From the NCBI GenBank assembly GCA_945875845.1, contig CAMCMB010000001.1, forward strand, positions 62,001 to 126,000: DNA of 64,000 bases, read 5' to 3'. Below are positions 1-64,000 of the stretch, in pieces. Each line of letters begins with the position of its first letter. The first letter of the stretch is position 1. This DNA is from Pirellula staleyi DSM 6068. Its GTDB lineage: Bacteria > Planctomycetota > Planctomycetia > Pirellulales > Pirellulaceae. The position numbers were made by a program, and so were the translations under genes. Under the pieces are notes generated by a model. That model was not told the DNA's origin and did not search any database. It was given only the letters and a program-made list of their open reading frames with translations.

Positions 1-990
1 TTCGCTCCAGTACAGCTTGAGAATGGACCCTTCCGGACTAGGTGCATTCGAATGACTCATCCCAGACAACGTTCTCAGCGAATTCAAACGAAAGACTTCC
101 AGATCGAGATATGACTGGGCCAATTTCTGTCGAACGATCGGGTCTTCGGTGATCGGGCGTCCTGCTCGTCGCATCGTCTTAGCTCGTTCGAGCAACGAAT
201 CCAAATGACGCTTGTACCTCAAGTAAAGACCCGTTCCAAGATTGGCTCGCTCCTTGTCAAGCGCGGTCATAGCAACTCCCCATCCCTGATTGACTTGGCC
301 CAGCAAATTCGATTCGGGAACACAAACGTCGGTAAAAAAAAGCTCATTGGACTCCTCATCACCGGTCATCATGCGCAGCGGGCGGACAACCACACCGGGG
401 CTCTTCATGTCCACCAGCAAACATGTCAAGCCTTTGTGTTTTGGGGCAGCAGAATCGGTGCGCACGACAAGTAGACACCAATTGGCCACGTGCCCAAAGC
501 TTGTCCAAATCTTCTGTCCATTGACAACGTAATGGTCGCCGTCGAGAACAGCCTTGGTACCCAGTGCAGCCAAGTCGCTACCGGCATCGGGCTCGGAAAA
601 ACCTTGGCACCAGATATGCTCACCCATCAGCAGCGGCTTTAGAAATCGCTGCTTCTGTGCTTCCGTTCCGACGGCGATGATGGTCGGCCCCACCAAGCCT
701 TCGCCGATGACACCCAGCCTGTCTGGCGCTTGAGCAAGTGCCAATTCCTCTTGGAAAATCGACTGTTCGATGATTGAGACGCCGCGCCCACCATGTTCCT
801 TTGGCCATGAAATTCCTGCCCAGCCGCCATCGAAAAGCGTCCGCTGCCAGTCCCGCAAATACGCAAAATACTCGCGTTTCGCCTCAGAGTCTCTCAGTGG
901 GCGAGTCCATGGCGGCGGCACATTGGCTTGCAGCCAGCCACGAACTGTATTTCGAAACTGCAATTCTTGAGCGGATAAAGTCAGATCCAT
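1..990 (-). CDS. Acyl-CoA dehydrogenase, 3' part beyond window edge
   Basis: The reading frame is open from an ATG at 990 to the first base of the window, giving 330 residues of a family that usually has about 380-410, so the C-terminal end is missing. Visible family features are the N-terminal helical domain, the flavin-region stretch GFSEPDAGSDLAAL, the mid-domain stretch NGQKIWTSFGHVANWCLLVVRT and the start of the C-terminal helical domain. The family is an FAD enzyme that oxidises acyl-CoA at the alpha-beta bond and passes electrons to electron-transfer flavoprotein. Substrate chain length cannot be read from the sequence. It lies 109 bases downstream of sbtA on the same strand. The family call is secure; the pathway is not. 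Confidence 0.9.
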   Translation of the reverse strand, partial: MDLTLSAQELQFRNTVRGWLQANVPPPWTRPLRDSEAKREYFAYLRDWQRTLFDGGWAGISWPKEHGGRGVSIIEQSIFQEELALAQAPDRLGVIGEGLVGPTIIAVGTEAQKQRFLKPLLMGEHIWCQGFSEPDAGSDLAALGTKAVLDGDHYVVNGQKIWTSFGHVANWCLLVVRTDSAAPKHKGLTCLLVDMKSPGVVVRPLRMMTGDEESNELFFTDVCVPESNLLGQVNQGWGVAMTALDKERANLGTGLYLRYKRHLDSLLERAKTMRRAGRPITEDPIVRQKLAQSYLDLEVFRLNSLRTLSGMSHSNAPSPEGSILKLYWSE

Positions 991-1099
991 TAAGCTTCTC
1001 GCTGTCCAACCTACCGGACGTTGCCTAGAAGGATATCGACCGCCCAAGACCATGTCAATCTACTGGTTCGAAGGCTGTTCATCAGGACGCGTCGCAGTT

Positions 1100-2101
1100 T
1101 TATGAGTTGCACAGGGCTTTAGAAATGGCAAAGTAGATAGGTATGCCAGCCAGGAGGTTGAAGGGAAACGTGATTGCTAGGGCTGCGGTTAGATAGTAGG
1201 TCGGATTGGCTTCCGGCAACGTCATTCGGACCGCAGGTGGAGCGGCGATGTACGATGCGCTGCCTGCCATCGTTGCAAGTACTGTGCAGCCGCCGACCGA
1301 TAGACCGGTCAACGAACCCAGCCAAGCACCCAACGCCCCATGCAGGATCGGCATCCCGATTCCGAAACCCAGGAGAAAGAGCCCGGCTTTTTTCAGATCA
1401 ACCAGTCGCGAACCGGCTGCCAGTCCCATCTCAAGCAGGAATAACGTCAAAAGACCTTTGAACATCCCTTCAAACACAGGTTGCACGGGTTTCCACCCGG
1501 TTTCGCCAACCGCTGTTCCTATAACCAGCCCACCAACCAGCAAAATCATCGACCGACCTGTCAAGAGTTCGTGAATCAATTCTCGATGGGACCGCAGCTG
1601 CCTCGCTTCGGAATTCTCGCCCTTTGCGTCCTGACTGCGCGCCTTCTGAATTAGCCCGAGCGCCAACGCCACTTGGATACCAGGGATCTCGAGCACGGTC
1701 AACAGAGTTGGCATGAATCCCTCCGCCGGATGACCAACCGCAGTCGTAAACTGGAGGGCAGCAAGGAACGTGACCGCCGAGACAGAGCCGTAATGCGCAG
1801 CGATTCCAGCGGCATCTGCAATCCCGAAACGCCCGAGTTTTCTAAGCACCAAGTAGGATGTAACCGGAGTCACGCAGCCCAGCAGCAACGTCGCCAGCGC
1901 AGGCCCAATTATTTGGTGCATTGAACTGTGAGAAAGCGCAACTCCACCTTTTAACCCAAGCGCAAAGAGCAGATAGGTCGAAAGGGAGGCGACCATGTCC
2001 CGAGGCAAGGCTAGTTCACTGCGAACCAACCTTGCTACAATGCCCAATGCAAAGGCCAGAGTCAACGGCGAACATAAATTGACCCGCAACACATCGAACA
2101 T
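1100..2101 (-). CDS. sbtA: SbtA-type sodium-dependent bicarbonate transporter
   Basis: A 333-residue polytopic membrane protein of the SbtA (DUF897) family, which imports bicarbonate with sodium. The sequence shows two hydrophobic halves of about five segments each, joined by a charged cytosolic loop with QKARSQDAKG and RSHRELIHEL. The glycine-rich C-terminal segments (LATMAGSASYIAAPPAVRMTLPEAN) are typical of the family. I chose the ATG at 2101, giving an N-terminus MFDVLRVN just ahead of the first membrane segment. A longer in-frame start at 2506 would add 135 arginine-rich residues antisense to the neighbouring regulator gene and is rejected. Cyanobacterial SbtA is about 370 residues. The usual partner, the PII-like protein SbtB, is not adjacent; a winged-helix gene is divergent instead. 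Confidence 0.88.
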   Translation of the reverse strand: MFDVLRVNLCSPLTLAFALGIVARLVRSELALPRDMVASLSTYLLFALGLKGGVALSHSSMHQIIGPALATLLLGCVTPVTSYLVLRKLGRFGIADAAGIAAHYGSVSAVTFLAALQFTTAVGHPAEGFMPTLLTVLEIPGIQVALALGLIQKARSQDAKGENSEARQLRSHRELIHELLTGRSMILLVGGLVIGTAVGETGWKPVQPVFEGMFKGLLTLFLLEMGLAAGSRLVDLKKAGLFLLGFGIGMPILHGALGAWLGSLTGLSVGGCTVLATMAGSASYIAAPPAVRMTLPEANPTYYLTAALAITFPFNLLAGIPIYFAISKALCNS

Positions 2102-2192
2102 ACCAACTCTCACGGAACTGCGCACTAAAATACATGAAATAAGTTTCGCGTATTTTTTATCGCCAATCCGTTGTCGCGACAAGAGCAAAACC
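2102..2192. promoter_or_regulatory. Divergent intergenic region, sbtA / winged-helix gene
   Basis: These 91 bases separate the start codons of sbtA (minus) and a small winged-helix gene (plus), so both promoters should lie here or slightly inside the genes. It is AT-rich around 2128-2160. I could not make out a convincing operator palindrome or sigma-70 boxes. Confidence 0.4.
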
Positions 2193-2540
2193 ATGAAAAA
2201 AAGAGGTAAAAAGCCAGACTCGGCTGAAATGAATCCGGCTTCAACGAAAGTAAAGATGGGGGAAGTCGTAGGTGGATGGACATTTCTCACCAACCATACC
2301 CATGTACTCGTCTGCCTATTTCGAAATCCCGATGTGACATTGAGAGAAGTTGCGAGCCAAGTCGGGATTACCGAGCGTATGGTGCAAAAAATTGTCGCAG
2401 AGCTTGTCGAAAACAATTTCGCCGAAGTGACACGCGTTGGTCGCCGAAACACATATCGCATTCGTACCAACTTGCATTTGCGGCATCGGCTCGAGTCGCA
2501 TCGCACGATTGGCGAATTGCTTCAATTGCTTGATACCTGA
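2193..2540 (+). CDS. Small winged helix-turn-helix protein, likely transcription regulator
   Basis: A 115-residue protein. Residues about 50-95 form a winged-helix DNA-binding domain: VTLREVASQVGITERMVQ is a clear helix-turn-helix, followed by a second helix and a wing with RVGRRNTYRI. The N-terminal 30 residues are lysine-rich and unlike a domain. A start at 2193 (MKKRGKKP) removes a long upstream extension that would overlap sbtA on the other strand. The gene is divergent from sbtA with 91 bases between starts, the classic arrangement for a local regulator, so control of sbtA or of itself is a reasonable inference. No ligand-binding domain is visible. The fold is fairly certain; the target is a guess. 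Confidence 0.7.
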   Translation: MKKRGKKPDSAEMNPASTKVKMGEVVGGWTFLTNHTHVLVCLFRNPDVTLREVASQVGITERMVQKIVAELVENNFAEVTRVGRRNTYRIRTNLHLRHRLESHRTIGELLQLLDT

Positions 2541-2669
2541 GTCAGGCACATGTTGCGACCAACGGCACACACTGCCAACTTCCGCTCGGGAATTGCCGCT
2601 ATAACTATGCGAGGACCTTTTGCGGCAGCATATCCTAAGCCATAAACATCCACACTAGTGTAAACCCCC

Positions 2670-4292
2670 ATGACTTGGACTCAGTACTACGACCCCTGTG
2701 GGAATCAATATTTGTCCGCGCTGGTGGCTTCGCTACCCATTTTCGTGTTGCTTGGACTCTTGGCAATCTTTCATGTCAAAGCGCAATATGCGGCTCTCGC
2801 AGGCTTGGCCGTCTCGATGTTGATTGCGATCGGTGTCTACCAAATGCCCGCGAAATTTGCGATTTTAGCGGCTGCCAACGGGGCGGCCTATGGACTATTT
2901 CCTATTGGATGGATCGTGCTGACGGCAATCTTTACCTACGACATCTCAGTCGTGACGGGCAAGTTTGACGTATTGAAGCGATCGATTGCATCGCTAGCGG
3001 ATGACCGACGCATTCAAGTGCTCTTGATTGCATTCAGCTTTGGTGCGTTCATCGAGGGTGCGGCGGGATTCGGAACGCCTGTTGCCATTTCCGCGGCCAT
3101 GTTAATTGGGCTCGGATTCAAGCCGTTGCCCGCTGCTGGACTGGCACTTATTGGAAATACAGCTCCCGTCGCGTTCGGAGCCCTCGGCACTCCCCTCATC
3201 GCATTAGCCAGAGTGACGGAGTTGCCGTTAGAGTCCCTTAGCATGATGGTAGGTCGGCAGCTTCCGCTGTTCTCGGTGATCGTTCCGTTTTGGCTGATCT
3301 GGGCGATGACAGGTTGGCGAGGTATGCTCGAAGTATGGCCAGCCTGCCTCGCTGCCGGCCTCAGCTTTGGCATCATGCAATTCGTGGTCAGCAACTACCA
3401 TGGCCCATGGCTTGTGGATGTGATAAGCGCCATTGTTTCTATTGCCGCTTTGGTTGCATTGCTTCGTTTTTGGCAGCCAAAAACGGTTTGGAGGTTTCCA
3501 GATGAATCCGCTGCGATCAAGGAAGTCGCCCCGTCCTCACGTGAAACTTGGATTGCTTGGTTGCCCTGGATCATTCTTTCGATCCTGGTTTTCGTTTGGG
3601 GACTTCCTCAAGTCAAAAGTCAGTTGAACGCTTGGACAAAAACGGAATTTGCGGTTCCGGGTCTCCATCTCAACGTTGTTCGAGATCAGCCTGTCGTCTC
3701 CGTACCTACGCCTGAAAAAGCAATTTACGAATGGAACTGGCTGTCCGCGACCGGGACTGCTTTGTTTTTCGCTTCGATGATTTCAGGACTTCTGCTTGGG
3801 CTCTCTCCAAGAAAATTGGCGATGCTTTTTTTGGGAACACTTCAACGAACGATGACATCGTTAGTGACCATTGCGATTATGTTAGCGATCGGTTACACGA
3901 CGCGGTTTAGTGGCTTAGATGCATCGATGGGCCTTGCCTTTGCAGGTACCGGTTTTCTATTTCCGTTCTTCTCGCCGTTGCTGGGTTGGCTTGGTGTCGC
4001 ATTGACTGGCAGCGACACATCGTCCAACGTACTCTTTGGGAATTTGCAGCAGATTACGGCGGAGCGATTGGGAATCTCGCCCATATTGGCAGCCGCGGCC
4101 AACAGTTCAGGCGGCGTCATGGGCAAAATGATCGATGCCCAATCGATTGTGGTGGCTGGCGTTGCGACAGGGCAACACGGACAAGAAGGCACGATTCTGC
4201 GGTATGTATTCATGCACAGCGTCGCTTTGGCAATCTTGGTGGGCTTGGTCGTCGCAGCCCAAGCGTACATTGTGCCGCAAATGATTCCCTAA
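2670..4292 (+). CDS. lctP: L-lactate permease family transporter (LctP)
   Basis: A 540-residue inner-membrane transporter with about 12-14 hydrophobic segments. It matches the LctP/GlcA family, which imports lactate or glycolate with protons. Family landmarks are [19 protein letters not shown] near residues 125-145, [15 protein letters not shown] near 165-180, and the C-terminal [16 protein letters not shown] and [17 protein letters not shown]. The N-terminus [12 protein letters not shown] resembles the family start, supporting the ATG at 2670. It is a single gene that converges with the next gene on the other strand. No lactate dehydrogenase genes are adjacent, so the substrate (lactate versus glycolate) is not settled. 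Confidence 0.9.
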
Positions 4293-4352
4293 CCGCTATT
4301 CCGTGCGCAAACGCCGACCGGCCACCATGTCGTGATGCTATGAGGCCATCGA

Positions 4353-5444
4353 TCAGTTACCGAATGCATCACCGATAGGTGTCCCGTCGGCCCGCGAACA
4401 GATCAACATCAAAGTCCTTAGGTCGATGCTTGCGCTCAGGAACTTGACCGAGCTATCGCCGAGGATGACGTTGGCCCCACCGGTGTGAAAAGCATAGATC
4501 TCACCTTGGTTCGAGCAGTTTAGGCTGCAAGTATTCGCCATTCCGGCTACGGAACTGAGCGTGCTTGCCACTCGAACTCCAGCGGCATTGGTCGTAACGG
4601 TCGATCCGTCGACTGCAATGTCGTTTCCTGAGTGGGCCCAAGGGCCGTTCATGTAGGCGTTCGTCCCACCGGCATACTCATCGACCAGCCTTCCGAAGTG
4701 ATAGGTCGACGGTCTGCCTGCAGCTTCCGCAATCATAATCGTGTTGCTCAGTCCGTCCGTAATGGCTGCTAGTTTTGTAAAAGTGTTCGAGCCAAGAATC
4801 CCTCGGATACTTTCAGCACCTGGATACGCTGGACTGCTGACAGTGATTGCGTTCCAAACTGCGGCACGGTTATTGGCTCGATTGACCGACATGTAGTCCG
4901 AAGTGGCGGGCATCCAGTTGCCACTGGCTGCGAATACGGCCTTGTCCGACCCAAGTCGCGACGTGTCCACGCTCTTTAGGCCCGGACTGGATGGACATTG
5001 AAAGGTTGGAATGCGAACGGATGCGGCGGGCTGATTTTTGATGTCGAACCAGTCGAGCTTCTGATCAAACCCCGTTCCGGCGTTCAACACATTCTGTTGC
5101 TCCAGGTAAGGCAGAACGCTTGTCAAAAAGCACTGTTTTGCAAAATCATTTGCCGCTGTCCCCGTTCTTCCGACTTTGAGGTATTCCGCAAGCTCGGTGA
5201 CGTTGAAGGGGCCAGTCCCGGCCAATTGCACGCTGGACGGGGGCAACTTCTTACGGGCTGACTCGAAGTTGTGAAGGGACAATCCGATTTGACGCATGTT
5301 ATTGGAGCATTGCATTCTTCGCGCAGCTTCGCGGGCAGCTTGCACAGCGGGAAGCAATAAGCCAACCAAAATCCCAATGATGGCAATGACCACCAACAAC
5401 TCTACGAGCGTGAAGCCACCTCGAGCGATTCGAACTCTCTTCAT
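4353..5444 (-). CDS. DUF1559 pseudopilin-like protein
   Basis: A 363-residue protein of the DUF1559 family that is greatly expanded in planctomycetes. The N-terminus has a type IV prepilin-like cleavage and methylation signal, [16 protein letters not shown], followed by a hydrophobic helix. The DUF1559 body follows, with the [13 protein letters not shown] stretch after the helix. The C-terminal part carries [20 protein letters not shown], typical of the family (the H-x-G-G-A-N-v-x-x-x-D-G/S-S motif). The ATG at 5444 is preferred over one at 5462 because an AGGGG sits a few bases upstream. It is expected to be processed by a prepilin peptidase and exported; its exact role is unknown. It stands alone, convergent with the lactate permease. 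Confidence 0.92.
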
Positions 5445-5729
5445 TGTCGACCCCTGTATCAATTAATATCGCAAAAACTGCTATTGACATGCGTCGATGC
5501 ATGTTCAGATACAGCAAAGATTACCGGAAGGAGGAATTCGTTCAACTGACTTTGAGAAAACTTTGAACGGATTATTCATAATGTCCCAAAGGGAGGGGTA
5601 ACGTCCAGAAACGTTCTCTTTTCGTTGGACACCAAGCTTGGTCGCAAACACCTCCATTAACCGTCTGCATTGCAAAATTGCACATCGCTCGTATCAGATA
5701 TGCGTCTCTGTCGCTTCATCCTGCCTGTA

Positions 5730-6146
5730 CTAGCCCATCAACGTTAAGACCAACGACCTGCCCTCGGCGCTGTTCCGATGCTCGCACAGGTAGATCCCTT
5801 GCCACGTCCCCAAGGCCAAGCCCCCTTGAGAGACCGGAATGGTCACGCTGCTCCCTAGAAGTGACGATTTGACATGAGCCGGCATGTCATCGGAGCCTTC
5901 CATCGTGTGGACGTAATCCAGGTCCTCTGGCACAATTTGGTTCAACGCCATTTCCATGTCGATTCGCACGTCCGGATCCGCATTTTCATTGATGCTGAGG
6001 CTCGCCGACGTGTGCTGAATAAAGACATGTAGCAGTCCAATTTCGACCGATCCGAGAGTTTTTAGTTCTCGCACAACATGGTGTGTGATCAAGTGACAGC
6101 CCCGTCGAAACGCAGGGAGTCGAATCGTCTTTTGCCACCAGCTCAT
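5730..6146 (-). CDS. yjbQ: YjbQ / UPF0047 family protein
   Basis: A 138-residue single-domain protein of the YjbQ (UPF0047) family. Landmarks are IQHTSASLSINENADPDVR near residues 44-62, with the conserved His and Asn-Glu-Asn-Ala-Asp, then HTMEGSDDMPAH and the C-terminal GTWQGIYLCEHR, which line a small metal/anion site. Some members have been shown to have weak thiamine phosphate synthase activity; the main cellular role is not established. The length is normal and the ATG gives the usual N-terminus. It lies 15 bases after the methyltransferase gene on the same strand, so the two are probably co-transcribed. Confidence 0.9.
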   Translation of the reverse strand: MSWWQKTIRLPAFRRGCHLITHHVVRELKTLGSVEIGLLHVFIQHTSASLSINENADPDVRIDMEMALNQIVPEDLDYVHTMEGSDDMPAHVKSSLLGSSVTIPVSQGGLALGTWQGIYLCEHRNSAEGRSLVLTLMG

Positions 6147-6161
6147 TTTCGTTACGGGCCC

Positions 6162-7352
6162 TTAAGGTTTCACGCCGGATGCAATGTGATACCGTCGAGA
6201 TGGAAAGACTTCACAATCGATAAACCAACGCTCAAGATTCTCTTGATACCACTTCGGTTGCTTGCTGACTAAAACCAAGCGACCGCCTGGCCGAAGCGAA
6301 CGATGAGCTGCGACCAGGAATTTTTCGGCGATACGGAAGTCCCCGAAGTAAGGTGGATTGGCGAGCGCCATATCGAACTGACTAGGTTCGCCATAAACGC
6401 CGGTATGATTGAGCTCCATGGTGATGTTGCTTAATTCATTCAACTCCATTCCACGAGCAAGGCAGTCAAGCGAACGCGCATTCGAGTCAACGGCGTGGAC
6501 ACTCGCCGAGGGGTCACGCTTGGCGATCCCAAGCGACACCGATCCGCTCCCGCATCCTATCTCCAAAATCCTAGCTTGGGGATAGACATCCACTGCATCG
6601 AGCAGTTGCCTGGCACCATTGTCAAGTTGCCGATGCGAGAAAACTCCGGGTCGAGTAATGAATTGGATCAGTTCTTCGCAATCCCGAAAAGCTAATTCGC
6701 ATGAAAAGTCCTTGAGCTTCTTGAGGGGCGATCGTTTATCAATCATGTAAACCATGGCATCATCGAACTTGCGAACCTTAACGCTCTTTTCAAAACTCTT
6801 GAGCTGATCATGCAACCATTTGTCCTCCGGATTGTCCACCGACACGACTAAGCGGCCACCGATGTCCAAGCGGTGAAACATCTGCTGCAAACAGTCTCGA
6901 GCCAATTCTACTTCGCCAGACGAGATCATCGGTAACAACGCGAGTTGATACCTCTCTTCCGGCAAATCCGCCTTGCAAACGACCTTCAGGTTGCGCGGGA
7001 CCGAAGCGACATTCGGGTTCGTTTCGTCGGCCATACCCACGTGCTCAATCGCACGGTACGACTGAAACTGATCCAAGTACCAAACAGTAACGTGCGCATC
7101 GGGGGTTGCTCTCGCAATCGACTCCGAGGCCTGAGCACGTCCTGTGGAAATGCACGCAACCTGAAAACCACTTTCCTGTCCAGATGCTTTCGCTAATTTT
7201 CGGTAGGGTTCAAGGTCGAGTTCACGAACAATTTCCCAGAGCCTCGCTTCCTCGCAGCGCGGAGCGAGACGTTCTGGCTTCCAAACGGGGCTTTCTGGAA
7301 GAGCCAATGGAATTGGGAATTCGTCTTCTTGGGTGAAATCTGAAGCGGACAT
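6162..7352 (-). CDS. Class I SAM-dependent methyltransferase, RsmC/RlmG-like
   Basis: A 396-residue protein with two Rossmann-like halves, the architecture of RsmC and RlmG, which methylate guanine-N2 in ribosomal RNA. The C-terminal half is catalytic: ILEIGCGSGSVSLGIAKR near residue 264 is SAM motif I, HAVDSNARSLD is motif II, and MALANPPYFG near 335 carries the NPPY motif of base-amino methyltransferases. The N-terminal half keeps the fold but not the motifs. The ATG at 7352 is used; one codon earlier there is a TTG. The target could be 16S or 23S rRNA; the sequence alone does not decide. It is upstream of and close to yjbQ. Confidence 0.8.
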   Translation of the reverse strand: MSASDFTQEDEFPIPLALPESPVWKPERLAPRCEEARLWEIVRELDLEPYRKLAKASGQESGFQVACISTGRAQASESIARATPDAHVTVWYLDQFQSYRAIEHVGMADETNPNVASVPRNLKVVCKADLPEERYQLALLPMISSGEVELARDCLQQMFHRLDIGGRLVVSVDNPEDKWLHDQLKSFEKSVKVRKFDDAMVYMIDKRSPLKKLKDFSCELAFRDCEELIQFITRPGVFSHRQLDNGARQLLDAVDVYPQARILEIGCGSGSVSLGIAKRDPSASVHAVDSNARSLDCLARGMELNELSNITMELNHTGVYGEPSQFDMALANPPYFGDFRIAEKFLVAAHRSLRPGGRLVLVSKQPKWYQENLERWFIDCEVFPSRRYHIASGVKP

Positions 7353-7868
7353 CAAGGTCTGTGGTTTGCGATCAAAACGAAGCGAGATTCGCGATTGCTG
7401 GACTTCGAGTCCGTGCCCATCGCTCGTGATTTGAAATTATACTCGATCCGACTGGTTTGAGTATTCTCGGATTGTCGTTCGTGAGGAGCGTTGAACCAAC
7501 GCTGTGGCTAGAAGCATAACCCACTTTCGAAATCAGGCATTCAAGGATTGGCGGATCCTTAATCTGCAGGACGATAATCATGCGGAAACAGGCGATAAAC
7601 CCCTCAGATCAGCAGTAATTGCAGGTTCCAATCGCGCGAAGAGTCCCACGGTGGTACTTCCCTCGCACCACGAAATTGCTAGCTTACGCTCTAGCCATCT
7701 CTAAGATCAAGCCTTTCATGACGAACTGTCGTCAAAGTGAATCCATTTGAACTTTCCGAAGTGCCATAGTCGTTGCGCTGACTGAATTGGTATTCTCCAC
7801 CTCGTCGCTCAAGGTTTTGGAGCAATGAAAGCCCGACTTCGGAAAAACGGTTAGCAAATTCAACCTCA
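7353..7868. other. Intergenic region without a supported gene
   Basis: This 516-base gap lies between the divergent methyltransferase gene and the giant secreted-protein gene, so it should contain promoters for both. Short open frames are present, but none has a recognisable protein, a start with a ribosome-binding site or a neighbour linking it to function. I saw no strong hairpin or repeat. Confidence 0.5.
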
Positions 7869-10800
7869 ATGCCTTATCTCATCTTCGCCACGTTTGCGCT
7901 ACCCGCTCCAGGAAGAGGCTGCTTCGCTTTGAATATACAACGGTTAGCGAAGCTATTGTGTGTCGCTTCGTTCCTGATCGGATTCACGAACGCAAAGATG
8001 CAAGCGAACCAATTCGGCAAAGAAAATCCCGATGCGCTGGGAACCACCGCCTCTGCTGCACCACTTGAGCTGAACTTGCGAGTGGTGTGGGGAGGCTCAT
8101 TGCCCGCAAACTACTCTGGCTCCATCGAACTGGATAGCGGAAAGCTTGTTTGCCTACACCAACTCGGTATCGATCCTTTCGATCCTAGTTTTCTCCGAAA
8201 CTCCAGTGATCATAAACTGCCATTTGAGAATCGGGCAACTAGGTTTGGTGGGTGCGATATACGAGTTCTTGGGCAATCTACTTCCCGATTGAAGGTGACG
8301 ATAAGATCGACGGATCCGCAAAGCCAACAAATTTCAACAAAAGAGCACGAGTGGATGCTCCATGACCTCCAGGAAAATACTCATGTCGAGACTCTTGAGC
8401 TGGGAGATTGCAAACTCTCGGTAGACAGGGTTCCAGGCGATCGGCTGCGGGTGACAACAAGCAGAAATCACCTCATCTATAACTCCGACGAACCTCTGAG
8501 TCTCCAGATCCAACCTTGTTTGCTGCCATGGGTTTCGACCTCGGGAACGCTGGAATACGCGATAGTGGATGTTAAGAGTGGTCGTGAGGTTGCAAGGCAA
8601 TCCAAGAGCCTTGCGATGGACGAACACGGAAACTCGGAATCAAGCACTGTTTTGCTTTCCGCTCCGCACGACGAAGGTGTGTATGATTTACGTTTGAAGA
8701 TCGAGCCGAAACGCAAGTTGACGGACGTATTGAACCGCACGCCCGCCGTCGAACGCAATGTTCAATTTGTCGTCTACAACAATCTCTCTTCGTTGAATGC
8801 TCGGAGAGAGAGTCTATCCTGGCGAAAACTCTCGGAAGTGGATTTCCAAGCGTTCGAGATACAATCGCTGATGGAGCATCTTCTCGAACAAAGTGATGGA
8901 ACGAAGCGATTCTCGCTTTTGGAGGCAGCAAAAGCGTTCACACTCGGACGAAGGGAAACGCACGCCGTATCCTTGAGCGGAACGCCCGGTGCGCCGTTAT
9001 TGCTTGTACCAGGCAACGAAGGCGTAACGACGCTATCCGGTCTTGTATCGGGCGAAATGCATCGACTGACCGTGACAACATTGAACCACAATGCGCCCTT
9101 CCGTGTGGTCATCAGCGAACCACAACCCCGAGATCGCAAAAAGGTCCCCTTTGCTTGGGCGAATGAAGTGTTCGATGCCACTGTGCAGCGATCCCTGCAT
9201 CGCAACCTCGGATCGTCAACGGTATTGGAAAACGAACCATTCGAAGTGCTTTTTTGGCCAACGTCGAGTTCTGCGAATTTAGAGATATCGAATATGTCAT
9301 CGAACCTTTCCATGGAAATTCTATCCGTGAAAGTCGATGTTTTGACTACGGTGGTAGAGGGTATCAACGCGCCTGAAACATCGGAACGCAACTTGAGCAC
9401 ATTGGAGTATCACTCATCGAACATTCGGAATTTCTTGGGTCGGACGACACGATCCAATCGCGCGAGTGCATCCTATGATGATTGGGGACTCTTTCTTGAA
9501 TTCGCTGAATCGACCGCAAAACACTGCATCGCGAACAGATTCGACTCGTTTGCGATGGTTGTCGATGGCGAAGGTGGAACGCTGTTTCCATCCTCGAAAC
9601 TGAGTTCGAATTATCGATTTGACACAGGCATCTTCAGTTCGGACGGACGGGATCCGATTCGCAAAGACGTTGTCGAACTGATGTACCGGTCACTGGCTCG
9701 CTACGGAATCGATTTCATTCCGATGTTGGAACTGAGTAGCCAACTGAGAGAAATCGAAGAAACGATCGTCCGAAAGGAGGAACGTGATATTTTACAGAAT
9801 CAAGTGCAACAGGACCGCAGTGACGAAAGTGATTTTGCTTCGCAACGCAAGTACAACCCGTTGAGTCCACGAGTCCAACACGCACTTGCATCCGCACTGG
9901 CTGAGTTCGAATCGCGTTATCGTTCCCACGGGAGCTACCAAGGCATCGCGATTCGATTATCGGACGAGTCGCACCTCACCTTTTCACGCGGTATTGCGGA
10001 TACGAACACAGCAATCCTGGATCAATTTGTATTAGAAACTGGGGGCAACATCCCTCGCGAATCCGTTCAACGCGATCTGTTCGTTTCTCAACGAGGAAAA
10101 AACTCTTACCATCATTGGCTTAATAACTCGATCTACAATTATCTCAAAACGCTGACGGTAACTCCGCGTTGGATTTCGGTACCTTCCGAACACAATTTCA
10201 TCGCGAGCAGCGGCGAGTTACCCATCTTCGCTGCAATTCAAGTCGGCTCAAAGGGTCTGGATTTGTCGGAAATCCAGGCAGCGATATTAAGCCGTTGGAA
10301 TGCGGACGCACCTCGTCCGATCCATATCGCAATGGATCAGCCTACACACGTTTTTGATAGCTCTCTCGCAAATCTGTTTCCGATAGCGAAACGGTTTCAG
10401 TCCGATTCCGCTCGCTCGGTTTTGCATCGCGATGGCGCACGTTCGATTTCACGTGTACGAGTCTGGTCTGAGGGCGATCGTGGGTCATGGCTACTGCTTT
10501 CAAATGCAGGAGCGGTCGCAGAGACGGTCGTAATTGGGTGGGATACGATGCCTCAACAATTTCAAGTGGCCGCGACATTTGCCGATTCGAATTCCCATAT
10601 TCGAGATTCGATCGAGTCAGTCAACTCATTGAGCGAATGGCGAATTGCTTTACCCGCAGGAGAAGCGATTCGTATCAACTTGGCTGATGATTCAAAGCCC
10701 ATTCCATTGTATTGGTTTAGCGATGAGGCGATGACCTTGCGTTTATTGCAAGCTGGACTGCAATCGGTAGACGAGGCGATCAATCGTTTGAGCATTCCAC

Positions 10801-11606
10801 AAGCGATGGTGGGGATACCAGCGAACGCAAGTTTCGAAGAGCAGACGGCCATCCATCGGCGCGGTCGCTTGGAGGGTTGGACAACTTCGCTAGACCCGAA
10901 TGCGTCGGTGAGTATTCATACCCAGTCCGCTTCGGATGGCGGAGCTTCGATTCAGATCGATGCGAATCAAGCTTCTTCAATCGCTTGGCTGCAAAGCGAT
11001 CCTTTTGCCATGACAACCACGGACCGTTTGTCCGTCGCGTTTCATGCTGCAGCGACGCTAGTACCCGAGAAGGCGACCGTTTCACTTTGGCAATTCGATC
11101 CCAAGACCGAACGATTTGAAGTGAAAGCGACGAGAGAGTTTCAGAGCAAGTTGCAACGCGGTTCAGGAGGGACGACATGGACTCCTATCCGCTTTGACTT
11201 CACCAAAGAATTTGCAAACACTCTCAAACCGTTCGAATCGCAGCTTGTTCGTATCCAATTTGAAGTCAACGGCAAAGGTCAGTTGGGGTTGGATCAAGTC
11301 ACCGTATCAAGGGATTTTTTGCGAGAAGAAGAACGGCGAGACTTACGTTCCGAATTGTTCCTTGCAACAAGTTCGTTACAGAAAGGCGATTCCGGACCGG
11401 CGGTCGCGATGCTTACTTCTTCGCGGGGTCGATTGGTGCGATGGGGCGATTCCTCGACGGAAAGCCGAAAGGTATTGGTTTCAACGACTTCTGAAAGAGA
11501 ACAACCGATTTCGTTCGCTTCTGGTGTATCGGAAAAACCGGATTCGAAATCGAAGCCTATTCGACGGACCAGAAATTTCTGGTGGCCAAGTCGAAACAAA
11601 GAGTAG
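7869..11606 (+). CDS. Very large secreted protein of unknown function
   Basis: A 1245-residue protein I do not recognise. An N-terminal hydrophobic stretch at about residues 25-43 (AKLLCVASFLIGFTNAK) looks like a signal peptide. Residues 60-330 look beta-rich, with long alternating hydrophobic strands. The middle (about 540-760) has FAMVVDGEGGTLFPSS and YGIDFIPMLELSSQL, which resemble beta-strand/loop elements of a TIM-barrel glycosidase-like domain, but I cannot point to a catalytic pair. Residues 990-1180 (ASFEEQTAIHRRGRLEGWTT and following) look like a jelly-roll carbohydrate-binding module. The last 60 residues are charged and low in order. It is monocistronic. A planctomycete cell-surface or polysaccharide-active protein is a guess. 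Confidence 0.7.
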   Translation: MPYLIFATFALPAPGRGCFALNIQRLAKLLCVASFLIGFTNAKMQANQFGKENPDALGTTASAAPLELNLRVVWGGSLPANYSGSIELDSGKLVCLHQLGIDPFDPSFLRNSSDHKLPFENRATRFGGCDIRVLGQSTSRLKVTIRSTDPQSQQISTKEHEWMLHDLQENTHVETLELGDCKLSVDRVPGDRLRVTTSRNHLIYNSDEPLSLQIQPCLLPWVSTSGTLEYAIVDVKSGREVARQSKSLAMDEHGNSESSTVLLSAPHDEGVYDLRLKIEPKRKLTDVLNRTPAVERNVQFVVYNNLSSLNARRESLSWRKLSEVDFQAFEIQSLMEHLLEQSDGTKRFSLLEAAKAFTLGRRETHAVSLSGTPGAPLLLVPGNEGVTTLSGLVSGEMHRLTVTTLNHNAPFRVVISEPQPRDRKKVPFAWANEVFDATVQRSLHRNLGSSTVLENEPFEVLFWPTSSSANLEISNMSSNLSMEILSVKVDVLTTVVEGINAPETSERNLSTLEYHSSNIRNFLGRTTRSNRASASYDDWGLFLEFAESTAKHCIANRFDSFAMVVDGEGGTLFPSSKLSSNYRFDTGIFSSDGRDPIRKDVVELMYRSLARYGIDFIPMLELSSQLREIEETIVRKEERDILQNQVQQDRSDESDFASQRKYNPLSPRVQHALASALAEFESRYRSHGSYQGIAIRLSDESHLTFSRGIADTNTAILDQFVLETGGNIPRESVQRDLFVSQRGKNSYHHWLNNSIYNYLKTLTVTPRWISVPSEHNFIASSGELPIFAAIQVGSKGLDLSEIQAAILSRWNADAPRPIHIAMDQPTHVFDSSLANLFPIAKRFQSDSARSVLHRDGARSISRVRVWSEGDRGSWLLLSNAGAVAETVVIGWDTMPQQFQVAATFADSNSHIRDSIESVNSLSEWRIALPAGEAIRINLADDSKPIPLYWFSDEAMTLRLLQAGLQSVDEAINRLSIPQAMVGIPANASFEEQTAIHRRGRLEGWTTSLDPNASVSIHTQSASDGGASIQIDANQASSIAWLQSDPFAMTTTDRLSVAFHAAATLVPEKATVSLWQFDPKTERFEVKATREFQSKLQRGSGGTTWTPIRFDFTKEFANTLKPFESQLVRIQFEVNGKGQLGLDQVTVSRDFLREEERRDLRSELFLATSSLQKGDSGPAVAMLTSSRGRLVRWGDSSTESRKVLVSTTSEREQPISFASGVSEKPDSKSKPIRRTRNFWWPSRNKE

Positions 11607-11927
11607 TTAGTCCCTTGAGATGACATCCGGGCCTTCGCCGGCTCGTTTTTCGTATTTGCCGTCACCCATCTTGACGTACTTCGTAAAACCTTTGTCGCTG
11701 AGGCTCTTGTTGGAGAGCGATACGGAAGACTTCATATCCATCCAAACTCCAGCAACCTTCACGGGGGCAATGATGCGACGAACGCGTTGCCCCGTAACGG
11801 GATGGAACTGGAGCGGTGGTGCGGACATGCTCTCCAAAATTTCAAACGTTACCGGTTCCGACGGTTCGGAAGATCCCTCGACAGAATCGGGCTCGTCGGC
11901 AATCACTTCATAAACATAGATGGGCAT
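11607..11927 (-). CDS. FmdB-like small protein lacking the zinc-ribbon cysteines
   Basis: A 106-residue protein starting MPIYVYEVI, then VTFEILESMSAPPLQFHP and VRRIIAP. This follows the FmdB/zinc-ribbon regulatory protein pattern (MPxYxYxC..C...FE..xxMSxPPL..CP.CG..VRR) closely. All four zinc-binding cysteines are absent: the first pair falls in EVIADEPDS and the second in FHPVTGQR. The C-terminal 40 residues end in a charged tail. The function of FmdB-like proteins is poorly known. The gene converges with the giant gene upstream (adjacent stops) and is not close to another gene on its own strand. Confidence 0.75.
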   Translation of the reverse strand: MPIYVYEVIADEPDSVEGSSEPSEPVTFEILESMSAPPLQFHPVTGQRVRRIIAPVKVAGVWMDMKSSVSLSNKSLSDKGFTKYVKMGDGKYEKRAGEGPDVISRD

Positions 11928-12006
11928 GGGAGCGTTCCAGAAATGGGAAACTTTGTCGAACTTAGTTTATACCGGCAATCGTGACAACTGTCGCAAAACG
12001 CAGAAA

Positions 12007-12126
12007 AGTAGCAGGCACTCTCCGCCGTGCCGTTCGCAGTCTTGCTTTTGCCAGGATTCTAGGTGGACGGCACATGGAATGTGCCTACTACTAAGGTGGA
12101 CGGCACATGGAATGTGCCTACTACTA
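12007..12126. repeat. Dispersed REP-like palindromic repeat, copy 1
   Basis: The left part AGTAGCAGGCAC...GCCGTGCCG is an imperfect inverted match of GACGGCACATGGAATGTGCC followed by TACTAC. The right arm is present twice in direct tandem (about 12062-12092 and 12094-12126). The same unit, including the CCAGGATTC spacer, recurs at 42021-42149. It sits between convergent or tandem genes, as REP elements do. Confidence 0.85.
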
Positions 12127-12132
12127 TGACTT

Positions 12133-13623
12133 TCATTTTTTGCGATTCTTGCCTTTGATCTCGTCCTCGAACGTGCTTTTTTGTCTCAAGATGTGGTGGT
12201 AATGCTGTGCAAATCGGTGGGCTTCGTCTCGGACGTATTGCAGAAGCCTTAACGCAAAAGACTCGCGGCCCAATCGAATTGGCTCTTTTTCGCCCGGGCG
12301 AAAAATTTCTTCGTCGCGTTTGGCCAGCGATACCATTACGGGTGGATCGATCTCTTGATCGCGAAACGCAGCCAAGGCGGCATTCAATTGGCCTTTGCCC
12401 CCGTCGATCATGAGCAAGTCGGGAAAGGCATCTTGCTTATCGCTGAGTTTCCTAAATCGGCGAGAGATGACTTCATGAATGCTTCGAAAGTCATCGATCC
12501 CCTTTACGCCCTGAATCTTGTACCGTCGATATCCCGGTTTGAACGGAAGCCCGTCTAAGAACTGAACAAGCGACGCGACGGTGTCGTCACCTCCTAAGTG
12601 GGCAATATCGACCCCTTCGATCACGCGTGGTTCTTTCTCCATACCGAGGACTTTCTTCAGTGCTCGCATCCCCTTTTTGGGATCGATATAGAAAACCTCG
12701 GGCTGAGCGTGCGTGTCGATCTCGCCTCGATCCTGCAAATTCTCCAGCAGTCGGACCTCGTCTCTCAGCCTAGCCGCCTTTTCGAAATCTAGCTTCGACG
12801 ATGCTTCGAGCATCTCTTCTCGCATTTGGTTGAGCAGTTTCTCGCTTCCACCCTCCAGAAAAGTCTGCAGTCGGCGAATATCGCGTTTGTAATCTGCTTT
12901 GCTGATTCGTCGATTGCATGGCGCTGTGCATTGTTGGATCGACGCCAAGAGGCAAGGTCGAAACCACTGCCAACGCGGGTCGTTTTCCTCAATATCGAGT
13001 GAGCACGTGCGAAACTGAAAGACGCGCTGCATGACTTGCATCGCGCCTCGCAATTGTCCCGCACTGGTAAACGGACCATACAGCTTGGCCCCCTTTGCCT
13101 TGGGAGTTCTCGTAACTTCCACCCGAGGAAAATCTTCGTGCGTCGTGATCATCAAGTAAGGAAATGTTTTATCGTCCTTGAGATCTTTGTTATGGCGAGG
13201 TTGGATGTCCTTCACCAAGCGACTCTCGGTCAGCAGCGCATCGACTTCGCTGTTGCAGAGCATGAAATCGATATCGGCGATCTCATGGATCCATTCGGCC
13301 GTTCGAATCTCTTGAGCCGCTGCGGCTAAGAAATAGCTTCCCGCTCTCGATCGAAGATTCTTGGCCTTGCCCACGTAGATGACAACGCCCGAAGCGTCCT
13401 TCATCAGATACACGCCAGGCGACTGAGGAAACTCGCGAACCTTTTCTGCCGCCCGTCGAAACCCGAGGTTTCCGTTGAGTAGATCGCCGACACGACGCGT
13501 GAGTTCCGGCGTCGGTTCGGCTAAGTGTTCGTCAACTTCATCCACCGTCGAATCGAAAACCGTCGAATCGAAAACCGTTGAATCGACTTCCTCCTCTTCG
13601 TCGATCGGTTCGATCTCGCTCAT
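12133..13623 (-). CDS. uvrC: UvrC-like excinuclease subunit, short form
   Basis: A 496-residue relative of UvrC, the nuclease that makes both incisions in UvrABC nucleotide excision repair. Domains in order: an acidic N-terminal extension (1-50) with the repeat STVFD-STVFD-STVDE; a GIY-YIG nuclease domain (about 65-150, PGVYLMKDASGVVIYVGKAKNLRSR); a cysteine-containing linker (CLLASIQQCTAPCNRRIS); a UVR helix pair (about 265-300); and the RNase H-like endonuclease core (330-485, VEGVDIAHLGGDDTVASLVQF, DLLMIDGGKGQLNAA). E. coli UvrC is 610 residues. The C-terminal tandem helix-hairpin-helix is absent and the protein ends in a lysine-rich tail. The start lies 5 bases after the stop of the DUF4340 gene, so it probably shares that transcript. 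Confidence 0.85.
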   Translation of the reverse strand: MSEIEPIDEEEEVDSTVFDSTVFDSTVDEVDEHLAEPTPELTRRVGDLLNGNLGFRRAAEKVREFPQSPGVYLMKDASGVVIYVGKAKNLRSRAGSYFLAAAAQEIRTAEWIHEIADIDFMLCNSEVDALLTESRLVKDIQPRHNKDLKDDKTFPYLMITTHEDFPRVEVTRTPKAKGAKLYGPFTSAGQLRGAMQVMQRVFQFRTCSLDIEENDPRWQWFRPCLLASIQQCTAPCNRRISKADYKRDIRRLQTFLEGGSEKLLNQMREEMLEASSKLDFEKAARLRDEVRLLENLQDRGEIDTHAQPEVFYIDPKKGMRALKKVLGMEKEPRVIEGVDIAHLGGDDTVASLVQFLDGLPFKPGYRRYKIQGVKGIDDFRSIHEVISRRFRKLSDKQDAFPDLLMIDGGKGQLNAALAAFRDQEIDPPVMVSLAKRDEEIFRPGEKEPIRLGRESFALRLLQYVRDEAHRFAQHYHHILRQKSTFEDEIKGKNRKK

Positions 13624-13628
13624 CGGTA

Positions 13629-15662
13629 TTAGTTTTGTGGAAACCCTGGGAAACCTGCGGCTGGATTAAAACCTTGAGCACCGGCACCACTTGGCGCAGC
13701 TGCGGTTTTTGGTTGAACCAGTTCGGTCAAGGAAATTCGCATCTTCTTGTAATCGTCTTCGCTGACGACATAGTACCAATCTGCAAAGCGGGCATTCAAC
13801 TCAGCTACCTTCTTTTTGGCAGTTAATAATTTCTCATTGCGTTGGTCGATCTTGCGAGTATTTTCTTTGGTGATCTTTTCTCGAGCTGCTTCAAGCCGTT
13901 CCTTCCACTCTTCCTCGGTGGGCTCAGGGGTAGCAACTGGATTGTCCGCCTTCTTCTCTTCCGTGGTTTTGGCGTCTCCTTGGGGCGCTTGCGGATCTTG
14001 GAACGCTACCAATTTTCCCTGTCGATTCGATGGAGCGGACGAAACGGCTTCTGCCTTGTCTGCCGGAACATTCTCTTGAGGCTTTTCTTCGGCTGGCTTC
14101 GGGTCTGCTGGCTTATCTTCGGCCGGCTTTACTTCTGCTTGCGGTTCGACCGCCGGCTTTTCGTCGGCTGGCTTTTCTGTTGCTGGCGGTTCTGTCGCTG
14201 GCGGTTCTACTGCTGGCTTTTCGTCGGCTGGCTTTTCGCTGGTCTCTGGTTTGACAGCTGGATCGGGTGTAGCAGGTTCGCTGGGCGGCGTGGTTGACGG
14301 TGGAACTCCAACCTCGACAGGCGGCTGCTTCTTCAGATTCTCAATAGCCTTGATCTCATCGACGGTTTCTGGGAGTTTTTCCAAATCGGGTTGAGGAAAC
14401 TTTGCCTCATCCACTTTCGTGGTCACCAGCAAGAACCGATTGATCGAAACGATGTCTTCGGCTTTCTCTTCTTCGTTCGTTTCTTTTTCGTCCGAAGCGG
14501 TTATCTCCGCACCAGCAGGGCCACCAAATCGCAAGAGATACTGCACGCCGTCTTTGAGCGTGACCACTAGCTCACCACTCTTGGAAAAGAAATCGACGAC
14601 ATCGCCCGACTTTTGTTCGGGATCTGGAAAGAAGCCACGCCTTTGCAACGAGCTGATTGATTCCTTGTTGGACAAAAGTGTTTTGTTTCCTTTCAAGTCG
14701 CCCGCCAGGCCAGCGGGTTTCTTGACGACGTCGGCAATACGAAGGTTGTCGAGCGCACTCTTCATGTCGTTCAATTTCGATGCATTGAGTTGTTCGTCCG
14801 GGCCTAGCGTTCGTTCGACGGGCGGATTGGATTCGAAGTTCGTGATCTTGGTGGCTTGCCATTGGCCGTTTGCAGTCGCAAAGGACAGATCGGCGTCGTA
14901 GTTTTTGCTCAAGGCAAGACCTTGATTCACGGGTACGATTTGGTAGTCGCGAATGCCGATCGTTTCGATATCATTGCTGCTTAGTTTGAGCAAATCCGCT
15001 TCGATCCATTGTTTGAAATCCGTACTGAGCGGAGCGGTATCCAGCTCGACTACATAGATGACGTCTTCGGATGGAACACGAACAAAGCGTTGATTTTTAT
15101 CGTTGTCTTTTCCGATGATCAAGTCGGCGAGAATATCCCCTTTGGTATCTCGCATTTGAACCAGCATGCCGACCCCTTCACCTCCCTTGTCCGCGTTTTG
15201 CTTGTTAGGCTCGACGACTCCAAAAAGGACTTGATCCGCGCGCTTTTGACTGGCGATACCGAGTGTCTTCAAACCCACGAATAGATTTGCCGCTTGGCTC
15301 ATCTGCTTGGACGCATCGGCAGGGTAGCTTTCATGCGACGGAATGGTCCAAATTCCGGACTTGCGATCTTGAGCCACTTCGAACTCAACGTAGTCTTCTT
15401 TGGGTTTGTCGTAACGAAGAATTTTGAGAGACGATGCCATCATCGGATCGGTGAATTTTTCAAACACCGTTGCTCCGACAGTGCCCGCGACTGGCGCGTA
15501 ACTATTGCGGCTCGAGGTTCCCCAGGCCAACAATCCAATGACACCAGCGACGATAGCCATCGCTCCGGTTTTGGTTCCTTCTGTCACTTTTTGCTTCTCC
15601 ACTCTCACGCTATTGATGTTGATTTCGTTTGTATTCTTGACTGCATTCACGACGCTGGGCAT
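13629..15662 (-). CDS. DUF4340 domain membrane-anchored protein
   Basis: A 677-residue protein. A single membrane segment lies near residues 31-50 (GAMAIVAGVIGLLAWGTS), followed by a DUF4340 domain (about 80-330) with FEVAQDRKSGIWTIP and VVKKPAGLAGDLKGNK. Residues 400-540 are a low-complexity tract built from KPA/EKPA/PPATE units, then a basic coiled-coil-like stretch and a C-terminal glycine/proline-rich tail. DUF4340 proteins commonly follow GldF/GldG-type ABC transporters. Here the gene starts 9 bases after the GldF-GldG fusion gene, giving the same order. Its role is unknown; an extracytoplasmic accessory subunit is the natural inference. Confidence 0.82.
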   Translation of the reverse strand: MPSVVNAVKNTNEININSVRVEKQKVTEGTKTGAMAIVAGVIGLLAWGTSSRNSYAPVAGTVGATVFEKFTDPMMASSLKILRYDKPKEDYVEFEVAQDRKSGIWTIPSHESYPADASKQMSQAANLFVGLKTLGIASQKRADQVLFGVVEPNKQNADKGGEGVGMLVQMRDTKGDILADLIIGKDNDKNQRFVRVPSEDVIYVVELDTAPLSTDFKQWIEADLLKLSSNDIETIGIRDYQIVPVNQGLALSKNYDADLSFATANGQWQATKITNFESNPPVERTLGPDEQLNASKLNDMKSALDNLRIADVVKKPAGLAGDLKGNKTLLSNKESISSLQRRGFFPDPEQKSGDVVDFFSKSGELVVTLKDGVQYLLRFGGPAGAEITASDEKETNEEEKAEDIVSINRFLLVTTKVDEAKFPQPDLEKLPETVDEIKAIENLKKQPPVEVGVPPSTTPPSEPATPDPAVKPETSEKPADEKPAVEPPATEPPATEKPADEKPAVEPQAEVKPAEDKPADPKPAEEKPQENVPADKAEAVSSAPSNRQGKLVAFQDPQAPQGDAKTTEEKKADNPVATPEPTEEEWKERLEAAREKITKENTRKIDQRNEKLLTAKKKVAELNARFADWYYVVSEDDYKKMRISLTELVQPKTAAAPSGAGAQGFNPAAGFPGFPQN

Positions 15663-15671
15663 CGCGAAACC

Positions 15672-18518
15672 TTATCTCAATCGATTCTTTGAGATGCCTT
15701 CGCGTTCTCGCAATCGACGCGACACTAAGACAATGATCCCAACCAACAATGGAGGAATCGGCGGTACGAAAACAGCTAAGAGTTTGTAGTAATTCTGAAT
15801 CTTGCCGATAGAGTCGTCCGCTTGTCGTCTCGCTTCCCGGATCCCCCTATCGCGATCTCTTTGAAGCCGTTCTTTCTCGACTTGGAACTTCTTGGCCAGC
15901 TGTACTTTCTTGATATCCGCGCCCTGAAGCATTCGACGAAGCTCCTCCATTTTCTGAGGATCGACAGCTCCTTCGCCCTGAAGTTTTTCAATCTTATCTT
16001 TCAATTCTCGTTCGGACTTGGCGTTCTCTTCCTCAACGTCTGCAATCGTCTTGTTGAAGTCATTGCTAAATTCCGTGCGCTTGATCGCTTCTTCCTTGCG
16101 GGCTTCGTCCGCCTTGCTCTCAACCAACTTCAGAGTGCTGTAGGTTGGAATGTGGCGTCGCACTTCGGGATAGCGCAGTTCCCCAGCCAACACGTCAATC
16201 GCGTTTAGCACGAAGGTAATGTTTTGAAATTGGAAATTAATATCCTCCAGCATGGGTGGACGATTTCGAATATCCACAAACGTTCGCGACATGCAGTCGA
16301 TGTCCGTCACGTACACAACCTTCATGGGACGCAAGTCACCGCCGGGTCCTTCGATCAGGCCCGCAAGGATTTGCTCACCACGCGTGTCACCTCGACGCAG
16401 TTGTATCTCGGCAGCACGACTTAGTCCGGACCGCTGAACGCTGTTAATTTCCGCTTGAGAAATGGTGCCAGCCATGGCGCCCGTTTTAATGAGAGTCGTA
16501 AACTTGAGCCCCGAATCTTTCATTGGAATGATCACGCCCGCATACAAAAACATAATCTCTTTCAGGCCGTTGGTGATTTCGCTTTCATCGCTCAGGGCAT
16601 TGTCTGCTCCAGGCGATTCCTCGCGAGCAAAGATCCAAAGAACCGACGCTTCCGATGTTTCCGCCAAAATCGGATAGGGATTGTAATCTTGCCAGCAGAT
16701 GTCTGGGGCCAAGGCTCCCATCATGCCTGGTTTGCCCGGAACCTGGATACCCAGGAGTTTCCAAAGCGGCCGAATATCACCCTTGGGTGGAGGTCCTTGA
16801 CCACCCATCATCATCATCATTTGTTGGTTTTGCGGCTTTGGATCACCCGTGCCTGGAACTTGGTCCAATGCAACGATCGGATCTTCAAAAATCGCAGTTG
16901 GCACACCCGCCTTCACTGCCGCGACGAAGTTGATCATTTCCTCGGGCGATAGCGACGAAGGCTGTACTGCTAGCATCACATCGTATTTCTCAACGTCGAT
17001 TGGCGAAGACGCGTTGACTTCAGCCACATCGTATTGCTTGGCTAGTTCCTCAACGATCGGCTGTTGCGGCAACTGTTGAAACGAGCGTTGATCGAAACCG
17101 CCCATGAGTTGGGCATCGGTTTTGAGCACACCTAACTTCTTGCGAACCGGTTTCGCAACCGTCGTCAAGGAGCGAGCTAGTTCATACTCGACCGGAACGC
17201 CTGGTTCGAAGAAGGGAATGACGACTTTTTGCAGACCGCTTCGAAATGCAGCACCCAGGATAACGGGTTGATCGGAATACGTTCCTCGCTCACGAACGCG
17301 TATCATCTGAGGCATAATGCCATACTGTTGTTCGGCTTGCTTTTCTTCTTCGCTGGACGGCGCGATCGAATCGTAAATGCGAACTTGAAGCGAAACGCCA
17401 GAGGCCGAGGCCGTCGACTGAAATTCCTTTAGCAACGACATAATCTGATACTTGATCTTGGCGTACTGCTCAGGCACTTCGGCGGAGAGGAATGCATCGA
17501 CCACAATGTCGCGGTCTTTTCCGAGATTGCGGATCATTTCTGTCGTGACTGGCGCCAACGAACTCACTTGATTCTCTGTTGCATCCAGTCGGATTAAATC
17601 GCGGTTGCGGAACAACATGCTGCCACCGATCGCAATCGCCGCTAACAATCCTATGCGCACTACAAAGTGCATTAGTTTGGAGTTCCCATCGCGTCCGCCA
17701 CTCCAGTGTCGCTTGCCAATCAAAACCATGCAGAGATAAATCCCGAAGGCGGCCACCAGCAAGAAGTAGGACATGCTCGACAAGCTCAAAACTCCGCGAC
17801 CGAAATCATCGAATCGCTCGGGGATGCTGAAGTTTCGAATCTCGCGGGACCATGCTCGATCCGCGATCGTGTCGGCTTTGAATGCAAACGCAAGCGGTGC
17901 ATTGAAGACCGCTCCGAGGATGAAGCCAACCGTCAAATTGTTCGTTAAGAAAGATGCAACCATTCCGATCGAAATCATGGCCAATCCAATAAACCAATAG
18001 CCGATGTAGTTGGTAAAGAAGAGCCCTGTGTCGATTTCACCTTGCGTCAACAATGCAAGTACGGTGAACGTGGACAGTTGCGAAAACAGCAGCGAAACAG
18101 AATAGATTGCAGCGGCGGCTACATACTTGCCCATGACGATATCGAAGTCGTCCGCAGGCAGAGTTAGCAACAATTCATCGGTCCCTTGACGTCGCTCTTC
18201 GGCCCAAATACTCATCGTGATAGCTGGAATGAAGAACAACATGATGTAGGGAAACCATTTGTTCAACTGCCCCAGAGTACCCAGATTGGAGCTGAAGAAT
18301 TCATGCGGCCAAAAGGCAGCCATGCTTGTTAGCAACACGAACAAACACAAGAACACATAGCCCGTTGGATTAGAAAAGTATCCGTAGAAATTTCGCTTGA
18401 GCACCGCGTAAGCAACCCGGCGACCGCGAGCAAGCAACACAATCAGGGCCAGTATCACACCCAAAAAAACCAAGTCGAGCAAAATCAACTTTGCCAAAGC
18501 ACTAAGAACAAGAACCAC
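15672..18518 (-). CDS. ABC transporter permease fused to GldG-like domain
   Basis: A 948-residue fusion. Residues 1-300 are an ABC-2-type permease of the GldF kind, with about six to seven membrane segments and EERRQGTDELLLTLP in the cytosolic loop. Residues 300-780 are the GldG-like ABC_transp_aux domain, extracytoplasmic in the family. Residues about 830-905 form a highly charged coiled coil. A membrane segment near 910-932 and a short arginine-rich tail end the protein. The start is GTG at 18518, supported by an AAGGAA about 8 bases upstream. Gld proteins were named for gliding motility in Bacteroidetes, but in planctomycetes the substrate and role are unknown. It lies between gldA-like and DUF4340 genes, forming one operon. 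Confidence 0.88.
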   Translation of the reverse strand: MVLVLSALAKLILLDLVFLGVILALIVLLARGRRVAYAVLKRNFYGYFSNPTGYVFLCLFVLLTSMAAFWPHEFFSSNLGTLGQLNKWFPYIMLFFIPAITMSIWAEERRQGTDELLLTLPADDFDIVMGKYVAAAAIYSVSLLFSQLSTFTVLALLTQGEIDTGLFFTNYIGYWFIGLAMISIGMVASFLTNNLTVGFILGAVFNAPLAFAFKADTIADRAWSREIRNFSIPERFDDFGRGVLSLSSMSYFLLVAAFGIYLCMVLIGKRHWSGGRDGNSKLMHFVVRIGLLAAIAIGGSMLFRNRDLIRLDATENQVSSLAPVTTEMIRNLGKDRDIVVDAFLSAEVPEQYAKIKYQIMSLLKEFQSTASASGVSLQVRIYDSIAPSSEEEKQAEQQYGIMPQMIRVRERGTYSDQPVILGAAFRSGLQKVVIPFFEPGVPVEYELARSLTTVAKPVRKKLGVLKTDAQLMGGFDQRSFQQLPQQPIVEELAKQYDVAEVNASSPIDVEKYDVMLAVQPSSLSPEEMINFVAAVKAGVPTAIFEDPIVALDQVPGTGDPKPQNQQMMMMMGGQGPPPKGDIRPLWKLLGIQVPGKPGMMGALAPDICWQDYNPYPILAETSEASVLWIFAREESPGADNALSDESEITNGLKEIMFLYAGVIIPMKDSGLKFTTLIKTGAMAGTISQAEINSVQRSGLSRAAEIQLRRGDTRGEQILAGLIEGPGGDLRPMKVVYVTDIDCMSRTFVDIRNRPPMLEDINFQFQNITFVLNAIDVLAGELRYPEVRRHIPTYSTLKLVESKADEARKEEAIKRTEFSNDFNKTIADVEEENAKSERELKDKIEKLQGEGAVDPQKMEELRRMLQGADIKKVQLAKKFQVEKERLQRDRDRGIREARRQADDSIGKIQNYYKLLAVFVPPIPPLLVGIIVLVSRRLREREGISKNRLR

Positions 18519-18576
18519 TTCGAGTATTCCTTAAATCGCGAATCGTTGATCGTTTAGTTAGATGCCAGCCCTGAGT

Positions 18577-19329
18577 TTAGGCTGCCGCTCCTGTTAGTTT
18601 ATGGAATGCGTCGGCGATGTCGCCAAACTCACCCTTAACGTGCTTCAATTCATCTACCGTCCCCTCGAACACCTTGCGGCCTTCGTTGATCAAGATGATC
18701 CGAGTTGCCATCGCCTCGACTTCTTGCAGAATATGAGTCGATAACAAGATTGTTTTCGTCTCCCCAAGTTTGCGCATCGTGTTTCGAACCTCACGAATCT
18801 GGTTCGGATCCAAACCCGCAGTCGGCTCGTCCAGAATGAGAACGTCTGGTTCATGCAGCAAGGCTTGAGCCATTCCCACACGTTGGCGAAACCCCTTGGA
18901 TAATTTGCTGATGGCTTTGTGAACCACGGACTTGAGGTCGCATAAATCGATCACCGCCTCAATGCGATTTTTCTTGTAGTCTTTTGCCATCCCACGCGCG
19001 TCCGCGAAAAAACTCAGGAGACTATGCGGAGTCATGTCTGGATAGAGCGGGCCGTTTTCCGGCAAATAGCCCAATCGAACGGAGCCAGCGATACGATCCT
19101 TGAACATGTCATGGCCAGCGATGCGAGCGATGCCCTCACTTGGCGCAAGGTAGCCCGTTAACATCTTCATCGTGGTGCTTTTTCCGGCACCGTTGGGCCC
19201 CAGAAATGCTACCAACTCCCCTTGATTGACACGAAAGGAAACTTCGCGAGCGGCAGCGAATGGACCGTAAAACTTGGAAAGCCCTTCGGCTTCAATCATT
19301 GCCGGTGTGCTAACGCTTGGTTCAGGCAT
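18577..19329 (-). CDS. ABC transporter ATP-binding protein, GldA-like
   Basis: A 250-residue ATPase. Walker A is FLGPNGAGKSTTMKML near residue 42; the signature is LSKGFRQRVGMAQALL near 142; Walker B is VLILDEPTAGLDPNQ near 165; and the switch histidine is in LLSTHILQEVEAM. The closest family is the GldA/CcmA-type ATPases that energise ABC-2 permeases. It is the first gene of the operon GldA / GldF-GldG fusion / DUF4340 / UvrC-like, with 58 bases to the next gene. The ATG at 19327-19329 gives the usual N-terminus. Confidence 0.9.
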   Translation of the reverse strand: MPEPSVSTPAMIEAEGLSKFYGPFAAAREVSFRVNQGELVAFLGPNGAGKSTTMKMLTGYLAPSEGIARIAGHDMFKDRIAGSVRLGYLPENGPLYPDMTPHSLLSFFADARGMAKDYKKNRIEAVIDLCDLKSVVHKAISKLSKGFRQRVGMAQALLHEPDVLILDEPTAGLDPNQIREVRNTMRKLGETKTILLSTHILQEVEAMATRIILINEGRKVFEGTVDELKHVKGEFGDIADAFHKLTGAAA

Positions 19330-19593
19330 TTTTACTCGACGATATTAGCGTTGGAGAAACAGATTGGGATGTTGCAAATTGTTGCCAATCTGCCTCTTCC
19401 GAATCGGGAAAGTATAGCTGGTTTCAAATCTTCAACAACGCGAGATTGACCAAACATGTGGTTTATCTCCGCGTTGTAAAACCCGCACCACGATAGAATT
19501 TCATACGCTCGCCACAGACTATCGTTCAATCGATTTCGCCGGTTCTTTGACAGAAACGCAGAAAGTCAGTGGCAAAGTGGCATGAATCGAATG

Positions 19594-19621
19594 CCCCTGG
19601 GTTGTTCCCAGGGGTTTTTTT
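19594..19621 (+). terminator. Rho-independent terminator without an annotated upstream gene
   Basis: A perfect 8-bp stem, CCCCTGGG / CCCAGGGG with loop TTGTT, is followed by seven T residues on the plus strand. The genes on both sides are on the minus strand. It therefore ends a plus-strand transcript that starts within about 19330-19590, possibly a small RNA. Confidence 0.75.
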
Positions 19622-19657
19622 GCCTTCCCTCTAGGGGCAAAGAGTCCCTCGTTTACT

Positions 19658-19812
19658 GGCTTGTTGATTTAGTGAAGTCCTTATTGGTTAAGGGCGGTAT
19701 GACGGACTTCCAAGTCCGTCAATGGGGAATTCGACGGACTAGGAAGTCCGTCGTACCATTAAATCAACAAGCCGTTACACTTCGGGTTGTGATTAAATCA
19801 ACAAGCCGCTAG
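19658..19812. repeat. MITE-like inverted-repeat element, copy 1
   Basis: Terminal arms GGCTTGTTGATTTA (19658-19671) and TAAATCAACAAGCC flank an internal palindrome built on ACGGACTTCC / GGAAGTCCGT. A second right arm with ...CAACAAGCCGCTAG ends at 19812. The inner stretch TTGGTTAAGGGCGGTA is the reverse complement of TACCGCCCTTACCCAA in the third copy. Related copies lie at 21419-21545 and 25433-25558. No coding capacity is seen. Confidence 0.85.
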
Positions 19813-19821
19813 GGGCGAAGG

Positions 19822-21147
19822 TCAGTCGCCGCGAAGCTTGAGCGACATGATTGTCAACTTCTCGCGGACTTCGGTTAAACTTGTCACCCCGAAATTTTTG
19901 CATTCGAGCAGATCGTCGCCCGTCCTGCGGATCAATTCGCCGATCGTGTTCAATTGCAAACGAACCATGCATTTCCTCGCTCGCACCGACAAATTCAATT
20001 CGGAAATCGGTCGATCCAAAAGCATTTGCTGCTCCGGTGACATACCCGTGATGTCAATCGGTGGTTCCACATCTCGGGGTGAGGGGGCAAACTGTCCCAA
20101 ACCCAAACCCCGCGCGACAAGCATCTCCCGTATTTCGACGAGCGAGGTTTCTCCAAAATTCTTGCTCGAAAGTAGCGTTTGTTCGGACACCCGAGTCAAA
20201 TCTCCAAGCGTTCGAATCCCCATCTTTTGAAGGCAATTGCGCGATCGAACCGACAATTCGAAATCGGTGACGGGAACATTAAGCAACTGAGCAAGTCGCT
20301 CGTTTTTCTTCTGCGAGTCTTCGTCGTATAGGATGTTCCCCCCAGCGGCCGCATCCTTGAGATACAGTTTCGCTAACCGATGGGTTGGCTGATTCTCCAA
20401 CACTCGCTTGTAGCACGCTTGGGCGCGAATGTAGTCGTTTCGATCTTCGTACATCAATCCTAAATTGATCAGCGTTCCAACGTGGGAGGGAATAACGCCT
20501 GCGCCTCTTTGATAGAGCTCGAACGCTTGCTGGTCGTTGCCAACCCGATCGTTTTCGATGGCAAGCCCAAACAACGCCCCCGCGTGCCTTGGATTCACTT
20601 GCAGGGCCCTTTGATACAGTGCGATCACCTCAGGCATATTGCCACCCAAGGCAGCCAGAGTCGCAGCTCGCTGGAATGGATATTCGGCGTTTTGCTCAAC
20701 CGGTCCAAAGATGTTGTCCAGCAGCTTAAGAGCTTCTTCCTTGCGACCGATGTATCGCAAAATCTCCGCACGCGACAGTTGGCACCACTCAGGCGTGTAG
20801 CCAGCCTTTTCCGCCGCATCGTAATAAGCCATGGCTCGGTCGTAGTCTTCGATCTGAAAACAAACCTTACCCATGTAATACTGAGAAAGGGCACCGCCAT
20901 CGGATTGCTTCAATGTGGTTTCCGCGTCTTCGAATTTACCAATCAAATACAGGCAAACTCCAAGCCTTGTCAACGTTGCAGGCGACGGGTTTGGAACTTG
21001 TTGCAATTCCTGGACTGCGTCACGTAGTAACGCCGCTTGGGTCAAGTCCTCTTCGACAGCCCGAACCAACTTGTCGATGTCCTGCGGGCCAAAGGTTTGA
21101 TTGGAAAGTACAATTTCTCGAATGTCGACGGACGTCGTTTGAACCAT
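19822..21147 (-). CDS. TPR protein with two RNA polymerase alpha C-terminal domains
   Basis: A 441-residue protein. Residues about 55-265 are TPR repeats (for example the units around FEDAETTLKQ, YDRAMAYYDAAEKAG and MPEVIALYQRALQVNPRHAGA). Two copies of the RNA polymerase alpha C-terminal fold follow: one at about 291-350 (DFELSVRSRNCLQKMGIRTL...), the second at about 378-440 (ELNLSVRARKCMVRLQLNTI...). Each keeps the LSVRxRxCL and KNFGxTSLxEVRE elements of the helix-hairpin-helix DNA- and factor-contacting surface. No assembly domain of alpha is present, so it is not rpoA. Similar proteins are known in planctomycetes with no assigned role. A transcription-linked adaptor is inference. A tRNA-Thr gene lies 41 bases upstream on the same strand. 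Confidence 0.88.
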   Translation of the reverse strand: MVQTTSVDIREIVLSNQTFGPQDIDKLVRAVEEDLTQAALLRDAVQELQQVPNPSPATLTRLGVCLYLIGKFEDAETTLKQSDGGALSQYYMGKVCFQIEDYDRAMAYYDAAEKAGYTPEWCQLSRAEILRYIGRKEEALKLLDNIFGPVEQNAEYPFQRAATLAALGGNMPEVIALYQRALQVNPRHAGALFGLAIENDRVGNDQQAFELYQRGAGVIPSHVGTLINLGLMYEDRNDYIRAQACYKRVLENQPTHRLAKLYLKDAAAGGNILYDEDSQKKNERLAQLLNVPVTDFELSVRSRNCLQKMGIRTLGDLTRVSEQTLLSSKNFGETSLVEIREMLVARGLGLGQFAPSPRDVEPPIDITGMSPEQQMLLDRPISELNLSVRARKCMVRLQLNTIGELIRRTGDDLLECKNFGVTSLTEVREKLTIMSLKLRGD

Positions 21148-21188
21148 AAGTTCTAAAATCCCTAAATGAATCGAATCGTGACCTGGAA

Positions 21189-21262
21189 AGCCGACGGTGG
21201 GAGTCGAACCCGCAACCCCCGCATTACGAATGCGGTGCTCTACCGATTGAAGCTACGTCGGC
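21189..21262 (-). tRNA. tRNA-Thr (anticodon CGU)
   Basis: On the minus strand the acceptor stem GCCGACG pairs with CGTCGGC and is followed by a T discriminator. The D arm has GCTT/GAGC and the anticodon stem CCGCA/TGCGG encloses loop TTCGTAA, placing CGT at positions 34-36. The T arm carries GGGTTCGACTCCC. CCA is not encoded. It decodes ACG threonine codons. Confidence 0.93.
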
Positions 21263-21418
21263 AATGCCTCTTGAAAATCCACTCGCCAAAATTTTTCGGC
21301 GCGCGATGCAAACACCAGGCCACCTAAAGGGAAATGGTGCGCTTTTCCAAGAATCCCTTAAAATAAAGCTCAGACCTAGGAATCGTCAAGAGCAACCGCA
21401 ATATTAGTTTCCTTCATT

Positions 21419-21545
21419 CAAGCCCGGCTGTTGGGTAAAGGAATCGGCTAAGGCCGCAATTCCCTCGGTATTTTGATTTGCTTTGGAGGACGTCCGTCGT
21501 GCCGCCCTTACCCAATAACGACTTCAATGAACAACAGCCCGCTTG
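21419..21545. repeat. MITE-like inverted-repeat element, copy 2 (diverged)
   Basis: Ends CAAGCCCGGCTGTTG and CAACAGCCCGCTTG form terminal inverted repeats. The inside holds CCGCCCTTACCCAATAACG and GACTTCAAT, shared with the copies at 19658-19812 and 25433-25558. The core ACGGACTT palindrome is degenerate here (GGACGTCCGTCG). It lies between the tRNA and recQ. Confidence 0.75.
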
Positions 21546-21640
21546 ATTGAATGGTACATTAGGGCGACTCCATGTTGTTGATCCATTGATCGTACACGTC
21601 CTGAAAATCAGCCCGAAGCGTTCCTGACTCCAAGCCGATA

Positions 21641-23884
21641 ATGACAACCGCAATCACCCCGCCTACACACGATCCAACATCGCCAATCCCGGAACGGTTT
21701 TTTGAACTGCTTCAAGAAACTTGGGGGTTTGATAGCCTGCGTCCATCGCAACAGGCCGCGATCGCGTCCATATTGGAAAGTCGTGACACGTTGGTCATCA
21801 TGCCGACGGGTGGCGGCAAGTCGCTTTGCTATCAAGCCCCCGCCGTTTTTCGAGGTGGTCTCACCATCGTCGTCTCCCCTCTGCTGGCTTTGATGAAAGA
21901 TCAAGTCGACTCTCTCATCCAGGTCGGAGTTCCCGCCATTCGCATCGACAGCACTTTGTCTGCCGCCGAAAAACGAGAAACGGCACAGCAGATCCGCTCG
22001 GGTAACGTGCGATTGTTGTTTGTGTCTCCGGAGCGGCTTGCCAACCAAGACTTTATTCGATTCCTCGAAGGAAACGAGGTTCATACGATCGCCATTGACG
22101 AGGCGCACTGCGTTTCGCAATGGGGACATGATTTTCGGCCTGAATATAGGCAGTTGAGAGCACTTCGAAAATCATTCCCGAAAGCAGCGATGCATGCATT
22201 CACGGCCACCGCGACAGAAAAAGTTCGGCTCGATATTATCGATCAACTAGGTCTTAATTCTCCGCGAGTTCTCGTCAGTTCCTTCGATCGTCCGAATTTG
22301 ACCTACCGCGTGCTACCTCAAGTTGATCTGCAGGATCAAATTCGAGAAGTGTGCGAGCGTCATCGCGGCTCTGGCGGAATCGTGTATTGCTTGCGTCGGA
22401 ATGACGTCGAAATGGTCACCGAGTACCTTCAACGCAAGGGGTTCTCAGCGGTGGGATATCATGCAGGAATGTCGCATGACGAGCGGAAGCGAGCGCAGGA
22501 CGCGTTCTTGAGCGAATCGGTCGATGTTGTGGTGGCCACCGTCGCATTCGGGATGGGAATCGATCGATCCAACGTGCGTTTTGTGGTTCACGCATCTGTT
22601 CCTAAATCGATCGAACACTACCAACAGGAAACGGGTCGAGCGGGTCGCGATGGCTTGCCCGCCGAATGCGTTTTGCTTCACAGCGTTGGCGATGTGATGA
22701 CGCTCAAAAAGATCACCGAGGGTAGTCTTCGCGAAGCCAACGCCTCCGAAGACATCATCGCATCGGCTCGCAATCAGATTGAGGAAATGTCGCGTTACTG
22801 CCGGACGCCGCTTTGCCGCCATCGGGCGCTCGTCGAGTACTTTGGTCAATCCTATGGCAGTCCATCTTGCGGAGCATGTGACGTCTGCCTTGGAGACACG
22901 GACGAAGTACCCGACGCGAAGACGATCGCTCAGAAAATTCTTTCATGCGTGTTTCGTGTGCAAGAACGCTTTGGCGTGAACCATGTCGTCGACGTTCTCT
23001 TGGGTTCCAAAACGCAAAACGTCATCCAACGCGGGCATGACAAATTAAGCACACATGGTTTATTACGCGACATTTCCAAAGCTCAGTTGCGTGATTGGGT
23101 CTACCAACTCATTGGTCAGGGTGCCTTGGAACTGGACGGTTCCGAGTATCCAATTCTGAAACTCAATGCGGTTTCGCGCACGATACTCTTTGGCGACGCG
23201 GAGCCGCGTTTGATCCGAACCGCGACCACTGCCAAGGAACGCAAACAAGCCATCACCAGCGAAGCGGCCCAGTTCTCCGACACCGGACTTTTCGAGAAAC
23301 TAAGAATTCTTCGACGCCGAATGGCTCAAGAGCAAAATGTCCCCCCATTCGTTGTGTTCTCGGACAGTGTGTTGATCGAGATGAGCGCGTACCGTCCATC
23401 GACGTTGGATCGCATGTTGAATGTATCCGGAATCGGGAAAGTCAAATTGAACTCCTACGGCAGCATCTTCTTAGAAACGATTCGTGAGCATTGCCAGGAG
23501 TCCTCCGTCGCAATGGACGTGGAATGGAAGAAATCCACCGGTACGAATGCCGTCCCATCACGACCCGTTCGGAGCAGTTCGACCAGCAAGAAAAATGTTA
23601 CGATTCCAATGTTGCGTCAGGGATGCACGCTCGCCGAAATTGCAGCCGCAGCCGAAATCACTTCCGGGACCGTCGTTTCTCATCTACTCGAGTTAATGCA
23701 GGTCGAGAGCATACCGAGCATCGATGGGTGGGTCCCTGTCGAATTGCAGCAAAAAATCATTGCGGCTGCGGATGCAGTGGGGCGAGAAAAGCTCAAGCCC
23801 ATCTACGAACATCTTCAACAATCGGTAGATTACGAACAAATTCGATTGGTTTTGAGCTTCGAGAAACAACAACTCGCAACGTAG
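21641..23884 (+). CDS. recQ: RecQ family ATP-dependent DNA helicase
   Basis: A 747-residue RecQ helicase, which unwinds DNA 3' to 5' in recombination and fork repair. Domains: the SF2 helicase core with Walker A MPTGGGKSL near 54-62, DEAH at 153-156 followed by the aromatic-rich loop CVSQWGHDFRPEY, and motif VI QETGRAGRDG near 328; the RQC zinc site with cysteines in CRTPLCRH and CGACDVC; a winged helix (VVDVLLGSKTQNV...); and the HRDC domain near 550-615. An extra C-terminal helix-turn-helix-like region follows (about 650-690, LRQGCTLAEIAAAAEITSGTV), as seen in longer RecQ proteins. E. coli RecQ is 609 residues. The start MTTAITPP is the first in-frame ATG. Confidence 0.93.
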   Translation: MTTAITPPTHDPTSPIPERFFELLQETWGFDSLRPSQQAAIASILESRDTLVIMPTGGGKSLCYQAPAVFRGGLTIVVSPLLALMKDQVDSLIQVGVPAIRIDSTLSAAEKRETAQQIRSGNVRLLFVSPERLANQDFIRFLEGNEVHTIAIDEAHCVSQWGHDFRPEYRQLRALRKSFPKAAMHAFTATATEKVRLDIIDQLGLNSPRVLVSSFDRPNLTYRVLPQVDLQDQIREVCERHRGSGGIVYCLRRNDVEMVTEYLQRKGFSAVGYHAGMSHDERKRAQDAFLSESVDVVVATVAFGMGIDRSNVRFVVHASVPKSIEHYQQETGRAGRDGLPAECVLLHSVGDVMTLKKITEGSLREANASEDIIASARNQIEEMSRYCRTPLCRHRALVEYFGQSYGSPSCGACDVCLGDTDEVPDAKTIAQKILSCVFRVQERFGVNHVVDVLLGSKTQNVIQRGHDKLSTHGLLRDISKAQLRDWVYQLIGQGALELDGSEYPILKLNAVSRTILFGDAEPRLIRTATTAKERKQAITSEAAQFSDTGLFEKLRILRRRMAQEQNVPPFVVFSDSVLIEMSAYRPSTLDRMLNVSGIGKVKLNSYGSIFLETIREHCQESSVAMDVEWKKSTGTNAVPSRPVRSSSTSKKNVTIPMLRQGCTLAEIAAAAEITSGTVVSHLLELMQVESIPSIDGWVPVELQQKIIAAADAVGREKLKPIYEHLQQSVDYEQIRLVLSFEKQQLAT

Positions 23885-24060
23885 GGTGCGAGGCAGTGAT
23901 GTCAATGCCACTCGATATCGGTACCCTCAAGTGTTCTATCATCGGAGCAACGCGATACGCCTGGTGCTCCAGTGTTTTACGATCCTCACCGGACAGCTTG
24001 CGCTGTTCCGCGCGCTTACACTCCCCCCCGGTGAAAACCTTTCACGAAACCTTACGTCCA

Positions 24061-25389
24061 ATGCGTCGAATCCAAACTCCCTATCGACTTGTTCCTTTCC
24101 TTTTTCTTTTAACGGTCGCTTTCTGTTCGAACGTGGAAAGCCAAAATTTCCAGGTCGGATTTTCCAAGCACGATATCACTCCGACGAAGCCGACGCCCAT
24201 GTGGGGTTATGGCGAAAGGCATGCTGCATTGTCGACAGGCGTTCGCGATCCTCTGTATGCAAAAGCCATTGTCATCGTCGCCGGCAATAAAAAAATTGCC
24301 ATCGTAGGACTTGATTTGGGACGCTCGCTCACGGACGCCATGCTGACCAGAATCCGCGAAGCCATCCAGGAGACTTCGGGGATCAGTATGATCATGATCT
24401 CGGGTTCTCACACGCACCACGGGCCAGTTATTGAACTTCTGGACGAACCTGGGAAAGGCAAGGGAGTGTTCGACGATGCCGTTGCTTACTCACTGGAACT
24501 TGAGAAAAACATTGTTCAAGCGATCCATACGGCGGCCTCAAGTGTTCGGCCAGCAAAAATCGGTTGGGGCTCCAAATCCGTGGAAATGAATCGCAATCGT
24601 CATTCCAAGCTTGAACCAAAGCCGGTTGATTCGAGGCTAGGTGTTATTCGCTTTGATGACTCCGAAGGCAAGCCAATCGCAACCATCGTCAACTATGCGG
24701 CACACCCAACCATGCTTAACGCAGCAGACCTTCGTTTTTCCGCGGATTGGCCGGGCCAAATGATGAATGCGGTCGACGAAGCATTGCAGACGAACTGCAT
24801 CTTTATGCAAGGAGCATCCGGAGACATGTCCACAATGTCAACCGACGAGACACGAGGCATCGAAGCATTTGGAAAAGCCATGGCTTCCCACGTGATCGAA
24901 GTCTCAAAGTCCATTGCGACCAAGGCTCCTGATCGGCCCGAAATTCAGTTTAATGAAGAGATATTCGACTTTAAAACACGCATGACTTTTTCGAATCCGC
25001 TAACGACAGTCATGTTCAGCGTTGCCTTTTTTCCTGAGTTGGCCGCCGCGTCCATGAACAACGACTTGAGAAAAAACCTCATTCATCCACGCCTAACGAC
25101 GGTGCTCGTCAATCGCGAATTGGCACTCGTGGGTGGATCCGGCGAATTTTTTTGTCAGCATGCCATTCGTTTACGCGAGCGTTCGAAGTTGACCGAGACG
25201 TTTTTCTTTGGTTACTGTAACGGCCACCATATGTACTTTCCAACGATTGAGGGGGCCGCCGAAGGAGGCTACGGAGCCGATTCGGCTGTAAGCTGGGTGA
25301 ATCTTGGGGCCGGTGAGGAAATGATGGCGCATGCTTTAATCAGTATCTATTCCATGCTCGGAAAATTCAAATCCGAGTTCCCCTTTTAA
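24061..25389 (+). CDS. Secreted neutral/alkaline ceramidase-like protein
   Basis: A 442-residue protein with an N-terminal signal peptide (residues 1-25, LVPFLFLLTVAFCSN). It then matches the N-terminal catalytic domain of neutral/alkaline non-lysosomal ceramidase: FQVGFSKHDITPTKPTPMWG, the GSHTHHGP metal-site histidines near residue 120, and NYAAHPTML near 215, another metal ligand region. Such enzymes cleave the N-acyl bond of ceramide with zinc. Planctomycetes have many shorter relatives of unknown substrate, and this one lacks the C-terminal immunoglobulin-like domain of full-length enzymes (about 640-700 residues). A longer open frame that starts inside recQ is not coding. It lies 176 bases after recQ. 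Confidence 0.85.
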   Translation: MRRIQTPYRLVPFLFLLTVAFCSNVESQNFQVGFSKHDITPTKPTPMWGYGERHAALSTGVRDPLYAKAIVIVAGNKKIAIVGLDLGRSLTDAMLTRIREAIQETSGISMIMISGSHTHHGPVIELLDEPGKGKGVFDDAVAYSLELEKNIVQAIHTAASSVRPAKIGWGSKSVEMNRNRHSKLEPKPVDSRLGVIRFDDSEGKPIATIVNYAAHPTMLNAADLRFSADWPGQMMNAVDEALQTNCIFMQGASGDMSTMSTDETRGIEAFGKAMASHVIEVSKSIATKAPDRPEIQFNEEIFDFKTRMTFSNPLTTVMFSVAFFPELAAASMNNDLRKNLIHPRLTTVLVNRELALVGGSGEFFCQHAIRLRERSKLTETFFFGYCNGHHMYFPTIEGAAEGGYGADSAVSWVNLGAGEEMMAHALISIYSMLGKFKSEFPF

Positions 25390-25432
25390 CACCTCGTGCA
25401 CCCGGCCTGCTTTCCTAACCAGCCGCAGCGCC

Positions 25433-25558
25433 CTAGCGGCTTGTTGCTTTAATGGTACGACGGACTTCCTAGTCCGTCGAATTCTCCATCGACGGACTAG
25501 GAAGTCCGTCGTACCGCCCTTACCCAATAACGACTTCACTAAATCAACAAGTCGCTAG
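25433..25558. repeat. MITE-like inverted-repeat element, copy 3
   Basis: Terminal inverted repeats CTAGCGGCTTGTTG and CAACAAGTCGCTAG enclose an almost perfect internal palindrome, ACGGACTTCCTAGTCCGT, a short spacer, then ACGGACTAGGAAGTCCGT. It is related to copy 1 (19658-19812) in inverted orientation. A direct repeat CAGCCGCAGCGC flanks it on both sides (about 25420-25431 and 25575-25586), possibly a target-site trace. Confidence 0.85.
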
Positions 25559-25615
25559 CGTCCGGTTTACGGATCAGCCGCAGCGCGGACTAGCAGGGCG
25601 TTTGGACCCTATGTT

Positions 25616-26482
25616 TCATCCGTGTCTTGTCCGCAAAATGAGAACCGAACAGCGAGCATGATGCATCAGGTAACGAGAAACGCTCCCAAGCAAAAAACGA
25701 CTGATCGCCGATCGTCCCTTGTCTCGAACGATGACTACATCCGTCTGGTCCTTGAGCAAAAAATTCTCGATGCTCGATCCAACATGTTCCTTCTCCAGGA
25801 CATATTTTTCAATCGATGGAAACGATTTCAAGCGGTCGGCAAGCATGCTTAAGCTCGTTTCCATCGCTTGGTTAAGCTGGGCATCGTATTGAACTTCAGG
25901 ATCCAATAAAGGAGGATGTTCAACGACGGAAACCAGGGAAATCTTGGTGTTCATCGGCAATCCCAAATCGCAAACTTGATCGGCCATTTCCTCTGGATTT
26001 CCGGAGCCATCGGATGCAATCGTCACCCGAAGCGGTTGGGTCGCGGTAGCTTTGGGACGATCGGTTCCACGCATCACCAGAACCGAGCAAGGTGCGTGTG
26101 TCGCTACGGATTCACTGACGCTGCCGATCAGCATGCGGCTCAATCGACTTGCGCCGTGCGCACCCACCACGACGAGGTCCGCTCCGCATTCCTTTGCATA
26201 TTGTGTTATTTCGTCCGCCGGATGCCCCCTACGTTGCACATGCGTTGCGTTCAAGCCGAAACCTTTCATGATGGTAGCCGCTCGATGGAATGCGTTCTCG
26301 GAGTACTCGTTTCCGAGGCGGCATAGCTCATCTTGAATGTCACCCGGTACCATTCCGAATACCGGTGGGGTAACTACGGTTAAAACCAAATAGGACTCTT
26401 CGCCATGAATAGGTAATTGGCTAAACCAGCGAATGGCTTGTTCAGCGGCTTGGGACCCGTCAGTTGTGAGGATTACTTTCAC
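25616..26482 (-). CDS. Tandem universal stress protein
   Basis: A 288-residue protein of two UspA domains. The first (1-140) has DGSQAAEQA near the start and the ATP-binding motif GAHGASRLSRMLIGSVS (the G-2x-G-9x-G-S pattern). The second (150-288) begins RVTIASDGSGN and has VRDKGRSAISRFLLGSVS, where the first glycine of the motif is replaced, so only the first domain may bind nucleotide well. The start is GTG at 26482. Universal stress proteins help survival under starvation or oxidative stress. It is just downstream of a DksA/TraR-type zinc-finger gene on the same strand (63 bases), which suggests a shared stress context. Confidence 0.92.
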   Translation of the reverse strand: MKVILTTDGSQAAEQAIRWFSQLPIHGEESYLVLTVVTPPVFGMVPGDIQDELCRLGNEYSENAFHRAATIMKGFGLNATHVQRRGHPADEITQYAKECGADLVVVGAHGASRLSRMLIGSVSESVATHAPCSVLVMRGTDRPKATATQPLRVTIASDGSGNPEEMADQVCDLGLPMNTKISLVSVVEHPPLLDPEVQYDAQLNQAMETSLSMLADRLKSFPSIEKYVLEKEHVGSSIENFLLKDQTDVVIVRDKGRSAISRFLLGSVSRYLMHHARCSVLILRTRHG

Positions 26483-26545
26483 TATGGTTTCTCAATGGAG
26501 TGCGATACGAAACAGGAACTCTTTTTAGAAGCATGCGTGACAACG

Positions 26546-26860
26546 TCACGCACAGCCAACACATTGGGTCGCCCATGGGACCGCAGCCATTCGAGCTTTC
26601 GCGATAGGCTTTTGGCAGACTGTGCAAATCCCATACTCGCCTGTCTCGATCCGTTGGAGAGCTCGCCGGATGTCACGAATTTCGGTTTCCGTTATGTTCC
26701 CGACGGCTGCAAGAGTTTCATCCCCCTCCTTGGCTATCGCATTCTCTTCCCAGTCCTTTTCGCCCGGATCGCTCAGTTGCTCTTCAATGCCCTCTGCTCG
26801 CTCGAGCAACTCGGCTAGTTTGGTCTCTAGCTCAGTTTTGAGTGTGGAATAATCGGCCAT
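26546..26860 (-). CDS. TraR/DksA-type C4 zinc-finger protein
   Basis: A 104-residue protein with an N-terminal coiled coil (residues 1-70, LKTELETKLAELLERAEGIEEQL) and a C-terminal C4 zinc finger CTVCQKP...CVGCA that ends the protein. DksA/TraR proteins enter the RNA polymerase secondary channel and work with ppGpp. The acidic stretch near the helix hairpin tip here is GDETLAAVG, not the DxxDxA of canonical DksA, so this is a shorter relative, not DksA itself. I use the ATG at 26860 (MADYSTLKT); an upstream in-frame start would add 16 residues. It is upstream of the tandem USP gene. Confidence 0.88.
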   Translation of the reverse strand: MADYSTLKTELETKLAELLERAEGIEEQLSDPGEKDWEENAIAKEGDETLAAVGNITETEIRDIRRALQRIETGEYGICTVCQKPIAKARMAAVPWATQCVGCA

Positions 26861-27226
26861 GTCGGGCTCCGTAAAAATTTTGATTGACGGGGAAAGGCTC
26901 ACACGCATTGCAAAGAGTGCAATCCATGTGCCATTGGTCGGACACTATTGTATTCGATCCGAAGGTCGCTCGCGTTGTTCTCTCGTTAGCCAAATCGGAA
27001 ACGAAACTAAGCATTGAGTTCACGATTCAGCCAACTTGGGCAAGCGTGCGAGCCCAGCGCGTCAAAGTTGGCCGGGCTCATAGATGCGTGCCAATTTGCT
27101 ACACTCCTTGGATTCTTCAGGCGAAGCAAGATTGAATTTGTCAGCGAATGGATTGCTTGGGGAGGGTGAGGCCACCCCTCTCAACAAACATGTTTTCCTC
27201 GACTTGGCCCAATCCATTCCTTGCTT
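26861..27226. other. Intergenic region without a supported gene
   Basis: This gap, continuing to 27545, separates the DksA-like gene (minus) from the disulfide reductase gene (plus) and should hold both promoters. No convincing small protein was found. The right part contains an inverted repeat (27227-27287) and a 24-base tandem duplication (27288-27335). Confidence 0.45.
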
Positions 27227-27287
27227 GGGAGGGTGAGGCTCCTGCCGAACCATGGCGTATTAAGCTCGGCAGGAGCCTCGCCCGCCC
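27227..27287. repeat. Inverted repeat with 22-base arms
   Basis: Arm GGGAGGGTGAGGCTCCTGCC-GA (27227-27248) and arm TCGGCAGGAGCCTCGCCCGC-CC (27266-27287) are near-perfect reverse complements around a 17-base loop. A diverged partial copy of the left arm, GGGGAGGGTGAGGCCACCCC, lies just upstream (about 27160-27178). Confidence 0.8.
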
Positions 27288-27335
27288 AAATTGATTTCAA
27301 ACCATTCAATGAAATTGATTTCAAGCCATTCAATT
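27288..27335. repeat. 24-base tandem duplication
   Basis: AAATTGATTTCAAACCATTC and the next four bases are repeated immediately, with one difference (CAAACC versus CAAGCC). The two units occupy 27288-27311 and 27312-27335. It abuts the inverted repeat at 27227-27287. Confidence 0.85.
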
Positions 27336-27545
27336 GCAAAGATGTTCACAGGGCCAGCCAACGTCCATGCGTGACATGCCAGGGCGGTAACCGAAGCCGC
27401 AAAGTATGTCAGAAACTTTCCGATTTGGGTATTGCAACCGTGAATCTCGATTGGAGGACTGGCGTTTCCGATATATTTGGAACGGGAATATTGCTTGCGA
27501 AAATGCCCTGGAACCAAACCAAGAACTCGCTGAATTGACACGAAT

Positions 27546-29198
27546 ATGAGAATACTAATTGTTGGAGGGGTCGCTGGTGGTGCATCTGCGGCCGCGCGGG
27601 CTAGGCGTGTCAATGCGGATGCGGAGATCGTCATTCTCGAGAAAGGCCCGGTAGTTTCGTTTGCCAATTGTGGGCTTCCTTATCACATTGGCGGTGAGAT
27701 CCAAGAACGAGCGAAACTGTTGGTCGCGACATCAGACCTTTTCTGGAATCGGTTCCGAATCGAGGTGCGAATACAAAACGAAGTCGTCTCGATCGATCGA
27801 GAGGCCAAGAAGATCGCTATCGTCGAACACAGTGCAGAGCATCCGGGGGGCCATCGATCCGAATTGAGTTACGATCGATTGATTCTAGCGACAGGGTCGC
27901 AACCGACCACACCACCACAACTCCAGCCATTGCCGTCGAACGCATTTCACTTATGGACCCTGAATGACATGGATCGAATCATGTCATTCATCGCGGATCA
28001 CGCTCCGAAATCCGCAGTCGTGATCGGTGGCGGCTTCGTCGGACTCGAAGTAGCGGAACAACTCCATCACCGCCAAACGAACGTAACATTGATCGACCGT
28101 TCCCCACAGGTTCTACAACCGATCGATCAACTGTTCGCGAAGATCATTGAGGAGCATCTGGAATCCAAGGGGATTCGTTTGTTTTTGAATGCAATCATCT
28201 CGAACGTTGTAAAAAATGGTGATCGCGCGACAGCCGTCGAATTGACAGACGGTCGTTCCGTTCCCACGGACCTCTTGATCGTGGGGGCTGGAGTTCTCCC
28301 GAGAATTGCACTTGCCGAACAAGCAGGCTTGACCATTGGCAGTAATGGCGGCGTTGTGGTGAACGAGCACATGCAGTCCTCGGATCCGGATATCTATGCG
28401 GTGGGCGATATTGTAGAACTCCATCATGGAGTGACGGGGCAGTTGGCTCGCATTCCGCTGGCGGGGCCGGCCAACCGTGGCGGTCGTATCGCTGGCGAAC
28501 ATGCGGCTCGAGGACAATCGGATCCAATGGGATCCATACTGGGAACCTCCATCGTTCGAGTCTTTGATTTGACAGCCGCTTGCACCGGACTAAACGAGTC
28601 CGCATTGCAGTCCAAAGGGATCGAATATCGAAGCGCCATCATCCAAGCAGCCAGTCATGCAAGCTACTACCCTGGCGCTCAATCGATGCAACTCAAAATC
28701 CTGTATTGTCCCGTCGATGGTAAGATCCTTGGGGCACAAGCCGTGGGTGGTGAAGGTGTCGACAAGCGGATCGATGTTATCGCAACCGCGATTCACTTTG
28801 GCGGGACGGTTAGGCAACTTGCTCAACTTGACCTAGCATATGCGCCACCCTATGGCAGCGCGAAAGACCCAGTCCATATGGTCGCTTTTGCGGCATGCAA
28901 TGATTTGGATTCGGCACCAACCTTGATTGAACCAACTTCATTATTAGATGGGAAACAGGTTGTCGACGTGCGAACGCAGCGCGAACGACAGCAGTTGCCG
29001 TTACCCAATGCGATCGCCATCGAGATCGACCAATTCGCGGAGCGATGGACGGAACTCGATCCCAATTTGCCGACCGTTGTCGTGTGTCATTCCGGCAAAC
29101 GAGCTCACATTGGCGCGTGTTGGCTGAAGAACAAAGGCTTCAAAAATGTTTCCAATCTGACGGGTGGAATGTCGATGCGTTCGATGGACTCGCGTTGA
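27546..29198 (+). CDS. CoA-disulfide reductase-like flavoprotein fused to rhodanese
   Basis: A 550-residue enzyme. Residues 1-450 are a pyridine nucleotide-disulfide oxidoreductase of the CoA-disulfide reductase type: FAD motif VGGVAGGASAAARAR at the start, the single active cysteine C42 in SFANCGLPY, NAD(P) motif VVIGGGFVGLEVAE near 160, and FAD motif VYAVGD near 280. Residues about 460-550 are a rhodanese domain with active-site loop VVVCHSGKRAH (cysteine near 515). This CoADR-rhodanese fusion is known for reducing CoA-disulfide, CoA-persulfide or polysulfide with NAD(P)H. A strong inverted repeat begins one base after the stop. Confidence 0.9.
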   Translation: MRILIVGGVAGGASAAARARRVNADAEIVILEKGPVVSFANCGLPYHIGGEIQERAKLLVATSDLFWNRFRIEVRIQNEVVSIDREAKKIAIVEHSAEHPGGHRSELSYDRLILATGSQPTTPPQLQPLPSNAFHLWTLNDMDRIMSFIADHAPKSAVVIGGGFVGLEVAEQLHHRQTNVTLIDRSPQVLQPIDQLFAKIIEEHLESKGIRLFLNAIISNVVKNGDRATAVELTDGRSVPTDLLIVGAGVLPRIALAEQAGLTIGSNGGVVVNEHMQSSDPDIYAVGDIVELHHGVTGQLARIPLAGPANRGGRIAGEHAARGQSDPMGSILGTSIVRVFDLTAACTGLNESALQSKGIEYRSAIIQAASHASYYPGAQSMQLKILYCPVDGKILGAQAVGGEGVDKRIDVIATAIHFGGTVRQLAQLDLAYAPPYGSAKDPVHMVAFAACNDLDSAPTLIEPTSLLDGKQVVDVRTQRERQQLPLPNAIAIEIDQFAERWTELDPNLPTVVVCHSGKRAHIGACWLKNKGFKNVSNLTGGMSMRSMDSR

Positions 29199-29269
29199 GC
29201 CGTTGGGCGATAGCCCCGGTTTTCCAATTGCTCGACATTCGTCGAGAACCGGGGCTATCGCCCAATGGC
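29199..29269. repeat. Long inverted repeat immediately after the CoADR gene
   Basis: Arms GCCGTTGGGCGATAGCCCCG-GTT (29199-29221) and AACCGGGGCTATCGCCCAAT-GGC (29247-29269) are reverse complements with one G-T type mismatch and a 25-base loop. It may act as a transcript 3' end, but no T-run follows, so a dispersed hairpin element is as likely. Confidence 0.85.
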
Positions 29270-29324
29270 TATCAGTTTGTTTCACTCGAAGACTCATACC
29301 GTTGTGCTCGTGCTCAGTCCTAAC

Positions 29325-30095
29325 CTATTCCTGCTTCTTCGGCGGAGATGGTAAGCACGCAAACAATAGATCCGGCGTCAGTGTCCAGTACCCAACCCAG
29401 ACACCTGAATGTGCCAAGGCGCACCCGATCCAAACATTGCAAGTGCGGAAAAGATGGTACTTGCCCGTTGCTTCGTAGAAAGCGTCGCGTTGGTGATAGT
29501 GGGCATTGGGAATGGGTATTAAAGAACCCTCTGCGTTGTGCTTAAACGTTTTCGAGACAAATTGGCACAGGCGATTGAACTGGATGGGTGAAAGTCGAAT
29601 TTTTCGCGATTTGGTTTCTTGCCAATCCATGTCTTCTAATAACTCTACATGAACAACCGTTTCGCCGAGTCCAGCAAAGGCGAATAGCACGTTGGAGACT
29701 TTCAAATCGTCCCAAGTTTGTGTTTCCATATAGAATTGTCGATTTCCCCACCCAAATACTGCGACCTGGTAGCGCTCGTCAAACGCTGGGAAATCCAAGG
29801 GCATGAGATGATCCCGCCATGAAAACTCTTTTTCATGGATGGGCAGCACCAAATCGACGTGTACTCCATTGTTGATCAAAAGGATATCGATACCGTCCGC
29901 TTCGGCGTGAGTGAATTCCTGATTGACAGGCACATTTCCCAGAATCCAGGCCGCCAACGCAAACAGGATGATCAAAACGACGAATAACCCGATGAAACGA
30001 AACAGCCATCGGCGCAGAAACCGAAACCAAGTATTTTGCTTCGTGCGAGCGTGCGATCGAGGTACTTCTGAATTAGCAGGCTCGATCGTCGTCAT
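29325..30095 (-). CDS. TIGR02117 / DUF2459 family membrane-anchored protein
   Basis: A 256-residue protein with a basic N-terminus, one membrane segment (about 31-52, FIGLFVVLIILFALAAWIL) and an extracytoplasmic domain of the DUF2459 (TIGR02117) family. Family stretches are INNGVHVDLVLPI near 75-90, VAVFGWGNRQFYMETQTWDD near 110-130, RLCQFV, and FRTCNVWIGCALAHSGVWVGYWTLTP near 215-240. The conserved His, Cys and Asn suggest a papain-like enzyme fold, but the activity is unknown. The start at 30095 gives a normal-length protein. It is divergent from the DUF1592 gene. Confidence 0.85.
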   Translation of the reverse strand: MTTIEPANSEVPRSHARTKQNTWFRFLRRWLFRFIGLFVVLIILFALAAWILGNVPVNQEFTHAEADGIDILLINNGVHVDLVLPIHEKEFSWRDHLMPLDFPAFDERYQVAVFGWGNRQFYMETQTWDDLKVSNVLFAFAGLGETVVHVELLEDMDWQETKSRKIRLSPIQFNRLCQFVSKTFKHNAEGSLIPIPNAHYHQRDAFYEATGKYHLFRTCNVWIGCALAHSGVWVGYWTLTPDLLFACLPSPPKKQE

Positions 30096-30301
30096 GGATG
30101 CATCTGTCGATTCTTGTTGAAGTCGTTTCCGGCTACTTCTACGGCGTTAACCGTTTTGGGTTCGAGCATCCGACACTCTTCGGGCAACTTCTAGTAAGTT
30201 GATCTACAGTCACTTACACTCTTTCTAAGGGACCCGACGTCCTAACCCGTCGTCAGATCTGCCAACCAACCCGTCCGTCGACAACACCAAGCAACTGTGA
30301 A

Positions 30302-33300
30302 ATGAAAATGACGTACTTCGCGTCGAACGCCATCCATCAACTCCGCAACCCATCGAGAACGATCGTACTGATCTTCTGTTCGATTCGACTGCTCCAGCCC
30401 ATCCAAGCTGCTGATGGCCCGAGCCGCGACGGCAAAAGCTTAGAAAATGCATTTGGACAGGTTGTGAAACCGTTCTTGATGCAAAACTGCGTGCGCTGTC
30501 ATGATGCCGACAAATTGACATCAGGCATTCGCGTAGATCAGCTCAATGCCGAAGTTGAGGATCGACACATTCGGTTGTGGCAAGATATTCGGAAACAAAT
30601 CGTTGATAAGGCCATGCCGCCTGAGGAAGAGACGCAACCGACTGAGGCCGAGCGGCAAGCTGTCGCTGAGTGGATCCATCAGGCTCTCGAAACGGCTCGA
30701 TCGCGCCCTTTACCAAACAATGGCGTCACCCGTCGGCTGACTGTCGCACAGTACCGCAACACGTTGCGCGAGCTCTTGTTGTTGGAAGACAACATGACAG
30801 ACTTGCTCCCACCGGACGCCGTTTCTCGCGATGGGTTTGTTAATAATCAAGAGACACTTCTCTTCTCGCCCTTGTTGTTAGAAGCTTATTTTGAGGTCGC
30901 CGAGGAATCGCTTCGACGCTGCATTGTCGATTCGACTTCGAAACCTAAGATCCAAAATTTTCGCGTTGAGCTTGGTGATTCGATCAATCCCCAACCATTC
31001 CCGGACCCGCTTATTCTGGGCGCAGGAAGTTTGCTACTGAATAACAAAGATGTTTTGGTGAAGGAACTGACGCCTAACAAACCATTTGACTTCGAGCCCT
31101 TTGCGATGAGGACCAAGCATCGGTTTATCGAAGGATACGCTGGCAATGATACTGTGCGCGGATGGAGGGAGTACGACAGTATCTACCATTCCGTGTTCGC
31201 CTGTATGCGCGGCACCGATGGATACCCCAAGGGTCGAGCGTACAGCACCGTCCCCCAAGGATTGTTGCTGCGTCCAGCTATTCCAAGTTCCGAGCTTTTT
31301 CAAGTGGAAAGCACATACGGGCCAAAAGCAAACTTCAAAGTATCGCTCCGTGAATTGCCAGAGGGAGGCCTTTTTCGCGTCCGTGTCATGGCAGCGAAAT
31401 ACAACGACGGACTATTGCTGGATCGCGGCGATACCGCCCAATCACTGGAACAGCCCGATGCGGTCCTTTGTCATGACCTGGAGACACCCCAAACCATAAC
31501 GATTCCGCGTTCCGGTATTTACCAAGTGGATGTTTACCCTAGTGGAACGAAGTCAACGACTCCATCGAAAAAGCCTAAAGAAAAGCCCAACGATTGGACG
31601 CTTTCCTTAGGTGATCGCGAGTTTACAGGCGCGCTAAGTCAGCCGGCATTCCTGGTGTTGAGACTTGATGCGGGTGAACTCTCACTGAAGGCGCGACACC
31701 CTGGTTCGGTGTCCGTAGACAAAGTTGTTCTTTCATCTTTAGGTCATGATCATGAGCTTGCGAAGCGATTTGCTGTCTTTGAGCAGCGTTCGCCGAAGCT
31801 TGGCGTTCACCTCGGACTGCGACGCGATTGCGGCAGCACGCTTGCTCCCGTTGGAGAACCGCAAACCGTCTCCTCCGACAAACTCACTCGCTTTGTGTTT
31901 GAAGGAGCAATTAGGAATTTCCCCAGTCCAGATGTCGAGAAGGACAACATCAATTACCTTGCGGGAATCCGTGAGATTGGCGTGCGGAGCGAGTACACCG
32001 ATGGTCGGGATATGCCTCGGCTATTGATTCGGTCGGTAGAATTCGAAGGTCCATTTTACGAGCAATGGCCACCGCCCGCCCATCAGAACATTTTTATCGA
32101 ATCGGATCAAAAGAAGGATTCAGTCGCGTATGCACGCGAGATCCTTCGGGCGTTTGCTTCCCGAGCGTATCGCCGCCCCATTTCTGTCGACGAAGAAACG
32201 CAACTGATGAATGTGTTCGAGCAATCGTCGGCTGAGGGTTGTAATTTCCAGGACAGCGTTACGAGCGCATTGCTTGTTGTGCTGACGTCCCCGCAGTTCT
32301 TGTTCTTGATCGAAAATAGCGAGTCACCTGAACCAGAGCGGTTGAACGAAAACGAGTTGGCTTCGAAACTCTCGTATTTCTTGTGGAATGGGCCTCCCGA
32401 CCAAGAGTTGATGACGTTGGCAGCCAACGGCAACTTGAGCGATCAGATGCAATCGGAAGTTGGTCGTATGATGGATGATCCTCGCTTCTCGCGGTTTGTC
32501 TCCGAATTTGCATCTCAATGGCTGGCCCTCGAAAAATTTAGTGTGCTCGAACCGGACAGCGGTCGGTTTCCAAAACTCACTCGCGACACGCGAGCTCAAC
32601 TGCAACAGGAACCCATCCAGTTTCTGGAGTACCTGATTCAAAACAACCTTGCGTTGACGAACTTGATTGAATCGGATTTCTTGCTTGCGAACGAAGTGAT
32701 CGCTAGTTTTTACGATCTCGCCGATAAGACAGAGAGCGGCTTCGAGTTTGTTCCAATCACACACAACCGACGAGATTTGGGAGGCATGCTCACGCAAGCG
32801 GCGATCATGGCGGGGCTCTCCGACGGTCGGGAATCGAACCCTGTAAAACGAGGAGCTTGGTTGGCGCGACGCATCATTGCCGAACCACCTGACGATCCAC
32901 CGCCAAATGTGCCGACTCTTTCCGAAGAAACGAAAGGACTTTCGTTGCGAGAGCGAATCGAACGACACCGCAATCAACCTGGTTGCGTTCAATGCCATTT
33001 GAAAATCGACCCGTGGGGAGTCCCATTCGAAGAGTTCGACGCGGGTGGTCGTCTGAAACAGCAATCCGTCGACGCCCGCTCTACTTTGCCGGACAAATCG
33101 AACATTGCCGGCGTCAACGACTTGAAACGCTATCTCTCCCAAGATCGCATCGATCAGGTAGCATTCAGCTTTCTAAAGCATCTGGCAACTTACGCAACCG
33201 GACGAAATCTAGCGTACAATGAACTGGAATCCCTGAAAGGAGCCGGTAAATCGCTTAAGGCCAACGGCTACCGCATGCAGGATATGATCAGGTTTGTCAT

Positions 33301-33328
33301 CAACAGCGACTTGTTTCTCACGAAATAA
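30302..33328 (+). CDS. DUF1592 multi-domain protein with cytochrome c-like motif
   Basis: A 1008-residue exported protein of a planctomycete family. Order: hydrophobic export signal (about 20-38); a haem-type motif CVRCH at 63-67; DUF1587 ([19 protein letters not shown] near 140); a long insert at about 220-560 with a beta-rich carbohydrate-binding-like region ([20 protein letters not shown], residues 395-490); DUF1595/DUF1592 ([35 protein letters not shown] near 660-700); DUF1588 ([13 protein letters not shown] near 845, then [12 protein letters not shown] near 895); and DUF1585 at the end ([10 protein letters not shown]). It is followed by a DUF1552 gene, the usual partner. An envelope electron-transfer role is inferred from the CxxCH motif only. 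Confidence 0.9.
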
Positions 33329-33408
33329 AGAAGACCGCGTTCACTCGTGTTGAATGCACACCTCAAACACCCTACCCACCCCTCCACCCATTTCAAATCC
33401 TCCGAAAC

Positions 33409-34743
33409 ATGAGTACCTTCAAACAAATTGACCGTCGTGCGTTTATTCGAGGTGTAGGTGGAGTTGCACTTGCTCTACCGGTGCTTGATGCCATGGGGAA
33501 CGGAGTGACGGAGGAGATTCCACGCCGGTTCTGTGCGATCTATACGGCGAACGGGATGTCCCTCCCAAAATCGGAGCATGACATCAACGAGTGGAGTTGG
33601 TTTCCAACGGCACAGAACAATAGCGAATTTGTCTTCAGCAAGTCGACCGAACCGCTAAGTCCGTTCCGCAAGCAGCTCAGCTTCATGGGTGGGTTGTATC
33701 ATCCGTCCGGCCCCAAATCGGATCCACATCAATGCTCCGACATGTGGCTCACTGGCGCACCGCTGCATAACTCGAAACCAGGGACTTATAATTCCGTCGG
33801 ACTCGATCAAGTTGTAGCACTTCACACCAAGCGATTTTGCCGGCAACCTTCGCTGGTGCTATCGATCGATGCTGGCACAGGATTTTTGTCTCGAACCGGA
33901 ACGATCTCCTACAGCCTCGACGGAAGACCGATTCCGGCCGAGAACAATCCCCGTCGCGTATTTGATCGATTGTTTCGCGTCGACCCTGCATCGCTAACAT
34001 CCGTACGGAACAAACTGCAACTTCGCATCAAGCTAGTCGATGCTGTGGGCGATAGCGCGCGCGCATTGCAGCAACAACTCGGCAAGTCAGACAGGGAACG
34101 CATGGATGAGTATTTGACCTCGCTAAATGAAGTGGAGTCAAGATTGATCGCATCTGAGCAATGGATTGATATTCCGCTGAAACAACAGGACTATTCGCAC
34201 TTGAATCTGGATGTTACGACCGAAGGGGAACCAGCAGAGTACTATCGCAATATGTTCGATCTGATTGCGTTGGCGTTCGATGCGGACATCACGCGATCGG
34301 TTGCGTTCATGCTCAATCGCGAAGACGGAATGGGGATAAGCGATACTTTTCCGTTGAAGCTGGGACTTTCGCATACGCACCACACATTGTCCCACGCGGG
34401 CGACAAGGAGGGGCAATTGCAGTTTGCCAAGTATGATTTGTTTTTAAGCCAACAGCTTGCTCACTTCTTGAGTCAACTAGCCAAGTATCAGGATCGAAAT
34501 AGCAGTTTGCTCGACAACACAATTGTGATGTTTGGAAGTGGCGCGAGTACGACGCACAATCCACGTAACTTGCCGACGTTGATCGCGGGTGGAGCAAATA
34601 TGGGCCTCAAGCATGGGACATATTGGCGAAACGGGGAATCGCGGATGTCGAACATGTACCTCAGCATTCTCCAATCGATGGGTATTGAGCAAGGTTCCTT
34701 TGCCGACAGCACCACAACGCTCAGCAACTCGATCTTCGGGTGA
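33409..34743 (+). CDS. DUF1552 family exported protein
   Basis: A 444-residue protein with a Tat-type N-terminus ([20 protein letters not shown]) and the DUF1552 body: CAIYTANGM, GHxx-type loop [19 protein letters not shown]-like CSDMWLTGA, and [23 protein letters not shown] near 375-400. DUF1552 resembles the sulfatase/alkaline phosphatase-like DUF1501 group and almost always sits next to a DUF1592 protein, as here (80 bases downstream). Substrate and reaction are unknown. A decayed thyA fragment overlaps its downstream flank on the opposite strand. Confidence 0.9.
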
Positions 34744-34757
34744 GTACATTTGCTTCC

Positions 34758-35112
34758 AACAGCAACTGGTGCTGAGATATGCGGGTGCGGATCGTAGTTC
34801 ACCAATTCGAAATCCTCAAACGTGAAGTCGAATGACAGCTAAGCCGGCCATTCGCCACATAAAATTGAAAAAGCAAATGGCACGGTGGCAACGCCATCTC
34901 ATGAACATCCGCCACGTTCCATGCAGACACAATCAATCGCCTTGAGTCCGGCGTATCGCATATTTGTTGCTCGACCTGTTTGATTTGGTCAATGACACGT
35001 CCAGCAGCGCATTGCCATGATCGCCATTGCTTGCCGTACACGGGACCTAATTCTCCGTTCTCGTCCGCCCATTCATCCCAAATCGAAACGCGATTGTCTT
35101 TGAGATACAATG
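34758..35112 (-). pseudogene. thyA: Thymidylate synthase (thyA) remnant, internally deleted
   Basis: On the minus strand a frame reads [46 protein letters not shown] and [18 protein letters not shown], which is the central part of thymidylate synthase and includes the catalytic cysteine. The frame then shifts into [20 protein letters not shown] and VAV, the extreme C-terminus of the enzyme. About 90 residues between these parts (family numbering roughly 150-240) and about the first 75 residues are missing, and the normal stop after the final valine is lost. This is a dead gene. Its upstream end is fused to a truncated methyltransferase gene at about 35110. Confidence 0.9.
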
Positions 35113-35582
35113 GACTCAACTTGTTCGAGACTGTCAGGTCGACAAAGATCCCGAACAAACAACAGTCCACCCGTGCGCAAAACTCTCAATGCCTCCGGCA
35201 GAAAAGACTCGTGCGTTGGCAAATGATGCACCAACGAGTTGGACATGACCGTGTCAAAATAACTTCCTAGAAAAATCAGTTTCTTGACGTCAATAAATTG
35301 CAATTGGACTCGGTGCATTAAGCCCTGTACTTCGGGATTGTATCGTGCCAAGTCGAGCATCATCGTCGATGCGTCCGATGCCATTACGCGAACCGAGCTA
35401 TCTTGCTGGCATAATTCAATCGGAATCAGAGCCGTTCCGGTTCCAAGGTCCAAACCATCCTCACCAATTGGTCCAGCTGCAATCAAGTCTTGAACAAAAC
35501 GGCAATTGACGGCCGCATGGTCCATCGAGTCGTACTCGATAGCTTTTTGGCGATCGTTGGATCTGAGAAATTTTCGGAACAT
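35073..35582 (-). pseudogene. Class I SAM methyltransferase, 3'-truncated
   Basis: A 169-residue frame from the ATG at 35582. Residues 15-30 (AIEYDSMDHAAVNCRFV), the SAM motif GLDLGTGTALIPIELC near 40-56, the acidic loop VMASDASTMML and VMSNSLVHHLP near 118 are typical of a methyltransferase family in which [11 protein letters not shown] is followed by some 60 more residues. Here it runs only to [12 protein letters not shown] and then into foreign sequence ([10 protein letters not shown]) read in another frame from thyA. The same deletion that truncated thyA therefore probably removed its 3' end. It could still produce a protein, but it is unlikely to be fully functional. Confidence 0.72.
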
Positions 35583-35766
35583 ACGCAAGTTGTGCCGACT
35601 CGTGGCGATTCTTGCTAGTCTGAATCGCGTTGGCGTGCATTCCAGCAAAGCAAAAAATGCTAGACTATTTCTGTCAATAGTTGGAATGAAACAACGAATC
35701 CCTTCAACCGCCGTTTGGTTTGATGTCAAATCACGCTGGGCCAAGCAGAGTTTTAAGGTGTTTTCA

Positions 35767-36042
35767 ATGATTGAAACCGGTATTTCGCCCCCAGTCGAGG
35801 CATGTTCGCTATCGGAAATCTCGCCGGCGATAGAAATGAATACCGAAAGGAATACCGAAGTCGTACAGATTACGGCCCAATCTCCATTCGATCGGCGTTG
35901 GGAGATGGCAACCTGTGCATTCGATACTGCCTCAGCAGGACCTTCCGATCATCGCATGCGAGTTTACTGTTTGGATTCCGAATTAGCGTCATCAGAATTT
36001 GAAAGGCTGCAACGCGAGATCCACAGAGCGGCTCGAAGATAA
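35767..36042 (+). CDS. Small hypothetical protein upstream of ABC transporter
   Basis: A possible 91-residue protein, MIETGISPPVEACSLSEISP..., ending in FERLQREIHRAARR. I do not recognise a family, and there is no signal peptide or membrane segment. It is supported only by its position 37 bases before the ABC transporter ATPase gene on the same strand and by the absence of any competing gene. The start is uncertain, since the frame stays open upstream to 35506 across the methyltransferase gene on the other strand. Confidence 0.35.
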   Translation: MIETGISPPVEACSLSEISPAIEMNTERNTEVVQITAQSPFDRRWEMATCAFDTASAGPSDHRMRVYCLDSELASSEFERLQREIHRAARR

Positions 36043-36079
36043 CTTTCACCCATACACTCCAACGTTTGGCTAAAACTCC

Positions 36080-36964
36080 ATGCAACTTGTCATTCAGAAT
36101 CTTTCAAAGACCTACCCGGGCGGCGTTCGCGCGCTCGACAATATTTCCATGACTATCCCCACCGGAATGTTTGGGCTTCTCGGCCCGAACGGTGCCGGCA
36201 AGTCTACGCTGATGCGAACCCTGGCTACTTTGCAAAACGCAGATTCAGGGACGGCCACTCTCGGCGATCTCGATTTGCTCAACGAGAAGACAAAAGTTCG
36301 AGAAATTCTCGGCTACCTCCCACAGGAGTTCGGAGTCTACCCGCGTACAAGCGCGACAGCACTATTGACCCACTTGGCGACGCTGAAAGGGGTTGGGGAG
36401 ACTTCTTCCCAAAGGCGGGAAATCGTCTCGGGGCTACTCCAGCGCGTGAACCTTTACGACGTTCGAAACAAATACGTGGCGAACTACTCCGGTGGAATGC
36501 GACAACGCTTTGGGATCGCACAGGCCTTGCTCGGAGATCCGAAGCTTCTCATTGTCGATGAGCCAACGGCAGGACTCGATCCAGGTGAACGAAACCGTTT
36601 TTACAACTTGCTCTCGGAAGTTGGCGAGAGTGTCGTGGTGATTCTGTCAACGCATATCGTTGAAGATGTCAAGGAACTCTGCACCAACATGTCGATCATC
36701 CATCGCGGTCGATTGCTTTTTGCAGGTGCCCCGAGCCAAGCCGAGTCTTCGCTCTCCGGCAAGATCTGGGCCAAGTCGATGTCCAAGGACGATCTCAAAC
36801 GCTGCCAATCCGAAATGGATGTGATATCGAACAAGCTGATCGAGGGAAAGCCCATGGTGAGAGTTTACAGCGAGGGCAATCCGGAAAATGGATTCCAAGC
36901 GATCGAACCCAATCTGGAAGACATGTTCTTTTTCCAAATCAAACGAAATTCAAGCGCGGCATAA
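36080..36964 (+). CDS. ABC transporter ATP-binding protein
   Basis: A 294-residue ATPase with Walker A LLGPNGAGKSTLMRTL near 34-49, the Q-loop in YLPQEFGVYP, signature NYSGGMRQRFGIAQALL near 135, Walker B LLIVDEPTAGLDPGE near 157 and switch histidine VILSTHIVEDV. The C-terminal 80 residues are a typical ABC-2 exporter accessory region. It is followed after 39 bases by a permease fused to a peptidase, which must be its partner. The pair resembles ABC-2 systems of unknown substrate found in planctomycetes and Bacteroidetes. Confidence 0.92.
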   Translation: MQLVIQNLSKTYPGGVRALDNISMTIPTGMFGLLGPNGAGKSTLMRTLATLQNADSGTATLGDLDLLNEKTKVREILGYLPQEFGVYPRTSATALLTHLATLKGVGETSSQRREIVSGLLQRVNLYDVRNKYVANYSGGMRQRFGIAQALLGDPKLLIVDEPTAGLDPGERNRFYNLLSEVGESVVVILSTHIVEDVKELCTNMSIIHRGRLLFAGAPSQAESSLSGKIWAKSMSKDDLKRCQSEMDVISNKLIEGKPMVRVYSEGNPENGFQAIEPNLEDMFFFQIKRNSSAA

Positions 36965-37003
36965 TAACACCTTTCGAGCTCGTCCTGCGTAAAGTATACC
37001 TTC

Positions 37004-40000
37004 ATGGAATTCTTCAGCTTCGAACTGCGTTATTGGCTACGCGGTTTCATGGTCTATATCTTCTTGGGCATCGTAGCCTTACTGTTTGGTTTCGCTACGG
37101 GATCCGACAATGTTCAAATTGGGGCAGCGTTAGGCAACACCTATCGGAATGCCCCTTATATTATCATGCAGTTCTACATAAGCGCTGGGCTCTTGGCTGC
37201 ATTGATGGTGGCCGCAATTTACGATTCCGCTGCATCTCGCGACTTTGCTACCAAATTCTCCGATATTTTGTTTAGCAAACCCATCAGCAAGTGGCAGTAC
37301 CTCGTTGGTCGATTCTCGGCTGCAACGCTGATCGCCCTGATCCCATCGATGGGTATCCCAATTGGAATGATTATTGCCGGTTGGATGCCCAATTTAGATG
37401 CCGAACGTTGGGGGCCAATTCGCTGGGACGTTCACTTGATGGGTATATTGATTTTTGTCGTTCCAAATACACTTTTGGTCGGATCGATTGTTTTCGCCAT
37501 CGCCGCCTGGACTCGCAATACGATGTATTCGTTCTTGGGTGTGCTGCTCTTGATGGTCGCGTATGGTATCTCGCAGTCCGTAATCACGGACCTAAGCAAC
37601 GAGTACACTGCCATGTTGATCGATCCGTTGGGAGGTGCGCCGTTCGCAATCCTTACCAAGTACTGGACCGTCGATCAACGTAACCAATGGGGCATTCCAC
37701 TAGGCGGAACGTTGCTCCTGAATCGTGTCATTTGGCTGACTATTGCAGGCTTAATCTTTGCATTTGCAAGCTGGCGGTTTTCGTTTGAGACAGGTCGAGT
37801 ATCAGGCCGAAAAGCCTGGGGGCTTCGGGCGTTGGGTCGCAGTCAAATGGCCGATGAGACAGATCCCGTGTTTGAGCCAATCCAACCCGCCATCCATGAC
37901 TGGCCCAAGGCGAAGCCCAAACCAAGTTGGCTCGCTCAGTGGATAACATGCACTCGCGTGGATGCTATTGGTGTCATGCGAACACCGACTTTTATCATCA
38001 TCCTTTTGGCAGCCATGATCAACACGAGTGTTGCGCTATTCACTGGAGCAACCGAAGGGTACGGGCTTAGCTCTTTCCCGGTGACCTACAAGATGGTCGA
38101 CCTCATTCGCGGTTCACTGTTTGGGTTTCTCGTTCCGATCATTACGTTTTTTGCAGGTGTGGTCGTGTGGCGAGATCGCGATTGTCGTATTCAAGAAATC
38201 CTTGGTGCCACGCCTGTCCCTAGCAGCGTGTTGGTTGCATCGCGATTCGTTGCGCTCCTCTCGGTCGTAATGACCATATTGGTTGTGGTCATCACGCTTG
38301 GTTGTTGTGTTCAAGTTTTCTATGGCTACAAACGATTGCAGTTGGATGTGTACGCGCTCGAACTCATCGCCATCGAAGCCTTGCGATTCGGCTTCCTGCT
38401 TGTGTTGGCCATGTTCGCTCATACTATTTCACCGAACAAGTACGTAGGCTATTTTGCATTCATTGTTCTTCTGATCTTGAATGCGTTCCTATGGTCTTGG
38501 CTGCGAATCGATACGTTGCTCGTGCGTTTTGGTCGATTGCCATCGTACGTTTACTCGGACATGTTCGGCATCGCTCCTTATACCATGAGTATCATCGGCT
38601 TTGCACTCTATTGGCTCGCAGGGGCGGCTTTGGTGTTATGGTTATGTACGATTGCAATGCATCGAGGTATTGCGAAGTCCCTTAGAACGCGATTGCTTGA
38701 AGGAATTCAAAGCGCGTCCGCGTCTTCCAAAATGTTCGCCATGATGGCAGCGGGACTTATGGCTGCATTTGGAGGCGTGCTTGTCTATAGCACACAAATT
38801 CTCAATACCTTCGTTGGGAGCAAGGAACAGGAGTTGCGCCGTGTCAGCTATGAGACGACTTACTCTCCATTTGAAAACGTCCCCCAACCAAAAGTAACTC
38901 GCATTGCGTACGAAATCGATATTTTCCCAGAAACACGCAACATGCGGATGAGCGCCAAGCAAACCATCCAAAACAAGTCCGAGGCGCCGATCGAAAAACT
39001 CTATGTCGATGTTCAGCCGAATTATGAAACGACGCTGAACATCCCAAACGCTACGCTCGAACTCGATGACGAAAAGCACGCGATTCGCATCTATCGATTG
39101 CAGCCGCCGCTTGCCCCGGGTGAATCCGTTGAGATGAACTTCGTCGTCGAGAGCAAAACTCGCGGCGTGGAAAATCAGGTGAGTAAAACGGAATTGGTAC
39201 AAAACGGAACGTTCTTTAATAATGCGATCGCTCCGCACTTTGGATACGATCCGAATCGCAGAATTATGGATCCGAACACGCGAAAGAAATATAAGCTTGC
39301 CCCTGCAGACAGTGTTCCAACGCTAACGCGAGAGTGTGGCGCGGCTTGCCAGTCTCATTATGTTGGTCAAGATGCCGATTGGGTGGACGTGGAAACGGTG
39401 ATCAGTACTTCTGGCGATCAGATCGCAGTTGCTCCTGGGTCTCTACTCGAAAAGTTTACCAAGGACGGTCGCAACTACTTCAAATACAAACTCGATCACC
39501 CCTCGCTCAACTTCTACTCGTTTATTTCGGCTCGCTACGAAGTCGACCGGTCCAAGGCTGGGGACGTCGATGTCGAGGTCTACTACCACCCTGAGCACAA
39601 GTGGAATGTGCCACGTATGTCGCAAGCCATCACTTCGGCGCTCGATTATTGTGGACGAGAGTTCGGGCCGTATCGGCATAAACAGGCTCGCATCATCGAG
39701 TTCCCTCGCGTTGCTTCGTTTGCGCAGGCGTTCCCCGGTACGATGCCTTATTCGGAGAGCATAGGCTTCATCGCCAAGCTCGATCGTCCGGACGATATCG
39801 ACATGGTATACTATGTCGTCGCACACGAAATGGCCCATCAATGGTGGGCGCACCAAGTGGTCGGGGCTCGGATGCAGGGTGCCACCTTGCTTTCGGAGAC
39901 CCTCGCACAATACACTGCATTGATGATCATGCGCAAGGAATATGGTCCAGACATGATGCACAAGTTCCTCAAGTATGAGATGGACGCTTATTTGCGATCG

Positions 40001-40621
40001 CGGGGAACGGAAAGACTCAAGGAACGCCCATTGCTGACCGTCGATCCCAACCAAGGTTACATTCACTATCGAAAGGGAAGCTTGGCTCTCTATTATCTTG
40101 CCGAGATGATAGGTGAAGCTCGCATCAACGCGGCTTTGAAGGATCTGATCGAGGCCTACGCGTACAAGGGGCCTCCCTACCCGACGTCCTATGCCTTGGT
40201 GGATCGGCTCAAAGCTCAGACGCCAGCCGAATTGCAATACCTAATCAAAGATCTCTTCGAAGACATCACCATCTTTGCGAATCGAACGATCGATGCGAAA
40301 GCGACCAAGCAAGCCGATGGAAAGTACTTGGTGCAAATCGAGGTCGAATGTAGCAAGTTCAAAGCGGACGAAAAAGGGACTGAGACCGAATCCGAAATGA
40401 ACGACTGGATTGAGATCGGAGCTTTTGCGAAACCTGAGAGCGGCAAACGCTATGGCAAATTGCTTCATCGCGAACGGATTCAATTGACTTCCGGCAAACA
40501 CAAATTGGAATTCTTGGTGGAAGAGGAGCCTTACCAAGCGGGCATCGACCCAAGGAATCTCATGATCGATAGAATGCCAGACGACAATCTCAAGAAATTG
40601 ACGATTGGGAGCGAGAGCTAA
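37004..40621 (+). CDS. ABC-2 permease fused to M1-type aminopeptidase
   Basis: A 1205-residue fusion. Residues 1-590 hold two ABC-2 permease units, each of about six membrane segments (first near 15-270, second near 325-560), separated by a charged loop. A last membrane segment lies near 580-605. The extracytoplasmic C-terminal part (620-1205) is an M1-like metallopeptidase: a beta-rich N-domain, then zinc motif HEMAH at 941-945 with the downstream glutamate in LLSETLAQY at 965. The substrate-binding loop reads PGTMPYSESIGF, not the usual GAMEN. Spacing between the second zinc histidine and the glutamate is one residue longer than in classical M1 enzymes, typical of this fused family. Export and processing of a peptide by one protein is an attractive but unproven idea. 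Confidence 0.9.
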   Translation: MEFFSFELRYWLRGFMVYIFLGIVALLFGFATGSDNVQIGAALGNTYRNAPYIIMQFYISAGLLAALMVAAIYDSAASRDFATKFSDILFSKPISKWQYLVGRFSAATLIALIPSMGIPIGMIIAGWMPNLDAERWGPIRWDVHLMGILIFVVPNTLLVGSIVFAIAAWTRNTMYSFLGVLLLMVAYGISQSVITDLSNEYTAMLIDPLGGAPFAILTKYWTVDQRNQWGIPLGGTLLLNRVIWLTIAGLIFAFASWRFSFETGRVSGRKAWGLRALGRSQMADETDPVFEPIQPAIHDWPKAKPKPSWLAQWITCTRVDAIGVMRTPTFIIILLAAMINTSVALFTGATEGYGLSSFPVTYKMVDLIRGSLFGFLVPIITFFAGVVVWRDRDCRIQEILGATPVPSSVLVASRFVALLSVVMTILVVVITLGCCVQVFYGYKRLQLDVYALELIAIEALRFGFLLVLAMFAHTISPNKYVGYFAFIVLLILNAFLWSWLRIDTLLVRFGRLPSYVYSDMFGIAPYTMSIIGFALYWLAGAALVLWLCTIAMHRGIAKSLRTRLLEGIQSASASSKMFAMMAAGLMAAFGGVLVYSTQILNTFVGSKEQELRRVSYETTYSPFENVPQPKVTRIAYEIDIFPETRNMRMSAKQTIQNKSEAPIEKLYVDVQPNYETTLNIPNATLELDDEKHAIRIYRLQPPLAPGESVEMNFVVESKTRGVENQVSKTELVQNGTFFNNAIAPHFGYDPNRRIMDPNTRKKYKLAPADSVPTLTRECGAACQSHYVGQDADWVDVETVISTSGDQIAVAPGSLLEKFTKDGRNYFKYKLDHPSLNFYSFISARYEVDRSKAGDVDVEVYYHPEHKWNVPRMSQAITSALDYCGREFGPYRHKQARIIEFPRVASFAQAFPGTMPYSESIGFIAKLDRPDDIDMVYYVVAHEMAHQWWAHQVVGARMQGATLLSETLAQYTALMIMRKEYGPDMMHKFLKYEMDAYLRSRGTERLKERPLLTVDPNQGYIHYRKGSLALYYLAEMIGEARINAALKDLIEAYAYKGPPYPTSYALVDRLKAQTPAELQYLIKDLFEDITIFANRTIDAKATKQADGKYLVQIEVECSKFKADEKGTETESEMNDWIEIGAFAKPESGKRYGKLLHRERIQLTSGKHKLEFLVEEEPYQAGIDPRNLMIDRMPDDNLKKLTIGSES

Positions 40622-40685
40622 TCACGGCTTGCGTTGGGCTTGCCATCTCGACTACCTCATTCACACTCCAACTCTAGGTACCACC

Positions 40686-41999
40686 ATGACACAACGATTT
40701 CATCAAACTCTTCACAGTACTCGCCGTCGATTCTTATCAACTTCGATCGCCGCTGCGGTTGCGCCGATGATTGTCCCTGCGCATGTGCTGGGGCGCGCAG
40801 GAACGGTCGCCCCGAGCAACAAATTGACGCTGGGTGTGATTGGCATTGGTCCGCGATGCACTTATGACCTCTCGGCGATGCTCAAGTTCGACGACGTGCA
40901 AACGGTGGCAATCGCCGATGTACAAGCGAGCCGACGTGATGCAGGAAAGCTGTTGGTTGACAAGCACTATGCGAACGCTGACTGCGCCCTCTATCGCGAC
41001 TTCCGCGAATTGCTTGACCGAAAAGATATTGATGCGGTTTTGATTGCCACAGGTGATCGTTGGCATGCCTCCGCGTCGATGATGGCTGCTCAAGCCGGCA
41101 AAGATGTCTACAGCGAAAAGCCTTGCGGATTGACCATTGAGCTGTGTCAACAACTTGCGGACACCATGAAGAAGACCGGAAGAGTCTTTCAGGCGGGAAC
41201 GCAGCGGCGAAGTGTTCCGAATTTCGAACAAGCCGTTCGACTAGTACATCAGGGTAAGATTGGAAAAATGCACACGATGGTTGCATCGGTCTACATGCCG
41301 ACGCTTGATAACGCATGGCTTGCCGGTGAAGCGACGCCACCGCGCGAAGTGGTTGATTGGAACTTGTGGCTCGGACCTGCTCCTTGGCGTCCTTACAACA
41401 GCAAGTATGTCTCCGGAGGATGGCGTGGTTATTACGACTTCGACTCGGGTGCGAGATTGCTCGATTGGGGTGCGCATACGGTCGACTTATGCCAATGGGC
41501 CAATCAAGCCGATCAGACGACACCCATTACCTACGAGCCGTCCGAAACGGGGATCACCTGCATGTACGAAAACGGTGTCAAGTTAGTTCTTGATTTTTTG
41601 GCTACGCCGTTTGGTGATCGCGGACCGAACTGGATCACCAAACTTGGGACTTGTCCCGTCAAGTTTATAGGCGATGATGGCTCTATCGAGACTGGTGACA
41701 GCGGAGGCACGGAAGTCTCCTCACCCACTCTAAAACGCGAATTGCAATCCGCTGCCTCGAAAGTGGTGGGGCTAGATGTGTCTGCTCATGCGCGAAATTT
41801 CTTTGACTGCATCAAGACGCGAAAGCCGCCAGTTGCCAATGCAGAGGTGATGCGTAATTCGCACGTTGCATGTCATGCGGCTGCGATGTCATGGATGTTG
41901 AAACGCAAATTGACGTTCGATCCAATCGCTCAGGCATTTGTTAAGGATGAGGAAGCGAACGGTCTTCGATCTCGACCAGCGCGACAGTGGGCTAATTGA
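40686..41999 (+). CDS. Gfo/Idh/MocA family oxidoreductase, Tat-exported
   Basis: A 437-residue protein. The N-terminus has a twin-arginine signal (STRRRFLSTSIAAAVAPMIV), so export by Tat is predicted. The Rossmann domain follows (LTLGVIGIGPRC, in place of a strict GxGxxG), then the family lysine in YSEKPCGLTIE near residue 145. The C-terminal alpha/beta domain has RRSVPNFEQAVRLV, WLGPAPWRPYN, and GGWRGYYDFDSGARLLDWGAHTVDL with the conserved H. Such exported oxidoreductases are abundant in planctomycetes and probably act on sugars; the substrate is unknown. A longer frame with a start at 40605 is rejected because the Tat signal fits the ATG at 40686. Confidence 0.9.
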   Translation: MTQRFHQTLHSTRRRFLSTSIAAAVAPMIVPAHVLGRAGTVAPSNKLTLGVIGIGPRCTYDLSAMLKFDDVQTVAIADVQASRRDAGKLLVDKHYANADCALYRDFRELLDRKDIDAVLIATGDRWHASASMMAAQAGKDVYSEKPCGLTIELCQQLADTMKKTGRVFQAGTQRRSVPNFEQAVRLVHQGKIGKMHTMVASVYMPTLDNAWLAGEATPPREVVDWNLWLGPAPWRPYNSKYVSGGWRGYYDFDSGARLLDWGAHTVDLCQWANQADQTTPITYEPSETGITCMYENGVKLVLDFLATPFGDRGPNWITKLGTCPVKFIGDDGSIETGDSGGTEVSSPTLKRELQSAASKVVGLDVSAHARNFFDCIKTRKPPVANAEVMRNSHVACHAAAMSWMLKRKLTFDPIAQAFVKDEEANGLRSRPARQWAN

Positions 42000-42020
42000 G
42001 AGGATAGGTTAGGCCAACAA

Positions 42021-42149
42021 AGTAGCAGGCACGCTCCGCCGTGCCGTTCGGGCAAGCCAACAAAGTAGCAGGCACGCTCCGCCGTGCCGTTCGCAGTCAT
42101 GCGTTTACCAGGATTCCAGGTGGACGGCACATGGAATGTGCCTACTACT
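42021..42149. repeat. Dispersed REP-like palindromic repeat, copy 2
   Basis: The left unit AGTAGCAGGCACGCTCCGCC-GTGCCGTTCG is present twice in direct tandem (about 42021-42050 and 42064-42093). It is followed by the spacer CCAGGATTCCAGG and the right arm GACGGCACATGGAATGTGCC-TACTACT. It is the same family as 12007-12126, where the right arm is duplicated instead. It sits after the oxidoreductase stop codon. Confidence 0.88.
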
Positions 42150-42426
42150 TTGACTTTGGTCCGCTGTGCCTAATTGCAAAACAATGGCTCTTGCTGGACA
42201 AGCCAGCAGGGTGCCTGTTGGTGAACTGAATCTGCAAAAGTGACTTTCGTTCGAATCGGACCACGATAAGATGACTAACGCAAGCCGAGTTGCTATGATT
42301 GGGCCCTCCCTCCCTACGCCCTCCCGGCTACTCCCTCCCGTTTGCTGCCTGAGGCCCCGCCGCCTAGGACGTCAGTCAAGGGCGACAAGGGCCCAGTGAT
42401 CCGCTAACCAACCAAGGTCCCAATCC
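42150..42426. other. Intergenic region upstream of the second DUF1592 gene
   Basis: No gene is supported here. From about 42300 the sequence becomes rich in C-T runs (for example CCCTCCCTCCCTACGCCCTC) and clearly more GC-rich than the sequence to the left, marking the edge of a compositionally different block that covers the next two genes. Confidence 0.5.
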
Positions 42427-44394
42427 TTGAACCCACCTGCCCCTCGCGCTCAACGCGATTTCCACCTAGGCTTGCTGGCCATGGCCCTCGTGGGCTTTGC
42501 CTTGGCCCTGACCGCGGCGGTGGCGGTGGCTGCGCCAGCGGAGGAGCAGGACTCCGCGTCGTTGCAGGCGGAGGCAAAGAAGGTTTTCAAGGATCGCGTT
42601 ACGCCCTTCCTCAATACCTACTGCACGCAATGTCACGGGCTTTACAAAATGGAGGGTGGCATCACCTTCGTCCCTGCGCTAAAGACCCCCGGAGTTCCCT
42701 CCTCGACCAAGCTATGGAATCAGGCACTGGCCAATGTGAAGGCGCACGACATGCCGCCTGAGGATGCGAAAAAGCAGCCGACCGATGAGGAGCGGCAGAT
42801 CTTCGTAGACTGGGTGGGAACGATCAAATTTCTCAGCCCTAAGGACCCAGGCGTGTTTGTGATCCGTCGGCTGACCAAGGTGGAATATGGCAACACGCTG
42901 CGGGATCTCTTCGGAGTGGCCCCGGCAGTCGCGGCGGAGTTGCCGGATGAAGTGTTCGGCGAGGGGTATCTCAATTCGATATCGCCGCTCCAGTCGGAGA
43001 AATATCTCGCCATCGCCAATGAAGTGCTGGAGCGGATCTTGGCATCCAAAGATCAGCCCCCCACGGAGGTGCAAAAACGGCTCTTTGGCGACCCGCTAGC
43101 GCCCGGCAGCGACCTCCGCTCGGCTGCGAAAACGGTCGCGAGCAAGCTGGCCCGGAACGCCTATCGCCGGCCAGCGTCGGAGGCGGAGTTGGAACTTTTG
43201 TTGCGGGTCTTCGATCTGGCACAGGGAAACAATCTTGACTACCAGGAGTCGCTCCGTTTAATGCTCAAGGCGGTCCTCGTTTCTCCGCAGTTCCTCTTCA
43301 TCACGCCGGCCAAGGAGCCGGAAGCAGGGCAGACGATCGCGCCGCTCGACGACTACCAACTGGCATCCCGCCTCTCGTATCTGCTCTGGGCGACGATGCC
43401 CGATGCGGAGCTATCCGCGCTTGCCGACAACGGTAACCTTCACGAGCCCGCAATCCTTCCGTTGCAGGTGAAGCGGCTGCTTGCCGATCCGAAGTCGCGG
43501 GCGTTGTTCGATGGCTTCGGCGCGCAATGGCTCGGACTCCTAGGGCTGGAGAGCAAGACTTTCGACACCGTGATGTTTCCGCAGATGACCGCCGAGATGC
43601 GCACAGCGATGGTCGACGAGGCACGGTTGTTCTTCGAAAGCATCGTCCGCGAAAACCGGAGCGTAGTCGACTTGGTGGACAGCGATTACACCTTTCTCAA
43701 TGGCACTCTCGCCGCTCTGTACGGTCTGGAAAAAACGGTCACAGGACCGGAGATGCGCAAGGTAAAGCTGGCTGACGCGAATCGCGGCGGCATCCTCGGC
43801 ATGCCTGGCATCTTGGCGTCGACATCGTTCCCGAATCGCACCAGCCCCGTGAAACGCGGCGTGTGGGTGCTCGAACAGGTGCTCGGCGAACACGTGCCGC
43901 CGCCGCCGCCGAACGTTCCGCCTTTGGAAAAGCAGGACAAACAAGCGGTAGAAAATCTGACCCTGCGGCAGCGCACCGAACTCCATCGAACGAACGCGGT
44001 ATGCGCGAACTGCCACAAAATTCTCGATCCGATCGGCTTTGGTTTGGAAAACTTCGACGCCATCGGGCGCTGGCGGAATCAGGACGATACGGGCGGAGCG
44101 ATCGATGCCGCTGGTGAGTTGCCAGGCGAAAAGCGATTCTCCTCTCCCCGAGAGCTAAAAGCCATCATCGCCGCGCGAAAGGACGAGTTGGCACAGAACC
44201 TCACGCGAAAACTGCTGGCCTATGCACTATGCCGCCAGCTCGAAGGCTACGATGAGATCGTGGTCGATCAACTGATGGAGACCATCGCCAAGGATGGATA
44301 CCGCATGCAGACGCTCATTTCCGAAATCGTTACCAGTTATCCGTTCGTTAATCGCCGCATCCTTGAACTCAAGGCATCGTCCAATGATCCATAA
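42427..44394 (+). CDS. DUF1592 family protein with cytochrome c-like motif (compact)
   Basis: A 655-residue exported protein. A TTG start at 42427 is used because AAGG lies about 10 bases upstream and it provides arginines before the hydrophobic segment (residues 14-36, [20 protein letters not shown]). The ATG at 42481 would leave a signal without positive charge. Order: CTQCH at 66-70; DUF1587 ([19 protein letters not shown] near 145); DUF1595; DUF1592 ([29 protein letters not shown]); DUF1588 ([18 protein letters not shown] near 480, then [19 protein letters not shown] near 530); DUF1585 at the end. Its stop overlaps the start of the DUF1552 gene by 11 bases. It is GC-richer than its neighbours. 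Confidence 0.9.
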
Positions 44395-45766
44395 ATTCCG
44401 CATCGACCGCCGCACCTCTTTGAAAGGGATCGGCGCAGCCCTCGCGCTTCCGCTGTTAGAAACCATGGGCTGGGCCGACTCAGGCAAGGGCCAGACGGTC
44501 AATTCACCGGTGCGTCTTGGCTTTATGTACATGCCTCACGGCGTCATTCCGGATCAGTTTTGGCCAGCGAATGCGGAGAGCTTTTTGACTTCGCCGCCAC
44601 CCGCTTTGGAATCGCTGCAACCCGTGCTCGACCAGTGTCTGCTCATGAAGGGCATCTCGGGCGTGCCGATCATGCCGTTCGATGGCGCGCCTCACGCGCT
44701 GGAGCTATCGACTTGGCTCACGGCGCAACTGCCGGATGCGGACAAGCGGAGCCAGATCAGCATTGCGATTTCTGCGGATCAGATCGCGGCCAACTATGTG
44801 GGCGGTTTCACCTCGCTCCCCTCGCTGGAGTTGGCCACGATGCCGCAGACGCACAAGGAGAACCAGATGGGATTGAACGAAGGATATTATACGCACTGCA
44901 GCTTCCGTTCGCCGACGCAGACGGTCCCCGCCGAAACGAATCCCCGCAGCGTGCTCAACCGGCTCTTTGGAAAAACCGACCAACCTGGAAAACTCGCGAA
45001 AGAGGGCCCGCTCGATCGTCAGATGCTCGACCTGGTGCTCGATGGCGCCAAAGACCTACGCCAGAAACTCCCGCAAGCCGATCAGCACAAACTGGATGAA
45101 TACCTCGACAGCGTGCGTGCCGTGGAGCGTCGGATCGCCGCCATCGAGTATCGCCAAAAAGAGGCCGCGCTCGAGAAGGCCGGAGTCGCTTCGAGCAAAC
45201 GCAACGCCTCCGATTCTCCCCGCATCGAAATCAAGATTCCGGAGGGCGACAAGCGCAGCGAATACATGCAGGTCATGTGCGACCTCAACGTGCTCGCCTT
45301 CCAGTCCGACACGACTCGCGTCAGCACGTACATCGGCTCCACGCCGAACGGCGTTTCTTATCCCGAGCTCGGGTTCAACGACGAGCATCACTCCCAGACG
45401 CACCATGAAAACAAGCCCGGAATGGTCGCGAAAGTCGCCGCGATCACCGCGTTCAACATCGCCCAGTTCGCCTACATGGTCAAGAAAATGGCCAGCCTCC
45501 GCGAAGGGGACGGCACCCTGCTCGACAACTGCATCATGATGTGGGGCTCTGGACTCGAAGACGGCGACAAACACTCCCGCGCCAACCTCCCCTTCATCAT
45601 CGCTGGCAAAGGTGGGGGTACGATCAACACGGGACGCTTTCTGCCAGACACCAAGGGCAATCAAGGCGACCTGCTCACCACAATCCTAGCCTGCGCAGGC
45701 ATCCCGCTCGATCGGCCCATCGGCATCGCGACCAAGCAGATCCAAGAGATGACCCACCATCTCTAA
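44384..45766 (+). CDS. DUF1552 family exported protein (second copy)
   Basis: A 460-residue protein with N-terminus [20 protein letters not shown], a Tat-like signal, and DUF1552 stretches [25 protein letters not shown]-type [12 protein letters not shown], and [20 protein letters not shown] near 415. The start at 44384 overlaps the 3' end of the DUF1592 gene (ATG at 44384, stop at 44392-44394), so translation is probably coupled. An upstream in-frame ATG at 44294 lies inside the preceding gene and is not favoured. The gene shares the higher GC and GC-rich third positions of its partner. Confidence 0.9.
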
Positions 45767-45868
45767 CCAACCATGGTCAGAAATAAGTGCATGGGAATCG
45801 TTTCTTGGTTCCCTGCCTATCTAACCCCGCTTGGCACATCCGGCTGGCAAGGTAGGCGTTTCATATAA

Positions 45869-46609
45869 TCAAACCAGCAAGGATCCTCCCAAACAGACCC
45901 TCGCATTCGTGCGCGTGGTCATTTCACGGCGCATTGCTGTTAACGCGATCGCTCTGGCGATGGGATCATTGGGGCGGGACCAATCACTGTCCGACGGCAA
46001 TCGAACTGTCTCCACTTTAAGCACGCCGCGTTGTTCGAGATCTCGCAGAAACTCGGAATCCAAGCTGGGCTCGTGCGGCCATGTTACCAGACTTTGACTA
46101 AGTGGTTTCGGACTTTTCTTTCCTTCGATGGGTTGCTGATATTTCACGGCGATTCGACAGATTGCATCCATAACTCCGTCTGGTCGCCAATCATCGCCGA
46201 AGACAAGCCTCGCTCCGGCGCTCAACAACGATTCGCATAAGCGGATCGTTGCGTTCTTGACATCTTCAGGGTTGTATCCAATCTGGGACAACTCGACTGC
46301 GTGTTGCAACGATTCCCGGGGCATCGCCAAAGCGGATCGTACGTCGATGATGATGGCTGGGCCGCCATATTCTTCGCCCCATTCAAGTTCTTGAACGCAC
46401 CACGCACGTCGCTCGTAAACATCCGTCCGTAGCACGACAAGTACAGACTTCTTAATGCCGTTTTCCAAGACTTTCCGCCAGCGTGTACCGGGAAGGATGT
46501 CTTGAGCGTCATAGAATCGCTGTAAGAATGGGAGCGACTCAATTTGAGATTTCAAGGCGAGTGCAATGGGAGATCCATCGAGTTTCGCGTGACTAATGAA
46601 CAATCGCAA
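45869..46609 (-). CDS. TIR domain protein, last gene of the cluster
   Basis: A protein of about 246 residues. Residues 1-130 form a TIR domain: RLFISHAKLDG at the start, FYDAQDILPGTRW (box 2-like) and the helix RRAWCVQELEWGEE, whose glutamate (E74 or E76) fits the catalytic glutamate of NAD-cleaving TIR enzymes. The C-terminal 110 residues have no clear domain. There is no in-frame ATG or GTG near the domain start. Possible starts are TTG at 46609 or TTG at 46603, the latter six bases after GAGAAG. The frame is also continuous with the preceding TIR-nSTAND gene across one TAA at 46655-46657, so readthrough fusion is a second possibility. Confidence 0.8.
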   Translation of the reverse strand: MRLFISHAKLDGSPIALALKSQIESLPFLQRFYDAQDILPGTRWRKVLENGIKKSVLVVLRTDVYERRAWCVQELEWGEEYGGPAIIIDVRSALAMPRESLQHAVELSQIGYNPEDVKNATIRLCESLLSAGARLVFGDDWRPDGVMDAICRIAVKYQQPIEGKKSPKPLSQSLVTWPHEPSLDSEFLRDLEQRGVLKVETVRLPSDSDWSRPNDPIARAIALTAMRREMTTRTNARVCLGGSLLV

Positions 46610-46654
46610 CTTCTCGTTTGATCCATTCGCCAGGAGACTCGCACCGTTTTGAGA

Positions 46655-49600
46655 TTACTCGAAGACTTCAAGGTTATTGGGATCTCGGGCGGGGCTTAGA
46701 AAGGCGTCTGGTCCGATTCCCGCTGCTTTTGCGTTTTTAACAAGCGTCCAGACATCGCCTCCGAATTTAAGTCCGGTTTCTTTTTCGAGCAATGTCAGCA
46801 GGTATTTAGTTGGCTTCGCCGTACAGAATGGCGACTTTAACAAGTCTACCATCTCTATTTTCGTGAGAGCATCTGGCAAAGCATCAAGGGATTCAATCAA
46901 GCCGAGAAAGATCTGCTCGTTGATCTGTTTTTCCGTCCTTATCTGGATCAAGTCTTTCGCCTTTTGGGCTTCATTCTGAGGAATCCTTTTGGCCTGCGCT
47001 TTGACCCCCTCCAACAGGATCTTCAGCTCATTCTCGTCGTGGTCTTCTTGCAACCCCTTCAACAGGTATTCAAGTCCTCGAATCGCCTGTTTGACATCGA
47101 TTGCGTTTGCGAACTCCACCAAAGCTTCGCACAGGGCAGGGCGTGCTCTTTGATTCTCCGCTTTGGACTTAGCCGCCAGGATTTCTTTGAACGCAACGTC
47201 AATCTGGCCCGGTTCCATTTGGTCGGCAACGGACGGCCAAATTCGTGTAAGGGTCTCAATCGTCGTGGGATCGTCAGTGGCTCGAATCCAATCCGGGATA
47301 TTTTTAATCAGTCGATAGGTGATCGTTTTATCGCTTGGCTCGTTTCCGCGAATCATGAGTGGCGCAATCTCATTTAGACATAGTGCTTGACCCTTTTCTG
47401 CACGAAGTTGCACGGCGGTCTTCTCAACAGCTTTTGCCAAAGAGCGCATTTGAACGACATCGATTGTTTCAGTCATGGCGGTGATGAGACGACAGGCAAC
47501 CTTTGGAACGTCGACAGCAACGAATTCATCGTCTTTGAGTGTGGTGCAAATGGTGGCCAAACCGTGCGCCAATACTTGTTTCAGGAATGTTTCCTGGGTT
47601 TTGTCCAATTTATCGATGATCTTGTTGATCGCTGTTTGCCGGAGGGAGACTGAGGCATCGCGACATACGATTTCCAGCTTATCCACCCCGAATACGCTCT
47701 CGTCGGTTTCCTTTTCCAGCAACACGTCCAGCATTATATCAATCGTTTCATCGGCGATATTCTCGGGAATTTCTCCAGGTAATTGCGCTAAACTCTTCAC
47801 CAGATTCGCCACGTCGATCGGAAGAAGAGTAGGGGCCTTGAACTTGTTTTGAATGATCTGATAGGCCGCCGCAATTCTTTCCGAACGGACGGCCGTTTCC
47901 ATCCCTTGGATGCCACTGGCCATGACCTGGATCTTTCGCGAGTCATTCGTCGCTTCCATCTGAATCAGAATCAACTCCGCAGCCGCCTCAGCGGCTTCGA
48001 CCGTCAAATTTCCACCCACCGAGGCCATTGCCGACCCAAGTAATTGGATTGAATAATCTTGGTTCGCTTCTTTGAGCATCTCAAGCAGTCGGTTGAAGGC
48101 CGCGATACTATCCCGTTTCAGAAGCGGTGCTGGCAAAGCCTTGAGTCCGATGGCCAAGTGTTTCATTCCCGAGGGCGTGTCGTAATCTTTCATGACTGTG
48201 AGCAGTTTCGATTTGACCTGTTCCAAGTCTGCCTCGGCAATCTTGATCGGGTTCTCTCCTAATGATTTGGCCAGTAAGCTCAGGCTCCGGGGCCACGACT
48301 CTTTACGGATCAATTCTACTAAACGGTCGTTTGCGGTCCGCCCGTCTTGCTCGGTCAGCGTACCCTGTAAATTGCGGAGTCCCTGACAAAGTTCGAAAAT
48401 CGGATCGGCTTGGTCCGTCGCGCGCATCCCCTCCAGGAGGAGAGTGCCCCCCAGAATCGGGTTTTTCTGGCCGCAGTGAACAGCCGTAATCGACAGACAT
48501 CTCGCAATGTACTTCGATGTTTCCGAATCCTGATTCAGTTTCATCGCATTGAGGAATTCGTTCGCTCCCGTTTCGCAGTCTTTGATGTTCAGCCGTTTGA
48601 CCCCCTTGCGGCAGAGGTCACAAAGGCTCTCACGCATATTATCATGGGGATAAATCTTCATGCTTTGAATGATGAATTTAACTCCTTCCATCACTGTTGG
48701 GATTTCAACATGTTCCGGAAGCGAATTCAGACAGCCCTGAAGTGCGACAAATTCTCGGGGCTGGTTCACCATATCCTGCATCTTTCGCAGCAACAGGTCG
48801 CCAATCGTCCGGCCATCTTCCTGCGAGATTTTATTGGTGATTTGGTTGATCGCATCGCACAGTGCGGTTAAGTTGGCGGCACTTTTTGTCCGCTTCATCG
48901 CATCAATGATCTGAGCTCTCGCTTGTTGACTTTCCTCCTCAGACATCGATGCGATTGTCAAAACGAGATCCTCTTCCAACGCTTCGAGCTTTCGCGGATT
49001 CTCCTCGCCAATCATACTCTTTGACAAGATTTCCAACGCAGTGTTAGCAAACTCTTTGAACTCCTTCTCAGTGACGTTGAGGGCGACGCCGATCCGAACG
49101 GCAGCAAGCTTCAAAGATTCTGTCGACTTACTATCGTTCAACAAATACTTAATCGATTTAATAAAAACCGCACGATCCTTGTCAGCCAAACCGATAAGAG
49201 CCCGTGCCGCTTGGGGGGCGCGATTGATCAGACGATTCGCGTTGTCCTCTTTCAATGCGTTTGCTATTAGGTACTCACGCCGGGGTCCGTAGCCGTAGTG
49301 TTCTCGCTGAGCGCTTGCGATTTGCCAAAAGGCGTCGATTTCATTTCTTTCCAACGGTCCGGGCTCATTGCTTATACGATTCAACAAGCTGGTGGCATAT
49401 GTGTCCTCGACCTTGGTTTTGGCCGACTGTGCTTCTTTCTGAGCTTTCCATGCGAATCCAAAAGCAATCAACGCCACTGCCGCCAATGTCATGGCACCGA
49501 TTGACTGCCACCTTAATCGACGTGCGGAAGCAGCATGCTCGCTAGCCCGTTGCTTCTCACTCTCGGCGAGCTTCGTAAGAGTTTGGATCTCGCGCGCCTG

Positions 49601-51496
49601 GCGTTCGGCTTCTTCACGCTTTCCCCGATCTCGCAGTTCCAGACTCGCCGACAGAAACTCTCGCTCTTCCTGCGTCAAATCGGATTCAGGAAACTGAGAC
49701 CACTCCTCTGCTTCCGCCAACCGTATCCCTTGATACAGATAATTGGAGTCCCGACTGGAACCGCTCCATTCCGCCGCCGCTTCCGTTAAACGATGCTGCG
49801 TCCGCATCGACTCTCGTTCCGATTCAATCCACGTGCGCAGTTTGGACCAAGAGCGAATCAGTGCTTCGTGCGAGACCTCAACGAACGAATCCTTCTCGAC
49901 CGTGATTAACCTCACATTCGATAGTCGATTAATGATGGGTGAAATTACGTTGGCGTCCCCAAGCTGACTCATCGGAACCCTGCGCTTGGTGTCTTCGCTT
50001 CCTTCACCCGGTTGCGTCAGTCGCAAGAAGATCCGGCGACAGGTCTCTTGCTCGGCAGGACTCATGGCATCGAAAGTCGCATTCGCCTGCTGTTCGAGCG
50101 CCCCTTCCAAGCCCCCGATCGCCTTATAGGCGGCAATCGTCAGGCAGCGTCCTTCCCGTCGTTCCCAGAGCTCCTGCAAGGCATGCTGTAGCAGCGGCAA
50201 TGCGCCCGGCTGATTCTCAATTTCATGCAGTAGCATTTCGGTTAAACCACGTTCCAGTTCGAGCCCCACTAACCGAGCCGGTCGCTCAATGACTTCGCGC
50301 AGTTCGACCTCCGTCATGGGGCCGACCAATTCCTGGTGATCGGTTACCGCAGCAGCCAGTTGGGGATACGAAGCACATTTGCTGTAGAAATCGGCTCGCA
50401 TCGTCAGCACGACGATCGTTTTTCCTCCCGCGATTCCGGCTGCGTAAATCAAATTGTTGATGAATGCCTTTCGACGAGAGTCGGTGGAACTGATTTTGGA
50501 GACATCACGAAATGACCGACTCGCTCGACTACTCGTCACGTCGTCCGAATGCAGTGTAAAAACTTCTTCGAACTGATCAATTAACAAAACGATGCGTTGC
50601 GATTCGTCGGCTCCCCCGAGGGCCACGCGCGTCGCGAGATGCAATCGGTTCTCGTCCGACTCCATGTGCGTGATCAGATCCCCGACGTCATCGAAACGAG
50701 AACCGATCTTGGGATCACCGGTCAGTGCAACCGCTAGGCTTTCCAAAGGATCATTTCCCGGCCTGAAAATAATGATTGGCCAGTTTTCACTCCCTTCGAG
50801 CTTCCCATTTCGCAAGGCGGGAACGAGTCCCGCGCGCGCCAAAGACGATTTGCCGCTACCCGAGTCACCAACGATCGCCAGGAACCGATTTTCTCGCAGC
50901 GTTCCAGCGCCATCGAAGCCTTTGGTAGCCCGCAGTGCATTTAACATCCATTCGATACGGCCTTCACGACCGAAGAAGAACGATGCATGTTCGGGCTGGA
51001 AAGCCTGCAACCCCCGGTAAGGACATTGACCTTCATAAACAGCTCGACCCGGCGGAAGACCGGGAGGCAATCCCAGGATGCCGCTCTTCAGGCGATGATA
51101 GGCGTCTTCTTCATCGAGCGATTTGCGAAACTCGACCCAGGTCGAATTGAGAAGGAAGGCCGGCAATCGGCTTCGTTCTTCGCGAGTTCCACCAGGTAGC
51201 AACACAGGAATCACGCGAAAGTTTCCATCGCTCTGGCCAGTACGTCTCGCAATGGCCGCGCGAATCTCTTCATTCTGCCAGGGGCCAACACCGCTCGAAC
51301 CCAAAAACACCGCAACACATCCCGAATCTGCCAACGCCTGCTCCAGCGCCGTTTGGCTCGATTCGCCCGGGATCAATTGCCACTTGTCGAACCACGCTTC
51401 AAGCCCCTCGGATTTCAAGCGCCGCGCCAACTCTTCTACCAACGATACGTCATTACTGTTGTATGACACAAAGACATGAAACAGCCTGCTTGACAT
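46655..51496 (-). CDS. TIR - nSTAND1 NTPase - membrane - helical repeat protein
   Basis: A 1613-residue signal-transducing ATPase. Residues 1-125 are a TIR domain (HVFVSYNSNDVSLVEELARR; GPWQNEE with a candidate catalytic glutamate at 76-77). Residues 155-550 are an nSTAND1-type NTPase: CPYRGLQAFQPEHASFFFGR at 158-177, Walker A GDSGSGKSS at 210-218, Walker B VLLIDQFEE around 303-311, then a winged-helix-like part ending in VSHEALIRSWSKLRTW. A charged coiled coil (620-660) leads to one membrane helix (about 661-683). The remaining 930 residues are all-alpha, with recurring helical pairs like HEAT/ARM repeats, the expected sensor. Such proteins sense a trigger, oligomerise and activate the TIR. 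The family role in anti-phage defence is known; this protein's trigger is not. Confidence 0.9.
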   Translation of the reverse strand: MSSRLFHVFVSYNSNDVSLVEELARRLKSEGLEAWFDKWQLIPGESSQTALEQALADSGCVAVFLGSSGVGPWQNEEIRAAIARRTGQSDGNFRVIPVLLPGGTREERSRLPAFLLNSTWVEFRKSLDEEDAYHRLKSGILGLPPGLPPGRAVYEGQCPYRGLQAFQPEHASFFFGREGRIEWMLNALRATKGFDGAGTLRENRFLAIVGDSGSGKSSLARAGLVPALRNGKLEGSENWPIIIFRPGNDPLESLAVALTGDPKIGSRFDDVGDLITHMESDENRLHLATRVALGGADESQRIVLLIDQFEEVFTLHSDDVTSSRASRSFRDVSKISSTDSRRKAFINNLIYAAGIAGGKTIVVLTMRADFYSKCASYPQLAAAVTDHQELVGPMTEVELREVIERPARLVGLELERGLTEMLLHEIENQPGALPLLQHALQELWERREGRCLTIAAYKAIGGLEGALEQQANATFDAMSPAEQETCRRIFLRLTQPGEGSEDTKRRVPMSQLGDANVISPIINRLSNVRLITVEKDSFVEVSHEALIRSWSKLRTWIESERESMRTQHRLTEAAAEWSGSSRDSNYLYQGIRLAEAEEWSQFPESDLTQEEREFLSASLELRDRGKREEAERQAREIQTLTKLAESEKQRASEHAASARRLRWQSIGAMTLAAVALIAFGFAWKAQKEAQSAKTKVEDTYATSLLNRISNEPGPLERNEIDAFWQIASAQREHYGYGPRREYLIANALKEDNANRLINRAPQAARALIGLADKDRAVFIKSIKYLLNDSKSTESLKLAAVRIGVALNVTEKEFKEFANTALEILSKSMIGEENPRKLEALEEDLVLTIASMSEEESQQARAQIIDAMKRTKSAANLTALCDAINQITNKISQEDGRTIGDLLLRKMQDMVNQPREFVALQGCLNSLPEHVEIPTVMEGVKFIIQSMKIYPHDNMRESLCDLCRKGVKRLNIKDCETGANEFLNAMKLNQDSETSKYIARCLSITAVHCGQKNPILGGTLLLEGMRATDQADPIFELCQGLRNLQGTLTEQDGRTANDRLVELIRKESWPRSLSLLAKSLGENPIKIAEADLEQVKSKLLTVMKDYDTPSGMKHLAIGLKALPAPLLKRDSIAAFNRLLEMLKEANQDYSIQLLGSAMASVGGNLTVEAAEAAAELILIQMEATNDSRKIQVMASGIQGMETAVRSERIAAAYQIIQNKFKAPTLLPIDVANLVKSLAQLPGEIPENIADETIDIMLDVLLEKETDESVFGVDKLEIVCRDASVSLRQTAINKIIDKLDKTQETFLKQVLAHGLATICTTLKDDEFVAVDVPKVACRLITAMTETIDVVQMRSLAKAVEKTAVQLRAEKGQALCLNEIAPLMIRGNEPSDKTITYRLIKNIPDWIRATDDPTTIETLTRIWPSVADQMEPGQIDVAFKEILAAKSKAENQRARPALCEALVEFANAIDVKQAIRGLEYLLKGLQEDHDENELKILLEGVKAQAKRIPQNEAQKAKDLIQIRTEKQINEQIFLGLIESLDALPDALTKIEMVDLLKSPFCTAKPTKYLLTLLEKETGLKFGGDVWTLVKNAKAAGIGPDAFLSPARDPNNLEVFE

Positions 51497-51541
51497 GAGG
51501 AAATCCGTTAAAGTTACACGCGATTGCTGGGGGCGTGCGCG

Positions 51542-52123
51542 TCAGGTTAGGAGGTCGCGAAACAAGAGACGGTATTGCAGATCCTGGGAAAGGCGTGTCT
51601 TGAGGTCCGCCGGGGCGTTCGGAAGATTGTTGGGAGTCCAGTTTTGCCAGAGAATTCGCGCGGCACCTTCTGTACTTGCCACGGGGAAGACAGGTATCGC
51701 GTCGCGTTTGCTAAAGATGTCCCACTCTTCTAACAGGCCCTCCATCCCTCCGATGAAAAAGCCTGCATCGAACGGAGTCGAGTGAATCATCTCGGTCCGC
51801 ATGAGTGTGAGGCTCGGGTCTCGACCTGCCGGATCCTCCCGTGTCCACCTCAAGTTGCGGAACTTTTTGGCGACGTCTGGAATTTTTTTCTCGAAGTAAC
51901 TCGACTGATAGATAATGACGTTGTCCGTAGCATTCAGTTCTCGCGCGGCGTGCTCGACCAGGGGCGAGATCGCGGGGTGACCGCCAAAGACGAGCATGCG
52001 GTCGCGAACCGTCTCGGCGACAAGAGCCCGGATCGCCTCGCGAATCGCCACAGGTTCCGGCACGAAGCGATGGAGTTCTCGTTCCGGCACGCTCCCCGAG
52101 AGAAAGATTGCGCCTTTATTCAT
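51542..52123 (-). CDS. SLOG domain protein (SLOG cluster 3-like)
   Basis: A 193-residue Rossmann-like protein. It starts AIFLSGSVPERE and has the signature LVFGGHPAISPLVEHAARE near 44-62, both typical of the SLOG cluster 3 family related to LOG, TRPM and Smf/DprA nucleotide-binding domains. Such domains are predicted to bind or process nucleotide or NAD-derived signals and are often next to TIR or other effector genes. The C-terminal half (MEGLLEEWDIFSKRDAIPVFPVA) is also family-like. The gene overlaps the upstream TIR gene by 8 bases and is 45 bases before the TIR-nSTAND gene, a tight conflict-system arrangement. Confidence 0.82.
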   Translation of the reverse strand: MNKGAIFLSGSVPERELHRFVPEPVAIREAIRALVAETVRDRMLVFGGHPAISPLVEHAARELNATDNVIIYQSSYFEKKIPDVAKKFRNLRWTREDPAGRDPSLTLMRTEMIHSTPFDAGFFIGGMEGLLEEWDIFSKRDAIPVFPVASTEGAARILWQNWTPNNLPNAPADLKTRLSQDLQYRLLFRDLLT

Positions 52124-53330
52124 TGGGTTTCAGCCAGTTATTGAGGAGTTCGGTTCGTAGCGTCTTGAGCTGGACATGATCGTTGAGCCAGCCAAGCTGA
52201 CTCACTCGATTCTCCATGATACCCAAGCCGTCATAAAGAATCCTATAACCTCCAAAGTCACTCACTGGTATTTCGCCTGTTTTCAATTTTTGCTCGCATT
52301 CGTAGATGACCGAGGAATCGGGCAGGCCCATGATTGGAAAAGCTGTCGAGATGACCTTGCCGTTCCGCAGAATCTCCACGGGACCTGCTGGATGAATGTT
52401 GACATCCAGTTTGAATCGAGACGCCTCGGCTCGAAGATACGATATCACTCGAATTCGTCGGGCGCCGAGCGATCGGATCCTTGCCTGTTCAGCCAAATCA
52501 GCAATTTGTTCGAGCGCTTCAGCTTTGAGTGTCGCATCGAGACCGATCGTCTTGTTCCGATCATGAAAGCGGTCCGGCTCCAAGGCGTAGCGGAAACTGA
52601 ATTCCGTACCGGGAGTGGCCAAAAGTTTGTAGCCGGAGGGTTCGGACGCGTCGGGAACCGTCCAAGCCAATTGGAGAACCCCCAGCCCCAACTGGTTCAC
52701 CAGGTCCAGTTCTTCGTGGACCCAAACCGATTGAAGAGCGTTTGGACTATCGAGAAGAATAACTAGGTCGATATTCGCCAATCGCTCGTGCAGCACGTCC
52801 TGGAACGGAACCCCGCGTTCGACCGAGGCCGTGTCGAGAAAAACTTGATAACCCCTATCGAACAGCGTGTGCGCCAGTTGCTTGGCAATACCGGCTGAGT
52901 CGCTACGTTTATAGCTAATAAAGGCTTGGCGAAGGTCACGCGTCAGGCCGAACGCCTTCAAAACGTCACCCGTCAAGCGAGAATCGTCCCACTCGATGCC
53001 GTTGACGGACTGCAACCTCTTAGGAATCTGCTGGCCAAATGTGTTCAGGCTGGCGACAAGCGGCAATGTCGTCACACCCATGGACAATAGCGAATCGAGA
53101 GTGGCCAAGTGATCCCTCTCGTCGAGAAACCCGGGGTCGCCGCCATACCACAGTCCAACGATGCTGCACTTGGAGTTTAGCCGCGATCGCTCCGCTACTC
53201 CGAGAACTGCCAAGTCCGAAGTCGGATCGAGATTGAGATCGCAGAACCCGTCGTATAATTCTCGACGGAGGCGATTTCCAAACCGATTCGCGTTCGGACC
53301 CAGCGCGATCAATTGATAATGAAGTGACAC
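52116..53330 (-). CDS. TIR domain protein with N-terminal alpha/beta domain
   Basis: A 404-residue protein starting at GTG 53330. Residues 1-130 form an alpha/beta domain with HYQLIALGPNA and IVGLWYGGDPG, which may be a degenerate second TIR or a ligand domain. Residues 133-225 are a TIR domain: RQAFISYKRSDSAGIAKQLA, YQVFLDTASVERG, and SVWVHEELDLV with the candidate catalytic E206/E207. The C-terminal 180 residues are predicted alpha/beta without a family I recognise. The start lies 3 bases beyond the AGE-like gene stop, and its end overlaps the SLOG gene, so it is translationally coupled on both sides. Confidence 0.82.
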   Translation of the reverse strand: MSLHYQLIALGPNANRFGNRLRRELYDGFCDLNLDPTSDLAVLGVAERSRLNSKCSIVGLWYGGDPGFLDERDHLATLDSLLSMGVTTLPLVASLNTFGQQIPKRLQSVNGIEWDDSRLTGDVLKAFGLTRDLRQAFISYKRSDSAGIAKQLAHTLFDRGYQVFLDTASVERGVPFQDVLHERLANIDLVILLDSPNALQSVWVHEELDLVNQLGLGVLQLAWTVPDASEPSGYKLLATPGTEFSFRYALEPDRFHDRNKTIGLDATLKAEALEQIADLAEQARIRSLGARRIRVISYLRAEASRFKLDVNIHPAGPVEILRNGKVISTAFPIMGLPDSSVIYECEQKLKTGEIPVSDFGGYRILYDGLGIMENRVSQLGWLNDHVQLKTLRTELLNNWLKPNE

Positions 53331-53333
53331 GTT

Positions 53334-55319
53334 TTACAAACCTGCGGCCCTCTTGTTTTTCTCATTTCGCTCTAGGGTAGGGCACAACTCGACGATGATG
53401 TCGGCCCCAAGATCCGACGGATCCAAGGCGATCTGGAATTGATCGCGAGCGAAGCCCGTTCGGCGCACTCCGTTGACCACGACTCCAACGACCTCAAGAT
53501 CTCCCGGCGCGAAGAAATCGGGCAGCACATTGATCGACCGCTGCAAACTGTTGACGTGAGGTTTGAAGTGCATGCAGAAGACATTGTCCCCCAAACGTTC
53601 CCGATACGAGAATGCGCGGTTATAAGTATGAGCGAGATAGTTTAGCTCAAACGAGTGGTAACCCGCGACGGAGTGCCCACCCTTGCTCCCATAGTTCCCG
53701 GCGATGATCGGCAGGCCGTTCTCGGTGACTCGGAAAAAGACGCCCGATCGCTCTTGATCGATGAAAAAGAGATTCCAGAAGGTCTCCATCTCTCGGGCGA
53801 GTTGAAGATACTCGGGATCGCCGGTGTAGCCTTGCATAATCAAGAACGCCAGAATCGCTTGCTCTTGCTGCCAGAAATCTTTCGTGTTTCCCCACGCAAA
53901 CTCCACCGGCCTGCCGTCTTTCGGCTCCCGCTCGACCGCGTCGAAGCAACCGCTACGGAACTGATCAATTCCGACCTTGGCCATGCTTTTACCCAAGCGG
54001 TCTGCCAATGCCATCATTTTATCGGCCTGTGCCTGCTTTCCTTGGGCTTTGTAGAGATGCGCGACTCGCGTCAGGTTCCAGGAAATCTTTAAATTGTGCC
54101 CGACCACGCCACGATTCTGCTGCCAGCCAAACCCGTGATCCGGTTTCCATTGCTTGTCAAACCGCTCGTTCACGTAGGGGATCGTCGAATCGGGGTCTGG
54201 AAATTTATCAGCGATCAGGTTGGATGTCCTGCTGACGATATCCAGACAGAGTTCGCGGAATTCGGCCAGTTCTGTTTCCAACCCGATTGGAAGAGGGTCG
54301 AGCGCCAAGACGACGTTGATCAAGTACGCGGGCAAGTGATCGCCAACCGAGTTCCAGTTCTTTCGCGACTGGTTCGCGCCCAATGTCGGACTGTGGGGGC
54401 TGAACGTCGTGTAATCGATGTGTGAAAAATAGCCGCCATCTTCCGAAGAATGGTCACGATAGAACTGCTCGAACGTCGCGACGGTTCTTCGGATGTCAAA
54501 TAGTACGTCCCGGTCTGCGGAAATCCGATAAAACTGGGCAAGTCCCGCCAAGGCGTAGATTTGCTCGTAGAGCGGGATTGAGCCGACATCGTCGGGGTTC
54601 TCCGATGGGATAATGAGCGTCGTGCCATACTTTCCTTTACGCCGACCAAAAGCCCAGAAACAAAACCGGCCGTCGGCGCTCAGGCTCCGGAAGGCATCTC
54701 GCTGAAATTCAACACCTGCCTTGGCGGCCATGTAGAAACGGATGTCGCCCGACATCAGATAGGCCGAAGAGAGGCCGTAAATAAATCGTGACAGAGTTGC
54801 CATTTCCTGAATGTTGTCGTCGGTTTCCAGCCCGAGAATATTCAGATTGGTCCGATAGAAGGCCGCGAAGTCATCGACTTGGTAGGACCGCTTGTCATGG
54901 AACAGGTCGTCTAGCCACTTGTCGCCCAGCGCACAGATTTGCGTTATCCACCAATGCGTGTGCTCGAACAGGAGGTAGCCGAGTTGTGAGTGGAGGACGT
55001 ACAACGTCTTAACATCAAACCACTCATGACCGCCGTGCGTCTGGTAGATTCCCTCGGCGACGACAAGCTTGCCGGGGATCACGTACTTTTCCACTTTTTG
55101 GCCATTGCCGCTAGCATCGCTCCCGACAGGATCTGGATATCGATCGCGATTCAGACGGTCGAGATTCTGCAAGGCTGAAAAGTTCGTGGTGTCCGAGACG
55201 AACGCCTTGATCACATCGCCGCCACGAGTCCGGATGGTGAACGAAGGGGTCGTTGATTTCGTATCGAGGTCACCCGCAATCCCCATGACCGTGAGCGTCT
55301 GCGTGAAGTTGGTTAGCAC
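53334..55319 (-). CDS. AGE-fold (N-acylglucosamine 2-epimerase-like) protein
   Basis: A 661-residue protein. The first 125 residues are beta-rich. Residues about 130-590 have the helical pairs of an (alpha/alpha)6 barrel of the AGE type, with recurrent motifs GGYFSHIDY, WNSVGDHLPAYLIN, HNLKISWNLTRVAHLY and WQQEQAILAFLIMQGYTGD. C-terminal YGSKGGHSVAGYHSFELNYLAHTY carries a likely active-site histidine. The last 60 residues are a small beta domain. AGE-fold proteins isomerise or epimerise sugars, but many members have other substrates. There is no signal peptide, so it is cytosolic. The start is GTG at 55319 with AAGGAA about 8 bases upstream. It lies 98 bases after the GH13 gene and 3 bases before the TIR gene. 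Confidence 0.78.
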   Translation of the reverse strand: MLTNFTQTLTVMGIAGDLDTKSTTPSFTIRTRGGDVIKAFVSDTTNFSALQNLDRLNRDRYPDPVGSDASGNGQKVEKYVIPGKLVVAEGIYQTHGGHEWFDVKTLYVLHSQLGYLLFEHTHWWITQICALGDKWLDDLFHDKRSYQVDDFAAFYRTNLNILGLETDDNIQEMATLSRFIYGLSSAYLMSGDIRFYMAAKAGVEFQRDAFRSLSADGRFCFWAFGRRKGKYGTTLIIPSENPDDVGSIPLYEQIYALAGLAQFYRISADRDVLFDIRRTVATFEQFYRDHSSEDGGYFSHIDYTTFSPHSPTLGANQSRKNWNSVGDHLPAYLINVVLALDPLPIGLETELAEFRELCLDIVSRTSNLIADKFPDPDSTIPYVNERFDKQWKPDHGFGWQQNRGVVGHNLKISWNLTRVAHLYKAQGKQAQADKMMALADRLGKSMAKVGIDQFRSGCFDAVEREPKDGRPVEFAWGNTKDFWQQEQAILAFLIMQGYTGDPEYLQLAREMETFWNLFFIDQERSGVFFRVTENGLPIIAGNYGSKGGHSVAGYHSFELNYLAHTYNRAFSYRERLGDNVFCMHFKPHVNSLQRSINVLPDFFAPGDLEVVGVVVNGVRRTGFARDQFQIALDPSDLGADIIVELCPTLERNEKNKRAAGL

Positions 55320-55417
55320 TGATAAATTCCTTAAGATGTTTGAGGTTCAATGAACGATATTACCTAAATTACCTAACCAGAGGGTACCGCTGCACCCGTT
55401 GGATGAGTCTGGCAGCC

Positions 55418-57946
55418 CTAGACTCGCTTCAGGACGATGATTCCATTGGCGGGAATGACCGCACTCAATGTGCCCCCTGAAGAAGGGATTTCGTCTCCGT
55501 CGTTCCCCACATTATCACCGCCATAACGTGAGGAATCACTATCGAAGATTTCTTTCCACCGGCCGTCCGAAAGACTCGGGTGGGAAATGCTGTAGCCATT
55601 TTGAAATGGGTGATTATTGAGACTTGCCAGGATGATGTAGTCTTCACCCTCGCCCCAGCGCCTCCAGACAAGCACTCGATTGGCCTCATGCACATGCAGA
55701 ATGTCGATCGACCGTGACTTCAGGCCTGGGCTGTTCAGCCGAAGGTGAATCAGGTCTTTGTAGAACGCGAACAGGAACTTTCCGCTCGTGTCACGACCAC
55801 CAGGCAAGTCCTCGCGATTGACGAAAATCTGGTTATAAATGAAGTCCTTCTCGAATCCGACTTCTTCACCGAAAAGGAACATCGGGGTTCCGCCCGAAAG
55901 CAGGCTCGCTCCAAAGGCAAAGCGACAGCGAGCCTCGGCGTATCGGCGCGTTTCGCCGATCAGAGGTGCCCCATTGGCAGCCACAACGATCGTCCGTTTC
56001 GTACCCTGAGCATTGCCCGCCTCGTCATGAGACTCGTTGTAGACAACGCAATTGCCTCCGCTGGCACCAAGCACCCTCGCAAAGTAGTCCATCGCCAATG
56101 CTCGATCGTCGCCCAAGCTGGCGGTTTTGATCAGTTTGGCGTAGTCGCTTCCCTTGTCGGTGTCGCCGATCAGATGATGATAAAAATCGGCATACCAAAC
56201 CTTGTCGAAGCCTAAGCCACCGATGTCGGTCGATTGAGTGACCTTGTCCCAACCCGAGTGGTCCTCGGCTGTCATGATGACGTCGGGATTAATCAGCTTC
56301 AGCGTGCTCGTCAATTCGCGGAGAAATTTTGCACCGAACAGGTTGGCATGTTGAACCGGACTACCGTCGGCATGGAGAACGTTGTAGGAGTGGATCGATG
56401 TGGTCTGGTCAACACGGAACCCATCAATATGGAACTCTTCCATGAGCATCACGGCGCTGCTGATAAACATCTTCCGCACGGTTTCATCATAGAACCGTGG
56501 CGCGAAGCCCGTCGACATGTTGTCGACACATCCGCCGAGATCCTTTTCGGCACCAGAAACCTTTGACTGGTAATCGGGGTAGTCGGTGGGCGCACCCTCG
56601 TACCAGTAATACGGGTTCTTCACTGCGTCATTCGTATCATAGGCCCACTCGGCCCGCCCGGCGTTGGGTGTGAAGTGGTTGTAGACCACGTCGAAAATGA
56701 CCGCAATCCCACGACGATGGCACGCCTTGATGAAATATTTGTATTGGTCGCGACCGCCGCCGCTGTACTCAATCGCAAAGTAGTGAGAGGTTCCGTAACC
56801 CCAATTCTCTTCGCCACTGAATTGGGACATCGGCAGCAACTCGACGGCGTTCACCCCCAACTCAACTAAGTAGTCTAGCAGATCAATGGCGTCCTTCAGT
56901 GTGCCTGGCCCCTTCTTGTTCGGACCTCCGAGCGCCCCCACGTGCAATTCATAGATAACTAGGTCATCCACATGACTTGGGACGGGCTTCGCGTTACCGA
57001 TCAGGTCCTTCTCATCCTTCCAGAAATCATCCGACGACACCCAGTCCGACTCGGGCCAGCGTCCCTTAGGATCCTCGAAGAAGGCAGTAACTTTGTCGGA
57101 ATCAACCACGGCTGAACAACTGACGGTCCCGTCTAATTTGGAGGTCAGGTCCAAATAGGATTTCCCGTCGGGGTCGAATCTTCCGCTGCCGACCTGACAG
57201 CGCGAGTACAAGTCAGTTTTGTACGCGATGGTACCGTCATCCTTTGTGATACGGTACATATAAGGCTTATGGTCGAATGCAGCAAAGTCCGCGAGTCGTG
57301 GGTCGTTTTCATCTGAGACCCAGACCCCGTCGTTACCTCGCCTCATTGGGAACGGCCCTCGCTTGGGGTGGATTCCCTCTCCGTTGTCAGCGATGTATCC
57401 CCCCGCGATCACCGTCTTCGGCAACGCTTCGTCTTGAGGTCTCCGCTTCGCATCGGTGATATCGAAAAACGCGCCACAGACAACTTCGACCGCCCGAGCG
57501 TTGGGAGCCCATACCGAAAACTGGATACCGTCCTTCGCCGCCCCCGCGCGCCGATGCTTCTGCGCGCCAAGGCGACGGTTATGAGTCAGGAAATAATGCT
57601 CCTTCTGAATGGTACCAGCGACGGGCTGTTGCAGCTTGAACGAGCGAGTCCGATCAGACGAAAGGTGGTCATTGACCTCGGTCGTGATCCCCCAGCGGCC
57701 TTCGCCAGCAGGACCGTCGACAAGGACACCCCAATGAAACGTATGGTCGATGCCCGAGTCGTCCAAGTCGACATCAGCGACGAAGCATGGGCAACCGTCC
57801 TCACCAAGTTGACGTCTCATCGGGATGGTCGACCAGGTCTCCGACATCTGACCATGTCCGTCCCAACTCCCGGTCAACGACGCAGCGGACAGCACATCGC
57901 GTTTCAGGCTTGGCGAGTAGATGAATTGAATGGAAGTCTTTGTCAT
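55418..57946 (-). CDS. GH13 alpha-glucan branching enzyme-like protein
   Basis: An 842-residue cytosolic protein. N-terminal residues 1-110 look like a starch-binding beta-sandwich, residues 135-230 a CBM48-type domain (IQFSVWAPNARAVEVV), residues about 330-730 the GH13 (beta/alpha)8 domain and the end a beta-sandwich. Catalytic residues by GH13 pattern are region I DVVYNHF, nucleophile D513 in GFRVDQTT, acid/base E561 in VIMTAEDHSGWD and transition-state aspartate D641 in NESHDEAG. This is the layout of glycogen branching and trehalohydrolase-like enzymes; exact activity is open. The ATG at 57946 is favoured over 57973 by an AGGA upstream. No glycogen synthase or debranching gene is seen nearby. 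Confidence 0.85.
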   Translation of the reverse strand: MTKTSIQFIYSPSLKRDVLSAASLTGSWDGHGQMSETWSTIPMRRQLGEDGCPCFVADVDLDDSGIDHTFHWGVLVDGPAGEGRWGITTEVNDHLSSDRTRSFKLQQPVAGTIQKEHYFLTHNRRLGAQKHRRAGAAKDGIQFSVWAPNARAVEVVCGAFFDITDAKRRPQDEALPKTVIAGGYIADNGEGIHPKRGPFPMRRGNDGVWVSDENDPRLADFAAFDHKPYMYRITKDDGTIAYKTDLYSRCQVGSGRFDPDGKSYLDLTSKLDGTVSCSAVVDSDKVTAFFEDPKGRWPESDWVSSDDFWKDEKDLIGNAKPVPSHVDDLVIYELHVGALGGPNKKGPGTLKDAIDLLDYLVELGVNAVELLPMSQFSGEENWGYGTSHYFAIEYSGGGRDQYKYFIKACHRRGIAVIFDVVYNHFTPNAGRAEWAYDTNDAVKNPYYWYEGAPTDYPDYQSKVSGAEKDLGGCVDNMSTGFAPRFYDETVRKMFISSAVMLMEEFHIDGFRVDQTTSIHSYNVLHADGSPVQHANLFGAKFLRELTSTLKLINPDVIMTAEDHSGWDKVTQSTDIGGLGFDKVWYADFYHHLIGDTDKGSDYAKLIKTASLGDDRALAMDYFARVLGASGGNCVVYNESHDEAGNAQGTKRTIVVAANGAPLIGETRRYAEARCRFAFGASLLSGGTPMFLFGEEVGFEKDFIYNQIFVNREDLPGGRDTSGKFLFAFYKDLIHLRLNSPGLKSRSIDILHVHEANRVLVWRRWGEGEDYIILASLNNHPFQNGYSISHPSLSDGRWKEIFDSDSSRYGGDNVGNDGDEIPSSGGTLSAVIPANGIIVLKRV

Positions 57947-58220
57947 TGAGTTAATCCTAGAGTTGTGGCTCATGCGATGACCGAATCGCGTTCAATACGG
58001 AATTCGGTGTCGACCGATCCGCAACGTGTCTAATGTCCCTGTTTCAGGAAAAGCATTTATCATCAGTGAATCCAGAATACGCGACAAGATCCCTGCTGCA
58101 AGTGTCGATCTGGTGGCGATTCCAACGTTGACCGGCAGGTTTTTTCACATCGCCAAACAGGATGCCGAAACCATGTCCAATCCAAGCTTTCCACAATCCT
58201 GGAGCGACGGTTGAACTCAA

Positions 58221-59828
58221 TCAAGGATGAACTGAATACGCGCCGGTCCGAAGGTCGACGGTGAAAACGTAGTCCCCGCTTTGTTGGGCGTGGCACTGTA
58301 GCGCCTGCGGGTTGCCATGCGTCGTCAGGTGCCCATAGTGCCTTAGATCTTCGATTCGCGAAGTTTGCGGGTCAGGGTTGCGTCCCGAGTAGTCGCGACC
58401 ATATCCGTCCAACTCGTAATCGGCGAAGGTCCAGGTCCAACCCCAACGGTTCGCAGTGTACTTGTACGAATACGTTTTCCCGGCTTCTAAGACAACTTTC
58501 TTTTGGAACACGGTATCCGAGACCCGAACCATGTCGTTTGCCGGATTTGTTGCATCCCAGTTGCCAACCGGGTCACCAACCAATTGCAGTGAATCGACGG
58601 TCACACATGGTTCGACCGGCCATCCATCCAAGGATTCGATGGAGAATTCGTCCGTTGCCGAATCGTATTCGAACCGGTAAGCCCCCTCTTGTTTCACCTC
58701 GAAGAAAATATTCGGTTCATTCGGCTTGCCGTGCCAGGCGCGGCCAAGCCACTTGGTCGGACTCGACGGAAACAGCCAGCAGCCGAGCGCCATCGTATCG
58801 AGGAACAGTTCCTGGCTGATGGCAAAATTGGCAACGTAGACACCCGGTTTGAGGTCGACGGTCTTGATCCACGCCCCTGGTCGAACGCCACTTTGAAGCA
58901 TCGTCCGGTCAGCCTTCGTCGGGTCGAACGAATCTGCTGCGTAGACGGAACCGAGAAGCTGAAACGACTTGATGTCATTCAAGTATTCCACAGGCTTGCC
59001 TGATGCCTGCACTTCGAACTCAAAACTCAGCGGGTTCATACGGATTGTGTAGTCGCCGTCCTGAACCACCCGGATTGTGATTGCCGAATGTCGGCTTTGT
59101 CCACCGCTACTGCCGAATCCAGTTCCACCGCACAACCGACCGTGCTTGGGATTGTTAAAGGCTGCGAATCCCCAATCCTCGTTGTGGTTCGCCGAGAAAA
59201 GGAATTGATAGACTCCATCGTGCCGAAAGCTGATTCCACCATCCGTCCGTAAGGGGATAGTCAATTCCCACCAACTGCCGTTTTTGGTCATCTCATGGTG
59301 AAGGCGAGTTTCATCGAATTTCTCGAAGTCACTCTCGTTATCCCAGACAAATCCATTCAGTTGGACCGTCTCGATCGCCGTCAGATATTTTGGTGCTGGG
59401 AGAATGTCAAACGCCATGCTGGACGGCACGAAGCTGAAGCGATAGACGCCGTCGCGTTCGACCTTGATCATGACATTGTGTGCCTGATGCGCGTCTTCAC
59501 CCGTAACCAGTTGGGGTTTACCATCCGCATCCACTTGCTGATGGTTCGCCTTGTGCATCTGCCGCAGATCATGGTTTGTGGCGAATCGAAAGGCGTACAC
59601 GCCATCCCCGTGTCGGCCCCCGTTGGCCCTAAGCTCGACCTCCTTAAGAAATCCGTCCGACTCCTTCGTCATGTTGTTGTCAGGCAAGAAAGGATTCCAA
59701 CGACCGCGATCATTGTTCACTGTTCCAAGCAGCTGGGCGGTAGTGAGAAGCTCGTCGTCGTCCAGCAGAGGGATAGATACGCCGCGTGTTAACTTGTTGA
59801 CATGTTCGATTATCGGAATTGCTGGCAT
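58221..59828 (-). CDS. Cytosolic protein of four tandem carbohydrate-binding-like modules
   Basis: A 535-residue protein with no signal peptide or membrane segment. Four modules of about 120 residues can be lined up at 28-145, 150-283, 287-405 and 410-533. Each starts with a strand-plus-turn like AQLLGTVNND, VQLNGFVWDN, FQLLGSVYAA or LQLVGDPVGN. Each ends with a strand pair: VERDGVYRFSFVPSSMAFDI, VVQDGDYTIRMNPLSFEFEV, VKQEGAYRFEYDSATDEFSI or AQQSGDYVFTVDLRTGAYSV. The pattern resembles starch-binding modules of the CBM48/CBM20 or SusE/F type. No catalytic domain is present. It is 2 bases downstream of the VOC gene and upstream of GH13, so it may tether the glucan or enzymes of the cluster. I know no named family for it. 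Confidence 0.75.
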   Translation of the reverse strand: MPAIPIIEHVNKLTRGVSIPLLDDDELLTTAQLLGTVNNDRGRWNPFLPDNNMTKESDGFLKEVELRANGGRHGDGVYAFRFATNHDLRQMHKANHQQVDADGKPQLVTGEDAHQAHNVMIKVERDGVYRFSFVPSSMAFDILPAPKYLTAIETVQLNGFVWDNESDFEKFDETRLHHEMTKNGSWWELTIPLRTDGGISFRHDGVYQFLFSANHNEDWGFAAFNNPKHGRLCGGTGFGSSGGQSRHSAITIRVVQDGDYTIRMNPLSFEFEVQASGKPVEYLNDIKSFQLLGSVYAADSFDPTKADRTMLQSGVRPGAWIKTVDLKPGVYVANFAISQELFLDTMALGCWLFPSSPTKWLGRAWHGKPNEPNIFFEVKQEGAYRFEYDSATDEFSIESLDGWPVEPCVTVDSLQLVGDPVGNWDATNPANDMVRVSDTVFQKKVVLEAGKTYSYKYTANRWGWTWTFADYELDGYGRDYSGRNPDPQTSRIEDLRHYGHLTTHGNPQALQCHAQQSGDYVFTVDLRTGAYSVHP

Positions 59829-59830
59829 AA

Positions 59831-60268
59831 CTACGCACCCATTTCCTCGGCTGATTGGTCAGTAAATCCCTGGCTGATCTCGACAATATTGCCATCCGGG
59901 TCGGCGATCCAGACTGTCTTCCAGCCGGGAATGAAGGCCTCAAAACTTGCCGGTCCCAGCGTCACCTTGGCCTGTTCGCCGATCTCGGCCAATTTGGCGT
60001 CGACATCGACCACCTTAAAAGCCAAATGACGAATGCCAGGATACATCGGACCGTCTTTTACCGGGAGTAAGACCGGCGAGGTCTCAGTGGCTTTAAAGAG
60101 TTCCAAATAGAACAAGCAATCCTGCATTTTCAGGAACACGATTTCGCCGCCATCAGGCAACGGGACGACGCGGGCACGCCGAAAACCGAAGTATTGTTGA
60201 TGGAACCGCTCGGTGACGATTGGCTCACGGCAAGCCAGGGCCACATGGGAAAAGACCTGTAAACTCAT
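59831..60268 (-). CDS. VOC superfamily (glyoxalase/dioxygenase-like) protein
   Basis: A 145-residue protein of the vicinal oxygen chelate fold with two beta-alpha-beta-beta-beta modules: FSHVALACREPIVTERFHQQYFGF, then FYLELF, then GIRHLAFKVVDVDAKLAE and VWIADPDGNIVEISQGF. Metal-ligand candidates are the histidines in FSHVAL and GIRHLAF and the glutamates in FYLELF and NIVEIS. The fold supports metal-dependent glyoxalases, dioxygenases and isomerases; the reaction is not determined. It is 41 bases after an NTF2-like gene and 2 bases before the four-module protein. Confidence 0.87.
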   Translation of the reverse strand: MSLQVFSHVALACREPIVTERFHQQYFGFRRARVVPLPDGGEIVFLKMQDCLFYLELFKATETSPVLLPVKDGPMYPGIRHLAFKVVDVDAKLAEIGEQAKVTLGPASFEAFIPGWKTVWIADPDGNIVEISQGFTDQSAEEMGA

Positions 60269-60309
60269 ATTCTTTCCTTGCTCGCTTTTCGCGGCTGACT
60301 CGAAGTCGA

Positions 60310-60702
60310 TTAAGCAATAGAGCCATCGGGATATTGAGTCATGCCCGCAAAATGAATTGCAATTTTTCCGTCACGAAGTACCCAACTGTCGGCGAATCGC
60401 ATCTTTGACTCCCCGTCAACGGCTTTCATCGTGATCGCTTCCACGATCATCAGCGTTTGAGGGTTGTCAGTTTCCGCCCAGAAGGCGATGTCCGTTTCCA
60501 AACCTTGAATCCCAAGGATTCCCTGCTGATGCTCTCGCAATTGATCGCGGCCTCGGAAATATTTTGGTGTTTTCAGGAAACTGCTGATCAGCAAAGCGTC
60601 ATCGGCGTACTGGTCGAGCAGCGACTCGATGTCTTTCTTCAGAATGAACTCGATGTGCTGGCGGTACATGCGACCGAGTTGTGTGTCCGGTATATTTTTC
60701 AT
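60310..60702 (-). CDS. SnoaL/NTF2-like protein 1
   Basis: A 130-residue cone-shaped NTF2-like (SnoaL) protein: helix 1 with MYRQHIEFILKKDIESLLDQYADDALL, then beta strands and the end DSWVLRDGKIAIHFAG. An AAGGAG about 9 bases upstream of the ATG supports the start. The family includes isomerases, hydratases and enzyme partners. It is similar to the NTF2-like protein at 62432-62821, especially in D-x-W-x-LR-x-GKIA-x-H near the C-terminus, so the two are probable paralogues. It lies between the GMC oxidoreductase and the VOC gene. Confidence 0.85.
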   Translation of the reverse strand: MKNIPDTQLGRMYRQHIEFILKKDIESLLDQYADDALLISSFLKTPKYFRGRDQLREHQQGILGIQGLETDIAFWAETDNPQTLMIVEAITMKAVDGESKMRFADSWVLRDGKIAIHFAGMTQYPDGSIA

Positions 60703-60761
60703 GCCTGTTGGCTCCTTTCGCTAATTTGTTATCGGAAATAAAGATAAAACAAGAGCTTAAT

Positions 60762-62285
60762 TTATCCGCCGAGGATCATGTCAGCGCCTCGGGCACCAAT
60801 CATATAGCATGCGGCGACGGTGTTGCCGCTGGTCACTTTTGGCATCACCGATCCATCAATGACGCGTAACGCCTCGACGCCATGGACTCGTAGCCGAGGA
60901 TCTACCACAGAGTTTTGGTCATGGCCCATCCGGCAGGTGCCAGCAGGGTGCCAGAGCGTCGACGCCTGCGCACGAATGAATGCTTCCGGGTCGACACTGC
61001 CCGGGGCAAGCTCACCGCGATTGAGTTCCTTAAAAGCTTTGGTGGTAGCGATGCGGCGAACCAACTTGAGTGTTTCCAGGAATGTCTCGACATCTGCCCG
61101 TGCATACAAGTAATTCGGATTGACAATTGGCGGATCGAGGGGGTCACTTGAACGAAGAGTCACGGTACCGACGCTCTCTGGTTGAATGAGGATGGCAAGA
61201 AAGATGCAAGCGGGTCCGCCGAAATTGAGGGCAGACATCAGCGGCGTGGGAACAGCCGGGGTAAACAGAAGTTGCATGTCAGGAGGAGCATCAGGTGTGC
61301 TTGTCCGCGTGTTGACAAACAAGATGTTACCGGTCAGCAATTGTGGATTGGGTCGGAGCGTCGCGGTTCGGAAGACGAAAGGGACTTGAACGTGGTCTTG
61401 AAGATTTCGCCCAACTCCGGGTAAATCAACAACAAGTGGGATGTTGTGCTTGTTTAACTGCTCGACAGGCCCGATGCCGGACAACATTAATAATTTGGGA
61501 GACTGCAGAGCGCCGGCACTGACGATCACCTCGCGCTCGACGCGAACTTGATGCCTTTTACCATCAAGTTGGTATTCGACGCCGACAGCCCGTTTTGCGT
61601 CGATCAGAAGCCGGGTCACTTCGGCTCCTGTTTTCAAAGTCAAGTTCGGACGCCCACGGATGGGATCGAGGTAGGCCACTGCTGCGCTGCATCGCTTGCC
61701 GTCTTTTCCGATGTGGAAGTGCAACAACCCTGCGCCATTCTCCTGCCGCGCGCCGTTATAATCCCAGTGCGGACCGTCGTATCCCAATTCCGTCGCGCCT
61801 GCCAGGAATTCTTCTGATCGCATGGCAGCATCGGGACAGACCCGGACGCTGATCGGCCCCCCTACACCGTGGTACTCCGAGGCACCGCCTTCGAAATCTT
61901 CCATCTTCTTGTATTCGGCGACCGCCGCCTCGTACGTCCACCCGTCCGCTCCAAGAGCGGTCCAGCAATCAAAGTTCCTGCGATTGCCTCGCACCCACAT
62001 CATGGCGTTGATGGTCGTTCCGCCTCCAACCACTTTTCCCTGGTTGAACGTGATCTGCCGCCCGCCCAAACCTGGCTGGGCTTCCGTCGAAAACTTCCAG
62101 TCCAGAGCAGACCCCCACAACCGAACAAAACCGCCGATGTCGGCGATGTTGGGGTCGGTAGCTGGACCTCCCGCCTCAAGCACCATCACACGCGTCCCTG
62201 GCTTAGCGCTGAGCCGGTTGGCAACAACACTCCCAGCGGCACCGCACCCTACGACGACATAATCCATTGATTCTTCCGATGCCAT
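60762..62285 (-). CDS. GMC family FAD oxidoreductase
   Basis: A 507-residue flavoenzyme of the glucose-methanol-choline family. The ADP-binding motif VVVGCGAAGSVVANRLS is at 10-26, followed by the signature GGGTTINAMMWVRGN near 85-100. GALQSPKLLMLSGIGP lies near 258-273, and the C-terminal active-site region HPAGTCRMG lies near 440 with GSVMPKVTSGNTVAACYMIGARGADMI at the end. The family oxidises alcohols, aldehydes or sugars. The start at 62285 precedes MDYVVVGCG by six residues. There is no signal peptide, so it is cytosolic. It is flanked by two NTF2-like genes on the same strand, so a shared pathway is plausible; the substrate is unknown. Confidence 0.9.
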   Translation of the reverse strand: MASEESMDYVVVGCGAAGSVVANRLSAKPGTRVMVLEAGGPATDPNIADIGGFVRLWGSALDWKFSTEAQPGLGGRQITFNQGKVVGGGTTINAMMWVRGNRRNFDCWTALGADGWTYEAAVAEYKKMEDFEGGASEYHGVGGPISVRVCPDAAMRSEEFLAGATELGYDGPHWDYNGARQENGAGLLHFHIGKDGKRCSAAVAYLDPIRGRPNLTLKTGAEVTRLLIDAKRAVGVEYQLDGKRHQVRVEREVIVSAGALQSPKLLMLSGIGPVEQLNKHNIPLVVDLPGVGRNLQDHVQVPFVFRTATLRPNPQLLTGNILFVNTRTSTPDAPPDMQLLFTPAVPTPLMSALNFGGPACIFLAILIQPESVGTVTLRSSDPLDPPIVNPNYLYARADVETFLETLKLVRRIATTKAFKELNRGELAPGSVDPEAFIRAQASTLWHPAGTCRMGHDQNSVVDPRLRVHGVEALRVIDGSVMPKVTSGNTVAACYMIGARGADMILGG

Positions 62286-62431
62286 TTCTTGATCCCCAAC
62301 ACTACACTTTAACTGACAATTCGAAGGTAATAAGCAATTGACAATTCGGCGCGAACAAGTCGTGTTTGAAAGCGACGAACATGGACTCTCTCGCCTATTA
62401 AACGCACAGAATGCGATTAGTCCTCAATTTC

Positions 62432-62821
62432 TTATCCAGTCTTATGAGCAAAGCTGTAATGAACGGCGATCTTCCCATGGCGAAGATACCAGCCGTCGCC
62501 TACCACCCACCTGCCCGTTTGGGAGGTGAAGGTTGCCTGAAAGAAAACCGACTCATCTGTCCCAGCAAATTGGTCTATGGACTCAACCTGGATTGATCCA
62601 TGCCAGGCAAGATACTTCTTAAAGAATTCCTTGAGCGCCGGACGACCACGCACGATATGGGGCGGCGGAGTATCCAACATGTCAAAGGGGGAAATCAGAA
62701 CTCCATCTTCGGCGTATTGGTTGTCGATCATGCCGTCGACATCGTTGCGCAGAATATAGTCCATCTGCTTTTCATAAAACTTTCGTGTCTCCGAAGCCTC
62801 TTCATAGTTGGTAACGTCCAT
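62432..62821 (-). CDS. SnoaL/NTF2-like protein 2
   Basis: A 129-residue NTF2-like protein: helix with KFYEKQMDYILRNDVDGMIDNQYAEDGVLI, then a PP-rich loop (DMLDTPPPHIVRGR), and the end VGDGWYLRHGKIAVHYSF. It resembles the protein at 60310-60702 across the first helix (QYAEDGVLIS versus QYADDALLIS) and near the C-terminus, so recent or old duplication is likely. The 146-base gap to the GMC gene and the 206-base gap upstream leave room for separate promoters. Confidence 0.85.
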   Translation of the reverse strand: MDVTNYEEASETRKFYEKQMDYILRNDVDGMIDNQYAEDGVLISPFDMLDTPPPHIVRGRPALKEFFKKYLAWHGSIQVESIDQFAGTDESVFFQATFTSQTGRWVVGDGWYLRHGKIAVHYSFAHKTG

Positions 62822-63027
62822 CGTTCATCCCATGGAATTGAAGTTTGCAGCGTTGTCAAGAACCACGGTTGGTCCTTACGGTATAAAACTGTTTGACGCG
62901 GTAGCTCGTAACTTCCGAAATTTCTTTCGGCTATTTGAATTTGTACGACTCGCCGCAATGATAACTCGCCTAGACTTGAGCCGTGTCGACTCGTGGATAC
63001 GCAGTCGCGTAAAGCAACCGCTCAACG

Positions 63028-63480
63028 TTAAAGAGTTGCAAATCCAGGCGCGTACTTGAATGGCTCAACAGTTGCGTTGTAACTGACGATCTCCAGTTTG
63101 TAGGAGTTTTTTGTCGATGGTCTTATGGTCCAGCGTTGCGTGGCATCCATCGAGACGCGTTTGCTTTTAGCCGCAGGCGGCTCCCACCAACTTGCCTGCC
63201 AGCCGACGACGATGTCAACCACAGCCAACTCACCGGTGATATTCGCCTTCACACTTTGAACATTATGATTTTCGTCGAAGAACAGGTTCGTAACGCGGTG
63301 GTACCACTTTTTGAAACTCGCAGTATCCCGAATCGCACCGTCTGGAAAATCCATTTTTAAACCCGCGTCAGCAAGATACGACGAGATTTCTTCAAGTGGC
63401 ACATGAAAGTCCAACGCACGAAACCAGACGGCGACGAAATCGATTATTTGTTTTTCGTTCAATGATATCAGTTCGGTCAT
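63028..63480 (-). CDS. SnoaL/NTF2-like protein 3
   Basis: A 150-residue protein of the NTF2-like/SnoaL type with a long first helix (KQIIDFVAVWFRALDFHVPLEEISSYLADAG), a TASFKKWYHRVTNLFFDENHNV motif in the middle and strands ending SYNATVEPF. It is more distant from the other two. The start ATG at 63480 has GGAG about 6 bases upstream; a GTG at 63492 would add four residues. It is 53 bases downstream of the ThDP enzyme gene and so is probably in the same transcript. Confidence 0.8.
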   Translation of the reverse strand: MTELISLNEKQIIDFVAVWFRALDFHVPLEEISSYLADAGLKMDFPDGAIRDTASFKKWYHRVTNLFFDENHNVQSVKANITGELAVVDIVVGWQASWWEPPAAKSKRVSMDATQRWTIRPSTKNSYKLEIVSYNATVEPFKYAPGFATL

Positions 63481-63533
63481 GCGTTTCTCCACGAAGTTAA
63501 ATTTTCAGTCGGATCACAGTTGTTCCGTCCCTC

Positions 63534-64000
63534 TCATTGACCACAGCGGACGCCGATCAATTCAGGGTGAACGTCACCCTCGATCGCAACGTCCAACAGG
63601 AACGGACCTTGGTGCTGCAGGGCTTGACGAATTGCCGGGCCAACCTGATCGACGGTCTCGATCCGTACGGCTTCCATTCCCATTCCCCGCGCTAAATCAA
63701 CGAAACGAAGTTCCGGTTTCGATAAGTCGAAGCTCAGAGGATAATCCCGAGGAGTCATTCCTCGTTCTTTCCAGTACGCTAACATGTTCACTTGCAGCAG
63801 GCGGTATGATCGATTGTTGCAGATGACAAATTTAGCGTCCACTTTATGCCGCACCGCCGTCCAGAGACTTTGGATGGTATACATCGAGCCGCCATCCCCA
63901 CTGAAGCCGATGACCGTCTTGTCCGGGTTGGCTAACTTGACGCCAATTGCACCCGGTAGACCGACTCCCAGTGAGCCGCCGCGACTTTGGAAATAGTGCC
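63534..64000 (-). CDS. Thiamine diphosphate-dependent enzyme, C-terminal part
   Basis: The frame is open to the end of the window, so the start is beyond it. It shows the C-terminal ThDP-binding domain: SRGGSLGVGLPGAIGVKLA, then the metal/ThDP motif GDGGSMYTIQSL-...-ICNN (the GDG...NN pattern), followed by YWKERGMTPRDYP and FVDLARGMGMEAVRIE. This group includes acetolactate synthase, benzoylformate decarboxylase and other C-C bond-forming or breaking enzymes. The missing N-terminus prevents a finer call. It is the first visible gene of the long minus-strand cluster. Confidence 0.88.
   Translation of the reverse strand, partial: HYFQSRGGSLGVGLPGAIGVKLANPDKTVIGFSGDGGSMYTIQSLWTAVRHKVDAKFVICNNRSYRLLQVNMLAYWKERGMTPRDYPLSFDLSKPELRFVDLARGMGMEAVRIETVDQVGPAIRQALQHQGPFLLDVAIEGDVHPELIGVRCGQ

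What the first reader, a model, noticed from the sequence alone, without database searches (positions are those of the whole stretch)
45869..64000. Co-directional cluster joining TIR/SLOG/STAND conflict genes with alpha-glucan and small-molecule enzymes
At least 13 genes are on one strand, many with gaps of 2-60 bases or overlaps. Four of them (TIR, SLOG, TIR-nSTAND, TIR) are standard parts of NAD/nucleotide-centred immune or signalling systems. The AGE-fold protein directly precedes the TIR gene by 3 bases. Before it come GH13, a four-module glucan-binding-like protein, VOC, NTF2-like, GMC and ThDP genes, all apparently cytosolic. I know of no described defence system with this set. The link could mean a modified sugar or glucan acts as signal, trigger or protected substrate. 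The alternative is two unrelated operons placed end to end: gaps of 274 bases (57947-58220) and 206 bases (62822-63027) are possible breaks.
Basis: partly seen in the sequence, partly recalled or inferred. Interest (0 to 1): 0.85.

Follow-up and report, generated by a model that had tools for sequence, protein, structure and literature searches.

The report
Thoeris-type immune genes inside sugar-enzyme operon
A planctomycete carries, as one inserted block of DNA, an antiviral-type signalling gene pair directly behind a set of sugar-processing enzyme genes, and a similar partnership turns up in three other distantly related bacteria, which suggests that the two halves work together.

Summary
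Fourteen minus-strand genes run from a DJ-1 protein beyond the window's right end to a TIR-SLOG gene at 45869, inside one 21.8-kb insert flanked by a 329-bp direct repeat; two congeners carry the empty site. Two 'conflict' genes are nameable: 52116-53330 and 51542-52123 pass NCBIfam cut-offs for Thoeris type III ThcB4 and ThcA. The other half is a cytosolic sugar-enzyme cassette (AGE-fold protein, GH13, DJ-1, ThDP, GMC, VOC, SnoaL); related AGE loci number 64 here, from many phyla, mostly without TIR genes. Three of them (Acidobacteriaceae, Thiohalocapsa, an unclassified genome) also carry TIR genes directly behind AGE. The four TIR-linked AGE proteins form one clade (85/83; three of them 99/95) although the other three are only 50-55% identical to the window's. 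The GH13 tree sets the unclassified genome apart. ThcB-ThcA pairs also live without the cassette on plasmids. I read this as a horizontally spread composite, a TIR-SLOG signalling module wired to a sugar-metabolic cassette. Linkage is shown; functional coupling and biochemistry are inferred.

The parts
45447..45775 (.). left copy of a 329-bp direct repeat (3' end of the HXXSHH-family gene and a few bases beyond); right copy at G000:C1:129555-129883, beyond the window
   Evidence: 97.6% identity; one copy only in the empty sites L113 and L114
45776..64000 (.). insert, as far as the window shows it; continues to G000:C1:129554 (21,779 bp in all)
   Evidence: flanks joined through one repeat copy in congeners G1086 and G1088
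45869..46609 (-). TIR-SLOG protein (TIR_2 + LD_cluster2; the SLOG match covers only 16-159 of 264 profile positions)
   Evidence: Pfam
46655..51496 (-). TIR-nSTAND1 protein, 1613 aa
   Evidence: Pfam TIR_2 and nSTAND1 (9e-125)
51542..52123 (-). ThcA, SLOG-only protein of Thoeris type III
   Evidence: NCBIfam NF058525 160.5 bits, cut-off 110; Pfam LD_cluster3
52116..53330 (-). ThcB4, TIR protein of Thoeris type III
   Evidence: NCBIfam NF058526 241.1 bits, cut-off 220; PADLOC ThsB model PDLC00434 1.4e-54
53334..55319 (-). AGE-fold protein: N-terminal beta domain + (alpha/alpha)6 barrel like sugar 2-epimerases/isomerases
55418..57973 (-). CBM48-GH13 alpha-glucan enzyme; acidic residues at the usual GH13 places (D522, E570, D650; motif assignment recalled)
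   Evidence: Pfam, NCBIfam, motif positions
58221..59828 (-). four-module X25-like protein; a 55% identical relative lies about 2.8 kb from AGE in another planctomycete (G207, L088/L089)
59831..60268 (-). VOC/glyoxalase-fold protein of the cassette
   Evidence: Pfam; relatives
60310..60702 (-). SnoaL-like protein; 71-75% identical relatives in TIR-less cassettes of three planctomycetes
60762..62285 (-). GMC oxidoreductase
   Evidence: Pfam
62432..62821 (-). second SnoaL-like protein
   Evidence: Pfam
63028..63492 (-). small NTF2-like protein found in 13 of 64 related loci (no Pfam hit; NTF2-like is by resemblance)
63534..64000 (-). ThDP enzyme, 3' part; the gene begins at window-scale 65246 and is preceded by DJ-1 at 65274-66125
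   Evidence: Pfam; NCBIfam

Best explanation
This is one horizontally acquired composite operon in which a Thoeris type III-like module (ThcB4 TIR enzyme and ThcA SLOG receptor, with a TIR-nSTAND and a TIR-SLOG as extra sensors or signal makers) has been joined to a mobile cytosolic sugar-enzyme cassette (AGE-fold protein, GH13, DJ-1, ThDP, GMC, VOC, SnoaL). Proposed working: infection or damage is sensed by the nSTAND/TIR proteins; TIR enzymes cut NAD+ and make an ADP-ribose-derived signal; the SLOG proteins bind it and switch on or gate the cassette enzymes, which convert intracellular alpha-glucan or its sugar products into a changed or reactive small molecule that stops the infected cell or the invader. 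Shown: gene content, one-piece insertion, linkage in four lineages. Inferred: co-transcription, NADase activity, signal binding, control of the enzymes, the product and its effect.
For: One 21.8-kb insert with a 329-bp direct repeat; empty site in 2 of 20 congeners searched. Recurrent linkage: L045 (SnoaL-Ank)-GH13-AGE-TIR-SLOG; L049 GH13-AGE-TIR-SLOG-DJ1; L015 contig ThcB-ThcA-DJ1-ThDP-EthD-(EthD-like)-(1.6 kb unassigned)-(SnoaL-Ank-like)-DJ1-GH13-TIR-AGE-TIR-TIR-nSTAND (the L015 ThcB/ThcA by BLAST to the window proteins only). AGE trees: the four linked proteins on one side of a branch, support 92 among 72 rows and 85/83 among 33 of those rows (82% of 200 bootstrap trees), three of them 99/95. 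ThcB of window and L015 pair at 92/93, 43% identical against 23-28% for the window protein to nine plasmid ThcBs. In 62 loci with 700 bp downstream of AGE the next gene is DJ-1 in 55, GH13 in 2, TIR in 3, other in 2; a co-directional TIR within 300 bp is expected 0.006 times. No SIR2, macro or caspase domain among the cluster proteins scanned with Pfam (DJ-1 with NCBIfam only), so the SLOG receptor has no usual effector domain beside it.
Against: Most related AGE loci have no TIR gene beside AGE, and ThcB-ThcA occurs without AGE or GH13 in the nine plasmid loci opened, so neither needs the other. Two of those nine carry other candidate effectors nearby: a CBASS phospholipase upstream in L119 and L120, a macro-domain gene in L119, a SIR2 gene in L120. 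Only four composites were found; if they go back to one joining event, the adjacency is a single draw (P about 0.006). In the GH13 tree L015 falls apart from the other three (0% of 200 bootstrap trees with one clade). All four linked ThcBs together have only 66/70 and ThcAs 55/33. The TIR-SLOG pairs of L045 and L049 score below the ThcB4/ThcA cut-offs (77 and 93 of 220; 31 and 45 of 110). L049's contig has four further TIR_2 hits within 50 kb, so island clustering could explain that case. No expression, structure or biochemical data tie SLOG to the enzymes.
Confidence: 0.5

Rival explanations
1. Island cargo. The sugar cassette and a Thoeris type III-like system are two accessory modules that travel together on mobile elements; they lie side by side and may share a transcript, but the defence genes only protect host or element and do not act with the enzymes.
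For: The window block is an insert with direct repeats. AGE relatives occur on 19 plasmids, 2 of them typed conjugative, and ThcB relatives on 29, 18 of them conjugative, separately in the rows listed. L049 sits in a TIR-rich stretch. Most AGE loci have no TIR beside AGE.
Against: TIR or TIR/SLOG genes lie between cassette genes in L049 (AGE-TIR-SLOG-DJ1) and L015 (GH13-TIR-AGE) with gaps of at most about 0.2 kb; the linked AGEs form one clade that keeps TIR genes through gene-order change and about 45-50% sequence change.
Confidence: 0.35
2. Guard or addiction. The cassette does its usual job (stress or secondary metabolism) and the TIR/SLOG proteins watch it, firing when a cassette metabolite rises or the cassette is lost or blocked.
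For: The cassette stands without TIR genes elsewhere; TIR and nSTAND families are typical sensors (recalled).
Against: No direct evidence; the ThcB-ThcA relatives on plasmids have no such cassette beside them to guard.
Confidence: 0.1
3. Two unrelated operons placed end to end by chance in this genome.
For: A 247-bp gap between the four-module gene and GH13; TIR-less cassettes in other planctomycetes.
Against: The large gap does not fall at the AGE/TIR border, which is 3 bp; an AGE/TIR border recurs in three other lineages.
Confidence: 0.05

Closest known systems
Thoeris type III (ThcA/ThcB families of NCBIfam NF058525, NF058526)
   Same: ThcB4 and ThcA above curated cut-offs, adjacent and in the same order as on plasmids
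   Different: Each of the nine plasmid loci opened has at least one further TIR gene in the stretch, mostly small, and no AGE or GH13 among the listed features; here the further TIR domains are fused to nSTAND1 and SLOG, and the pair follows AGE by 3 bp
Thoeris types I, II and IV
   Same: TIR enzyme next to a nucleotide-binding receptor (passages of PMC12948488 and PMC12847820)
   Different: No SIR2, macro or caspase-like effector domain among the cluster proteins scanned
AGE/DJ-1/ThDP/GH13 sugar cassette without TIR (e.g. Nostoc sp. ATCC 53789 plasmid pNsp_a, L090)
   Same: AGE, DJ-1, ThDP, GMC, NTF2-like, GH13 in one co-directional run
   Different: No TIR, SLOG or nSTAND gene among the 24 listed features and no TIR profile hit; carries EthD, Nif11-like leader peptides and hydrolases instead
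AGE superfamily sugar epimerases/isomerases (mannose isomerase 5x32, cellobiose 2-epimerase 3wkf, glucose 2-epimerase 8h1k)
   Different: 14-17% identity and an extra N-terminal beta domain of about 110 residues; substrate unknown

Membership tests
Thoeris type III | ThcA SLOG protein at the curated cut-off | tested here: met
   160.5 bits vs 110
Thoeris type III | ThcB4 TIR protein at the curated cut-off | tested here: met
   241.1 bits vs 220
Thoeris type III | small stand-alone TIR partners, as near ThcB4 on plasmids (my reading; not taken from a definition in print) | tested here: not met
   the TIR profile hits only three ORFs of the window and none of L002: ThcB4, TIR-nSTAND1 and TIR-SLOG
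Thoeris type III | TIR NAD+ cleavage and a signal bound by ThcA; phage protection | not testable with these tools
   a Glu a few residues after a Trp is present in all three window TIRs (positions; motif recalled), no assay
Thoeris type I | SIR2-SLOG ThsA effector | tested here: not met
   no SIR2 domain in Pfam scans of the cluster proteins
Thoeris types II and IV | macro-TM or caspase-like effector | tested here: not met
   none in Pfam scans of the cluster proteins
AGE (N-acylglucosamine 2-epimerase) superfamily, for 53334-55319 | AGE fold | tested here: met
AGE (N-acylglucosamine 2-epimerase) superfamily, for 53334-55319 | epimerase/isomerase activity | not testable with these tools
   His408 and His555 invariant in 38 sequences; equivalence to known catalytic His not mapped
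AGE/DJ-1/ThDP/GH13 cassette | co-directional AGE, DJ-1, GH13 and ThDP genes | tested here: met
   the short DJ-1 paralogue (DJ1a) that usually follows AGE gave no hit here

The most novel reading that the evidence does not exclude
An immune pathway whose executing arm is a biosynthetic sugar cassette: TIR enzymes make an ADP-ribose-derived signal (possibly an ADP-ribose conjugate of a cassette metabolite, by analogy with His-ADPR), SLOG receptors read it, and the AGE/GH13/GMC/ThDP/DJ-1 enzymes turn stored alpha-glucan into a small molecule that blocks phage or kills the infected cell.
Probability: 0.22. Interest if true: 0.92.

Novelty: new variant of a known kind. Interest (0 to 1): 0.72.

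Why it matters
ThcA is a SLOG-only protein and no effector gene is shared by the nine plasmid loci I opened, so what type III-like Thoeris executes is unclear from sequence. A lineage in which a ThcB/ThcA-type pair is welded to a defined set of sugar enzymes offers a concrete candidate effector arm and a way to test it. It also points to a widespread mobile sugar cassette, seen here in loci from many bacterial phyla (and one short contig of an archaeal MAG), for which my paper searches found no description.

Tried and rejected
Literature for Thoeris type III / ThcA / ThcB: search listings and passages of three papers; none defined the type, so the name rests on NCBIfam. Literature for the cassette: no paper held 3 of the 6 terms; one search showed nothing to the point. 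More composites: AGE profile in the orders of the three hosts (1 of 102, 8 of 195, 1 of 200 genomes at E <= 1e-100, the known hosts included); the 8 loci L104-L111 (7 genomes, one of them that of L030) show no TIR hit in about 1.5-kb flanks. Viral contigs: no relative of AGE. Planctomycetes: AGE in 4 of 392 (E <= 1e-60) and ThcA in 1 of 392 genomes, own included; same family, AGE 5 of 149 and the TIR protein 1 of 149. TIR genes that I did not count as linked: L013, about 1.7 kb upstream of AGE on the same strand with an opposite-strand ORF between; L058 and an LRR-Roc-COR-TIR gene of L049, both on the opposite strand. nSTAND hits on the opposite strand in L054, L058 and L065 were likewise not counted. 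Structure of the four-module protein: pLDDT 39, not used. SLOG for the N-terminal part of L015:8371-9750: suspected by eye, not found by Pfam, so counted only as TIR. Genes upstream of AGE in other loci show no shared theme: 55 of 63 candidate ORFs were scanned (six cassette genes and two tiny ORFs left out), and no family matched more than 2 of 55 (first 25 of 73 families shown). Promoter/terminator scan uninformative. An alignment of the AGE protein with itself was useless.
Full report
What is there. On the minus strand a co-directional run of 14 genes goes from a DJ-1 protein (window-scale 66125) through a ThDP enzyme, an NTF2-like protein, SnoaL, GMC, SnoaL, VOC, a four-module X25-like protein, GH13, an AGE-fold protein, a TIR protein, a SLOG protein, a TIR-nSTAND1 and a TIR-SLOG protein ending at 45869. 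Distances across the disputed border are small: GH13 to AGE 98 bp, AGE to TIR 3 bp, TIR/SLOG overlap 8 bp, then 45 and 45 bp. The TIR at 52116-53330 and the SLOG at 51542-52123 are not anonymous: they exceed the NCBIfam cut-offs for Thoeris type III ThcB4 and ThcA, and PADLOC places the TIR in a ThsB model.

One insert. The 329 bp at the end of the gene left of the cluster are repeated (97.6%) at C1:129555-129883. In two of 20 congeners searched (G1086, G1088) the flanks are joined through a single copy of this repeat, and the 21,779 bp between the copies, the whole cluster, are not there; a little further right these two carry about 1 kb and 1.4 kb of other DNA. Four more congeners match about 3.3 kb of the left flank at 83%, but their right-flank matches lie on other contigs or, for G1087, reach little beyond the repeat, so they do not bear on the site. 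Both halves thus form one present/absent block in this lineage. This alone does not show that they work together.

The link recurs. Three of the 64 loci have a TIR gene directly after AGE: L015, L045 and L049. L045 (Acidobacteriaceae) reads SnoaL-ankyrin, GH13, AGE, TIR, SLOG. L049 (Thiohalocapsa) reads GH13, AGE, TIR, SLOG, DJ-1, with SLOG and DJ-1 overlapping by 4 bp or about 65 bp apart depending on the start chosen. The L015 contig reads ThcB, ThcA, (0.5 kb), DJ-1, ThDP, EthD, EthD-like, (1.6 kb unassigned), SnoaL-ankyrin-like, DJ-1, GH13, TIR, AGE, TIR, TIR, nSTAND1. Its ThcB and ThcA are 43% and 51% identical to the window's, against 23-28% and 34-42% for nine plasmid pairs. The pairs of L045 and L049 match the ThcB4 and ThcA models but stay below the cut-offs, and their SLOGs match LD_cluster2 best. 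So the TIR/SLOG parts differ while the partnership stays.

Common descent. In AGE trees the four linked proteins fall on one side of a branch (72 rows, SH-aLRT 92; 33 of these rows, chosen by hand to thin the set, 85/83), and window + L045 + L049 have 99/95. The GH13 tree keeps window, L045 and L049 together (92/89) but not L015. The ThcB tree pairs window with L015 (92/93); all four linked ThcBs together have only 66/70, and the ThcA tree is poorly resolved. The simplest reading is one old joining followed by horizontal spread and reshuffling, with a possible second joining or GH13 replacement in L015. If it was one event, chance adjacency has P about 0.006, using 184 TIR_2 hits in the genomes of 50 of the 64 loci. 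What argues for function is retention over about 45-50% sequence change and gene-order change, in hosts of different phyla.

Against a single obligate system. Most AGE loci have no TIR gene beside AGE. On plasmids 29 records hold a ThcB relative, 29 a ThcA relative and 19 an AGE relative; no AGE accession (19 of 19 listed) appears among the ThcB or ThcA rows (25 of 29 listed each). The nine ThcB-ThcA plasmid loci I opened have no AGE or GH13 among their listed features, in gene tables that are incomplete. Two of the nine have other candidate effectors near: a CBASS phospholipase upstream (L119, L120), a macro-domain gene (L119) and a SIR2 gene (L120). L049's contig holds four TIR_2 hits within 50 kb besides the one beside AGE.

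Mechanism. In the passages I saw on other Thoeris types (PMC12948488, PMC12847820), TIR proteins make ADP-ribose-derived signals that a receptor in the same operon binds. ThcA is SLOG-only. I propose that here the SLOG receptor gates the sugar enzymes. This step is inference; I give the functional unit 0.5, island cargo 0.35.

Noticed in passing
L009-L072; L090 (Nostoc sp. ATCC 53789 plasmid pNsp_a): A widely scattered AGE/DJ-1/DJ-1/ThDP/GMC/GH13 cassette, in some loci with EthD, NTF2/SnoaL, Nif11-like leader peptides, ankyrin-prenyltransferase-fold proteins or SMP-30; my paper searches found no description of it.
   Followed up: partly
window 42055-42168 (about 42018-42168): A dispersed repeat of about 110-150 bp occurs at roughly 85-95% identity in many places of this genome and of congeners G1086 and G1088.
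   Followed up: no
L049:2471-5938 (-): An LRR-Roc-COR-TIR (ROCO-like) protein on the opposite strand, upstream of the Thiohalocapsa composite, in a TIR-rich stretch.
   Followed up: no
L091 (Sinorhizobium meliloti plasmid), L093 (Sphingobium plasmid): ThcB-ThcA pairs with four (L091) and three (L093) small TIR genes near them on conjugative plasmids.
   Followed up: partly
L119 (Pantoea plasmid), L120 (Cupriavidus plasmid): A CBASS phospholipase gene with a TIR gene lies upstream of ThcB-ThcA in both; L119 also has a macro-domain gene and L120 a SIR2 gene downstream, possible alternative effectors.
   Followed up: no
L002:2441-3430 (-): A protein with a sub-threshold BON-domain match upstream of DJ-1 inside the insert; parts of the DNA in and just beyond it recur elsewhere in the genome.
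   Followed up: partly
window 45869-46609: The SLOG part of the last gene covers only the first 60% of its Pfam profile and the gene stops 93 bp inside the insert border; it may be truncated.
   Followed up: no
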